From Zygnema cylindricum (lineage: Eukaryota > Streptophyta > Zygnematophyceae > Zygnematales > Zygnemataceae), in NCBI GenBank assembly GCA_037447655.1, contig JBBHKE010000271.1:496001-560000 (forward strand): a DNA stretch of 64,000 nucleotides. The letters are read 5' to 3'. The translations under genes were made by a program, and so were the position numbers. The first letter of the stretch is position 1; the number at the start of each line of letters is the position of its first letter. The notes beneath the pieces were generated by a model. The model was given only the letters and a program-made list of their open reading frames with translations. It had not been told where the DNA came from and did no database searches. Below, in pieces: positions 1 to 64,000 of the stretch.

Positions 1-83
1 TGGAACTCAAAGGGGTTAGGGTTATCCTAAAGGCTTCGTGGGAGCTGCTTACTCTAAGGACCAATGGAGGTCTCAGAGTTGCA
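1..83 (+). mobile_element. 3' tail of a Copia-type LTR (cut by window start)
   Basis: The last bases match the 3' termini of the other Copia-type LTRs here: a TTATCCTA block, then CCAATGGAGGTCTCAGAG and a terminal GTTGCA. What follows (ATAACAATCC...) is not the gag start that follows complete elements, so this is probably a solo LTR or a truncated 3' LTR whose body lies outside the window. Confidence 0.75.
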
Positions 84-254
84 ATAACAATCCATGGTGT
101 ATTTATATGTTTCCATAAAGAGGACAAGGTAATACAGTGTGAAAATTGACATTTTTTTTGACAATAGTGAAATAATAAAGTTTCGAAAGAAACTTATCCG
201 TAAACATTGTTAGAGCTATGAAAAGTTAAAGCTATCAATTTTCTTGTTTAATCC
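84..254. other. Unassigned AT-rich spacer
   Basis: I see no ORF, repeat or RNA signal here. It separates the LTR tail from a Gypsy LTR fragment. Confidence 0.4.
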
Positions 255-500
255 TGTAACAGGGTTACATAATTGGGTACTAAGTAGCTAGGGCTAGGCT
301 GCTATAATTGCGATTGCAGAGCAGCGCAGTTGCCATTCCAGAGCAGCGCAGCTGCGATTCCAGACCAGCGCAGCATAGCAACTTAGCGGCGTAGCAACTA
401 GTAGCGCAGCGGCGTAGCAGCGCAGCATAGCAACGCCGCAATTGTGTAGATTGAACTGTATAGTTCTACAAGGAAGTTTGGATAGATCTCGGATTGTCGT
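255..500 (+). mobile_element. Truncated chromovirus (Ty3/Gypsy) LTR fragment
   Basis: It begins TGTAACAGGGTTACAT and then runs through degenerate AGCAGCGCAGC and TAGCAAC units, followed by AAGTTTGGATAGATCT. The same order of motifs occurs in the better-preserved LTR at 13230-13713. Similarity fades after about 500, so the 3' half is missing. No internal region is attached. Confidence 0.65.
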
Positions 501-554
501 CTAACGCGTTTCGACCCAATTACGCGTCCCTTCAGCCCATCTTCAAACTTTATA

Positions 555-580
555 TAAAATCACCTCACGAGGTGATTTTA
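555..580. repeat. 26-bp palindrome TAAAATCACCTC/GAGGTGATTTTA
   Basis: Two perfect 12-bp arms are separated by AC. A related palindrome (AAAATCACCCCC TCGAGGTGATTTT) lies near 26621-26650 upstream of RPL10, so the motif recurs, probably inside a dispersed repeat. Function unknown. Confidence 0.6.
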
Positions 581-807
581 AATATAGTTACATGAGGTGA
601 GCAAATAGGCAGATGTTGTCGCACGTGTCAAAATTTTTTGACAATTTTTGTTCGCGGAGTTCCCAAAAAAAAAACCATTGCACGTTTCCAACCTACGTGA
701 CTTTTTTCCGTGCGTTTTTTTCCGTACAGGGGCCGTGGAGGGGGTTTCAACCAACAGGCGCCATTTCGCAAAAGCGAAGTCCGTGAAAGCGCCTCTCTCT
801 CTCTCGC
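581..807. other. Non-coding spacer before LTR, ends in CT-rich tract
   Basis: It contains runs of A and T, GTAC and CCGTAC motifs and a short CT repeat immediately before the LTR start. The weak ORF here has no family signature and I do not call it a gene. Confidence 0.4.
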
Positions 808-1017
808 TGTTGAAATAAGTAGTTTTATTGTATTTTCTAGGTCTAAATTAACTAGCGGAAAACATATAAAGAAAATGTAGGCAGCCTGCCTCCATCTCTT
901 ATCTCTTGCCCCCATACTTGTTGTAATCACTGAAGGAGAGAGAGAGCGATGGAGCCATGGCTGCCTCAGCTCCATAGGAAGGACTAAAGAGTGACTTAAG
1001 TCACTCTCAACAAAAGG

Positions 1018-1100
1018 TTGAGTCCGGCAGGACTCGAACCCCCGATCGGTAGAGCGCGGCGTAGCCGTTAGCTCTAACCAGTCTGTCGTAGAAGTCCGTT
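1018..1100 (-). other. tRNA-like module inside LTR (antisense)
   Basis: On the minus strand a D-arm/A-box-like TACGACAGACTGGTTAGAGC is followed about 30 nt later by a perfect B-box GGTTCGAGTCC (complement of 1030-1040). Acceptor-stem pairing is poor, so this is a tRNA-derived sequence and not a functional tRNA gene. The twin LTR at 9262 carries the same module. Pol III transcription from it would run toward the LTR 5' end. Confidence 0.65.
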
Positions 1101-1499
1101 AAAAGATATAGGGTTTGATTAGTATTTAAACTATTGTACTATATAGAAATCATTTAACTCATTTACGCATTTAACTCATTAGAAATCATTTAATCTTTAC
1201 GGCGTGCATAGATACAGTTTGATAAAGTACGAAGTACTATACTAATTTGAAACGGATATCGCGTTTCGACATCGAAACAAATACGGCGCAAGTATTTATT
1301 ACGAATGAGATTACATTTCGCGTCAAATCTCACGGCGCACATCATCGCCGAAATATCGGAATGGTAACTTTGGCATTTAGTGACATGGCATGACCTAGAG
1401 CCACGTGGAGAGACGACATTTGGTCGCAGGAATTCCGAGGAACGTACGGACGAGTGGAAAATGGACACGCGTCCGCCTAATGGCCTTGTCGTACAGAGG

Positions 1500-1663
1500 C
1501 CGTACAGAAAGTACATCGGCAGTAGTACTTTCTGGTACTGTACAGTGTTTTGATTGGTTCGTACAGGCAGTAGATAGGGGTTGTGAGAGAGAACTAAGAA
1601 AAACTAGGACTTAGGAAAAATCAGGTAGATAGTCCTCTCTCTTTTTGAGAGTTTGTATAAATT
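1500..1663 (+). promoter_or_regulatory. LTR core promoter: GTAC inverted repeat plus TATA-like box
   Basis: CGTACAGAAAGTAC and GTACTTTCTGGTAC form an inverted repeat (about 1500-1543), followed by GTATAAATT at about 1655. The same arrangement, with changed bases, is found in the other LTRs of the window, which supports a Pol II promoter role. GTAC is the core recognised by plant SBP/SPL factors; that link is inference. Confidence 0.5.
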
Positions 1664-1876
1664 GGCATCTTTGCCACCCTATAACTTATCGCCTGGTTGG
1701 GCGTTTTCAGAGGTTTCTTTTTCTACGGACTCAGGGGAGTCAAGGCTGCACAAGGGTGCAGCCAGAGTGTCTGCTTGTCTGCTTGTGTAGCAGTGGTTGC
1801 CATTAAAATTGGGTTAGTTGATAACTATCTAGAGGCTTCCTGTATTCTGTAGTCCAATGGAGGACACAGAATTGCA

Positions 1877-2027
1877 CTCTCTCCCTCTCCGACAAACGCG
1901 TCTATCTCATTATCCTTGCAATGAAAAAAGGCAAGAAAGGTATCAAATGAAATATCTATAAAAAATATTTCGTTTGGTTATCGTTTAGCTTATTTTGGTG
2001 GCAAGTAGAGTGAGAACGGACGAACAA
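1877..2027. other. Unassigned spacer
   Basis: CT-rich start, then A-rich sequence. No gene or repeat recognised. Confidence 0.35.
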
Positions 2028-2400
2028 ACAAAATCGGGAAACCATGGCGGAATGTTTTGGAATTTGTGACGTCGACGCTATCATAAGTACGTGTGACGTC
2101 AAAATGTCACAAACCCTAAACATCTACAATGTCACAAGTAGCTAGACGTCTACAACCGTCTCTATTTTGTAATCGTCATCAATTGTGGCGAGTTTTGTAC
2201 GCGTCTACAATCGTCGCAAATTACACCCACGCCTACATGAGTCACAATCTAAAGTTAAGATTTCATTTCTTTACATACGAATGCTCTGAAAGTTGTACGG
2301 AGAATCTTCGCTAAAAAAAAAGTAACAAGACTAAGTTTCGGTTACATGAGAAAGTACCCTTACACTTAAAAATTTATCGTTCCTCAAATCTCCCCTAACA
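2028..2400 (+). repeat. Dispersed CGTC-rich repeat, copy A
   Basis: The stretch beginning GGGAAACCATGG, then GTGACGTCGACGCT, CCCTAAAC(A/G)TCTACAA and ending near a GTACGGAGAATC motif also occurs in reverse complement at about 25940-26280. Two copies about 24 kb apart in opposite orientation indicate a transposable element. I cannot define terminal inverted repeats, and the ORF at 2129-2314 is part of the repeat rather than a gene. Confidence 0.6.
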
Positions 2401-2798
2401 ACCGAAACTTGGTCGTACGGTAACGTTACCGTACAATAGCTTTTCCGTACATTGACTTGACCGTGCATTATTTTGCCGTACAAAATCTTGACGATACAGC
2501 AGGATTACCGTACACTTGTGACCGTACAAAAGTATGACCGCAGCTCAAACATGACGCGGAGTCACAGAGTCAAAGCAGACAAAACTGAAAGTTCATACGC
2601 CGGTACTGGTAAGTACTTTAGAGGGCATTTTGCCGTCCGCGATGTTTCATGCGAACTGACCGAACATGCTTCAAGATATGCTCCTCGAAGTTCCCACAAT
2701 ATCAATATAGTCTACAAACATTCACCGAGTCATAAATACACCCACCTCACAACACTGAAGGACGAACCGGCCAATCAGAACATAGTCTCGTACAATTG

Positions 2799-3003
2799 GT
2801 ACACCTTGAATCGTCATTAGCGTATAGAAATTATTAGTGAAAAGAAAAAATTAGCGTCATTTATTCTAATTTAGTGCCAGGAGACGTGGCATATTATGGT
2901 CCACGTCTTTAAATAGTGTAATTTATTATATTTATGGTATCAATGTCAAAATTGTGGGGTGCCGATATAGCGTACATAAGGCTAATAACGATTCACGGTG
3001 TAC
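2799..3003. mobile_element. MITE of the GTACACCG family (205 bp)
   Basis: The left end GTACACCTTGAATCGTCATT and right end AATAACGATTCACGGTGTAC are inverted repeats. The body includes ATTCTAATTTAGTGCC and GACGTGGC, shared with the copies at 30419 and about 35205. No coding capacity, so non-autonomous. Confidence 0.7.
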
Positions 3004-3004
3004 T

Positions 3005-3617
3005 GTACACTGCGAATCGCAATTAGAGTAAATAAAAATATAGAGTAAAAAAACAAAATAAAACAATTAGTTATGAACGCTAATTTGTGCGATCCAACTT
3101 TTTCACAGAGGAAATCTACTCTAATTAATGTAAGTACTCTATATTGGGTTATGTCGGCGAAAATTATCCGCGATGAAATTATGAACACTAAATTATGTCG
3201 ACATACAAAATCTGTCAGTCCGTATATTTTTGACGTCATTATGACGTTAGTACTATTTGTCGCACTGAATGTCAGCTCACATTGCCGACGATGCTGTCGA
3301 CGGTTGAGAGTTATGCAAACGGCTTTTTTTCGATGTGATTAATTTTTTGTTTAGTGCGATTTCACGTGCGAGCGCGATTATATTAAATCATTATTTGTAC
3401 CTTTTTACTTATAAAAGTACAATGATGCACGGTCGGACGTCATCCGTAGTCCACACTATTTAAAAAGAACCTTTATTAGAATTTTAACGCTAATTAAGCC
3501 TTACCCTAAATAGTATAATGAAAAATTTAGAATCATTTACTCTATTTAAGGTGATTGAGTCGATATTTAGGGCGACCGAATTATTGCTATCTACTCTAAT
3601 TACGATTCGTGGTGTAC
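3005..3617. mobile_element. Non-autonomous DNA transposon, 613 bp, GTACAC ends
   Basis: Ends are GTACACTGCGAATCGCAATT and TTACGATTCGTGGTGTAC. A second copy of the same length class at 40892-41512 matches along most of its length, including TCTGTCAGTCCGTAT and GACGTCATTATGACGTTAGT. The ORFs at 2982-3239 and 3073-3342 fall inside it and are not conserved as proteins. It directly abuts the MITE at 2799-3003. Confidence 0.8.
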
Positions 3618-3675
3618 CATACTAAGGACGATACCCGGTGCTCTACCTGATACATAATCTAGATACGCCCACACT

Positions 3676-3746
3676 AAAACCTAATGCACAAAAGACAATC
3701 TATCTTTTTAATAAAAAGATAGATTGTCTTTTGTGCATTAGGTTTT
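3676..3746. repeat. Perfect 34-bp inverted repeat with 3-nt loop
   Basis: Left arm 3676-3709 and right arm 3713-3746 are exact reverse complements around a 3-base loop. Pieces of the arm (CTTTTGTGCATTAGGT) recur just downstream to about 3782. It could extrude as a cruciform or give a small-RNA hairpin if transcribed. Confidence 0.85.
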
Positions 3747-3782
3747 TTAGGTCTTTGCATTAGGTCTTTTGTGCATTAGGTT

Positions 3783-4336
3783 ATATAAAAAGTTTTTATA
3801 TATGTAGCACCGACATTCCGTCCGATGCACGACACGGTTCTGCTACGTCATTGTGGTTCAGCAATTGTACTGGTGACATTTTGAGCCGTCGGATTCGTAA
3901 AATCGAGCGGCTCCAGCGACGCGGTTCTATGACATTCCGGGTTATAAGGATTCAATCGACGCTGCCGATTCTTCCAAATACCCGTTATTACACGTGTCTT
4001 CCAAGTGTCCTCCGGAAACAATAAGAGAACAAATTTGATGACGTTCGTTTGACCTCCTCATGTACGGCATGTAAGCGGTTGTTCCAGCTGGGAACAGTGC
4101 TTGTTCGTTGAGCGTACGGCGATGGAGAAAAATAGTATGAGGACCGTTTTAATGTTTTCAGTGAAGTACAGACTTACAATGCCTCTTATAAATGCAAATT
4201 AGACATCTTTTACTACATTAGTATAGAGCATTCGACATATAATACCACGTTTTCTAACTATGATTATACAGGTTTGATTGTACAGAACGGAACAGTTTCA
4301 CTGATAGGATTAGCCACACCCAAAAAATAACTTCAT
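3783..4336. other. Unassigned non-coding stretch
   Basis: No convincing ORF, RNA or repeat was recognised. It ends abruptly where LTR sequence resumes at 4337, so it is probably unrelated DNA inserted into or fused with the LTR. Confidence 0.35.
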
Positions 4337-4929
4337 ATTGCAAGTATTTATTACGAATGAGATTACATTTCGCGTCAAATCTCACGGCGCACATCATCGC
4401 CGAAATATCGGAATGGTAACTTTGGCATTTAGTGACATGGCATGACCTAGAGCCACGTGGAGAGACGACATTTGGTCGCAGGAATTCCGAGGAACGTACG
4501 GACGAGTGGAAAATGGACACGCGTCCGCCTAATGGCCTTGTCGTACAGAGGCCGTACAGAAAGTACATCGGCAGTAGTACTTTCTGGTACTGTACAATGT
4601 TCTGATTGGTTCGTACATACAGTAGATAGGGGCTAAGAGAGGAACTAGGAAAAACTAGGACTTAGGAAAAATCAGGAAGATAGTCCTCTCTCTCCCTTTG
4701 AGAGTTTGTATAAATTGGCATCTTTGCCACCCTGTAACTTATCACCTAGTTGGGCGTTTTCAGAGATTTCTTTATCTACAAACTTAGGGGAGTCTAGGCT
4801 GCACAAGGATGCATTCACATTGTCTGCTTTTCTGCTTGGGTAGCAGTGGTGGCCATTGAAAGTGAGTTAGTTAATAACTATCTAGAGGCTTCCTGTATTC
4901 TGTAGTCTAATGGAGGACACAGAATTGCG
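4337..4929 (+). mobile_element. 5'-truncated Copia LTR (5' LTR of Copia-1)
   Basis: It is nearly identical to 1285-1876 but lacks the first ~475 bp, including the tRNA-like module. It ends ATGGAGGACACAGAATTG and runs straight into gag, so it serves as the 5' LTR remnant of the element below. The terminal CA is changed to CG. Confidence 0.8.
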
Positions 4930-5889
4930 GGTTATGGGCCCACCCTCTAGGGTGCCCACCATCAATGGATCTAGGTTCATCTATTGGGAAGCCATGATGA
5001 TGGGAGCTTTGTGCGAAAAACGATACTGGGGTATCGTCAGTGGACAAGTGAAACGTCCACCTTCAGGAACTCCACCAGGATTTGGAGGAGTAAGGTTTCC
5101 TACAGCTACGGCTGCCTCAGCGGAGGAGGCAGATGATGGGGATAGCAGTGTGTCGGAAAAGGGGAAAGGGAAGGAGACACCCCTCACTCCTAGAGCCACA
5201 ATATCGGGAGTGGCGACCGTGAAGACCGTGGAGAACAATACTCAAATGTTGGAGGATGTAAACATGGCTGCCAAGAACTTCATTCTGAGGCACCTCACTC
5301 AAGCTTTGGCCACCCCTCATCTTCACATTTACAAGGCCGAGGAGTTGTGGGTGAGTTTGGGGGAGATTTAAAGAGCTGGAACTATTAAGGAGCTCCAGTT
5401 GGCTGAGCAAAAACTAGTGAGTTACACTTACAAAGGAGGAAAGATGTTAGATTACTGTAATGATCTTTCTTATTTATATACGGAGATGGAAAGTGTCGGG
5501 TGGACAGGCACAATGAAAATGAAAGTTAACACTCTTATCATGAAGTTACCAAATGAGTTTGAGAACATAGTGTACCGAGTACAGGAAATGCCTGATAGTT
5601 CATGGAAATGGAACACAGTGGTCAGAATGATACTTGTGCAGGAAAACACAATAGAGATTAGAAGAGGAGGAAAGAGCATTATGCTCAAGCAATAGGAGGG
5701 GACCGATGGGGGAAGGAATCGAAGAAACCTTTTAGAGGGGAAAGAGATAATTCTGGAAGACCGATGCCCCCAAAGGGTCTTTGTCATTTTTGCAAAAAGC
5801 CATGACACTTCATCGCAGATTGTGTCAAGCTGTCGGAGCTGAGGCTCCAAGAGAACCATGGAGGGGGTTCTTCCAGAGGGAAGAAATAG
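4910..5889 (+). pseudogene. gag: Copia-1 gag pseudogene
   Basis: Nucleocapsid-type gag of a Ty1/Copia element. The start codon at 4910 lies inside the LTR end, so the protein begins MEDTEL before the conserved RVP-TINGSRFIYWE segment typical of Copia gag N-termini. The frame is broken by stops near 5369, 5693 and 5887. A CCHC zinc knuckle (CHFCKKP-stop-HFIADC, about 5779-5820) keeps the C-x2-C-x4-H-x4-C spacing but carries a TGA in the middle. It would package element RNA in virus-like particles when intact. No TGGTATCAGAGC-type initiator-Met primer site follows the LTR. Confidence 0.85.
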
Positions 5890-5895
5890 GCACTT

Positions 5896-8800
5896 GTGGT
5901 TACTAAAGTGACAGGAGAAACCGAGGATGAGTCCTCTGAGGAGGATGGGGAGTTTCTTCTTGACGAGAGTCTGGAGGAGAAAGAGATCCCTCGGAGACAG
6001 AAGTGTGCCCTTGGAGCAATTCGGGAAGCTCCACAGGAAGGATGGATCATCGACTCAGGTGCATCCATGCATATGTGTCGTGATAAAGAACTCTTCACTA
6101 AGCTAAGAAAGATCCCTACTGTAGAGATAGAGTATGGGGATGGGATAGTGGTTACTACAGATCTACTGGGATCAGTAGATCTGAAAGTCTTAGTGGAGGG
6201 TAAGCCTTCTATACTTACATTCTCAGATGTACTCTACATTCCTCAGCTGAGTAAAAATCTTGTCTCTACGTCTGTGTTAGATGACAAAGAGTTTGATACC
6301 TTCACCAGAACGGGAGTCTTTACAGCTAAGTATGGGGATGAAGTTTACTTCATGGCAGATAAGGGTAGCCAAGGAATGTTTAGGCTTAACCTGAGTAATG
6401 AAAAGAAGAATGCTTACTATGTTGGTGTTCCTAAGGTGATGATTTGGCATAAGCGGTTGGGGCATGTGCATTTTGATAGGTTGAGGGAAATGAAAAAACT
6501 TGGGGTAGTAGATGGCATTCAGTTTGGGGATAATGAAATGATGGATGATTGTAGTGGTTGTTCTCATGGTAAGGCTCACAGACTTCCCTTTCCCAAAGCC
6601 GCCACATATAGAGGTGAGAAAGTGTTAGACTTGGTCCACACAGATATTTGGGGACCCGCAAAAGTACCTTCGGTTGGAGGAAAGAGGCTTACGATGACAA
6701 TAACCGATGACTGGTCTAGATACTCTAGAGTCTACTTTCTGAAAACAAAGTCTGAAACATCAACTTACTTCAAAGAATATAAAGCTTGGAGTAAGAATTT
6801 GCATGAAACCCCCATTAAGAGAATAAAGAGTGATAATAGGGGGGAATATACCTCTAACCAATTTGAGGAATATCTGAGAGATAAGGGAGTGCAGCACCAG
6901 AAAACTGTACCATATAACCCGGATCAAAATGGGATAGATGAGAGGTTGAATCGAACACTAGGAGATAGTGTATGCAGCATGTTGGCAGACAAGAAAATAG
7001 GAAAGTGATTTTGGGCAAAAGCAATAAATTGTGCCAACTACATTAAAAATAGAGTCCTTACCTCAGCTGTAAAGGGAGTGACACCTTATGAGAGATGGGT
7101 TGGAAGGAAACCAGATGTCTCACACCTTAAAGTATTCGGTAGCCAAGTTTACAGTCTTGACACGGATAGGTAAAACTTGAAACTAGATGCTAAGGGAAAA
7201 CTTGGATACTTTGTGGGATATGATGAGGATAATAAGGGATATAGAGTCTATGACTTAGCAAAGAAAGATATCATTGTGGTCAAACACTTAGTTGTCATGG
7301 ATGAAGGAAATTCATTTGACCCCTTCAAATATACAAAGAAGATAAGAATCAGATTTGAGTCCGAAAGTGAGGAGAACTCGGTTGTTCCCGAAGGGGACAT
7401 GAGTGAAACCGTGATTACAAATTCAGGGGAGATCGAAAATACAGGAGACTCACCGGAAACCTCACATACTCCTATGGACTTCGAGGAGATAGAAGAAGCG
7501 AAACAAGAACCGGTTTCCATGGACAGGGGAGATGATGAGACAGTGAGAAGAAATCCAAGACTTCCATCCATTCCAGCTTCGGAGTTTGAGGGAGGAAGGA
7601 GGAACAGCAAAAAATTACAGGAAAAACAAGCCGCTCATAAGGTAACTAAGCTATCTCACCCAGATGAGCCTCAGTCTCACTCGGAGGTAGTGAATAGTCC
7701 AGAGAAAGAAAGATGGATTAGAGCCATAAATGATGAGATGGCTTCTATCATGGAAGCAAATATTTGGGAACTAGCGGATTGTCCTCCAGACAGAAAACGT
7801 ATTGGGTGTAAATTGGTATTTAAACTAAAATTGAACCCAGATAATACCATTGAGAAATATAAGGCTCGATTGGTAGCGAAGGGGTTCACCCAAAAGGAGG
7901 GGATTGACTATGAAGAGACCTTTGCTCCAGTTGTTCGGTTCCCATCAGTAAGGATTCTCCTCAGTCTGGCAGTAGCGGAAGACATGAAAATACACCAGAT
8001 GGACATTAAGATTGCTTTTCTTAATGGTGAGTTAGAGGAAGAAATTTTCATGAGACAACCCGAGGGGTTCGTGGAAGAAGGAGAAGAGAGCAAAGTCTGC
8101 AAGCTCATAAAGTCCTTATATGGAGTAAAGCAGGCTCCCTGACAGTTGAATAAGAAACTAGATGAGTTTCTTACCAGTCTAGGATATATCCATATCAGCT
8201 CTGACCATTCTATCTATATGTTTGAAGATGAGAATGGTGTCATTTTTATTGCAATTTATGTGGATGATTTGCTTGTGTTGAGTAAATCTTTAGAAAAGAT
8301 CAATAAGTTAAAGAAAGATCTTAGAAGCAGATTTGATATAAAAGATTTAGGGGAGGCAAGATATCTTTTGGGGATTGAAATGGAGAGAGATAGTGGGAAG
8401 AAGATTATCAGACTTACTCAGAAAGAAGCAATAGGTAATATTCTTTAGAAATTCCAGATGGAACATGCTAACCACTCTTATGGACTTGAAAAAAGTAAGT
8501 GATGGGAGTGTAGAAGGTGGAGTGATGACCTTAGATGATCAGATAAGTCCAGATGAGAGAGAGTTTATGAAGTCTATCCCTTATAGACACGTCGTAGGAA
8601 GTTTAATCTATTTTATGAATTGTACCAGGCAGGACATAGCGGCAGCAGTTGGAGTACTCAGTAGGAGTCTTAATGATCCTAGGAAGAGAGACTGGGAGGC
8701 AGCCAAGAGAGTCATGAGATATATGGTGGGAACTAGAGAGTTATGGTTGCATTTGGGAAGGGAGCACACTTACATCACTACTTCGAGTGACGCCAATTAT

Positions 8801-9255
8801 GGGGACGCACCTATGAGACGATGCACTTCTGGGTATGTGTTGTATGTTGGGGAAGGTGCTGCTGTAGGAGCTGTAAGCAACAAAAGGTGGTTGCTCAGTC
8901 CACTATGGAGGCTGAGTACATGGCCTCTTGTTCTGCTGTGAAAGAGTTGATGTGGGTCAAGTCATTGCTGCAAGAACTGGGGTATATGAAGGTGGGAGTG
9001 CATGAAGTGTTTTGTGATAATCAAGCGGCCATAGCAATTGCAGCCAATCCAAAACATCATTTTAAGGCTTAATATATGGACATAAGATTAAGTTTTGTAA
9101 GAGAAAAAGTGGAGAATAAAATAGTGAATCTTGTATATTGATCTGATGAGGAAATGGTGGCTGACTAATGACCAAACCTGTGCCCTCTCCAAAGTTAAAA
9201 TATTGCATAAAAAAGTGTGGATTAAAAGAAAAGTTAAAATTAGACAAGAAAATAA
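5896..9255 (+). pseudogene. pol: Copia-1 pol pseudogene (PR-INT-RT-RH)
   Basis: Domain order is protease, integrase, reverse transcriptase, RNase H, which defines Ty1/Copia. Visible motifs are protease WIIDSGAS (about 6043); the GAG-preintegrase HKRLGH and CSGC zinc pair; integrase DDE residues in HTDIWGP, SDNRGEY and DERLNRT; RT KARLVAKGFTQKEG and YVDDLL (about 8257); and RNase H QSTMEAEY and CDNQAA, then a TKPVPSPK tail. It is broken by in-frame stops near 7006, 7171, 8140, 8446, 9070 and 9139 and by a frameshift near 8870. The motifs remain easy to read, so decay is moderate. A polypurine tract (AAAATAAGGGGAG) abuts the 3' LTR. Confidence 0.9.
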
Positions 9256-9261
9256 GGGGAG

Positions 9262-10309
9262 TGTTGAAATAATTAGTTTTATTGTATTTTCTAGGTCTAA
9301 ATTAATTAGCCGAAAACATACAAAAGAAAATGTAGGCAGCTTGCCTCCATCTCTTCTCTCTCGCCCCCATACTTGTTGTAGTCACTGAAGGAGAGAGAGA
9401 GCGATGGAGCCATGGCTGTCTCAGCTCCATGGGAAGGACAAAAGAGTAACTTAAGTCACTCTCAACAAAAGGTTGAGTCCGGCAGGACTCGAACCCCCGA
9501 CCGGTAGAGCGCGGCGTAGCCGTTAGCTCTAACCAGTCTGTCGTAGAAGTCCGTTAAGAGATATAGTGTTTGATTAGTATTTAAACTATTGTACTATACA
9601 GAAATCATTTAACTCAAAATCTTTACTACGTGCATAGATACACTTTGATAAAGTACGAAGTACAATACTAATTTGAAACGCATATCGCGCATTTTGTTTC
9701 GACATCGAAACAAATACCGCGCAAGTATTTATTACGGCTGAGATTACATTTCGCGTCAAATCTGACGGCGCACATCATCGCAAAAATCTCGGAATGGTAA
9801 CTTTGGCATTTAGTGACATGGCATGACCTGGCGCCACGTGGAGAGAAGACATTTGGTCGCAGGAATTCCGAGGAACGTACGGACGACTGGAAAATGGACA
9901 CGCGTCCGCCAAATGGCCTTGCCGTACAAAGGCCGTACAGAAAGTACATCGGCAGTAGTACTTTCTAGTACTGTACAGTGTTCAGATTGGTTCGTACATA
10001 CAGTAGATAGGTGCTAAGAGAGGAACTAGGAAAAACTAAGACTTAGGAAAAATCAGGAAGATAGTCCTCTCTCTCCCTTTGAAAGTTTGTATAAATTGGC
10101 ATCTTCGCCACCCTATAACTTATCGCTTGGTTGGGCGTTTTAGAGATTTCTTTTTCTACGGACTCAGCAGAGTCCAAGCTGCAAATGGGTGCAGTCAGAT
10201 TGTCTGCTTGTCTGCTTGGGTAGCAGTGGTTGCCCTTGAAAGTGGGTTTGTTAATAACTATCTAGAGGCTTCCTGTATTTTGTAGTCCAATGGAGGACAC
10301 AAAATTGCA
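9262..10309 (+). mobile_element. 3' LTR of Copia-1 (1048 bp)
   Basis: It begins TGTTGAAAT directly after the polypurine tract and ends AAAATTGCA. Block order is identical to the LTR at 808-1876, but it is more diverged from the 808 and 4337 copies than those two are from each other. An antisense tRNA-like module sits at about 9470-9556. The sequence after the LTR is Gypsy RNase H, not host-like DNA. Confidence 0.85.
9470..9556 (-). other. tRNA-like module inside LTR (antisense)
   Basis: Same class as the module at 1018-1100. The minus strand shows a D-arm-like ACTGGTTAGAGC and an exact B-box GGTTCGAGTCC (complement of 9485-9495). Confidence 0.65.
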
Positions 10310-12315
10310 CCTTTGACACGCTGAAGGAGCGGTTGGTTACCGCCTCTGTGTTAGCTGTCCCCGACCCCGAGTTACCTTGGACGATAATCACCGACGCTAG
10401 CGATACGGCTATTGGAGCGATCTTTTTGTAGGATCAAGGGAAAGGCCTTCAACCCATTGCATACGATAATCGGAAACTAAAGGCAGCAAAACTTAACTGG
10501 GCCACCCATGAAAAGGAGACAATCGCAATTATTAATGAGCTAGAAGTTTGGAAGTGTTGCGTTCAAGGGAAGCGGATCACAATAATCACCGATCACCACG
10601 CTCTACAGTATCTTCAGACACAGCCGAAGCTGTCAAAGAAACACGTGCGATGGATGACGTTTTTTCATACCTTCGGGCCGGAACTCGCTATTGAGTATAA
10701 ACCGGGCAAGACAAACACGGCAGATGCACTGTGGAGGAGACCCGGAGTAGCTGCGCAAGTGACGGAGCAACAATCGCAAGCATCACAGGATGGAAACGAA
10801 ATCCCTGTGAAAAAGAACACCGCAGCGCCGGACAAAGCGCAAGATCTGGAACTCAGCGCAGTGACCAGTACGGTGCAAGTGGACGACCAGTGGTTAAGTA
10901 GAATTAAAGCCGCATACGGCGAAGACCAGAAAATCAAGGAACTCATTAGACGCAAGGTATTAATTCGATCCGCCAATGGTATGTGGCAGTATAGACCGAG
11001 TAAGACAACTAGACTATACGTTCCAACAAACCAGGAGTTACGTCACGTGATACTTCAATTAAGTCATGACGAGCCGCTCAGTGGCCATTTCGAGCAAGAT
11101 AAACAACTGCAGGTGTCGTTGAGGCGTATTTTTGGCCGAACATGACTCGCAACATTGCGGAGTATGTCCGGACGTGTGACTCTTGTAATAGAAATAATTC
11201 GGAATCAGGTCACCAAGGTCTGTTACAGCCCCTTCCGATACCATTTGTTCCTTGGGAAGCGATTTCGATAGATTTCATTGTGGCTTTTCCGTTAACTCGG
11301 AAAGGGTATGACTCCATCTTTGTCGTCGTGGATTATTTAACAACAATGGCCCATTTACTACCCACGAAAACCACAGCCACACCGCGAGATGTGGCAGACT
11401 TATTCTTTCAGGAACTATTCCGCCACCATGGACTCCGAAAGAGGATCGTCAACGACTGTGATCGAAAATTTGTGAGCCACTTTTACAGAAGTTTGTTCGA
11501 GCTGTGTGTGACGCAATTGGCCATGTCAATAGCTTATCACCCTAAGATCGATGGTCAGACCGAAAGGGTGAATCGGACATTGGAAGAGGCTTTGAGGGCT
11601 TATGTCTCTGTGCACCAAACGGATTGGGTGACCCATTTAACCGCAATTGAGGTGGCGTACAACAGTGCGGTGCATTCGTCCACAAATGTTACGCCATTTT
11701 CGCTCAATGGACGACAGCCCACCCTTCCCCAGAATTTATTGGCAGCGGATTGCTCTACACCCGTGGCTCTAGATTTTGCCAAAAAACGCAGCACGAGAAA
11801 TCTAGAAAAGGCGGCAAAGGCACTCTTGCTTGCAAAAGATCGTCAAAAGTCGCAGGCCAACGCTCACGGAAAAGACAGTGCCTTCAGTGTGGGTGATAAA
11901 GTTCGCCTTAATATGGCGAATATGTCATTACCAGGTGCTCTGTCCAAGAAATTGGCACCGAGATTCACGCGCCTGTTGACTGTTCTGTCAAAGGTGGGAG
12001 AAGTGGCCAATAGGTTGGATATACCAAAGGACTGGCATATCCATAATGTCTTCCATGTGTCCCTTCTCAAACCGTTTTGCGACCCCGATTCAATTATTCA
12101 TAAACAACGGCCGAATACCCCTAAACCGCCCATTTAGGGTACATTGGACGAGTACGAAGTGGAGGAAATCCTTCAGTCAAGGCGCTCTCGACATTCTTCC
12201 TCCATTCAATATTTGGTGCGCTGGAAAGGCTACGGCGTCGAAGACGACTCTTAGGTGAACGAGGAGGATCTGCATTCACCTGCCTTGCTGCGCCGATTTA
12301 CACAGAGTGCGGACA
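10310..12315 (+). pseudogene. pol: Chromovirus (Ty3/Gypsy) pol 3' part: RNase H, integrase, chromodomain
   Basis: The reading starts abruptly at the end of RT (FDTLKERL) right after the Copia LTR. RNase H shows ITDASD, HEKETIAI and TDHHALQYL. It has one stop near 10428. A frameshift near 11130 splits the H2C2 zinc region (HDEPLSGHF ... CDSC). The integrase core keeps its acidic residues (SIDF, NDCDRKF, GQTERVNRTLEE). A chromodomain ([10 protein letters not shown] ... [14 protein letters not shown]) follows after a stop near 12135 and is itself interrupted by a TAG at 12253. The chromodomain marks it as a chromovirus, whose integrase is usually guided to heterochromatin. Gag, protease and most of RT are absent. 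Confidence 0.88.
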
Positions 12316-12797
12316 CTCCGCTTAACCGGAGGGGCAATAACAGCGGCCGCGATAAAGGAACGAATAGCCGTATCGCAACCATCGCGATCATCTTAGGGAC
12401 GCGGCGAAGAAACGCAAATGCGTGGTTCACGGACCGCAGCGCTATGGGTGCGCAGCCACCAAAGCGCAGCATAGTCATGGTGCTGTCAGAGGATCGCAGC
12501 TTCATCGCTGCGCTGACAGGGAAGCGCAACGGCGCAATTGTGTTTCACCAGATTAGTGACAACGAACCCTCTGTTTTTCCGCAGCTGCGCAGTTTATCAA
12601 ATGTTGGACGTTGCGATACCCTCGGACTCTGCGATGGTTGGAGAAATCTAACAGTAAAACCCTAAACCATCGCGGTTAAGACTTCCATCAACTTTCGCGG
12701 ACCACCTAATCGAAGTGTTTTGGAGAGTGCTTCGCTCTGCACATCCAGCTTACTTTCTGTTCTCGGGTCACCGGAATTAACTTGTACAACATCATCC
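12316..12797 (+). other. Post-chromodomain region of chromovirus
   Basis: The frame stays open from about 12255 to 12665 after the chromodomain but shows no family I recognise. It contains GCGCAGC-type units resembling those in the element's LTR. It is probably the pol C-terminal extension or 3' untranslated part. Confidence 0.45.
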
Positions 12798-13219
12798 ATG
12801 GCGTCGTCGTTCTCTCCACCACCGAAAAGGAGGAGACTTGTCCGGGTAGGGCAGGCAGATGTACCCCGCCCGGATAGATTGTTATCAACGGCGGAGGTCA
12901 TGGTAGAGGCAGACCGGAGGGGGGAGGTAGAGGCAGTTCCTGACCCGAAAGAGACAGCCAGTAGCGAGGCATGACCAGCAAAGACCAGCGGAGGTACCAA
13001 AGGAAGAGGAAGACCAGGTTCGGGAGCAAATCATTTGGAGACTTTTGGCAGCGGCGGACCATCATATTCCACTGCTGGAGACTCGATGTGAGCAGCTCCA
13101 AAGTCAACTGGACACTCTTCGATAGGAATTTGAGGAGTACCGCGAGGAGACTTACAGCATACTCCGTGGAGTGCGGTTTCCTTGAGGAAGTAAGGTTCAG
13201 CGGGACGCTGAATCCCTAA
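12798..13219 (+). pseudogene. Possible extra ORF between chromovirus pol and 3' LTR
   Basis: From the ATG at 12798 a 58-codon frame encodes a basic cluster (PPPKRRRLVRVG) resembling a nuclear localisation signal and ends at TGA near 12974. A different frame from about 12991 reads EVPKEEEDQVREQ, then LLETRCEQLQSQLDTLR and EFEEYREE, a heptad-like, coiled-coil-looking stretch with stops near 13111 and 13182. A single frameshift could join them. I recognise no family. The position corresponds to where some LTR elements keep an additional ORF. Confidence 0.4.
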
Positions 13220-13229
13220 TGGGAGGCAC

Positions 13230-13713
13230 TGTAACATGGTTACAGAAAGGTGTACTATATTGTTGGAACTGAAGCTGCTCTAGTTGCGGTTTCAGAGCAG
13301 CGCAGCTGCGACGCCAGAGTAGCGCAGCAGAGCAACGTAGCAACTTAGCCGCATAGTATAGCAGCACATCGTAGCAGCATAGCAACGCTGCAGAATGTAG
13401 ATTGAACTCCAAAGTTCTAAAAAGATAGTTTGGATAGATCTAGGTTGACCGTGAAGGTCCACGTGTACATCTGTAAAGTACTGGGTTGACTAGTGGATGG
13501 ATAGTTTAAATAGCGGAGTTGACTTATTCAACAGGCAGACTCTTTGAGTAGACCTTAGCAGAGAGCTTTCAACTTTGTAATCTTTTTCCTGCTTAATAAA
13601 GCTCAACCTTTCGAGTGTCTGCTGTGTACCTTTGCTGTTGCTACAGGGAGATTTTCTAGGAACCTTCCACTGTGCATTGTGGTGTGTTGTGGAGTGACTT
13701 TGTCCCTTTTACA
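13230..13713 (+). mobile_element. Chromovirus LTR (484 bp)
   Basis: It starts TGTAAC after a purine-rich GGGAGGCAC and ends TTTTACA, giving TGTAA/TTACA inverted termini. It includes a degenerate AGCAGCGCAGC/TAGCAAC repeat block and a polyadenylation signal AATAAA at 13595-13600. A candidate primer-binding site follows one base later. Pol lies on its left and gag on its right, so a single LTR joins the 3' part of one element to the 5' part of another. Confidence 0.75.
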
Positions 13714-13714
13714 C

Positions 13715-13727
13715 TGGTATCATAGTT
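13715..13727 (+). other. Primer-binding site candidate (initiator Met-like)
   Basis: TGGTATCATAG, one base after the LTR end, resembles the TGGTATCAGAGC primer site complementary to the initiator-Met tRNA 3' end used by many plant LTR elements. It also supports 13713 as the LTR boundary. Confidence 0.6.
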
Positions 13728-13747
13728 ATCCCTCGTGACGCGACAGT

Positions 13748-14107
13748 ATGGAAGAACATGGCGTATCCACCACGGAAATGTTAGCGGAAGTTCTCTGAGA
13801 GTTAGAAGGCGTGAGATTACAGAATGCTCAACTGAGCAACAGCGTCCCAACCTTGGAATCTTGTCTTGGAGAACAACCTCATGGAGGTATGGAGAGATAC
13901 TTAAGGAGATCGAAGTTAAGGCTTCCCGACGAATTTGACCCGGCCAGGCACAAGAACCTTGACGCGTTGCTGTTCTCCGTTGCGAACTATATCAAAAAGT
14001 TACCTAGCCTTTCTGTTCGTGAGAAGATTCACTACATAGGTGGTCTTCTTAAAGGGGCAGTAGGAGCATGGTGGAGGACAATGGTGGAAGGGGTGCAGTT
14101 TGGTTAG
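13748..14107 (+). pseudogene. gag: Chromovirus gag fragment
   Basis: The ATG at 13748 starts a frame (MEEHGVSTTEMLAEVL) that meets a TGA and then continues with LEGVRLQNAQLSNSVP and RYLRRSKLRLPDEFD. The following LDALLFSVANYIKKL and GGLLKGAVGAWWRTMV are typical of Ty3/Gypsy capsid N-termini. It is cut at about 14090-14107 by Copia LTR sequence, so no protease or RT follows. Confidence 0.7.
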
Positions 14108-14223
14108 TCTGTATTCTGTCAGGGTAATAGCAATATTCAGACAAATCTTAAACAACTGAGGTTATCCTAGATGCTTCTAGCAAACTGCTTACTCTGAGTA
14201 CCAATGGAGGTCTCAGAGTTGCA
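14088..14223 (+). mobile_element. 5'-truncated LTR of Copia-2
   Basis: From GGGGTGCAG onward it aligns with the end of the LTR at 19280-20277 (TCTGTATTCTGTCAGGGT, then CCAATGGAGGTCTCAGAG and TTGCA). Only the last ~136 bp remain, fused into the Gypsy gag fragment. Confidence 0.75.
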
Positions 14224-14405
14224 CGTTATGGGCCCACCCTCTGGGGTGCCCATATTCAATGGGACTGGGTTCATCTACAGGGAGAATATGATGATGGGAG
14301 CCCTATGTGAGAAAAGATTTTGGGGAATAGTGGGTGGGGGAGTAAAGCGCCCATACGGTTGTGCTATTCCTCTAGGGTTTGGAGGAAGCAGATTTGGTAG
14401 GAAAC

Positions 14406-15305
14406 TGCAATTCTGTGGTCTCCATTGACCCAGAGAATGAGCAGCCTATGTAATGCCTCTAGGATAATATTTGCCCCTTCTACTTTCCCGCTGAATAAGC
14501 GCCGCCCAGGCACACAAATATTTTGACCACTCTCACCTTTGTGAGGACAAGACTCCCCGAAGTCAAACGCAAAAAGAATCACTGAATTTGCTCCACTGAG
14601 CAGTAAGTTATGGTTGGTCAAAGATGACCTTTATAGTTACAAGCTCTCTTAGAGAGAGGTACCTAAATTTCACTAAGTCCTGGTCTGCCTACTTACGACT
14701 GCCTACTACTAAACCCTAGTCTAATAGAAACACTATATAGTACAAGAAGGTACATTAGGCGATGTACTTATTGTACGGCCATTGTACGACATGGCTTTCA
14801 AAGTGACGCTTGTCAAAACGGGAGCCATGGTTCCTCCTCCCATCTTCTCCGGTATCCAATAGTATGGTGCCACGTGGCGTCGCGTGACGCTATCCCTAAA
14901 GGCCGCCGAAAGTTTATTGCTGGTGGCGGCTGCAATTGTGGCCGTTCGATCATTTGTATTTATGCGGCTTCGATTCGCTTCCCTGCATGAATTGATTAAT
15001 GCGTGTTTTCGTTAGTCTGCTGCAAATTAGCCCGTTTAACAAATAGATAAATATGCGTGAAACGTAATACATATATCGTTTTGCTAGTGCCTTAATGGAT
15101 AAGGCTAAGGTCTAAGTAGTATTCCGTAGACCACGGTTCAAATCCGGCTAGAGGCAGTATTTTGCTACAAATAGTAAAATACCTTCTATTTCATTCTTCC
15201 TCCTAAATGACGCGGGAGCCATGGCGTGCCTTTGGTTCTCTCTTTCTCTCTCTTTACATTCTAACTAAACTATAGAAGTGAACTATTAATTACCTCTTTT
15301 CAACA
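14406..15305 (-). mobile_element. Solo LTR (900 bp) inserted in Copia-2 gag, 5-bp TSD
   Basis: In reverse orientation it starts TGTTGAAAAGAGG (at 15305) and ends GAATTGCA (at 14406). The flanks GAAAC (14401-14405 and 15306-15310) are an exact 5-bp target-site duplication, as expected of Copia integration. This fixes the LTR ends in this family, including the ATGGAG-containing terminus. It belongs with the LTR at 62474 and carries an antisense tRNA-like module. Confidence 0.92.
15089..15160 (+). other. tRNA-like module inside solo LTR (antisense to LTR)
   Basis: The A-box-like TAGTGCCTTAATGGATAAGG resembles plant tRNA-Arg D-arms. GGTCT and AGACC can form an anticodon-type stem around a 14-nt loop, longer than normal and reminiscent of an intron. 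The B-box GGTTCAAATCC (15135-15145) is perfect. Acceptor pairing is mostly lost. The same architecture is in the module at 62622-62705. Confidence 0.68.
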
Positions 15306-16150
15306 GAAACCAGATCCACCGTCATCAGAGGACTCAGAAGACGGAGAAAGCATCGTGATGGAAAAGGGGAAAGAAAAAGAGAAAACCACACCTATAGCAA
15401 TCGGATCTGCTTTCATGTCTCCTATTCCAAGGAATGAGGAGAATGACAGCGATACTAGGGACTACAACAACATGGCGGTCAAGCATTTTGTTCTTTGTCA
15501 TCTCACACAAGGACTCGCAGGTCCTCATTTGCAAAAGGAAAGGGCATCCGATCTGTGGGATGCCCTTATAGAGATGTACCGAAGCGGTACTATTTAAGAA
15601 CAGAAGCTAGCAGATCATAGGATCAATGGATACTTTCACAAAGGAGAGAAGATGCTCGACTTCTACAATGAGCTCGCTATACTCTTCATGGAGTTAGAGT
15701 GTGCGAGAAAGGTAGAAACCGAGAAGGCAAAGGTTCACTGCTTACTCATGAAACTACCCGATAAGTATGAGAACATTGTGAACCAGGTACAAGATATGCC
15801 GGCCTCCAGGTGGATATGGAATTTAGTATTTGGTATGATTCTCGTCCGAGAGAATACAATCGAAATCCGGAGAGGAGTTAAGGATGGACAAGCCATGGCG
15901 GCCGGAGCAAGTTGGAGAAACAAAGATTCACGGAAACCCCTTGGAAGTCATAGGGGGGAAGACCTTAAAAATCAATCCGATGAGTCCAAAACAAGGGGAC
16001 CAAAGGGGATGTGTCATTTTTCTAAGAAACCCGAGCATTACATGGCAGAATGTACCAAACTGACCGAGCTTCGGATAGAGGGGCATACCGAGGATCAAAC
16101 ACGAGGGAAGAAAAAGGCACTTGTCACACAGGTATTCGAGGAGGAATCCC

Positions 16151-19100
16151 ATGAGGAGGACGATGAACTTCTTTTGGATGAAGAGTTGGAGGCAAAGACA
16201 AAAGTCGAAATCCCACGAAAGCAGAAATGTGCTTTCGGTGGACTGAAAGGTGAAGGAGGCTGGATTGTGGATTTAGGTGCTTCCATGCACATGTGCAAGA
16301 ATAAGCATTTGTTCACTAAGCTGAGAAAGATTCCTACAGTAGAGATTGAATATGGGGATGGGAGGGTAGTTACCACTACTTATGTAGGATCAGTAGATCT
16401 AAAAGTCGTTGTGGAGAGAAAAACCTCAATAGTTACGTTCTCCGATGTATTATTTATTCCGGAGTTAAACAAAAGCCTTATCTCAACATCTCTATTAGAT
16501 GATAAAGGATTTGAAACTAGCACCAAAAAGGAGTTTTTACAGCTAGCTTTGAGGAAGATGTGTACTTCAATGCTGAGAACGGTAGCCAAGGAATGCTCAG
16601 GCTTGCTTTAAGTAATGAAAAACTCAAACTTTACTATGCTGGTGTCAATGATATTATGTTTTGGCATAAGAGACTTGGGCATGTGAACTTAGAAAAGCTA
16701 AAAGGAATGAAAAAGATGGGAGTAGTTGAAAGGATATGCTTTGGGCAAAATGATAATTTAAGTGATTGCAGTGCGTGTGCTCAGGGTAAAACACATAGGT
16801 TACCATTTCCAAAGGAAGCAACTTATAAAGAAGAAAAATTCCTTGATGTGGTACACACGGACATTTGGGGACCGACAAGAGTGCCATCACCCGGAGGAAA
16901 AAGATTTATGCTAACCATTACCGATGATTGGTCTCGGTACTCTCGAGTATACTTTTTGAAAAACGAATCAGAAACTCTAGAGTATTTTAAATAATATAAA
17001 GCATGAGACAAGAAGCTTCACGAGACCTCGATAAAAAGAGTAAGAAGTGACAATGGAGGGGAATATACCTCCAATGAGTTTGAGGAGTTCTTAAGAGATG
17101 ATGGTGTGCAACATCAAAAGACAGTTCTGGAAAACCCAAAACAGAATGGTGTTTTAAATAAATAGAAACAATAATTACGGATATGTTTAATGCATTAGAA
17201 AAAATTTTGGGCGATCTATAATTGTTATTATTTAAAATCAGTCTTAGTGGTTGAAAACCAAACTCCATGAGAGATGGACGGCCGAAACCAAATCTATCTC
17301 CTTTGGGTTTTCGGTAGTAAAGTCTTCAGTTTAGTCAGACATATCTAACTATAAACTAGTCCAAAGAAACCCGGATATCAAGTAGGGATGTATGAGGATG
17401 TAAGGGTAGAGTGTATGATCTAAAGGGAGAGTATAATTCGGGTGACTCACAGATAATTTAGCTGAGGAGTCAAGTCCCTTCATAAAAGGTGCGTGGGAAT
17501 TAGTTTTTTCTAATTCATTGACCAAACGATTTACTTTATTAAATTCGCGACCTCAAAACAGACGAGTCGCTGGGCCCGGCTATAGAAGCGGAAGGTTGTG
17601 GCGTTGGCAGAGGGATAAGGGAAAGCGTGGTATTGAAAGAATCACAAAACCATCTAACCGGCGCGAGTACAAGAAGAAAGCGGCCGTAAACAATTACTCC
17701 ACTCCTCCTGAAACCAGCAATGCTCCCGCAGAAACCATGGAAGCACTCCTCCGCACCTCATGGCAGTGATACATGGGAATTGGTGGACTGTCCACCTGAT
17801 CGCAAACCAATTGGATGTAAGTGGGTTTTCAAGTTAAAATTGAATCCTGACAATACTATTGAGCGGTATAAGGCCCGTTTAGTGGCCAAAGGTTTTACTC
17901 AAAAAGAGGGAAAATACTACGAAAAAACCTTTGCTTCGGTCGTTAGATTTCCCTCGGTCAGGATACTTCTCAGTCTGGCAGCTGTAGAAGACATGGAAGT
18001 ACACCAGATGGAAATCAAAACTTCCTTCTTGCATGGAGAACTAGAGGAGGAGATCTTCATGCGACAGCTTCGTGGAACAAGGAGAAGAAAGTAAGGAATG
18101 TCGGCTGATCAAATCTCTCTGTGGTTTGAAACAGGCGCCCAGACAGTTGAACAAGAAACTTGATGAGTTCTTTACTGGTCTGGGATACACTTGGATCACT
18201 TTTGATCATTCAATTTATGTTTTTGAAAATGAGAAAGGTGTCATCTTTATTGCAATTTACGTTGATGATTTCCTTGTTCTGAGTAAGTCAATGGAGAAAA
18301 TCAACAAATTAAATCAACAAATTAAAAACATATCTGAAGGGAAGATTTGAGATGAACGACATGGGGTAGGCAAGATATCTTCTGGGAATAAAAGTAGAGA
18401 GAGATAGAGAAAAGAGAATAATAAGACTAACTCAGAAAGAGGCAATTGGAAACATGTTGGAAAAATTCCAGATGGACAAAGCCAACAGTTGTACAACTCC
18501 CATGGATCTATAGAAGGGAAGTGAGGGGAATGAGGAAGGAGACATCCTAATTTTAGATGATGAACTAGGTCCAGAAGAGAGGAAGTTCATGCAGACTATC
18601 CCACACAGACAGGTAATAGGCAGTCTGATTTATTTCATGAATTGTACTAGACCGGATTTGGAAACAGCTGTAGGAGTGCTAAGTAGGAGTCTGAATGCTC
18701 CTACCAAAAGGGATTGGGAAGCTGCTAAGAGGGTCCTCAGATATCTGATATGAACTAGGGATCTATGGCTGTATCAGGGTGGGGAAAATACTAACATCAC
18801 CACTTGGAGTGATGCCAGCTATGGGGATGCTCCGATGCGAAGATGTACATCTGGATATGTGTTGTATATGGAGAATGGTGCTTGTTGCTGGAGCTGTAAG
18901 CAGCAAAAGGTCATTGCTCAGTCCACTATGGAGGCTGAGTATATGGCATCTTGCTCTGTTGTGAAGGAATTGATCTGGGTCAAATCCTTGGTTGGTGAAT
19001 TGAGACATCTTAAGATTGGAATTCAGAAAATATTTTGTGATAATCAAGCATCAATTGCAATTGCTGCTAATTCTAAACATCACTTCAAAGCAAAACACAT

Positions 19101-19266
19101 GGATATCAGACTTAGCTTTGTTAGGGAAAAGGTGGAGAACAAAATAATAAGTCTAGAATATAAACCAGAAAGTGAAATGGTGGCAGACATGATGACAAAG
19201 CCTGTGCCTTCTCCTAAATTAATATTTTGCAGAGAGAATTGTGGACTTAAACTAGAAGTTGACTAG
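16151..19266 (+). pseudogene. pol: Copia-2 pol pseudogene (PR-INT-RT-RH)
   Basis: The protease motif reads WIVDLGAS instead of D-S/T-G, so a catalytic-loop residue is changed. The integrase zinc region (HKRLGHVN, CSAC), HTDIWGP and SDNGGEY are visible, but the E-containing part is degraded after about 17150. About 17160-17720 is badly scrambled. RT resumes with WELVDCPPDRKPIGCK and YVDDFLVL (about 18260). RNase H is open from 18835 to the TAG at 19264 (RRCTSGYVLY, QSTMEAEY, CDNQASIAI, VADMMTKP). Several stops and frameshifts make it non-functional. A polypurine tract (AAAATAAGGGGAG) precedes the 3' LTR. Confidence 0.88.
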
Positions 19267-19279
19267 AAAATAAGGGGAG

Positions 19280-20277
19280 TGTTGAAATTAAAAGGTTTTC
19301 TTTTGTATTTTCTAGGTTTCATATGTAATCTAAGATGGGGAAGTAAAAGCAGAGGCAGCCTACTTCTAACTTCTCTCTCTAGCCCCATACTTGTCATAGT
19401 CACTGGAGGCTGAAGAAGAAGATAGAGCCATGGTTGCCTTTGCTTCACCTAGAGTCAAAAGGCAGTCCTTTGTTAAACTTAAGAAAAAGGCTAACTGACC
19501 CAAGATTTGATCCTAGTTCCTATCGTCCGTTTGAATAGACCAGCGTCGTTACCATGTAGCCTAGCACCCGTGTCGGGGTATATAGGGTACGATAGCTACT
19601 TAAAGAAGTACAAATAGGAATGTTCATTTAACTAACGAACGAACCACAATCACATAGATATAGTTAGATAGAATCACATCTAAAAGTACTGCTTCTATTT
19701 TAACAGCTATAAATTAAGGGCGATATCAATCGGACGGCGGAGAAAAAAGTCGGCATCGTGGAATGGACGATTTGGTGATTTACGGCTCCAGCCACGCCGG
19801 GTGACACGTGGCAACATTACATTGGATAGCGGCATCTCCGAGATATACCATGGCGAACTCGAAATTGGCAGGCGTCACCTTCTTGGCCATGTCGTACACT
19901 GGCCGTACAGAAAGTACTCCAGGCCAAGTACCTTTCTGTACTATACACTTAATTGATTGGCTCCGTACTTCAGTAGTAGTGGGATAAGAGAGGGGTTCAG
20001 GATTTAGAAAATATTAGGTAGCAGCCTCTCTTTCAGAGTGCTTCTGTATGAAAGGTCATCTTTGACCATTGATAATTTACTGCTCAGGGGAGCAAATACA
20101 AGGATTCTTTTTGTGGCAGACTCAGGGGAGTCAGATATTCCAAGGGGTGCATTTTGATCAGTCTATATTTTGTCAGGGTGTCAGCAATATTCAAACAAAA
20201 CTTAACCAACTGAGGTTTTCCTAGAGGCCTTTGGCAAGCTGCCTACTCTGAGTACCAATGGAGGTCTCAAAGTTGCA
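19280..20277 (+). mobile_element. 3' LTR of Copia-2 (998 bp)
   Basis: Begins TGTTGAAATTAAAAGG after the polypurine tract and ends CTCAAAGTTGCA. It contains the block ACTTGTCATAGTCACTGGAG, GCCATGGTTGCC, an antisense tRNA-like module (19495-19585) and the GTACAGAAAGTAC inverted repeat near 19906-19953. Inverted gag of another Copia directly follows. Confidence 0.85.
19495..19585 (-). other. tRNA-like module inside LTR (antisense, degenerate)
   Basis: The minus strand carries GGATCAAATCT (complement of 19503-19513), a B-box with one or two changes, and GCTAGGCTACATGG in the A-box position. It aligns with the modules at 21476 and 56876, though more decayed. Confidence 0.5.
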
Positions 20278-20899
20278 CTCCTCGGTCTCTCCTTTCACTT
20301 GTGTGACCACAAGAACCTTCTTCTTCCCTCCGGAAAAACCCCCTCCATGGTTCTCTTGGAGCCTCAGCTCGGACAACTTGATACACTCCGCCATGAAGTG
20401 TCCCGGTTTTTTTCAAAAATATCAAAGACCCTTTGGGGGCCTCCGTCTTCCAGACTGATCTCTTTCTCCTTTGAGGCTACTTTACGGCTTCCTCAAATCC
20501 TTCTTCTAATGGTCCGTTCAGGCAGCTAGAGCTTTAATGCTCTTTCCACCTCTCGGAATCTGAATAGTGTTCTCTTGGACAAGTATCATTTGGACCACTG
20601 TATTCCACTTCGAAGAACTGTCATCCATTTCCTGCACTCGTTACACTATGTTCTCATACTCGTTTGACAACTTCATGATGAGGGTGTTGACTTTCATCTT
20701 CATTGTACCTGTCCACCCGACACTCTCCATCTCCATATAAAAACAAGAGAGATCATTACAGTAGTCTAACATTTTTCCCCCTTTGTAAGTATAATCCCCT
20801 AACCTTTGCTCGGCCATCTGGAGCTCCTGAATGTTACCAACTCTATAGATTTCCACTAAAGTCACCCACAACTCTTTGGCCTTGAGAATGTGAAGAATC
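20278..20899 (-). pseudogene. gag: Copia-3 gag fragment
   Basis: Read on the minus strand: KAKELWVTLVEIYRVG, then GDYTYKGGKMLDYCNDL and VNTLIMKLSNEYENIV, closely matching Copia-1 gag. The first ~400 bp of gag are missing; the sequence joins LTR sequence directly at about 20899. The frame is broken after about 20641 and ends abruptly at the 3' LTR of Copia-2. Confidence 0.8.
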
Positions 20900-21752
20900 A
20901 CTGAAAACGGCCAACCAACCGATAAGTTATGAGGCACTAAAAATGCCAATTTGTACAAACTCTCAAAGGGAGAGGTGACTACCTACCAATATTTTTCTAA
21001 GTCCTGATTCCTTTTAATAACTTCTATCTACTGAAGTACGGTCCAATCAAATTACTGTACCGTACCAAAAAGTACTGCTGCCGGTGTACCTTTTGTACGG
21101 CCTATGTACGACAAGACTATTAAGTGGACGCGTGTCTGCTTTTGACTTGTCCGTACATTCCTCGGAATTCCTATGACCGAATGTCATCTCTCCACGTGGC
21201 TCCATGTCATGCCACGTCACAAAACGCCAAGCTGACCACTCCGGAATTTTGGCGATGACGTGCGCCGTCGGATTCGTAATGAGACATAATCTTAACCGTT
21301 ATAATTACTTGCGAGATATTTGTTTCGCTGTCAAACAAATGCAAGGTATTCATTCTGAAAATGATGTCGTACTAAAACTGTATCTATGCACGCCGTATCT
21401 AGTTTTAGTTAAATGGATTTCTTACTTCCTAAATGTATATATATGTATCATACCCTATAGCACTTAGCATTGGTCCTAGTATAGTAGGATAAAGCTGACC
21501 GCTATCTGCCAACTTTAACGAACCGCAGGTTCCGGGTTCAAATCCCGGGTCCGTCGGGACTATTTTTAGTAAACTAAAAATAACTGCTTGTTGAACTAAG
21601 GCAGCCATGGATCAACCACCTTCTCTATCCTTCAGTGACTACAACAAGTATGGGGGCTAGAGAAAGGAGGTGGAGGCAGGCTGCCTGTCCCTTTTATTTT
21701 TCCTAACATATTTAAACCTAGAAAATACTATAGAAATCTATGAATTTCAACA
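20900..21752 (-). mobile_element. Copia-3 LTR, 3'-truncated
   Basis: In reverse orientation it starts TGTTGAAATTCATAG (21752) after a polypurine tract and proceeds through the GCCATGGCTGCC block, the tRNA-like module (21476-21561), GTAC inverted repeats and the TATA-like region, stopping at a GTTTTCAG motif. The last ~150 bp of a normal LTR are deleted together with the start of gag. Confidence 0.8.
21476..21561 (+). other. tRNA-like module inside LTR (antisense to LTR)
   Basis: A TATAGTAGGATAAAGC A-box-like segment is followed by a perfect T-arm CCGGG-TTCAAAT-CCCGG. GTCC at the start and GGAC at the end can pair as part of an acceptor stem. This is the best-preserved tRNA-like fold in the window, yet spacing between T-arm and acceptor is too long for a normal tRNA. 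Confidence 0.7.
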
Positions 21753-22425
21753 CTCCCCTTATTTTCTAGTCTAATTTTAATTTTTCTTTTAACCCGCATT
21801 TCTTCGACAATATTTTAATTTAGGAGAGGGCACAGGTTTGGTCATCATGTCAGCCACCATTTCTTCATCAGGTCTATACACAAGATTTAAAATTTTATTT
21901 TCAACTTTTTCTCTTACGAAGCTTAATCTTATGTCCATATGTTTTGCTTTGAAATGATGTTTTAGATTGGCTGCGATTGCGATTGCAGCTTGATTATCGC
22001 AAAAGATTTCATGCACTCCCTCCTTCATATATCCCATTTCTTGCAAAAATGACTTCACCCATATTAGTTCTTTCACAGCGGAACAAGACGCCACATACTC
22101 AGCCTCCATAGTAGACTGAGCAACCACCTTTTGTTGCTTACTGCTCCCTGTCCATGGAAACCGGTTCTTGTCCCGCTTCTTCTCTCTCCTCGAAGTCCAT
22201 AGGAGTATGTGAGGTTTCCGGTGAGTCTCTTGTATCTTGGATCTCCCCTGAATCTGTAATCACTGTGTCACCCATGTCCCTTTCGGGAACGACCGAGTTC
22301 TCCTCACTTTCGGACTCAAATCTGATCCTTATCTTCTTTGTATATTTGAAGGGGTCAAATGACTTCCCTTCATCCATGAAATCTAAGTATTTGACCAGAA
22401 TGATATCTTTCTTTGCTAAGTCATA
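21753..22425 (-). pseudogene. pol: Copia-3 pol fragment with RT deleted
   Basis: On the minus strand 22377-22138 encodes the integrase-RT linker (DEGKSFDPFKYTKKIRI ... PVSMDREQ). It then joins directly to RNase H (QKVVAQSTMEAEYVASC, CDNQAAIAIA, VADMMTKPVPSPKLKYC) from 22137 downward. Compared with Copia-1 about 1.3 kb covering all of RT is missing. The junction has GGAG on both parental sides, consistent with microhomology deletion or template switching. The left end is cut by an assembly gap. Confidence 0.82.
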
Positions 22426-22435
22426 NNNNNNNNNN
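22426..22435. other. Assembly gap (10 N)
   Basis: Ten undefined bases separate the Copia-3 fragment from host gene sequence. True length unknown. Anything inferred across it, including the end of the TIM21-like gene, is unsafe. Confidence 0.98.
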
Positions 22436-22639
22436 GGAGTTAAAAGGAGCTATGGTATCAAATGTCACCAGCACCACTGTGACACAAGTTCGACCTAACT
22501 TGTGAAAGTCGGAAAGTGACATACTTCGTTAGATGTTTCTACATAACAAACGCTCCTGACCCAAATTCCTTTTTATCCTTTTCTCACTCTTAGGCACCAT
22601 TTCTACTAATATAGTACATCTACAATAACAACATAGTGT

Positions 22640-25624
22640 CGCACGATTTCGGCTCTCCTGTCCATATCCTGTGATTGGCTGCCCCAGTCGTACTGTTACC
22701 TGCAACACACTCTAATGAATATAGCTTAGGTGTCAAGACAAAAGAGGTAAATCGATTAGCTGAACAATCACACTTTTGGAAGCATTAGGCCAACAATACA
22801 ACAATAACATCTACATGATATAATCATCTTTACCACGGATTCTCACTCTTTTCCTATTTTTCCTTAAACCCAGTCCTCGCAAACAATACATCTTTGTAGA
22901 TTGCTTCATACAGTGAAAGGCTGAAAGTGTTCAATCCAGCTTGAACACAGTGTCACCACGACCACTGTAAACTATGGTATCGAGGAAAATTGAGGAATCC
23001 AAAAGTTCCAGTGGAGCACATCCTACTTTAAAGTGGCTTTCGTCACCCAAAAACTCACAAAAACACGAATTGGAGTTGCATTATTTACAAAATAATTGCA
23101 CTTCACTTTCAGCTATGAAGTTAATTCACAGCAAATAAATAGCTTGCCAAAAATCATAAATAAAATTGCCAACAATCTCTCCATTGAGAAAAGGATTACG
23201 AGGCAGAGTCTGTTATGCAATGCAAGAAAATGAGATTTGGCACACAACATGTTTGCATGCGGCAGAAGAAACCATTGTCAAGGACTCTTACCCTGTTGTC
23301 ATTTTGTACCCGTTCAAGTGCTTTTCCGAACACCAAATACCTGCAAAAAAGAACCCAAAGATAGAACAAAAATCAGGTCTGCATTGCATAATTTTGAATG
23401 GATTCTCCGCTACAAGAATGTTGCCTACTTTCCAATGCTGATTTTCATTTAGTTATCCAGCAAGGAACAGAAATCAATGCATCAGCTACACTGTGTATCG
23501 CTATTAGCGTTAATGTTTTTTTCGCCACCTGAATCAGTTTTTTTCCGTGCACAAATGTCCGATTTCTGTTTGGAGACTGCCAAACAGAAGGTAAGAATCA
23601 TACCTTCCAGTCACAGCTGTCAAATCAGTAATCTGGCAAGTGTGCAGGGAGAAAAGTGAGCTTAAAGGCCGAAAAAAAGCATTAACGCTAATAGCGAAAT
23701 ACAGTGTACTGCTACCAAGACTTTGGCTACCACTAACTCACTCTTGTGGTTGCAGCAGAAGTTCCCTCACGACTGCATATGCTGCTGCTCCGGCTAAAGC
23801 AAGCCCCGCGAGAATAACAATGCTGTAGGAGCCGGCCTCTGCCACTGACACAGGACGTTCTGGGATGCGGTCGGTGATAGTGTCAAAAGGGTCTTCATCT
23901 TGTCGCGCCATGGCTCTGCTCTGAGAGTTATGCACACAAAAGTTGCAGCTATGAGCTTCAGAGTTATAGAATATAGCTAAACTACAACGTGAATTGCTAT
24001 CAGCAATGAGAAACAATCAATACGAGGACTGGTTTTGTGTTAAAAATTCTCTTTCTGGTCCGAATAACGTGGACGATTGTGAAACGGAAAAAAAAATGAG
24101 TTCAAGAAAAATATATATATATGATTAAATTAATTTGGGGCCAGAGGGCAAAAGAAAATCCGGGATTGATTTAGTGTTACAAACGAAAAAAGATTCATGG
24201 TGTACTAGAAGATTGACAGAGGCCGTTCATATTTCGCATGTGCCTCTCTAATACCATGGAGATAATCTCCATGACATGATTGATTTGTTTAAAAAAAAGT
24301 GCATTTTAATGCAAATGCCTGCCACAATTGTTCTATCCAACAACAAAGGCTTCTCAACTTTTGCTGCAGTTGACCAAATCTATGAAAAACAAAAATCAAA
24401 TCCAAAACAGCAAAAGAAGCGCCATTTCCAGGTGGATGAAAGTGCCAATCATGATAGAAAAATTAGATGGTGTATTTCATAACCAGAAGTATCGGATGGT
24501 TCTGGGTACAAAAAAGAGCAGACAACATTAAACTCAAAACCAAAAAGATGGAGTACCTCACAAGTAATCCTCAATTCCGCACCGTCAATTGGATTCTAAT
24601 GAGTTCAGCTCAAACGATACGGATTATTACAGAAAATATAACTTAAAGCTTGCACTGCAGCAATTTTGCATTTTTTTACCAAGGCTTTCTGCTAGCAAGT
24701 TATGAAAAGAAAGTGTGACATTGTTACTTCAGTCATTCGAGGGTCAATAATGTCCCAACCTCTCTAGTATCCTTTCGAGCTTCAGCTGACACACATGGTG
24801 TGGAAGAAATAAAGCGAGCTGATGAAGGTAACAACTGTGTTCTCTGTCGACTTGAAACAGCATCAAGCTTTTGTCGACATAAAGGAGCTACAGTAGACAT
24901 AGAAGAAGACTGACATCTGCCAATCTCCTGAAGGGCCTGAATTGCCTGAACTGCACAGAAGACAGAGGTTTAAGTCCATCGTCTAAAAATAAACAGCAAA
25001 TGCTGTGGCAGACATCATTAAAAAAAAGAAAGGCAAAACAAAAAAAACAAATAGGTTGGAACTCTATTTTCAGCAATAGGAGCGGATAAGACACAAGAAG
25101 ATATAACTTGAGCTATCCTTACAAAGATAGGTCACTGAAGAATTAAACACTAAATTAATTGAAGTTCAAAGTCATCCACTCATAACAGGTAGAATTAGAA
25201 TTTCAACATGCAAGGTGAAAAACCTATTTGCGCATAAGAAATAACTGTTGTAACTGCTTGTGAAATGAGAACGCTTACAGCTACCACTTGACGAGAGTGA
25301 AGAAGATTCACTATTTTGCAGTAGGCCTTTTATATATCTCCCTGCCTGTGCGGCTCTTAGTAGGCATAGTACCTGCTCGAGGACAAACATCTTCAGTTAT
25401 TTCTTCATTTTGCAAAAAGCTTAAAAAAAAATCGCATTTTCTCATGGATAGAGAGAGCCCAGTAGACAGCCAATTGGATGAAATTCATTTCCAAGCTCAC
25501 ATAGAATGTAAAAAATATAACTTACATGTATGATGAGAAAACGACCAGCAGATATAAAGAAAGCATAAAAAAAACAAAACATTTATACCTTGTCACTTGC
25601 ACGCCTTGAAGCAACTAGTGCCAT
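22640..25624 (-). CDS. TIM21: TIM21-like mitochondrial inner-membrane translocase subunit, 3' end missing
   Basis: Tim21 is a TIM23-complex subunit that contacts the TOM complex from the intermembrane space. I reconstruct five minus-strand exons: 25624-25589 (ATG, then [12 protein letters not shown]), 24945-24760, 23920-23742, 23340-23292 and 22699-about 22640. Frames are continuous and the introns have GT...AG ends, except that the exon 2 donor is a weak GTTGGG and the end of exon 5 is not resolved. Residues 1-75 are Arg/Ser-rich ([10 protein letters not shown]), as in a mitochondrial presequence. Then come [19 protein letters not shown], a membrane segment [19 protein letters not shown], and the start of the Tim21 domain ([26 protein letters not shown]). 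The final ~55 residues expected for the family are not found before the gap. A MITE lies in the intron between exons 3 and 4. Assignment rests on remembered family motifs. Confidence 0.75.
23487..23708. mobile_element. MITE of the GTACACCG family in TIM21-like intron (222 bp)
   Basis: Inverted ends TACACTGTGTATCGCTATTA and AATAGCGAAATACAGTGTA. The body contains TTTTTTCCGTGCACAAATGT and its partial complement, as in the copies at 38155, 39744 and 42393. It sits in the intron between exons 3 and 4 and should be removed by splicing. Confidence 0.75.
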
Positions 25625-25939
25625 TGCGACAGATAGATGCGAGAATTCGATACTTTCATTCAAAAAAAAAATCAAAAACAAAAGATTTGCAATTAAATCC
25701 AGAATCGAGTAACCAAACAAAGAGACAATTCAACCATGGATGCAGACGAAGAGCATTCATGCGCTGCAACATCCACCAAAATCTAAGGTGAAACAGAATC
25801 AGTACTTCGGTCTTCCTATTATAATTGTGACGTGTAAATGCATACTCATTTTCTGTGCGCAAACAAATCCTTAATATAAAAACTTAAAAAGGATACTTTC
25901 TAAAAAATTAATTATCACACAATAAGACAACTTAGGGTA
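25625..25939. other. Upstream region of TIM21-like gene
   Basis: AT-rich sequence 5' of the predicted start. It should contain the minus-strand promoter, but I see no distinctive motif. The ORFs here are not gene-like. Confidence 0.3.
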
Positions 25940-26280
25940 TGTCCCCATGTAATCGGTACTTTGATAAAGTATTTTGGACTGTAGTGAGGATTCTCCGTAC
26001 TACTTTGAAGAGCGTCCCTATGTGCGAAAATGAAATCGGAACTTTGACATGTGACGGTTGTAGACGTAGGTACATCTTGTGACATCTTGAAGGCGACTAC
26101 GAAACTTCCGACGATTAGTGAGGCCAACAAAAACAGCGACAGTTGTATACGTCTAGATTTTTGTGAAATTGTAGACGTTTAGGGCTTGGTGACGTTGTGA
26201 CGTCACGCTCACTCGTGACAGCGTCGACGTCACGGATTCAAGAACTTTCCACCATGGTTTCCCAATTTCGTTTTTTTTAA
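25940..26280 (-). repeat. Dispersed CGTC-rich repeat, copy B (inverted)
   Basis: The reverse complement matches 2028-2400: GGGAAACCATGG, GTGACGTCGACGCT, CCCTAAACGTCTACAA and GTACGGAGAATC occur in the same order. Confidence 0.6.
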
Positions 26281-27385
26281 TTTTCTCATTTGAATTGCCA
26301 TTTGAAAAAAAAAAAAAAAAATTTTAAATAACATTTTTAAAAGATCTTTCATTTTATACCAATATTGTCGTGTCTCATTCTAAAAAGTGTGAGATAATAA
26401 CGATAGTGTGAGAGGGAGAAGGGAGAGGCGCCGACGGCGCAAAATTTTGAAAAGGGCCCATGAATGAAAGTGGAGGTCCGAGACCCCTGCAAACTTTTTT
26501 CCGTACATCTGCGTGACGGGCACGGAGAAAAATAGCGAGGACTCTCCCTCGTCCTAAAACTTTCCCACTGATGTGGCGCGTTCGTGGGTCGTTTTTCATT
26601 CGCTGTTTGGCGGGTACTTGAACTAAAATCACCCCCTCGAGGTGATTTTGGATGAAGTTTTTTTTTGGGTTGGATTCTCTTGCCCGGGGGTCGAAAAGGG
26701 GAAAACGCCAAAATGCGTTCGCATGAAGACAAACACGCCGTACATCCAAAGTATGAATTCACGTTCACTGTACTTTGGTAAAAACGATTTTCTCGTACGG
26801 CTAAAGTTTTTGTCAAAGTTCCCTGAATTTTAGGGCAAAAAGACAGAGAAAAGTATGTACTTTAAAACATGGGGACACCCCCTTATTTCTTGGACGTAGT
26901 TTTTTTCGCTTACGCGTACTTTCGATATGTTAAAGTTTGCAAAGTATTGTTTTGACTTCAAGAAGTATGCTGGCCCGCTGGAATCTTCAATTGACACTTA
27001 AAAGAGTAAAAGACCTACTATTCAAAAAGTACGATCGTTTCCAGCCCATACTGTATCGCAGGAAGTCATCATACCGTGCGGAAATTCCACAACGGCGAAA
27101 CATGGAACCCAACTGGCAACTGTACAGGAAATTTGGAAATTTTTGTTTTATGTGCCGATTTCGCACGAAATACTCGCACGTTTTGAACACATTGAGAGTT
27201 GAGACGAAGGATGCCTTGCCGCCGCCTTCAATAAACAGCATTTTCGATCGTTTGGGCGTTGGCTTCACGATCGGACGGCTAAAATCGCGTCCGCAAATTA
27301 AGGAGGTCAATAAATAGCATTTTCTCTCATTGTAGGTTCCTTTCCACCTTTGGCCTTTTTTTGGCCATCGTCTTCTTCGGCAGCC
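26281..27385. other. Region upstream of RPL10
   Basis: It holds an A-run (about 26306-26321), the palindrome at about 26621-26650, and GTAC-rich sequence. Overlapping ORFs on both strands at 26349-26816 and 26937-27317 lack family motifs and I do not call them genes. The last ~80 bp, TCTCATTGTAG then a pyrimidine-rich stretch, lie just before the RPL10 ATG and probably belong to the promoter or 5' leader; GTAG could be a splice acceptor of a leader intron. Confidence 0.4.
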
Positions 27386-34241
<6,856 letters not shown>

Positions 34242-34436
34242 ATCGATAGTCTGTGACACTTGCCGCACTGGGCTCGTTCCAAAAGTGAATTTCCCTGTGG
34301 ATTGTGTTTTTCTGGTGAAGTAATGGAGTATTATTTGTCACTTTGTGGGAATGTTGTGGAAATTTTTTTCTCTGACAAGCTCGCAATCTCATTGTGGGAA
34401 GTTTTACAATTGGATGGATATATGTGACTGTTTTCA

Positions 34437-34446
34437 GTAAATAAAG
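34437..34446 (+). terminator. Candidate polyadenylation signal of RPL10
   Basis: AATAAA about 200 bp after the RPL10 stop codon, followed by T-rich and GT-containing sequence. Position is suitable for a 3' UTR end; unproven. Confidence 0.45.
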
Positions 34447-35204
34447 TATCAGGGAATGAGTGACATGCTGTCGATATTCTTTGTATTGGCTCGGATGAAA
34501 AAGCTCGATTACGTTAATTTGCGAAAACATAACAAAGCTACCTCCCATTTGTCTTTCTTGGGTTGAAAATGTACCAGAAAGAGGAAAAATGTATGTTTCA
34601 GGCTCTCTTGTGTCTGTAAGAAGACAAGATGACAAGATAAGACAACATGGCATCATTGGTTTCCTTTTACGACATCAGTCGGATGGGATTCTCTCTGTTT
34701 TCTTTTATTTTTTTCCCATGAGATGGTTTACCCATGTGGTCCTTTCTAACACAGGTGCACTCCACTTGGTTAATGGTAGTATGCTTCTGCTAACTGGGCT
34801 TTTTGTCTACTTCTGCTAACTGGGCTTTTTGTCTACTTCTGCTCATCTGCGCAATTATGTTGATAACCTGTAACCTCTATTGGGCTGAGCACATAAAGAT
34901 AAAGCAACATACGCACGAAAAATCGGGATTGTTGGCTTGGACAATAAAGTAATAGTGTGTTAATAGAGTAACATAGTGGAAATGTGTTTAAGTATTACAA
35001 ATGCTGATGAAATTAGTGGATTGTTATTATTAATAATTAGTTGCCGGTACACTTGTGCCATAAAAAGTTTTTGCACCTAAAGACAGCTGCACACACTCGA
35101 AAGTTAGTGGAACTGATGGCTTGTATTGCAGGAGAACAAAGCGAATCTATTGAGACACTACAGATGCTGCCAAAATACCGAGCATATCATCATTATCTAG
35201 ACTG
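34447..35204. other. Intergenic, no feature recognised
   Basis: Includes a short direct repeat of CTTCTGCTAACTGGGCTTTT (about 34785-34830). No ORF with family features; the long minus ORF over 34042-34656 overlaps the RPL10 last exon and is not a gene. Confidence 0.4.
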
Positions 35205-35405
35205 TCAATTGTTATGAGTGTTAAGGACTTATTAGTGTTAATGAGAAAGTGGATTTAATAATTCTGATTTAGTACAAGGGCGTGCGGCAGATTGTAGTGC
35301 ACGTCCTTGAAAAGACTTGTCAACACCCTTTGGTGATTTTTGGCCAGGAATAGACGCGACTGGATGAGTGTTATCAACTCTACTAACGATGTGCGGTATA
35401 GTTCA
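35205..35405. mobile_element. Probable MITE related to the 2799 and 30419 copies
   Basis: AATTCTGATTTAGTACAAGG and a nearby GCACGTCCTTGAAAAG parallel the body of the other copies. The right end ACTAACGATGTGCGGTATA resembles the family end. The left end is not clear. Confidence 0.4.
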
Positions 35406-35873
35406 TTCGCATTGTAATGAGCTCTTTATTGAATGTGTGATGGTAAACCATCTGAACGTAATAAGCAACACGAGGTCCTAGGTGCAAGATAAAACTTAGA
35501 AGGTGTTAAATTAGTCAATTGCACTTGTAACTTTCTGGATAACTCCTTGATTAGGAAAAGCTCTTTACTGCCTCTTGTTTATTCTGAGCTTCAAGAAAAT
35601 CTAGTGGCACGTGTAGAAGAAACAAAGATACATGGACAGTGACTTGTTAAAAAAAAGCTGTGAAACGCAACTTCGATAGTAAACTGTGAGAACTCCTATC
35701 CTACATATGTTGTATGTGATGCGAAAAGAGAATAAATCATAGCACCAAAAGTCAATTTAAAAATGATTTCCCTAGTGTTGCCTTAATCAATTTGCTTGAC
35801 CGAAGGCGGATTGGTTAGGTCTAGTCACCTGCCCTTTAAATTGCAACACATCCTCATTCAAATCATTGTTGGC

Positions 35874-35918
35874 ACCGTGAATCGTAATTAGTGTTTAACG
35901 CTAATGATGATTCACGGT
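35874..35918. mobile_element. 45-bp minimal MITE (two inverted ends only)
   Basis: ACCGTGAATCGTAATTAGTG and its inverted partner CTAATGATGATTCACGGT lie almost back to back. This looks like a family member that lost its whole interior. Confidence 0.6.
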
Positions 35919-35926
35919 TGTTTTAA

Positions 35927-36358
35927 TTGCTGCATTCACACCGGAATGGATGATGAAATATATGAGGAAATGAATGTCCTTTTTTTTTGTTTGGACGTGA
36001 AACGTCCTTGACGTCATCTCACGTCAACTAAAACGTCGCGATGTGATTCATGATTTAGGTACAGTACGGATCATTCATTCGGGACACGACTTCATGTTTT
36101 TTCAAAGTCGGATTTTTGCATTCCGAAAAGGGTTTCCAGAAAAAAATATGACTTACCACAGTTGTCAAGTTTTGACGCACTTGACCGTACGTTTTTGTCC
36201 GTCGCTACGCTCCAAATCGTATATTTTGTCCGTCGCTACGCTCCAAAAAGGAGTCCGTCATTTTGGCACCTCTGTTTTTGTTTTTTTGCGAAATGTATGG
36301 TACGGGATTATTCGTTTCCTCATATAATTCATCATCCATTCCGGTGTGAATGCAGCAA
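35927..36358. mobile_element. MITE with 31-bp perfect terminal inverted repeats
   Basis: Both ends carry TTGCTGCATTCACACCGG, continuing for 31 identical bases and then a further near-identical dozen. Length 432 bp. The interior is non-coding and includes a direct repeat (GTCCGTCGCTACGCTCCAAA twice near 36199 and 36228). Confidence 0.85.
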
Positions 36359-36400
36359 ATATAGTCGACGCAAAATCAGTGGTAAGCATTTAGCCATTTA

Positions 36401-36828
36401 CTAGTGTTGTGTATCGGTAAGGATTTGCCGATAACCGATATGGGCCTTTTTTCGGGTAGCCGATAATCGATATATCGGTAAGGGGATATATGTACGGACC
36501 GTACAGATAAACGTACGACCAATCATAACGTAAATCATAAACAAAAAAAAACGTACTGAGGTGCCTACCAATCAGATCATTTGAACAAGCCGAAAGTACA
36601 ATATCCGGCATAAGATATGTACGGCTTTAGTACGGCTCCAGTTAAACGATGAACCTTTCACATCCGACGCCATTGCTTTGTCCCTTTTTTTCTTGGGATC
36701 CACTGGAAACCTGCCACGTGTAATACGGACAAAAAGTACAAAAGGTACAAATATATCGGTAACTCTGACCGTTCGATAACCGATAACTATCGGTATCGGT
36801 GTTATCGCGATAATTTTTTCAACACTAG
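36401..36828. mobile_element. hAT-like MITE (428 bp)
   Basis: The ends CTAGTGTTG and CAACACTAG are inverted, and TAGTG fits the hAT terminal pattern. CATTTA flanks both sides (36395-36400, 36829-36834), 6 of the 8 bases expected for a hAT duplication. Subterminal CGATAACCGATA-type motifs cluster at both ends. No transposase. Confidence 0.75.
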
Positions 36829-37067
36829 CATTTAATCTAATCATTTCGCCCGACAAAATCTATGCGGTTTACATCACATGTTTACAGTTCATGCCGTTGC
36901 TGTTTTTTTGGAGAATGAAAAGACAACCACGTTTTCTTTCAATTTCCGAGCTGGTTTCGAAGCCATTTGTCGGATCCTCCAATCTCTGGTTCTTGTCGTT
37001 TCTAGGTTAGGGCAGCCACTAGGACCTGGAAGCTGGGCCTCCTCAAATTTGGCATGTTGAAGAATAC

Positions 37068-37100
37068 AGTACAGTACTCCGTGAATCGCTGTTATGTTAA
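37068..37100 (+). repeat. Single MITE end (GTACACCG family remnant)
   Basis: GTACTCCGTGAATCGCTGTT resembles one family terminus without a visible partner. Confidence 0.4.
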
Positions 37101-37379
37101 AGTTTCGGAAAGTAAAACAAAAAACGCTTAGCTTTTCCGGCGAGACGCTTAACTTTTAGAGTGCCGACAGCGTAACACATTCGAGTATGTTATGATGGGA
37201 ATTCCCTTAAAGGGTGAGATCCATAGATGTCTCATGCGCATAAAACGCACGGAGTAAACTAACGAATACTACGTAGAGTGCGCATAAAACAATTTCAAAC
37301 TTTTATAATTCGTAGGTAAAATTCGTACTTTTTTTGGACTTTCAAATTTCAAAATTTTGCAATATTCAATACCCTAAAA

Positions 37380-37705
37380 AACTGAAAAGTGCAACGAACT
37401 CGCGGCGAGCGCCTGAATTTACAGCGTCTCCAATGGCGGCTTCCTTCTAAAGACGGAGTGGAGGACATGAAAATACGCGCGAGCAAATGACGCAAAACGG
37501 CTCAAGGAAGCCGCCGTTGGAGATGCCTTAAATTCCGCGGCTTGCCGCTCAGATAAAATTACGCGCGCGCAAATGAAGCGAAAGTACAAAACTGAAAAGT
37601 GCAACGATCAAGCGACGAGCGGCGGAATTTACGGCGTCTCCAACGGCGGCTTCCTTCTGAAGACGGAGTGGAAGACAGAAAATACGCGCGCGCAAATGAA
37701 GCAAT
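37380..37705. repeat. Direct-inverted-direct repeat module
   Basis: About 120 bp starting ACTGAAAAGTGCAACGA and containing CGTCTCCAATGGCGGCTTCC recurs at about 37590-37705. Between the two copies is an inverted segment GGAAGCCGCCGTTGGAGATG. All three copies carry CGCGCG runs. Confidence 0.75.
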
Positions 37706-38154
37706 TATTTTTAGTGTCAGTACAGTTTTTCGTACAGTGTGAGACGTACGAAATTTACGAAAGCTACGAAACAGACGAATACTACGTAGTTTTCGTAAAA
37801 AAGTCCAAATCCGTACGAATTGGACATCTATGGTGAGATCCAATCGTAACAGAAGGCTTTTGATTACGTAAAAATGGTAACATAGAAGCTGGCGAGAGGT
37901 TCCATCACGAAATAATATGATTAGAAATATGTTACCGAATTTTAAGAATGCCTCGTCAGACAGATTCGGGCTACGAAAAATGGAAACAATGAGGATAAAG
38001 ACAGGACCGACAATTCGGTGAGATTCTGGTGCGACCCCGAAACGCCAGAATATGTTCCACCACCGACTTTTTTGTTCGGAAGCCGTCCACGCGTCAATTT
38101 CCAATCGGTATGCCCTTCTTTTATGTTCCGCAGCGCAACATAAAGGGCTACACA
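37706..38154. other. Intergenic, GTAC-rich, no gene seen
   Basis: Contains short CGTAC/TACGAAA motifs. The ORFs overlapping it read through repeats and have no recognisable domain. Confidence 0.35.
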
Positions 38155-38376
38155 GTACACCGTCGATCGTATTTAGCGTGTATGTTTTTTTGTCTCTTAA
38201 AACATCTTTTCTCCGTACATACATGTCGGATTGTGGATCTGACGGTTGCGATTGAAAGGCTGTATTCTCAGCTTACGAATTGCGGTCTTAAACTGAAAAT
38301 TGGACAAATGTGTACGGAGATAAGATGTTTTCAGTGGCGAAAAAAACATACACTCTAAATACGATCGACGGTGTAC
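38155..38376. mobile_element. MITE of the GTACACCG family (222 bp)
   Basis: The ends GTACACCGTCGATCGTATTT and AATACGATCGACGGTGTAC are near-perfect inverted repeats. The interior pair CTTTTCTCCGTACATACATG and TGTGTACGGAGATAAGATG repeats the inversion, so transcripts would fold into a long hairpin. Confidence 0.85.
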
Positions 38377-39132
38377 TGTAATGTACTGTACTGTACTGTT
38401 GCGGATCGCACTCCTGTACACCTTACCTGTACTTACTACGGGCAGCAAAGGTTCTGCGATATTCAATAATGCCACTTCAAACGTAGCGCAGTATCGTGAA
38501 GCTCATTGCGATACTGTGAGATAGACAGTATTTAACGTTTTTTTGCCACGTAGTCGGTTGGGAACTGAAGCGGTAAAACAAAATACGTTTGTTGGTGAAC
38601 GTCAGTTCTCGGGGTACAAAGTTTTGAGAAATCAATGCACCCCAAATTTTGACGAGAGCCGTCAACAGAAAATTTACGAGAAACTGCTGGTTGGGCACCC
38701 CGAACTGCTAGGTGTGAAAATGACAAAATGTACTCAGAATTATGCGTCCGTACGGATGGCTGCAACCATTTCTGACAACGCGCGTGCAGACGCCGCCAAC
38801 TGTGGGAAATACAGATACGTCTGTTAGGGCTGGTAGTGAATCGTGCCGGTTTGAAAAACTGACAGCGTGTACTAGCCGTACCGACTATTCTGTGCCAGGC
38901 CGTCATTTTGGGTCGTGCGAAATAGCATCTGCTGTACGGCAGTCCGGCCACCAAACCAAGGTCACAGGAGACAGCCCGCAAGTAAAGTGCAGGATCCAAT
39001 GAATGAAAAGTGCGTTATCAGATAAAAAATGGCGTTATCGGAAAAAATAATAGTGAATGCCACGTGGCCATCTCTATCGTATTGAAAGTATTTCTTCTTT
39101 CTCATCGAGGCGTTGTCAGAGGGGGTGTTAGC
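38377..39132. other. Intergenic, no feature recognised
   Basis: Begins with short GTACTGTACTGTACTG repeats. ORFs on both strands (38532-38999, 38543-38827) have no domain signature; I leave them uncalled. Confidence 0.35.
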
Positions 39133-39593
39133 AGCATAGTTCAAAAGTAGGTGACCGTACGCCCATACAATATGCCTATTGTATGCAAAACATACAATAT
39201 GGCCTTAAAACCCATAATGTATTGGCCGCAAAATGAAATAAAATAGTAACAGGGTTGAGTTGCGCATGGATCGATAGAGAATTAAACGTCATGTCTAAAT
39301 TTGAAAAAAAAATCGGACAAAAAAATATTTTTCTGTGAGTTTTGAGCGAATTTTAATTTAAACCGTCAGATTCGGATGATCTGACGTTCTTTGATGAAAG
39401 TAAAGATCTAAGAAGATCACATGAAAAGCCCATAACACAACTTACGATAGGACTATCGTCAGATTCGGACAATCGGACGGTCGCTGATGAAAGTAGCGAT
39501 TTAAGAAGATCACATGGAAAGCTCGTAACACAACTTACGCTAAAGGCGGCCTACAAAAGGCCTACCAAAAAACGCCTACTTTTGAACTATGCT
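39133..39593. mobile_element. MITE with internal tandem repeat (461 bp)
   Basis: Terminal inverted repeats AGCATAGTTCAAAAGTAGG and CCTACTTTTGAACTATGCT. Inside are two ~105-bp tandem units sharing GTCAGATTCGGA, GATGAAAGTA and AAGAAGATCACATG (starting about 39364 and 39469). Confidence 0.82.
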
Positions 39594-39743
39594 TTGTTCA
39601 ATATCGACGACGTTATGGACGTCCGTTAAATCTCGTGACATTCTGACGAGTGATCTGGACCGTCCGATGCGCATTCTTCAATTTTGATAGGTCTCATATT
39701 TTGGACGCGAGAAGACCCTTCGCACGCTTCAAGCTTCGGTACA

Positions 39744-39968
39744 GTACACCGTGAATCGCTATTAGGGTTTAATGGTTTTTTCGTCTCTTAAAACATCTTT
39801 TCTCCGTACACACATTGTCGGATTGTGAATCTGACGGCTGCGATTGAAAGGCAAAATTGTCAGCTTCTTATTGGCAGTTTCACATTGAAAATCGAGCAGG
39901 TGTGCACGGAGAAAAGACGTTTTTAGTGGCGGAAAAATTATTAACACTAATAGCGATACACGGTGTAC
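39744..39968. mobile_element. MITE of the GTACACCG family (225 bp)
   Basis: Ends GTACACCGTGAATCGCTATT and AATAGCGATACACGGTGTAC. The interior contains the CTTTTCTCCGTACACACAT segment and its complement. Confidence 0.87.
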
Positions 39969-39969
39969 A

Positions 39970-40524
39970 GTACACCGCCAAACGCTATTAGAGTAAATAA
40001 CGCTAATTCGGTGCCCTTTAAAAAAAAAAAAAATCCCTGAAATACAATCCATAATTCTATTTTCCATTATTCTAATTAGGGTTTTTTTTCAATCAGCGTT
40101 AATAATGGAAGTACACTGTGATGGAAATAGTGTGGCATACGGACAGGGTATATCCGTATGAAATGGTACTTTTTGAATTACAAAGGCATAAAAAGACACT
40201 TAACATTATTGCGCACACATGTGAATGTGCATTGGAAGAAAGAGACGCAAACTCGTCGACAAAAATCACGTTCTCATATGTTCGTCCGTCGACCGTGTGA
40301 ACAGCGCGACAGCGTAAGAATTGTCAGATTTTGTACGAATACACATACTACTGCAGACATCGAAAGGGCGGGTATTTATTATTCAGGACAACTGAAATTA
40401 CAGTTAGGGATTAATTAGTATATATACTTTTTTTCAAAAAAAAAAAATTCCCGATTAGTGTTAATAACACTATCTTTTTTTTACGCTATTTATTCCTTTA
40501 CTCTAAAAGCGATTGACGGTGTAC
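39970..40524. mobile_element. Larger GTACACCG-family element (555 bp)
   Basis: Left end GTACACCGCCAAACGCTATT; right end AAAGCGATTGACGGTGTAC; both followed inward by TAGAGTAAA on the corresponding strand. It is separated from the preceding MITE by one base, forming GTGTACAGTACAC at the joint. No transposase. Confidence 0.7.
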
Positions 40525-40891
40525 TGTAGTGGTATAAGCCAATCATAAATCTCCGATTCTTGGAATATATATGTTCTAATCACGTGGATGTAACGTCTCC
40601 ACGCGTGCATCACAGGAATCGCGTCGTTTAGCGTGTGGTTTTTGTGCCGACAAAGTACAAGCTTTGAAATTTTCGCATAGTAGTGTACACTATCGCAAAG
40701 TGCGGCGCACGAGGGGAATCGTCGTGCGAAAAAAAAAGTCAAACAGTCTACAAGGATAAGCGTAGAAGATTCTTAGCGGCCGGCAAATATTAACGTCTAA
40801 TGAATTTAGATGGAAACCTTATAGCGGCCAATTGACCGGCCAGGTTGTGGCCGTTTGCTGCCAGGAGCAGTCGTATCTACTGTAGTGTACT

Positions 40892-41512
40892 GTACACCGC
40901 GAATCGTAATTAGAGTAATGAAAAAATTAGAGTAAAAAAACCAGAAAAAATAATTAGAGTAATGAACTCTAATTTATGTGATAGAACTTTTTCACAAGGG
41001 AAGTTTACTCTAATTTATTTAAGTACTCTATATCGGGTTATGTCGGCATTAAATATCCGCGCTGAAATTATAAACACTAAATTACGTAGACGTACAAAAT
41101 CTGTCAGTCCGTATAGTTTTGACGTCATTATGACGTTAGTATTATTTGTCGCGCTGAATGTCAGCTGATGTTCACACTGACGACGATGCTGTCGACGGAC
41201 GAGAGTTATGCGAACGGCTTTTTTCCGATGTGATTAATGTTTCGTTTAGTGCGATTTCACGTGCGAGTGCGATTGTATTAAATCATTATTTGTACCTTTT
41301 TACTTAAAAAGGTAAAATTTTGCACGGTCGAACGTCGTCCGTATTCCACACTATTTAAAACGAACCTATATTACAATTTTGTTACGCTAATTAAACTTAC
41401 CTAAATTAGAATAATGAAAAAATTAGAATCATTTACTCTATTTGATGTAATAGAGTCGAAATTTCGAGCGACCGAATTAGAGTAATTTACTCTAATTACG
41501 ATTCGCGGTGTA
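40892..41512. mobile_element. Second copy of the 613-bp non-autonomous transposon
   Basis: Start GTACACCGCGAATCGTAATT; end AATTACGATTCGCGGTGTA. It aligns to 3005-3617 over nearly its full length. Confidence 0.85.
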
Positions 41513-41825
41513 GTTTCCAACTTTCCGTGTTGTTTTTTCTTAGTTATATATCGCATTAGCTGAACACCTGTCCGCAGCAAATCTTCCCCTGCCCGCAGTC
41601 ATTCCCAAAGCAAAAAAAGTTTGGCGTGACAGCTGGTATCACAGTTGCCGAACGTCCTTGTCGATGACTTTTATGAAACTTCGCGTCATGTCGTTTGTCG
41701 CTTTCATACTGGCTTGGTTCGAAAGAAAAAGGATGGGTCAATACAATATTGAATATTCTCCCTGAATCCCACCGACCTACCCTATTATTTCGCTTAGCCC
41801 GGGTTCATTTTTAGTTCAAAAGGTT

Positions 41826-41889
<64 letters not shown>

Positions 41890-41892
41890 TTT
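41826..41892. repeat. (TA)n microsatellite
   Basis: About 65 bp of TA dinucleotides with a few A/T interruptions. Confidence 0.95.
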
Positions 41893-42392
41893 GAAACGGA
41901 TACAGACCGGTGTACGTTTTAATTTTTTCTTAGGGTTCGATACGGGTAAATTATAATATGACAAAGCACTTCCGGTTTGCCCATAGGTTTACTGTGCAAA
42001 ATAGTACGCGCATACAGTTGGCTATTTGCACTATACAGTTTATTATACTACAATATAGTATGAGCACAAAACCGAACCAGTAACCGTATAGTACGGATTT
42101 TCTGAAAAGATTTGCTAAAGTTTAGGGTTAAAATGCATCAATGCATAGAGATCTTTTTCGCCCGAACTATTTGGGTGTTTTTTTGCAAAAAAACCTTAAT
42201 TTTTGGAAGTAAAATGGGTATATGAGCTACGATTATTGTATCCGTTAATCTTTCTAGATCTTAACCCAAATCGAGTGCAGTACTAGATGTTTTGTCTAAA
42301 GATGCTTCAGATTCTGCACGAACATGACGCTGATATTTACGTACTTTTATGTTAACGCCAAAAATCTGACGTGCACCGTGCACCACTGTACA
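41893..42392. other. Intergenic, no feature recognised
   Basis: AT-rich with GTAC motifs; no ORF or repeat identified. Confidence 0.35.
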
Positions 42393-42615
42393 GTACACCG
42401 TGTATCGCTATTAGTGTCGATAATTTTTTCGCCACTCAAAACATCTTTTCTTCGTACACACTTGTCCGATTTTCCATTTGAGACCGCCAATAGGAAGCTA
42501 AGAGTTTTACCTTTCAATCTCAACCGTCAGATCTAAAATCGGACATGTGTGTACGGATATAATATGTTTTAAGAGACGAAAAAAACATTAACCCTAATAG
42601 TGATTCACGGTGTAC
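42393..42615. mobile_element. MITE of the GTACACCG family (223 bp)
   Basis: Ends GTACACCGTGTATCGCTATT and AATAGTGATTCACGGTGTAC, extended outward by palindromic ACTGTACA on both sides. Confidence 0.85.
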
Positions 42616-43710
42616 TGTACAGTACGCGTACTTTACAGGCTCGTTTTGTTCGCACAAAAATGTCCGTACAGTGAATCTCGCACATAAAAGTAAAACCTCT
42701 GGGCTTCCCGGATAGCGACTCACGGTGAAGTCCATCTTACATGGCAGCTTCCAAAGCTGTTCGTTTCCGACAAATTTTGGAATACAGTTAAGAATTGTGA
42801 ATTCAACTCCCCCACTTTTAGCGTTACATGTCCCGACAAAAATGCACATGACGTCGTCATGAATCAGCACGCGTGATCGACGCTGAAGTGATTTTTTCCG
42901 TGAGAGAGGAATTGATGGAGGGATACGTCCGTATCCATATGAATAGTACAGTGGTTCAGATTCTGCCACTATTAGCACGAAATCTAATATATTATGTGTA
43001 CGGACATCCAGCGAGGAATGATCTAGTCCTGTGCCTTAAATAGGCCACGTAGTCATTATCTGTCAGGATTCGGCAAACAGCCTGTGGCTTTTGGTCGTAC
43101 GATTTCGAATGGATAAACCGATACAGCCTTTGACAGCGGAAAGTGCGGAAAAGTGCACGAGGAGGTTGTTCAAAAGCGACGAGCAGTGGAGCAATCCGTA
43201 CGGCAAGTAGACGATTCCACTCAAGTGGCCCTCCTTTTGCAACCAAATCAGGATTGCCAATTGGGCGGCCCAAGAATCGCGCTAAAATATCTAAATTCCA
43301 CAATCCAGAATCATATTTCGGTTAGTACGACCTTGTACTTCTAAAGCTATAACATCATTAGTGACCCGCGAGAGACTAAATTACACGTGTAAGAAAGTAA
43401 TCCGAGTGGATAAAATACTCCATATTGACTGTTTAACACGGAAAGCTACAGTACTGTACTGTACATTACAGCACATTACCGTACTGTACAGTACAGTATT
43501 AGCTTTCCTGCGAAGTCGCCCAGCTCAAAAGTTTGATCCTGCGAGGACGTCGTCGACAACGTCGACAAATGTCACGAGCCCTTCCAACAATTGCAAATCT
43601 CTCTCTATGCAGCTTGGCAATTGCCAACTCCTTGGAACGAAAGGAGAAATGAGTATATATAAAGAAAATCGGTGGCACTCTTTGAGTTTTGAACTGCTGC
43701 AACTTAAGTG
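42616..43710. other. Intergenic; GTAC palindrome cluster at 43446-43500
   Basis: The ORFs here (42520-42978, 42992-43303 minus; 43361-43711 plus) show no known domain. Around 43446-43500 are back-to-back ACAGTACTGTACTGTAC motifs that are self-complementary. Confidence 0.4.
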
Positions 43711-43863
43711 ATGCCGGAAACACTTGTAACGTTTGCACGTTCACAAGCAGTAATCAGAAGAGTGTCATCTGGTTTACTTGTGGCAAATAGAGGACAGATA
43801 TCTGATTGCAGTATTGCTGACTTTGTCAATCTTCCAGGACTTACGAATCTTTGGCAAAGGTAA
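43711..43863 (+). CDS. Small ORF, 50 codons, uncharacterised
   Basis: It starts MPETLVTFARSQAVIRR and ends LPGLTNLWQR. The N-terminus is Arg/Ser-rich, a little like an organelle presequence. The final codon overlaps a possible donor (CAAAG|GTAATA), so it could be a first exon. I recognise no homologue, and it may be chance. Confidence 0.2.
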   Translation: MPETLVTFARSQAVIRRVSSGLLVANRGQISDCSIADFVNLPGLTNLWQR

Positions 43864-44273
43864 TAACTCTTGCAGGGACCGTACAAGAAAAGAAAGATGA
43901 ACCTTTTGTATTTTTTTTTTTTGTTAACACTAGAAAATTGCAATTTTTGAATGTCTTTTTTTGCTGTAACAGAAAGTGACGTACTTCTGTACTTTTGCAG
44001 AACTGTACGGTATGGTATGAATCTGCGAGATGTTTTTTTTTCTTATCGCTGGAAGTGAGTAAGGTTTTGCTTGTATTAATTTACGTGTGTTTTATGTTCA
44101 AGGTCGAAGAAGATTATTAGAGAAAAATGTTTTTTCAGCAGATGCTAGTAAGATTGTGGTTGTACAAGATATCTGGTGTATGAAATTTTTTAAGTCCGTT
44201 GCTTATTTTTGTTTGTTAAGTTTCCTCCATAGACTTTTTTTTACAGAAATTGTTGGTTGATACATTGAATATG

Positions 44274-44499
44274 TACACCGCACATCTCTGCTAGTCTTAG
44301 ACTTTCTTCGGGCACTTCAACGTCCTTAACTTAATTCAACCGCTGGGATTTTTTTGTAAGGGAGCAATTGGAAAAATAACTGTCTCACCTTCAGATTGTG
44401 ACGCCGTGATTGCAAATTGGAAAACGGTGTGATGAGAAAATGTTTTTTGACTGCCCAAAAATGGTTTAACACTAATAGCGATGGGCAGTGTAGCTCATT
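44274..44499. mobile_element. Degenerate GTACACCG-family MITE
   Basis: Left end GTACACCGCACATCTCTGCT and right end ACACTAATAGCGATGGGCAG. A partial relative with GTACACTGCCCATCGCTATT starts at about 44807. Confidence 0.5.
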
Positions 44500-46229
44500 C
44501 AAGTGTGGCTTTTAACGCATTGTTTACAGAAATGAAAAGTTTTATTGCAATTGTTATATTGCTAATATCGTTGTTTTATCTTTCTAGTGTTTGCCACACT
44601 GGTAAGGTCCCCGTGCTGCTTTGAAGGTGGTTTCAAAAGAAAAGTTTAAGGCTCATACTTAAAATAAAAGTGCATAAGTTTCAGTAATTTATTAGTGAAA
44701 CCTTACAGTTTGTCAAATTTCAAGAATTGTTGAAGTCTTTGTTTGTGTTCAGGAATCTTGGAAAGCCTTGAAATGGCTACACGTGCAGACTGTGGGGTGA
44801 TAAATGTACACTGCCCATCGCTATTGTTTTTTTTTGGGCACTAAATTGTCTTTAACTTTATTTTCAACCGTTGTATTTTTTTCGAGGCGAGCAATCTGAA
44901 GTAATGGTCTCACCTTTCGATTATTCTGTTAGAAAGGAAAGTCCAACGGTTGAAAATTAAGTTAGACTTTAGGGATCTGCAGTGCGTTCAGCTTGAAACT
45001 CGAGGTTTTTGCAAGAGTTGCTGATCTGCATCTACTGGTATAAATGTTTAGGAATAGAAGGTTTTATGTAAGTGTTGTATACTCTCATGATATATCTTAT
45101 TTGTGTTAGTAAATTTCTTTGGGGAGAGAAGGTTTAAGTACTGTTATGGCTAATATTGACAATTTCTTCAGGAATAGAAGGTTTTATGTAAGTGCTGTGA
45201 TGCTCTCATGATTGAGCGAACCAGAGCATTATAAGCAACTAAAGTACTATTATGTTTACGAATCTCCGCCTTCTTTCCTCTTTCCTCCCTCTCTGCTTGC
45301 CTCTTCTCTTCCACTCTCTCCCGGGAATAAGTTTGCACCGTTAGCCATGGCTATTGTGACTTACACAAAAGCCGATGATCCTTTTCTTGAGGCAGCTGAA
45401 AAAATTGTTTAAACTTAGTGGAACGTTTGTATTAATGTATGCTGCTTGTTGGGCGTGTGGTGAATGAAGTTTAAGCTCTATACTTGAGTGTCAAACGTTT
45501 GACAAATTGCAACTTGCTTCTGAAGACTTCGCAATAGGGCTTTTGTTCTTCAATTATAATTGCAGATATTTTAATTGCATGTCATGTGATTTGGTGATGG
45601 TCATGCCTATATTCCTCTCTCCCTCCCTCTCCCTCCCTTCCCTCTCTCTATCTTTCTGTGTCCTTTTTCTATAAAGAAAGCAATGGAGCTTGCGTATTTT
45701 GTATTGTATGAACGCTGATGCTTTTTACAACAATTATGTGTAGATCATAGTTTCTTTGGCCCCATTTTGTTTTATGGTTCAATACAGTAGTGCAGCCGTC
45801 CGGATCTCTTGTTGACAACCTGTTATTATGGATGACATAAATCTGACGAAACACAAATCAGATGAATTAGAGATAAATTAACTCATATCCAAGCCATACT
45901 CCAAAAATCATACTTGGAGTGGATCGTCTATATGCAATATGCAGCTCTCGCTGCCCTTTGGCTCACTGCCGTGCTTGATATCCGAACAAATTGTGAACTG
46001 AGTGGGGTCTTGATTAGTATTCAAGCATGGAAGTACAAAAGCAAAATTATAACAGGTTGTCGTTGTGTCTGAACAGGTGTGAAAACTTTTATTGGTGTTT
46101 TGTCTGTGTTTATTGTAGTAATGTTGATGTAATGTCTGGTTTACCTCGCTTGTCACAAATTCCTGAGATTATTTGACGTTTTTTTTCCTCCATTGTGATT
46201 GTCTTTTTTTGTTCCCGATTATTGTGCAG
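44500..46229. other. Leader/upstream region of the DUF1295 gene
   Basis: Contains a partial MITE (from 44807), pyrimidine tracts (about 45260-45322 and 45606-45665), a repeated AGGAATAGAAGGTTTTATGT (about 45051 and 45172) and a 21-codon ORF at 45348-45413. This is probably promoter and 5' leader introns; no protein gene recognised. Confidence 0.4.
45348..45413 (+). other. Possible upstream ORF (21 codons)
   Basis: GCCATGGCT is a good plant start context; the peptide starts MAIVTYTKADD and ends at TAA. It lies about 1 kb before the DUF1295 start and could be a uORF if that region is transcribed. Confidence 0.2.
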
Positions 46230-46372
46230 AATCCTAGGCCAAGGCTGGATCACACAATACCTGGCAGTGCGATTAATGCTATTAGCTCAACATTTTGTAC
46301 AAAATTCCACCAAATTTAAGCACAGAAAGCCACCAAATTAGAGGCTGTGAATCTGAACTTAGAACTGTGAAT

Positions 46373-49300
46373 ATGAGTTCAACGCTAGAGCTTCTCTTGT
46401 TGTTTGGCGTTTTTGATGTTGCTATCCAATGGATTGGCTTCATATTTTCGGCACTCCTTCAGGTTTGGTTTATGGCTGAACTTTGACCTGATTGTGATTA
46501 TTTTTCACAGAAAACTGTTTTGTAACTTTTGTTGATATACTGAATTCAGGCTTGCAGTTGCTTTTGTCTGTACCGTTTGGGTAGTCCACATGTTTCTTAT
46601 TCATCAGTAAGCTTTGAGAGACCATTGGCATATTTATCCTGCAGTTAATTAAATGGTTTTCTTATTATGAGCTGAACATTTTTGTTGTTTTACGAATTTG
46701 TTCATTGTAAATGGGTCGAACGCTTATGTTTCTGTTCTTGGGTGTTCTGATGTACAGACAGAAAAGTTTTTTGACCTTGTTGGGTCTCTCTCTTTCTTTT
46801 TGGTGGCTACTGGATCATTAGCCACCGGGGGCTTTCTTTATGAACGCCAGGCAAGTCTTGTTTAACTTTCTAGTCTCTCCTTCCCTCTCCCTCTCTCCCA
46901 TTGCGGCTCCTTCACTTCTACTTCACCTCTCCCTTCCCCTTCTTCTTTCCCTTTCTTCCACCTTTTTTCTCTCTTCTCTTCTCTCCAGGGCACCTGATGT
47001 AGGGTGGTATGCACATTATCGTTAGGTTGTAAAAGAATGTTACATTCTTTTCTGTTTTTATGCTTATTATACTTTCTTTTTGTAAAGGCGTGTCAAAATG
47101 TAAAGCAGACTTGTTTCAAAACCGTAAACTTTTGCTTGAGGGTATGTGTGAGTTCTATCATCACCATAAGGTTTATGCATTTAGCACCACTTAAAAAGTG
47201 GGAAATAGTTGTAAACCATGGAGCGATTCGTGACGGTGTACATATTATTCATGTTCATGATCTTCCTCTTCTCTAATCTTATGCAGGATTGCTCTTGCTG
47301 GAAGCTTGTGCTTGCTTTTGTTTCTGACCTATTTGTTGATGAGGAGTAAGGTGTATAGTTACAGTGAAGTTGTTTGAAAGAAATTGAAGTTAATTGAAAA
47401 TTTCAGAAGGATTTCTGGCACTTGACAAGACCTTACATGAATGCCTCGCATGACTTCATGGCTTGCTGCTGGTTGTTTTCGTAGTACTATATTATTGCAA
47501 CACTGTTGTATTGGGGGATCAGATTTACTGCTGATGTACTTTCTCTCTCTCGCGTTCTCTCTCATCCTCTCTGTCTCCCTCACAATCTTTTTATGCATTC
47601 ACATTTGCAGGTTATGGTAACCACACTGGTTTCTGTGTGGTCTGTGCGGTTAGGAACTTTTCTTCTGATGCGAGTGCTTAAGGTATGTACAATCTATAGG
47701 TACATATAATCTATATATATAATAATAATAATAATAATATATAATAATCTATATGTACAATCTAGGTACCTAGGTCTCTTAGGTATGTATATCACCTTTG
47801 ATATACCCACCTTTACCCACCCATCTATTTACCCATCTTTTATTAACATCATATCTACAGTGAGAAATGTCAAGAAAACACAAGGTTTTTCTCACTTAGT
47901 CGATTCTAGCAAACCTTCGATTCAGATGCACTGGCGAACTTCCTTGCCTCTGGGATCGTTTTCCCCAAAAAAGTATTTGCCTCCCTAAAATCTGAAATTT
48001 TCTTCCATTCTTCCTTGTGGATACCACAGCAGGTGAATGTACTTATTTCTTCCTTAACTTTGAATTTTTCTTTTTGGTCTGCTTAGCATATGATTGTAGA
48101 AGTGTCTATGGTGATGTTTATCAATTCCATTTTTCCATTTTTCTTGGTGCTGGGGACTTTCAGGTTGGAAAGGATAGTCGTTTTGATGGCGTACGTAATA
48201 AGCCTTCTATGTTGTTTGCTTTCTGGAATATTCAGGTTTGTCATACATTTGTGAGACAACGTGCCTCACCTCTTTTTACTGTTTTGTTTGACATAATTAC
48301 CCTGTTACAGCAAGGCTCTTCTTTTGAATTTGTACGGTTAAATTTGACGAGCATCAGCTTTGAGGCTGTACTTTAATGTCCTGAAAAGTGATCTAATGTT
48401 GTTTAAAGGTTACTTTTGGTCTATTTATTTAGTAACGTCATTAAATAACATATCTCCTCTCTTTGTCCAAGCAACTTCCATTCGAAGTGGAGATAATTTC
48501 CACTTACTTCCTGTGGGTTTTGGGTTATGTAGGCATTTTGGGTTTTTGTCGTTTCACTCCCAGTAATGCTTCTCAACTTCAGCACACACAATCCTCCGTG
48601 GCTGGCATTTACCGATATTATCGGTAAAAAAAAGTTTAAGCAAAATTCCTGTGTTGGTTTTTCAGAGTTCAAGATTCATTTTTAATTTCCCTCTGTATTT
48701 GCATTTTGTTGTTATTGTTCCCAAATGATTGTGTCCTTCATTTTTTTTTAACTTATTGTGTCACACTTTCCTTAATTTGGTTTATGAGGTGGGAATAGCT
48801 GTTCCATGTATGGGATTTTGTACACGCTGAATATGGTCTTTCAATGGCCATGGTCTAGTTTGGTGACTGCTTGTTGATAAACTTCTGTAACTATCTGATT
48901 CGTTACAGATTGGTTGTACTTGTTTTGTATAGGTGAGTGGAAAGGAATGATGTTTATTTTAGCAGTAAATGGATACCCCAGAGAAACTGACGTTTAGGTT
49001 TTTCTCTATTTTTTCTCCCGATGTTCGATGGTCCATATTCTGTGGGGTTGCAGGCATGTTATTGTGGGGCATTGGTTTTCTTTTAGAAGCCGTTGCTGAT
49101 TATCAAAAATTTGTGTACGCTCAACTCTCCTACGGTTCATTGAATTTATGAATCTACTAAGCAAAGTTCATTGGTTGAATTATTCTTTTTGTCCCGTCTC
49201 CTAAACTTCTTGCTGGAATTTTTGCTTTACTTTAAGTTCTCCTGTTTGTCCTTCTCCTATGTCAATGTATGGATGACATACTGAACCGGTACGTCAACCT

Positions 49301-52300
49301 ACTCAATGTTGCCCATCGAAACATATCATGGGTCAATTCGGAAAAACTTAGAACCTGCAGAATACGTCCATAGGTCCATTTTTTCAGGAAAGTAAGTCAT
49401 CTTACCTTAAATTGAATTTTATAATTTCTCCATAAATAACCATAACATGACAACGATTGCAAACATTCGTTTTTGAATTTGCTCCTCTTTATGATTTATT
49501 TGTCACAAACAAGTTTTCTTTTGAAATATATGGACCACTGAGGAAATATCATTTGCGTGGCCGTTTTTAAACTAGGAACATACCATAGAGGATTCTGGCT
49601 GTTAAACCACAAGAAAAAAGGGGGTTTGGTCACATTCTGGAATTTTTAGCCCCGACCATGTGTGGTAAATTTGTCTTGCAAAAATTAGTTGTGTTTCTAG
49701 TCACTCGGCATGCCTAGGTGCTTTTTGCATAATGTTCTCAATTTTATTCTAATGAATATTGCAAAAGTGGCAGTAGGTTCGAAATGGAAATATCTGTAGG
49801 TTTTTTAGGGTCCATTTCCAATTGTAGATATCTGATCAGGTGTCCTGTCTAGAACGAGTTCCGAGAGGCATTCCTCAAACATGGCCTGATTTTTGTTCCT
49901 TGATGATAACTTATTTCTATATTATATTTTTGTCCTGTTTGTTTTTCCTGTCATTGGTTTCTAGAGAGGTTATAAAATGCGATTCTCTGTTTCTCTCTGC
50001 CACTTTTCATCGGTGCACATTGCATGTTCATTAACTATTTTGAGATATACATCTACCAGCAAATAAAGGTTTTACATTTTTTGCCTTGTGTAGTTAGGAA
50101 ATTCTTCAGAAGTTAATGGTTGTTTGGCCCGTATGATAGGCAGTTGCCTAGTTGGCTTCAAAATTAATTATCTATTATTGATTGGCGACATTTACTTTTT
50201 GATGTAAAAATAAATGTTATAAGCCATATATGAAAGTAATCATCCAGTATTGATTGATGACATTCATTTCTTGATGCAGGAGTACATGTTCTCAGTCATA
50301 TATGAAATTAATTACCCTCTATTGATTGATGACCTTAAGTTATTGATGTAGAAGTACATGTTATCATTCGTTGATAATAGTTACGTGCAGCAAACATCAG
50401 TAATAGATCCTGTTGTACTGTGTGTGGGTAATAAATCCTGCTGGTGTACCGTGTGTGGGTGATGTATTCGGGTTTTTCAGTTTTAAAGAGGATGAAGCAA
50501 ATGCTCAAAAATGGATCGATACAGGTCTTTGGAAGTAAGGCAACCTACTCTGCATCATCTGCTTATATTTTTGCTGTGATATTTTCAGGGCGTAAGGCCA
50601 GAGAGAGATGTCAGGGCGATGTCTTATACTCGAGAATGGAATGTATGGAGTCCTTTTTAAGGTCATATCAAATGTACAGCTTGCATCTCCGTTCCAGTAC
50701 ATCTTTCACCTTGGTTAACCTGGATCAGACAATTTCTGAACTAGTGTTTTCTCAAACAAAAAGAGAAAATGTTTGGAAGCAAGACGTTAATTAGCATCTC
50801 TATTATATGGGCCGCGATTGTCATAATGCAAGTGTCCTTGCCAACATATAAATGGTGATAGGGATATTACACAATTAAAGTTTTACTCTTGTTTTGACGG
50901 TAAATTGAACCATTCGTACAGTTATTTAGCGTCAGCATGGCGGTAATTTTCTTTCGTGTAATTACCCTATGAGTGATGTAACTTATGTTTTGATATTTTG
51001 GTTTGAGCATTCTTTCAGGCTTTTGTATCTGACATTCTGATGGGGTACCAATGAGGAACTATGGTTTTGCAGGTTTTGTCGACATCCCAATTATTTGGGG
51101 GAGATATTACTTTGGTGGGGCGTGTTTTTGACAGCTTCAGAAGGGCTTAAAGGCTGGGGCTGGTTAGCAGGTATGTCTACGTCAAGTCTCAGCTTTGAAT
51201 ACTAAACAATTAGTACTACTCTTACTTTGGGATGGAAAACAAGATTTTGGGCATGGAACAGGATTGGACAGGTGATTTCTAAACAAACTCATAAACAGGG
51301 TTATTGACTGTGGTTGAGGGCACAGACGACTGTTCTTAATGATTGTTTACCGATTGTCATTTTATTGAATATCAAACACTGAATTATAGAATATCAGACA
51401 GATTATCAGACATAGAAGTGGACAAAAGTGCTTTCCCTGGATAATACGCGAATATGATTGGTTCTCTGCCTCACTTGTATTGCAATAGGGCAGTTATTTC
51501 TGGGGCCTTGGTTTCGACCAGTAGTCGATGATATTATAACTGAAAAATTGGTAAAAGAAGCAACTCTAGGTGTGGAACACAGTGTTCCCTCCGCCTTTAT
51601 TGTGTGTGTGAAAAAGGAGGGTATTCGACAGAGAAATGTGATCGCTGTTGCCGCCTATCATAGTTTTTTTTTTTAATTTAAGTCAGTCTGCCACATTTGC
51701 ACAGAATGAAGTTCACTGATAAGGTGAATATATCCCAGAAACAGCTGACACTGCTCTATGTTTGAGGTTAACAAATGTGTAAACCAGTCCACCTTTGTAT
51801 TGTTGAGAAACAATATGTTCTCGGTTTGAAGGACATGTTATTCGTTTCTTTGCAGGTTTGGTGGGACCTGTGTGGACTACTATTCAGTTGTATTATGTGA
51901 GCGGGGTAAGCTATTGCTTTCCATTATAAATGAGTTTGGTCTTTTTTTGTTTGTTTTTACGGATTAGTCCTGCAGCAGAATCCAATTTGTTTATGAACAG
52001 ACAATTTTGACGGATGTTATCAGGATAACAGACGCAGTCGTTGTGAGTCTATTTGTTTATCTGAAACTGTTTATTTTTTCGTCAGAAACCAATCGCTCTT
52101 TTGGTCGTGATTAAATGTAAAAATCAGCGCCCCCCCTTCCCCCCCTCCTTTCCGCCCTCCCTCCCCTCCACCTCCCTCTCTTCGTTTGTCATTCTCATCA
52201 CTCTGTACTCAGGGTGTAGGCAGGACAAAGTTCAAGATTACGAGATGAACTTGAAATCTTGTTTCACGGTTTCGACCAGCTGATATTCACAAATTTTTTG

Positions 52301-52605
52301 GGAGTAATGGCTCATAAAGTCATAGTATAGAGATAAAAATAGTGAATAGTAATAGATAATGGAGTCGTAAAGATAATCATAGAGAATAGTATCGCATGTC
52401 TATTTTCTTCAGCGTAAGGTAAAATCAAGCAAAAAAAAGAAAAAAAACTTGTTTTACTCATCTTGGAGCTTTCGTTTATTTGCAGATTCCCCTTTTGGAA
52501 GTTGCAGCTGATCGAAAATGGGGGGCAGACCCTAATTACCAAGTGTATAAAAAGGCCACTCCCACTCTTTTTCCATGGCCAGTTCGTCACGCTCACGGTG
52601 ATTGA
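46373..52605 (+). CDS. DUF1295 / steroid 5-alpha-reductase-like membrane protein, ten exons
   Basis: Multi-pass membrane protein of the DUF1295 family, related by fold to steroid reductases and isoprenylcysteine methyltransferases; substrate unknown. Exons: 46373-46462, 46758-46850, 47611-47682, 48164-48235, 48533-48623, 49054-49114, 50481-50534, 51073-51170, 51856-51905, 52486-52605. The frame is continuous for 266 residues. Diagnostic parts are SVWSVRLGTFLLMRVLK, KDSRFDGVRNKPSML, VFVVSLPVMLLNFS, the hallmark RHPNYLGEILLWWGVFL, and near the C-terminus IPLLEVAADRKWG and YKKATPTLFPW. Intron 2 uses a GC donor (CAG|GCAAGT). An acceptor at about 46229 suggests a 5' UTR exon. The C-terminus is about 35-40 residues shorter than plant relatives I recall. 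No damage seen. Confidence 0.9.
46870..46988 (+). repeat. Pyrimidine-rich tract in DUF1295 intron 2
   Basis: About 120 bp of C/T runs on the coding strand. Similar tracts lie in other introns of this gene (for example 52127-52200). Confidence 0.75.
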
Positions 52606-55046
52606 TCCTGCCCTTGTCGGTAACAACTCTGGTGGAGAAAGAATGGCAAAAAAGAAAAGACATGACAGAGAAACAAAACTGGAATACATGATAACTTCAC
52701 CCCATGCATTTTTCATGTAAGCCTTGCTCTCTTGAAAAGTGGCAACGCCGCTTCCCTTGGAGAAAAGTGGCAATTCCTCTTGCCTCAGCCACTGCCGGAC
52801 GAAAACCGGCATTTGCATGTAGTTAGGTTTTCTAATAAGGGTTTTTTTGAATTCTTGGGTTGGTCGTTTTTTCCCACGCTGTTCTTTAGCAGCGTGTTTT
52901 CGCCTGCTTGAATATGTCATTTTCAAGTGGCGTCCAATTGGAAGGTTCTGCATAAAAGAAATAGGATGTTTTTATCCCAAGTTTTACAGGGTTTTCCATA
53001 TTTCCGGGTTTTCCGGTTTTCTGGGTTTTCCTGCCTTTGTAGTCTCCAGTACTCACTGGTGACTCGGTAGGGTATTTTGCTGTTTTACCTCTTGAAATCG
53101 TGCAGGGTATCGTCGTGTTAACGAAGTGGAACAGCTGTCGTAGGAAAAGAATTGTCTACGTTGTCCTTTTTTTTTCCTGACTTGATTTGAAGGAGATGTT
53201 TGTGAACAAGCAGGATATAGATGATAGAAATTGGCACTTTTTTTAGGGTTTTTTAGATTTGTCGGTCCGGCTTTTGCAAAGAATGAACTATTGTCAGTCC
53301 AAGATACAGCGGTAATTAACGTTGTGAATAGGTTAAACCATCCACATTTAGTTCTGGAACAATGTTTTTGTCGTAAGTTGCAAGTTGTCTGGAAAAGTTG
53401 TCGTAAGTCGTAGTAGAATCGTACTAAGTCTTAGTAAGTCGTGTAAAAGATTTGGTAACTCTGGGGATGTTGTTTGCATATACTTTCTGTTCCATGTCCC
53501 ATTATATTGCCAGGTGCACTTGTTGCAAAAACCTGATGATTGTTTTTGTTTTTGTATGCTTATACTCTTGAATCATTTGTAGAATCGTATTAAAAATCTT
53601 TTTCTTTGCAGCTATCTCAACTGGTATGACTTTGACAAGATAGACCAACGGAATGCACTAAATGAAAATTTGCCTACCTGTTTCTTCGTGTTTTTGTTGT
53701 AAGTTTTTGATGTGGGTTTCGTTTGTAGAGATCATTGCATAGCGCTTTTTTGTTGACCATGCGAAATTGTTTGTTACTCTAAACACAGTTTAGTGCAATT
53801 GGTCAAGGATCACGCGATTAGCTTGGAAATTTGACAAGAGATTTGTGAGGTACTGGGCTTGAAATTTTATGCATGAAGAAGGCAGAAAAATCACTGGTGC
53901 TGCCACTGGACTTGTGAAAATCAATCGTACCTGTTATCGCGTAAATTCAATCAGCAAATTGAACTAAAAAGCGCGATGGTAAACCATCTCCAGTCCAAAT
54001 GTATAAAACGGGAGGACAGGTATCGAATGCGTGAGCGCAAGTGGCTAGAGTATGGGAATGTGTGCTTACATAAGGTTTTGATGTATAAATAAGTTTATGA
54101 TTTGTTGACGTTGGGCCCTTGAATCTAAAATAGAGTGAAAAAAACTTTTAATTTCTTCGCAGTAATAGCATACTAATAAGAAAATGGTGTGAGTACATCT
54201 TTGTAAAGTAATCACAGTACTTGCCATCTGAGTAGACGAAAAGAAAAATTACATCGAAAAACAAGCTGGCAAACCACTGTTGTTGTGAGAAAACGAAAAT
54301 GAAAAAACAATGTTGACAAAAGTAAAACACAAAAAAGGGCAAGTCAACAAACATCTTGAAGAGAACAAGCAGCACCCAAACAACAACGAAATAAAATACT
54401 CGACTTCAACAAAGCTAAAACCCTTTTACAAGCACCACTAAAACCCTCAACCACATCATAGAATTTTGAAGGGGGCATGGGAATAAAACACATCTATTAG
54501 CAGAATAAAAATGGTAAGGACGATACACGCTTGAAACTCGTTGTGAGTGTACACAAACTAGAAACGTTCGTAGACGTTGAAAAACTTTGACAATAAAATA
54601 AAAATTAGGCCGAAAACCAAGAGGGCCACTCTCCCTCTCCCACTCCCTCAACCCCCTCCCTCTTCCTCTCTCTCTCCCTCTCCCTCTCCAACTCCCGCTC
54701 CCTCTCCCTCTGACAAGAGGTATGGAGAAACTTATCCAAAGCAAACCCCACAACCTAAAATCTTTACCATCTTCAGATTCGAGTCATTCTTAACATCGAG
54801 GTGAGAGTAATCGCGTTACTTCTTCCCAACAATGTCATGTAGAGCAACTCCGACACACGTTTTAGAGCCTAACCAACGCCTATATAACAGATGGATCGCC
54901 TAACCAACAATTATAACAAAGGCACCGTTCGCCAAAACAATTCACCAAAAATACAATGGCCATCATTGAGAAAAACAACGTCGATTCGTCGCGAAGGAAT
55001 AGTATTTGAAACTCCTAACGAACATAATATCCTCCATTTGGAAACA
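52606..55046. other. Downstream region of DUF1295 gene, no gene seen
   Basis: The minus ORF at 52312-52953 overlaps the last exon and has no known domain. A CT-rich low-complexity tract lies at about 54628-54715. No RNA gene or clear transposon was recognised. Confidence 0.4.
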
Positions 55047-55222
55047 GTACACAATGTATCGCTATCAGTGTTAATAATTTTTCGTCAGTTAAAACAGATT
55101 TTCTCCGTACACAGTTATCCGATTTCTACATGGAAACCGCCAATCGGAAGGAGACAGTCTTAGCTTTCAATCGCAACCGTCAGATCTATAATCCAACAAG
55201 CGTTTACAGAGAAAAGATGTTT
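55047..55222. mobile_element. Truncated GTACACCG-family MITE
   Basis: Left end GTACACAATGTATCGCTATC; the body CTCCGTACACAGTTATCCGA matches other copies. The right end is lost at the junction with an LTR fragment. Confidence 0.65.
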
Positions 55223-55385
55223 TTGAAATTCTGTGGCCTCCATTGGCCCACAGAATAGGCAGCGTATACAAAGCCTATAGGATAATGCTTACCCTTTTTA
55301 CTTTCCCAATGAATAAGTGCCAACCTAGCATCAAATACTCTGACCACCCTCACCCTTGTGAGGGCCCGACTTGTCCAATTATTCC
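55223..55385 (-). mobile_element. Copia-type LTR 3' fragment (inverted)
   Basis: The reverse complement of the TGGGCCAATGGAGGCCACAG terminus and upstream LTR sequence. It joins LINE-like RT sequence at about 55385. Confidence 0.65.
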
Positions 55386-56590
55386 CATTTGTGAGGGCTT
55401 TCTATTCTTTGACAAGTAGCCTTTCCTTCTCGCCAGATGGTCATCTCATTCCTCTCTCCTCTGCGACTGGCACTCGCCAAGGCGAGCCTCTCGACGGACC
55501 TTTGTTCGCCCTCGCCAATTAGCGGGCCCTTCGTGCCTCCGCAACCGCCTTCCCTTTTTACCTTTTCCCTTCGGTCGCAGATGATACGCACATCATTGGG
55601 CCCAGAGAACAAGTCGTGTTGGCATATGATTTTTTCAGGGAACGTTTAGCCGAACTCGACCTTTCAGTCCAGCCGTCGAAGTGTGTTATTTGGTCTCCTC
55701 AAGATATTCCACTTTGTTTACCCCCCCTCTTGGTTTTCAAACCCCTTCTCAATCCGATGGCATTCGTGTGCTTGGTTGCCCCCTTGGTTCGGATACTTTC
55801 GTGACCTAAATCCTTCATGATGCTTTACAAACAGATTTAGCCCAAGTGGACGACCTTCCTCACCTTCCAGATCCCCAAGTTGCTTTTGCTATGTTAACCA
55901 AGTGTTTTCCCCACCGCCCTTCTTACCTTACTCGTATGTCCCCTCCCACCACGACTTTTGTCTCCTCTCTCTCGGATTTTGACGATCGCCTCATGGACGT
56001 CCTTCACACTCTGTTAGGTCGTGGGGCATTTGATCGGGAGTCTGGGCCATCGGCCAGCATTCAGGCATCCCTCCCTGTCTCTACTGGGGGGTTGGGTCTA
56101 TTATCAACAGCTCGTGTTGCTCCCGCTGCCTATTTGGGAAGTTGGTGTCTTATTGCATCTACTCTTGTTTCCCGTTTCTTGGCTGGGGACACCCCCGTTC
56201 TAGCTACTGTTATCCCTCGGGTTTCAAACCGTGTGTTCGTCTTCCGGCGATTTTGATTGGATGCGTCACATTCTGTTCCTCCCCATGCCCTAGTGGATGT
56301 GCCGATTTTCTCCACTCTTGTTACAAAATCTGTTGAGCGTGTCGAAGATTCGATTTCCGACCGGGTTGTTGCCGCCATTAAATCCGAGCTTTTCAACGCG
56401 CTTCCCTCCGATTCTTCGCGTGCCCGTCTTCTCTTATGTGGTGGACCTGGTTCTGGGTCTGGGCTTCTCGCCACACCTATTTTGTCCACTCTATGATTAT
56501 CACCTACTCAATTCACCACGGCCCTCCGATTTGGCCTTGGCCTCCCCCATCCTCCTTTACTTGGCTCTCTTGTTTTAACATGTGGTCGTG
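55386..56590 (+). pseudogene. LINE-like reverse transcriptase C-terminal fragment
   Basis: Non-LTR-type RT. RQGEPLDGPLFALAN is the block around the RT palm, followed by the YADD-equivalent VADDTHIIGP (about 55577) and LSVQPSKCVIWSP. Then VAFAMLTKCFPHRPSYL, SLPVSTGGLGL and LRFGLGLPHPPLLG appear in three frames. Stops and frameshifts occur near 55529, 55725, 55801-55806, 56254 and 56494. The endonuclease and N-terminal RT are absent. Confidence 0.75.
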
Positions 56591-56592
56591 TC

Positions 56593-57655
56593 TGTAGAAA
56601 CTAATAGTTGGTTTAGCATTTTCTAGGTCTAAAATGAAATGTAGAAAAAGAAGCCGAGGCAGTCTGCCTCTAAATCCTCTCTTCAACTGCCACACTTGTC
56701 GTAGTCACTAAAGGTTGAAGAGGGAGCCAGAGCCATGGCTGCCTGTGCTGTCCAGAGAAGCTCCCACACTTGTCGTAGTCACTAAAGGTTGAAGAGGGGG
56801 CTAGAGCCATGGCTGCTTGTGCTGTCCAGAGAGAGAAAGGCAGTTGTTTTAGTAAGTTTACTAAATGGATACTTGACGGACTCAGGATTTGATCCTGGTA
56901 CCTGCAGTTCGTCAAGTGAGCCGGTAGCGGTTAGCTTTATCCTACAAGTCTAAGACAAATGGTAGAGTATATAAGGTTTGACAAATATTTAAATAGTTAG
57001 ACGTGAACTAATTCATTTAACGGAAACTATATATGTCATGCATAGATACAGTTTGGTAAAGTACGAAGTACAGTACGGTTCCTAAACCGATACCGCGCAT
57101 TTTGTTTTGACAGCGAAACAAATATCGCGCAAGTATTTATGACGGCTACGATTGAAACACGGTTTTGATCGGACGGCCGCGAAGGATGCCAAGATCGCGG
57201 AATAGGATTTTTGGCGGTTTGCGATCATCGCCACATCGATTGAAACGTGGCACAACCACATTGGATTACGGCATCTCCGGGGATTAGAGGAATGAATCCA
57301 AAAATGACATGTTTCGACTTGTTCGCCATGTCGTACAATGGTCGTACACAAAGTACACCAGTTCGTGTACCTTTCTGTACGACATAGTATTATGATTGGT
57401 GCCGTACTTTAGTAGATAGAGTTTTAGAGAGAGATAGGACTTAGAAAAATTTGGTAGATAGGACCCTCTCTGCGAGAGAGCTACTGTACAAAAGGTAAAC
57501 TTTGACCCTCCATAACGTACTGCTCACGGGAGCAAATTCATAGATTCTTTTTGCTATTGACGCAGGGGAGTCTTACCTTCACAAAGGTGGAGACTGTCAA
57601 AGTTTTTATTTATCAAGGTGGCAGTTATTTTTGCTGAAACACAAAGGGGTCAGGG
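56593..57655 (+). mobile_element. Copia-type LTR, lacking its last ~80 bp
   Basis: Begins TGTAGAAACTAATAG and has the usual order of blocks. A ~75-bp tandem duplication (about 56689-56837) repeats ACTTGTCGTAGTCACTAAAG and GCCATGGCTGC. The tRNA-like module is at 56876-56965 and the GTAC inverted repeat near 57343-57385. It breaks off at AAAGGGGT and joins another LTR start. Confidence 0.8.
56876..56965 (-). other. tRNA-like module inside LTR (antisense)
   Basis: The minus strand reads TGTAGGATAAAGCTAACC in the A-box region and GGATCAAATCC as B-box (complement of 56885-56895). Same class as 21476-21561. Confidence 0.62.
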
Positions 57656-57715
57656 TGTAGAAATTAATGGTTTTTTTTAGTATTTTATAGGTCTAAAATG
57701 AATTTCAGAAAAGAA
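57656..57715 (+). mobile_element. Copia-type LTR 5' fragment
   Basis: TGTAGAAATTAATGG and TATTTTATAGGTCTAAA repeat the start of the preceding LTR; lost after about 60 bp at Gypsy non-coding sequence. Confidence 0.65.
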
Positions 57716-58949
57716 TGTCGAGCGTGCCGGAGAAACATGAGAGGAGGAACCACTGCCCTCAATAATCGGCATCGGAGTCCAGCAAAAAACCCCTTAGAAT
57801 GCAATTGCTTCCCATGATAATGCCCCTGCTCACGGTTGCTCGCCTTTCTCCCATGAACATGCATGCAGAAATAGGGATGAGTGCATGGGGAGGGCGAAAA
57901 GATATCTCCTCCCCCTCCTTTCCCCACCTTGCCGGTGAAAGGGATGGAAATCTTGGTACTGGAGCGAGGCTCCTGATTTATTGTTAAGGTTTGGTGAAAG
58001 TGTAACAAAGATTCTCTCAAAATCCACTGTACTGGTACAAAAGATTTTGGTTATCGACCCCGGAGGAAAACTAGCCGAAGCCCCAAAAAGGACTACCAAA
58101 GAGAGAACAAATATACTTCCACTCAGAATAATGAAAAGATAATATATAGATATGTTGTCTCAAAATTAAGAATATCACCTTGCCCTAAAAAAATTGAGAA
58201 ATAAGGTAGAATGTGGAATGATAGCAAGCGAGCTCAACCTACCCCCAGAACGTAACACGGACAACAAGAGGAGACGAAATCTCTCCCGAAGACCCCGGAA
58301 CAGGGAAGGCCTCTTTAACTCCTCGGTTTCCGCAAACCAAAACCGGCAAGACCCTTCTCGGTTTCCAATTGCCACCAATCCCAAATCGCCCAAACAGGAA
58401 AGATAGTGCCAACTACCCAACCAGACTACTACTTCCACAAAGGATGGATGCAAACCAAGATGGCAATAGGGTCACAATCACATACAAAACAGAAGTTCTC
58501 CACAAGAAAGTTTGCTGGAATTTTTAGAGTTTTTCTCAGGAGACAGTACTGAAACAACAACCTGTCCCCTTCGGCCCTAAGTGCCTTATACAAGCAAAGC
58601 TTGTCCTACTGACATGACTGAAGTCAAAGCAATACCAGGAGCCAATCAGCGGCAAGGAATTGTTATCGTACAGACATAAGACAAAACAGGTTGTACTACA
58701 CTTAGGGCAAAAAATTATGCGACAAGCTCCGGCTAGATTGGAAGCAAAGTGTCATTCAATGATAAACTCCTGAGCACAAAGTTCTGAATTGACGTGAAAC
58801 GCCTAACTTTGACTTAAGGTAATAAATGCTCTACTTGTCTGGTGGACTTGAACTAACCAAGGTAATAAATGCTCTACTTGTCTGGTGGACCTGAACTAAC
58901 CTCCTACAGACAGTCAACACCAAAATCTACAAGATTATCCCAAAAGTTA
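57716..58949 (-). repeat. Gypsy-associated non-coding repeat, copy 1
   Basis: GTCGAGCGTGCCGGAGAAAC and the following sequence recur at about 60418. The stretch 57797-58352 is duplicated at 58950-59508. A 41-bp unit containing TGCTCTACTTGTCTGGTGGA is tandemly repeated at about 58820-58905. The orientation relative to the pol fragment at 60.7-62.4 kb suggests LTR or untranslated sequence of that element. ORFs here are not conserved. Confidence 0.6.
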
Positions 58950-59508
58950 GAATGCAATTGCTTCCCATGATAATGCCCCTGCCCACGGTTGCCCGCCTAT
59001 CTCCCATGAACATGTATGCAGAAATAGGGATGAGTGCATGGGGAGGGCGAAAAGATATCTCCTCCCCCTCCTTTCCCCACCTCGTTGGGGAAAGGGATGG
59101 AATTCTTCGTAATGGAGTCAGGTTCCTGATTTATTGTTAAGGTTTGGTGAAAGTGTAACAAAGATTCTCTCAAAATCCACTATACTGGTACAAAAGATTG
59201 TGGTAATCGACCCCGGAGAAAAACTAGCCGAAACCCCAAAAAGGATTACCAAAGAGAGAACAAATATACTTCCACTCAGAATAATGAAAAGATAATATAT
59301 AGATATGCTGTCTCAAAATTAAGAATATCACCTTGCCCTAAAAAAATTGAGAAATAAAGTAGAATGTGGAATGATAGCAAGCGAGCTCAACCTACCCCCA
59401 GAACGTAACGCGGATAACAAGAGGAGACGAAATCTCTCCCGAAGACCCCGGAACAGGTAAGGCCTCCTTAACTCCTCGGTTTTTGCAAACTGGAATCGGC
59501 AAGACCCC
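58950..59508 (-). repeat. Gypsy-associated non-coding repeat, copy 2
   Basis: A direct repeat of 57797-58352 with few differences, cut on the right by a Copia LTR fragment. Confidence 0.75.
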
Positions 59509-59953
59509 ATCTCCGAGGATTAAAGGAGCGAATCCGGACATACCACGTGTCGACATTTAAGGCATGTCGTACAGTGTCCGTACATAAAGTACACCGGCAG
59601 CTGTACTTTTGCGTACGGAACTGTAATCTGATTGGTTCCGTACATCAGTAGATAGAGTCTGTGAGAGAGATAGGACTTAGAAAAATTAGAAGATAGGACC
59701 CTCTCTCCCAGAGAGCTTCTGTACAAAAGGTCAACTTTGACCCTCCATAACTTACTGCTCAGGGGAGCAAATTCAGAGATTCTTTTTGCTATCGACTTGG
59801 GGGAGTCTTGCCTTCACAAGGGTGCAGGTGGTCAGAGTTTTTGTCTGCCAAAGTGGCAGTTGTTTTTGCTGAAACACAAAGGGGTTAGGGTTATCTTAGA
59901 GGCTTCTTGGAAGCTGTCCACTCTGAGGACTTATGGAGGTCTCAGAGTTTCAA
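59509..59953 (+). mobile_element. Copia-type LTR 3' half
   Basis: From CATCTCCGAGGATTAAAGG it aligns with 57270 onward of the LTR at 56593, through GTAC motifs and ending TATGGAGGTCTCAGAGTTTCA. It is inserted in or fused to the Gypsy-type repeat. Confidence 0.75.
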
Positions 59954-60690
59954 AAAGTTATGCGACTAGCTCCAGCTAGATTGGAAGCCAAATGTCATTC
60001 TATGAAACACTCGTGAGCACAAGGTTCTAAATAGACGTGAAACGCCAAACTTTGACTTAAGGTAATAAAGCTCCACCTCTCTGGTGGACCTGAACTAACC
60101 TCCTACAAACAGCCAACAGCAAAATCTACAAGATTATCCCAAAAGTTACGTGGCGTTCCACAATGTAGCCCCCAAAGTGACAGGTGGAAACTAGTCGCAT
60201 GTAACATAAATGGTAATCTTGAAACGTAATAACTCCGTCTTCCGGCCTCTGTTAGGCGCAAAATAAAGTGCGTTCCGCTCAGTTTGGAAAATAAAAGAAT
60301 CTTGTCCGGCTGGGTACACTCCTTCCTCCGTACTCCGATGACCGTACAGGGGAGAAAGGGTCGGGAAATCCATAGTGATCTAAAGAAGTGTCGATAAAGC
60401 CAACGAGCTTGACAACTGTCGAGCGTGCCGGAGAAACATGAGAGGAGGGCCCATTGCTCTGAGAAATCGGCATCGGAGTCCTGCAAATAACCCTTTAGAA
60501 TGCGATTGCTTCCCATAAAAATGTCCATGCCCACGGTTGCCAACCTTTCTCCCATGATCATGCATGCAAAAAAAGGGATGAGTGCATGGAAAGGGGGAAA
60601 AGATATCTCCTTCCCCTCTTTTCCCCACCTGCCCGGGGAAAGGGATGGAATACTTGGTAATGGAGTCGGGTTCCTGATTTCCCCCCCTCT
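59954..60690 (-). repeat. Gypsy-associated non-coding repeat, copy 3 (probable LTR)
   Basis: Its first part matches about 58710-58925 and its last part (60497-60680) matches copies 1 and 2. It directly follows, on the minus strand, the pol fragment and a purine-rich AGAGGGGGGAAAT tract, so it is probably the 3' LTR of that Gypsy element. Exact ends are not fixed. Confidence 0.55.
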
Positions 60691-62430
60691 TAGTCAATCG
60701 TGACTATGACATAAGAAAAATTACCCACCTAATTCGCAGTTCTCGCAGAACCAGAGTGCAGAGGGTTTAGGACGATGGTCCCAAGAAGAGGGGAGGCAAG
60801 ACTGATGCCAACATTAGTCACATCCGTCAAAGACCAAGACAAGTTTGCGAGAGGAGGACGAGAGGCAGCCAGAGGAACTTGATGGTGGATCGGCAAAATA
60901 GGTGAGGTAGAAAGTAGGCTCATCTTCCAATCGCCCGATGTGACAAGGAGCTACATTGATCTCATTTTCCTTGATTTTCCAACCGGCCTTTCCTTTTTGT
61001 GTTAAGACACCCTTATTGGAAACCTTTGCCATTATCAAGATCACCCTTCCCGCCGAAATGTCCAAAGTGTCCTTTTTCTGTTGCATCCGATACAAGAAAT
61101 CCCTTGGCAGAAATGGTCGTTGCCGCGGGACAAAATTCCCGCTCTGGCGTTGCGAATACCAGAGTTGATCTCAATGCTGAGCTGCTTGTGAATTCCCCAT
61201 GGCCAGAGGCATTTCCCGGTGAAATACCTTGGCCCTTTCAGGAATCAATTTCTCAAACGCTCCTTTGCTATCCATCTCCGGAAGGACCACCGCTTGGGCG
61301 GAGGCAGCGCCGGGTAGGATTGGATGTCGTCCGAACAAAATGAAATATGGACTATAGGAGTGGAGGGATGCTTGCCAGCTGAGCCTATACTCCATGGCAA
61401 TCCAAGGCACCCTTCTATCCCACTCTCCTAAATCCTCTTCCACACAATATTTGGGCAGTGACCGCTTCACCATCCGTACGCACCTTTCAGCCAAACTGTC
61501 CGCTTGTGGGTAGTCTCGGCTGGTTAGCCGGTGGTCGATGATGCACAATTCCAACAAGTTGGAGAATTCTCCCGCAAATTCGGAGCCCTGGCCGGTCAGC
61601 ACTTGGGCTGGGGCCCCAAATGCGGACAACACTCTTTGCAAGAATGAGTCTGTAATCACCTTGGACTCCTTCCGGGGTAAGAACACCAATTCAATCCACT
61701 TTGAAAAATGCTCTATCATTACCAATACAAAGCGGTTCCCTCGTCTGCTAGTGGGGAGAGGACCCAGGAGATCCAGAGACCACCGATAAAACATTCCCCT
61801 GATGGGAAAGAAATGAAGCTGGGCACCTCCCTTTTTGTGGAAAGCTGCTTTGACGCGATCACAGGAAGAACACGTCTGCACAATCCAGTTGACTTCGGTC
61901 GGCAACCCGTGCCACCAGTACGATACAGTGACCACGGAGGTGGTCTGTTTCTGCCCAAAGTGGCCACATTGTTGGTGGAGGGAAAAAAATTAGAGTCTCC
62001 CTATCGGTCGGGGGATTAACCACTTTCCTTGTGCCGTCTGCCCATTTCCGGATTAAAATGCCTCTCTCCTATTCGTACGCCCCCATTCGACCTTGAACCC
62101 AAAATAACTGCAATCCATACAAATGGGAAAGAGGAGAACCTTGTTGAATAGATTGAAGTGCATCGAGGTCATTCCAAAAATCTTTCCGCTCGGCTCCTGT
62201 TGGCGCTTGCCCCTCCACGTCTACAGAGAAAGTTGAAAATTCTCCCCTAGATTGAGGAAGCCAAATAAAGGCAGAGGAAACTCAAATGAGTCCCAAACTC
62301 ATTTCGGGATCCTCATCGTGATGGGTTCCGGTGGAATCCCTAGTGGAAGGGTCAAGATTTCTGCTATGTCCGTCGGCATTCCCATGGATTTCCCCAGCCC
62401 GGTGGATTATGTCAAAATTATGTTTGTTGA
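60691..62430 (-). pseudogene. pol: Ty3/Gypsy pol 3' part with PHD-like tail
   Basis: On the minus strand, from 62430: an RNase H tail (GNADGHSRN), a degraded gap, then GHFGQKQTT and CSSCDRV of the integrase zinc region. The integrase core is open from 61935 to 61171. WSLDLLGPL holds the first acidic residue and DSLAERCVRMVKRSL the glutamate. The middle motif reads VLTGQGSEF, so the second catalytic Asp is Gly. After the core come VAPCHIGRLEDEP, LVFDGCD, CWHQSCLPSSWDH and WFCENCELG, resembling a PHD finger with some cysteines changed. Several frameshifts follow 61171. Confidence 0.75.
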
Positions 62431-62473
62431 AATTTATGTATTTTCTAGGTCTGGATTGGAAAAAAAAATAGAG
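62428..62473 (+). mobile_element. Copia-type LTR 5' start fragment
   Basis: About 45 bp starting at TGTTGAAATTTATG and including TATTTTCTAGGTCTGGA, immediately followed by a different LTR start. Confidence 0.55.
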
Positions 62474-63300
62474 TGTTGAAAAGAGGTGATTAATAGTTCA
62501 CTTCTATATTTTACTTAGACTGTAAAGAGAAAGAAAGAGAAGACCAAAGGCACGCCATGGCTGCCGCATCATTTAGAAGGAGGCAGAATGAATTAGAAGG
62601 TATTTTACTACTTTTAGTTCCCCGGTGTGCCGCGGCCGGATTTTAACCGGGGTCTGTAATCTGATATACAAACCAACGTCTAATCCATTAAGTCACTGAC
62701 GAAACGATACACGTGCAACGTTTCACGCCTATCTAACTGTTAATTCAAAGGACTAATTCGCAGCAAACTAACGAAAACGCGCATTAATCAAGTTATGCAT
62801 GGAAGCGAATCGAAGCCGTATAAATACAACCGATCCGACGGCCACCGTTACAACCGCCACCCGCAATAAGATTTCGGTGGCCTTTGGGGATAGCGTCACG
62901 CGGTGCCACGTGGCGCCACATTATTTGACACCAGAGAAGATGGGGGAGGAACCATGGCTCCCGATTTGGCAGATGTCACCTTGTAGACCATGTCGTACAA
63001 TGACCGTACAATAAGTACATCGCCCATCGTACCTTCTTGTACTATATAGTGTTCCTATTGGACTAGGGTTTAGTAGTAGGTAGTCTTGAGTAGGCAGACT
63101 AAGACTTAGTGATATTTCGGTACCTCTCTCTAAGAGAGCTTGTAACTATAAAGGTCATATTTGACCAGCCATAACTTAATGCTCGGGTGAGCAAATTCAG
63201 TGATTCTTTTTGCTGTGGACTCTGGGGATTCCAGGCTACAAAAGGGTGTAGTCGGTCAAAGTCTTTACGTGCCAAGGTGGCACGTATTCTAAGGGAAAGT
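62474..63300 (+). mobile_element. Copia-type LTR, same family as the 14406 solo LTR
   Basis: Starts TGTTGAAAAGAGGTGATT and matches the reverse complement of 14406-15305: CCAAAGGCACGCCATGG, the tRNA-like module (62622-62705), GCCACGTGGCGCC, the GTACAATAAGTAC inverted repeat and the TATA-like AACTATAAAGG (about 63147). The 3' terminus departs from the family after about 63280, so the right boundary is approximate. Confidence 0.75.
62622..62705 (-). other. tRNA-like module inside LTR (antisense)
   Basis: The minus strand: ACTTAATGGATTAGACG (A-box region), a GGTTT/AGACC stem around a 14-nt loop, and GGTTAAAATCC (complement of 62638-62648), a B-box with one change. Same class as 15089-15160. Confidence 0.62.
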
Positions 63301-63469
63301 CAAAGTGGGTGAATGTGTCCAAATCTCATATTCTAACTTTGCATTATGTGGTGGAACTAAGCACACAGAATGTCTTCTTTCACAAGGGTGAAGTTGTATT
63401 GGGGTTTTGAGTGTCAAGGGGTCAGTCATTTGGGTTTATATCAAGTTGGAGTCGGCACTACCTAGATTA
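63301..63469. other. Unassigned spacer
   Basis: No gene or clear repeat; may include decayed LTR sequence. Confidence 0.3.
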
Positions 63470-63797
63470 GCTTCCTTTTTTGGAGCTGCGAATTTTGTGG
63501 GCAACGGAGCCTATAGAGTTTCAATATTCCTACTGTATTAACACCCATTTGGCGAGCTTGGCGAGCTTGCCAGTTAGCTTGCTGTTCTCTATAATCCACT
63601 TGAGAGGTTGGTGATCTGTAATCAAAGTGAAATGAACTCCATACATATATGGTATGAAATGTTGGATGGCCCAAACGGCCGCCAGTAATTCCCCGTGGAA
63701 GTTGCTGTAATTCCCATCCGCTCCGTTGATACTTCTACTAGCGTAAGCTACCACATATGGAGCACTTGCATAATCCAGTTGAGTTAAAACAACTCCC
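63470..63797 (-). pseudogene. Ty3/Gypsy RNase H fragment fused to an LTR end
   Basis: On the minus strand, VVAYASRSINGADGNYS, HGELLAAVWAIQHFIPY and FTLITDHQPLKWI are Gypsy RNase H motifs. The frame is open across the LTR boundary, so the LTR-borne ATG (MEVSE) starts a 95-codon ORF (63817-63530). RT upstream and integrase downstream are missing. Confidence 0.78.
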
Positions 63798-64000
63798 TGA
63801 AACTCTGAGACCTCCATAAGTCCTCAGAGTAGACAACTTCCAAGAAGCCTCTAGGATAATCCTGACCCCTTTGTGTTTCAGCAAAAATAACTGCCACCCT
63901 GGCAGACAAAAAACCCTGACCACCTGCACCCCTGTGAAGGCAAGACTCCCCTTAGTCGGTAGCAAAAAGAATCTCTGAATTTGCTCCCCTGAGCAGTAAG
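63798..64000 (-). mobile_element. Copia-type LTR 3' end (runs past window end)
   Basis: Reverse orientation, ending CCTCCATAAG-complement then GTCTCAGAGTTTCA, like the LTR piece at 59509-59953. It continues beyond 64000. Confidence 0.78.

Follow-up and report, generated by a model that had tools for sequence, protein, structure and literature searches.

A candidate antisense tRNA-type Pol III unit in the LTRs of Copia retrotransposons of Zygnema cylindricum

Results

Analysis of a 64,000-nucleotide stretch of the Zygnema cylindricum genome (contig JBBHKE010000271.1, positions 496,001–560,000; hereafter, the window) demonstrated that all seven Copia-type long terminal repeats (LTRs) retaining their 5′ third carry a tRNA-like block in U3, on the strand opposite to the LTR, in agreement with the initial annotation. 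In this module, the promoter and stop signals seem to have been kept by selection, suggesting that the LTRs are, or formerly were, transcribed by RNA polymerase III (Pol III) into a short antisense RNA. The module is probably a working Pol III unit, either now or formerly in mobile source copies; its use by TFIIIC and Pol III, and the purpose of that use, are what we infer from the sequence.

Complete single LTRs in the window are approximately 0.90–1.07 kb long. Class A includes a probable solo LTR (808..1876, +) with TGTTGAAAT...TTGCA termini, which shares 90% identity with the 3′ LTR of Copia element 1 (9262..10309, +). The latter is preceded by a polypurine tract and belongs to an element with a coding region, in which rve and RVT_2 were found between the LTRs by Pfam analysis; the 5′ LTR of this element (4340..4928, +) is 5′-truncated and its module region is missing. 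Class B comprises a solo LTR (14406..15305, −) with the 5-bp target duplication GAAAC (14401–14405 and 15306–15310) and an LTR at 62474..63312 (+), the 3′ end of which is not delimited and which begins 47 bp past another LTR start (62427). Class C is represented by an LTR at 56593..57657 (+), with a duplication of approximately 74 bp upstream of its module, and by an LTR lacking its 3′ end (20896..21752, −), which follows the 3′ terminus of a Copia internal region and a polypurine tract on the minus strand. The 3′ LTR of Copia element 2 (19280..20277, +) completes the set. The LTR 5′ ends at 57658 and 62427 are broken off after approximately 58 and 47 bp, respectively, so that the module could not be scored in them.

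Three independent features confirmed the orientation of the LTRs. The polypurine tract aaataaggggag lies immediately upstream of three LTRs, two of them on the plus strand (9262 and 19280) and one on the minus strand (21752); Copia reading frames share the strand of the LTRs; and iMet-type primer-binding sites (PBSs) follow the LTR ends at 4929 and 14226. The PBS of element 1 (4929..4944, +) is complementary over 16 nt to the anticodon arm of a plant iMet, and that of element 2 (14226..14238, +) matches the same tRNA over 13 nt. These PBSs, the Copia domains and the GAAAC duplication are the features of Ty1/copia elements with anticodon-arm (half-tRNA) priming. No match to related Copia elements was found in collections of viral and prokaryotic contigs.

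Both class A modules (1012..1097 and 9467..9552, −) contain an exact B box (1030–1040 and 9485–9495, respectively) and a T4 run at the 3′ end. Among the Arg-like class B modules, that of the 14406 LTR (15081..15163, +) also has an exact B box (15135–15145) and a T4 run, and that of the 62474 LTR (62624..62702, −) has one B-box mismatch (62638–62648). The class C module of the 20896..21752 LTR (21470..21567, +) combines a perfect A box (21477–21488), a perfect B box (21535–21545), a 5-bp T stem and a T5 run. The other class C module (56867..56959, −), in the 56593 LTR, has the B box GGATCAAATCC (56885–56895) followed by TTT only, and the module of the 19280 LTR (19484..19570, −), a divergent class C form labelled D, has two B-box mismatches (19503–19513) and a T5 run. 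The placement of the block 145–290 bp from the LTR 5′ end, as initially annotated, needed correction for the 56593 LTR, where the module lies at 281–368 bp because of the duplication upstream of it.

Four exact B boxes (GGTTCRANTCC) lie within modules, at 1040 (−), 9495 (−), 15135 (+) and 21535 (+), and one further exact match in the window lies outside the modules at 33981. The motif GGWTCRANTCC occurs six times compared to 0.49 expected, a number reached in none of 100 shuffles; B boxes with one mismatch (11 vs. 7.2 expected) are not significantly enriched, as 13 of 100 shuffles reached 11. Because of this non-significant count, the case for the module, a motif noticed ahead of testing, stands on position and strand and not on raw counts. 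Individual modules also differ in strength: those of the 19280 LTR (two mismatches per box; shuffle p 0.20) and the 56593 LTR (p 0.09) are weak, and the top-scoring antisense-strand A/B pair of the 62474 LTR lies elsewhere in the LTR than the module. The A box is perfect only at 21477–21488 and has one or two mismatches in the other six modules by our own assignment; in those at 808, 9262 and 14406, the scanner favoured a different A box from the assigned one.

To extend the survey, 21 further stretches of 10 kb (approximately 210 kb in all, with 22 LTR-like regions) were sampled from other contigs of this genome. The module site was reached by 15 of these regions, all of which carry a module, giving 16 further modules (E values, 4e-16 to 1.2e-4); because LTR copies share ancestry, such counts overstate independence. 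One cut-off module (L003; E value, 0.014) was left out and is counted once, as L022, and LTR fragment L006 is without a module because a simple repeat array replaces its 5′ half. All 16 further modules are antisense, as are the seven of the window, and their B boxes have no mismatch in four copies, one in seven, two in two, three in two and five in one. The three sequence classes described initially were retained with 5 (A), 6 (B) and 12 (C) copies. Outside these LTRs, no module match with an E value below 0.02 was found in the sampled stretches (next E value, 0.29), and a covariance model from the seven window modules found no other match in the window below an E value of 1.

Between LTR positions 8 and 490, no 11-mer was better conserved than the B box (0 of 246 windows); the LTR has 20 windows with higher conservation, all of them further 3′. 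This top rank recurred in eight of nine alignments, and the ninth (fast mafft) misaligned the B box. Six copies together kept 56 of 60 specified B-box positions, whereas local divergence predicts 37 (SD 4.6; 0 of 20,000 simulations) and whole-LTR divergence predicts 44 (SD 4.6; P 0.0015). Within classes, the B box ranked 4th among 287 windows in class A (n = 5), 5th among 306 in class B (n = 6) and 17th among 334 in class C (n = 12); every class consensus retains a B box (with GGATC in C) plus TTTT. The D-loop GG, T55, A58 and T60 are invariant across the 23 copies, and G52, G53, C56 and C61 are nearly so. The initial annotation had named two findings that would point to passive relics, namely, boxes absent from most genome copies and boxes mutating like their flanks. 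Since the module is family-wide in the sample, with all seven window LTRs and all 15 scorable sampled regions carrying it, and since the B box is slower-changing, with identity above the upstream flank in eight of eight pairs, neither was observed for the B box; the identity of the A box fell below the upstream flank in four of eight pairs.

In 21 of the 23 modules, including all 16 outside the window, a run of four to six T residues starts 14–19 nt past the B box, compared to a background of 0.057; AAAA was found at the same place in two of 23. The T4 run is absent from two of the seven window modules (56593 and 62474). A B box with a downstream terminator of at least four T residues, as in type-2 Pol III genes, is thus present in the family. 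This T run is an addition to the original observation, and we regard its retention as the strongest argument that the module is, or was, transcribed.

The tRNA likeness of the module is partial. With default settings, ARAGORN detected no tRNA gene in the window or in the eight of 22 sampled loci that were scanned, and Rfam tRNA (RF00005) remained below cut-off over the whole window; when five modules were searched alone, the best hit (17.3 bits vs. a cut-off of 29) was full-length but weak and came from a single class B copy. At a halved threshold, in a run without a shuffled control, ARAGORN proposed low-scoring tRNAs in all seven window modules. Similarity to a tRNA panel was significant in six of seven window modules (p 0.005–0.03) and greater on the antisense strand in six of seven; C56593 was not significant (p 0.23), and its opposite strand scored higher. 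The repeated exchange suggested initially may be favoured by the resemblance of each of classes A, B and C to a different tRNA isotype, but the modules share residual homology across classes. Leave-one-class-out profiles, used to compare single-event divergence with repeated replacement, recovered C (two of two) and D, weakly recovered one of two B copies (E value, 0.27) and recovered neither A copy. An origin from the primer tRNA iMet, considered because modules C56593 and 19280 have an iMet-like T arm (AGGATC), was not established: in the panel, iMet (z 3.3) fell below Asp (z 3.8) for C56593, and for 19280 its z of 3.8 was the highest of the five printed, but its score was below those of Gln and Leu.

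The T stem is paired at 83% in seven copies and in 77% of cells in 23 copies, a level reached in none of 500 shuffles and also exceeding slides. Selection on RNA structure is not clear, however, because a one-column slide matched the T-stem covariation (0.304 vs. 0.297). The outer stem of class C is 77% paired, and RNAalifold does not predict it. A plant-type TATA box, for which the rule is about −30, was rejected, as the TATA-like motif read by eye lies approximately 20 bp before the A box.

Discussion

Explanations other than a Pol III unit were weighed against these data. The module might be a passive relic of one tRNA gene or SINE head that inserted into an ancestral U3 and was then propagated while decaying neutrally. 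The lack of any cloverleaf scoring as a tRNA agrees with this, as do the A box and central part, which in roughly half of the pairs are kept no better than the flanks, and the U3 comparison of class A with C21752, in which the module block differs most. Neutral decay does not account for a B box and T run kept despite strong divergence, and no SINE body or tail was noticed between the T run and LTR-shared sequence when the LTRs were compared with one another; this reading is disfavoured and, in our estimate, unlikely. An untranscribed TFIIIC site, of the extra-TFIIIC boundary or nuclear-tether type, would explain why the B box is best kept and the A box degenerate. No terminator would be required, however, at a site that only binds TFIIIC; retention of the T run favours transcription over factor binding alone and makes such a site distinctly improbable.

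Conservation by itself is strand-blind, and the sense sequence GGATTTGAACC with its A tract could instead represent Pol II enhancer or RNA signals of the element, with an incidental tRNA likeness; the better conserved windows further 3′ are perhaps Pol II promoter sequence. Against this stand the greater similarity to the tRNA panel on the antisense strand, the coincidence of the conserved sites with tRNA D- and T-loop positions, and the class B U3, which is otherwise barely alignable to the other classes but has the same arrangement. We therefore consider this explanation very improbable. A functional tRNA, or a primer for the element's own reverse transcription, could draw on the weak full-length class B match and the halved-threshold ARAGORN proposals. 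The default ARAGORN and Rfam results speak against a tRNA; the self-priming suggested initially is not supported by the PBSs, which fit the iMet anticodon arm and to neither of which any of the seven modules is complementary (p 0.11–1.0). At the level of sequence this reading is refuted, and we give it almost no credence.

Pol III promoters within LTRs are already known to drive very small non-coding elements, namely, Cassandra and Helenus. Cassandra is a non-autonomous 5S-bearing TRIM, in which the 5S rRNA promoter transcribes the element itself. The present elements resemble it in retaining a small-RNA-gene Pol III promoter in a plant LTR but differ in sequence: no 5S rRNA match was found with Rfam in the window up to an E value of 10, and no Rfam family matched at all at the gathering threshold. 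Cassandra had been proposed as the closest precedent, but Helenus ("TRIMp3"; Kojima, 2024; PMC10886601) is closer. Helenus elements are non-coding tRNA-bearing TRIMs of 311–1263 bp in total; their LTRs do not exceed a few hundred bp, and their tRNA-like part is taken as the element promoter (PMC10886601). The likeness extends to tRNA-derived sequence inside LTRs, several tRNA types, several families per genome, 5-bp target duplications (Helenus of plants and fungi) and anticodon-loop iMet priming (many fungal Helenus families). A/B-box tRNA-like sequence was found in the LTRs of all scorable copies here, with degenerate A boxes, and no sampled element had both LTR modules intact. Unlike Helenus, these elements are not miniature and non-coding, as Copia coding regions lie between their LTRs, and the unit runs antisense and has a terminator of its own, whereas we read PMC10886601 as describing a promoter that serves the element. 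That study states that "not a few LTRs" resemble a portion of a tRNA but follows only TRIMs, and the word antisense is absent from its main text.

The module also resembles tRNA-derived SINEs in its internal tRNA-type promoter and lost cloverleaf, differing in the SINE body and tail, which were not noticed around it. Ty1/Ty3 and Dictyostelium TRE are likewise retroelements tied to Pol III units, integrating near Pol III genes according to passages of PMC5911963 and PMC5633606; as those passages describe it, the Pol III gene is the target, whereas here it is carried in the LTR. No description of an antisense tRNA-like Pol III unit in coding Copia LTRs was found in the literature searched, which was read mainly in open-access form. 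What distinguishes the present case is a candidate Pol III unit lying antisense in the regulatory part of coding Copia elements with its terminator kept.

We propose that the U3 of this Copia family holds a small antisense tRNA-type Pol III unit, which would consist of an A-box-like D loop with the invariant GG, a B box/T loop and a T4–6 terminator at a tRNA-gene-like place. Because it faces the LTR 5′ end, away from the element body, the unit cannot transcribe the element; its product would be an RNA of approximately 80–100 nt complementary to U3. The effect that we prefer is that an active Pol III complex might keep U3 open or insulated upstream of the presumed Pol II promoter and so favour the element, although insulation in particular is put forward tentatively. 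The short antisense RNA may also damp or tune expression, and a chromatin boundary function is possible. More speculatively, the U3 of a coding plant Copia lineage might maintain an antisense Pol III "cassette" that can be exchanged. LTR subfamilies with otherwise hardly related U3 would have kept this cassette, perhaps founding it anew from tRNAs of different types (Arg-like, Ile/Thr-like and Glu/Asp-like); its short U3-antisense RNA could insulate or self-regulate the element, or the cassette could be a landing pad for nested copies. An antisense Pol III promoter with a kept terminator in coding Copia LTRs would link LTR retrotransposons and Pol III transcription with antisense control or chromatin boundaries and, if true, would mean that a plant genome has been seeded with many tRNA-like Pol III sites.

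Conservation of the antisense tRNA-like module in window LTRs

The Copia LTRs start with TGTTGAAA or TGTAGAAA and end with TTGCA or close to it. Their strand assignment is secure because polypurine tracts lie directly before the LTRs at 9262 and 19280, TTATGGGCCCACC follows the LTR ends at 4928 and 14223 and is complementary over 16 and 13 nt to the anticodon arm of what we take to be the plant iMet sequence, and a 5-bp target duplication, GAAAC, flanks the solo LTR 14406-15305. Of nine LTR 5' ends, two (57658 and 62427) are disrupted within ~60 bp. Each of the remaining seven holds the tRNA-like block, antisense every time, as the initial annotation had stated for seven LTRs. The interrupted LTR 57658-59956 contains a 561-bp direct duplication (94%; 57794-58354 and 58947-59507); there is also a further partial repeat (57716-57979 vs 60417-60680).

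The best A/B box pair of each LTR was compared with dinucleotide shuffles on both strands. The antisense pair gave p 0.005-0.015 in four of seven LTRs (A808 and A9262 of class A, B14406 of class B, and C21752 of class C), 0.09 for 56593 (class C), and 0.20 for 19280 (a divergent class C, termed D). In 62474 (class B), the best antisense pair (p 0.05) was elsewhere in the LTR, not at the module. No sense-strand pair in the seven LTRs reached a p below 0.08. The seven B boxes share one column in the multiple alignment of window LTRs, and the seven-module alignment has 12 invariant columns, including the D-loop GG and what we take, in tRNA numbering, to be B-box G52, G53, T55, A58, T60, and C61.

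When box divergence was compared with that of the flanks, as the initial annotation had proposed, the B box was better kept; this did not hold consistently for the A box or the central part of the module. Within LTR positions 8-490, no 11-mer is more conserved than the B box (better windows, 0/246); 20 LTR windows further 3' exceed it, and it ranks in about the top 5% of windows within each class. Neutral simulations make its retention improbable: 0/20000 reached it under local divergence, and P was 0.0015 under whole-LTR divergence. The strongest point for module conservation is new: the first run of at least four Ts begins 14–19 nt past the B box in 21/23 modules, 16/16 outside the window, against a background of 0.057 (17-nt window, same stretches), and AAAA occurs at that place in 2/23. 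Since the end of a tRNA is 11 nt past the B box, the T run lies where a Pol III terminator belongs.

Distribution in the genome

Family-wide presence was borne out in the first 10 kb of 21 further contigs of this genome (stretches L001-L021), which contained 22 LTR-like regions. Judged by reading the aligned ranges, seven stop short of the module stretch. They are LTR tails or 3' pieces, together with one truncated by the start of stretch L018 and one in L006 with a repeat array in place of its 5' half. This array, irregular and built of short units such as TTTGCCTCCG (L006:2120-2760, - strand), is directly upstream of the 5'-truncated LTR. All 15 regions reaching or adjoining the site carry the module, giving 16 modules since one region has two nested LTRs; another region runs off the end of L003 and was extended with stretch L022. 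With a search profile built from window copies, these had E-values of 4e-16 to 1.2e-4, and no match with E < 0.02 was found in the sampled stretches outside these LTRs. Their B boxes have no mismatch in four modules, one in seven, two in two, three in two, and five in one.

At L011:597-1484, a class B LTR lies inside a class C LTR (target duplication ATTTA), ~20 bp past the T run in the antisense unit of the C module, a single case that hints at nested insertion near a Pol III unit. The composite - strand LTR at L012:1886-2117 carries a class C and then a class B module with ~155 bp between them, suggesting recombination among LTR classes.

Module classes and precedents

Against a tRNA panel, class A resembled Ile/Thr/Lys-type tRNAs, class B Arg-type tRNAs (z 7.7 and 7.1), and C21752 Glu/Asp-type tRNAs; C56593 showed no significant likeness to panel tRNAs. 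Outside the module, the U3 of class B aligns barely or not at all with that of A, C, and D (5' flank z 0.9–4.4; 3' flank z -0.8 to 3.7), and the 3' part of its LTR is clearly homologous to theirs (z 12–37). Class A and C21752 are alike in their flanks (z 43 and 10.5) yet scarcely in the module (z 2.1); with C56593, class A shares part of the module (z 5.5). This pattern would fit either one old module kept at key sites in a fast-evolving block or its replacement by other tRNAs.

No tRNA was predicted for the modules at default thresholds, in which they are like most Helenus elements, non-coding tRNA-bearing TRIMs, as described by Kojima (2024; PMC10886601). Helenus is the nearest known precedent for a tRNA-like module in an LTR, in place of the 5S-bearing Cassandra named initially (PMC10886601). 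PMC10853983, PMC12859917, PMC5911963, and PMC5633606 provide further literature on precedents. Among the matches listed, which covered open literature, no description of an antisense tRNA-like Pol III unit in coding Copia LTRs was found.

Genomic surroundings

The window is most likely nuclear DNA of a plant (streptophyte). A ribosomal L10/L16 (RPL10, uL16) gene on the + strand (28427-33096) has at least four exons, around 28.4, 30.9, 31.4, and 32.9 kb, and long introns of up to ~2.4 kb. Two joined exons matched seven chains best (E 4e-66 to 5e-63; next group from 5e-56); the matches give molecule names, and we presume the seven to be plant ribosome entries. The RPL10 gene places the host among streptophytes. 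Between RPL10 exons lies a ~565-bp tandem duplication (94%; 29218-29781 and 29779-30353). The exons of a DUF1295 gene (47596-51169, + strand) are far apart, implying kb-scale introns. Both genes are surrounded by broken Copia elements (gag_pre-integrs, rve, RVT_2), Gypsy pieces, and MITE-like inverted repeats; one ~230-bp foldback family has five copies, 68–86% identical (23487-23716, 38152-38380, 39739-39974, 42385-42623, and 55044-55223).

Putative function of the module

The B box and terminator are conserved while tRNA folding is lost, which favours putative Pol III transcription over a tRNA product and over TFIIIC binding alone. Such transcription would run away from the element, which would exclude, in simple form, the use made of Pol III units in Cassandra and Helenus, namely driving the element's own transcript. 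The predicted RNA would be antisense to U3, and in the general LTR life cycle U3 is present in element RNA at the 3' end only. Antisense damping would be the second choice of effect; the most likely benefit to the element would be an open or insulated U3.
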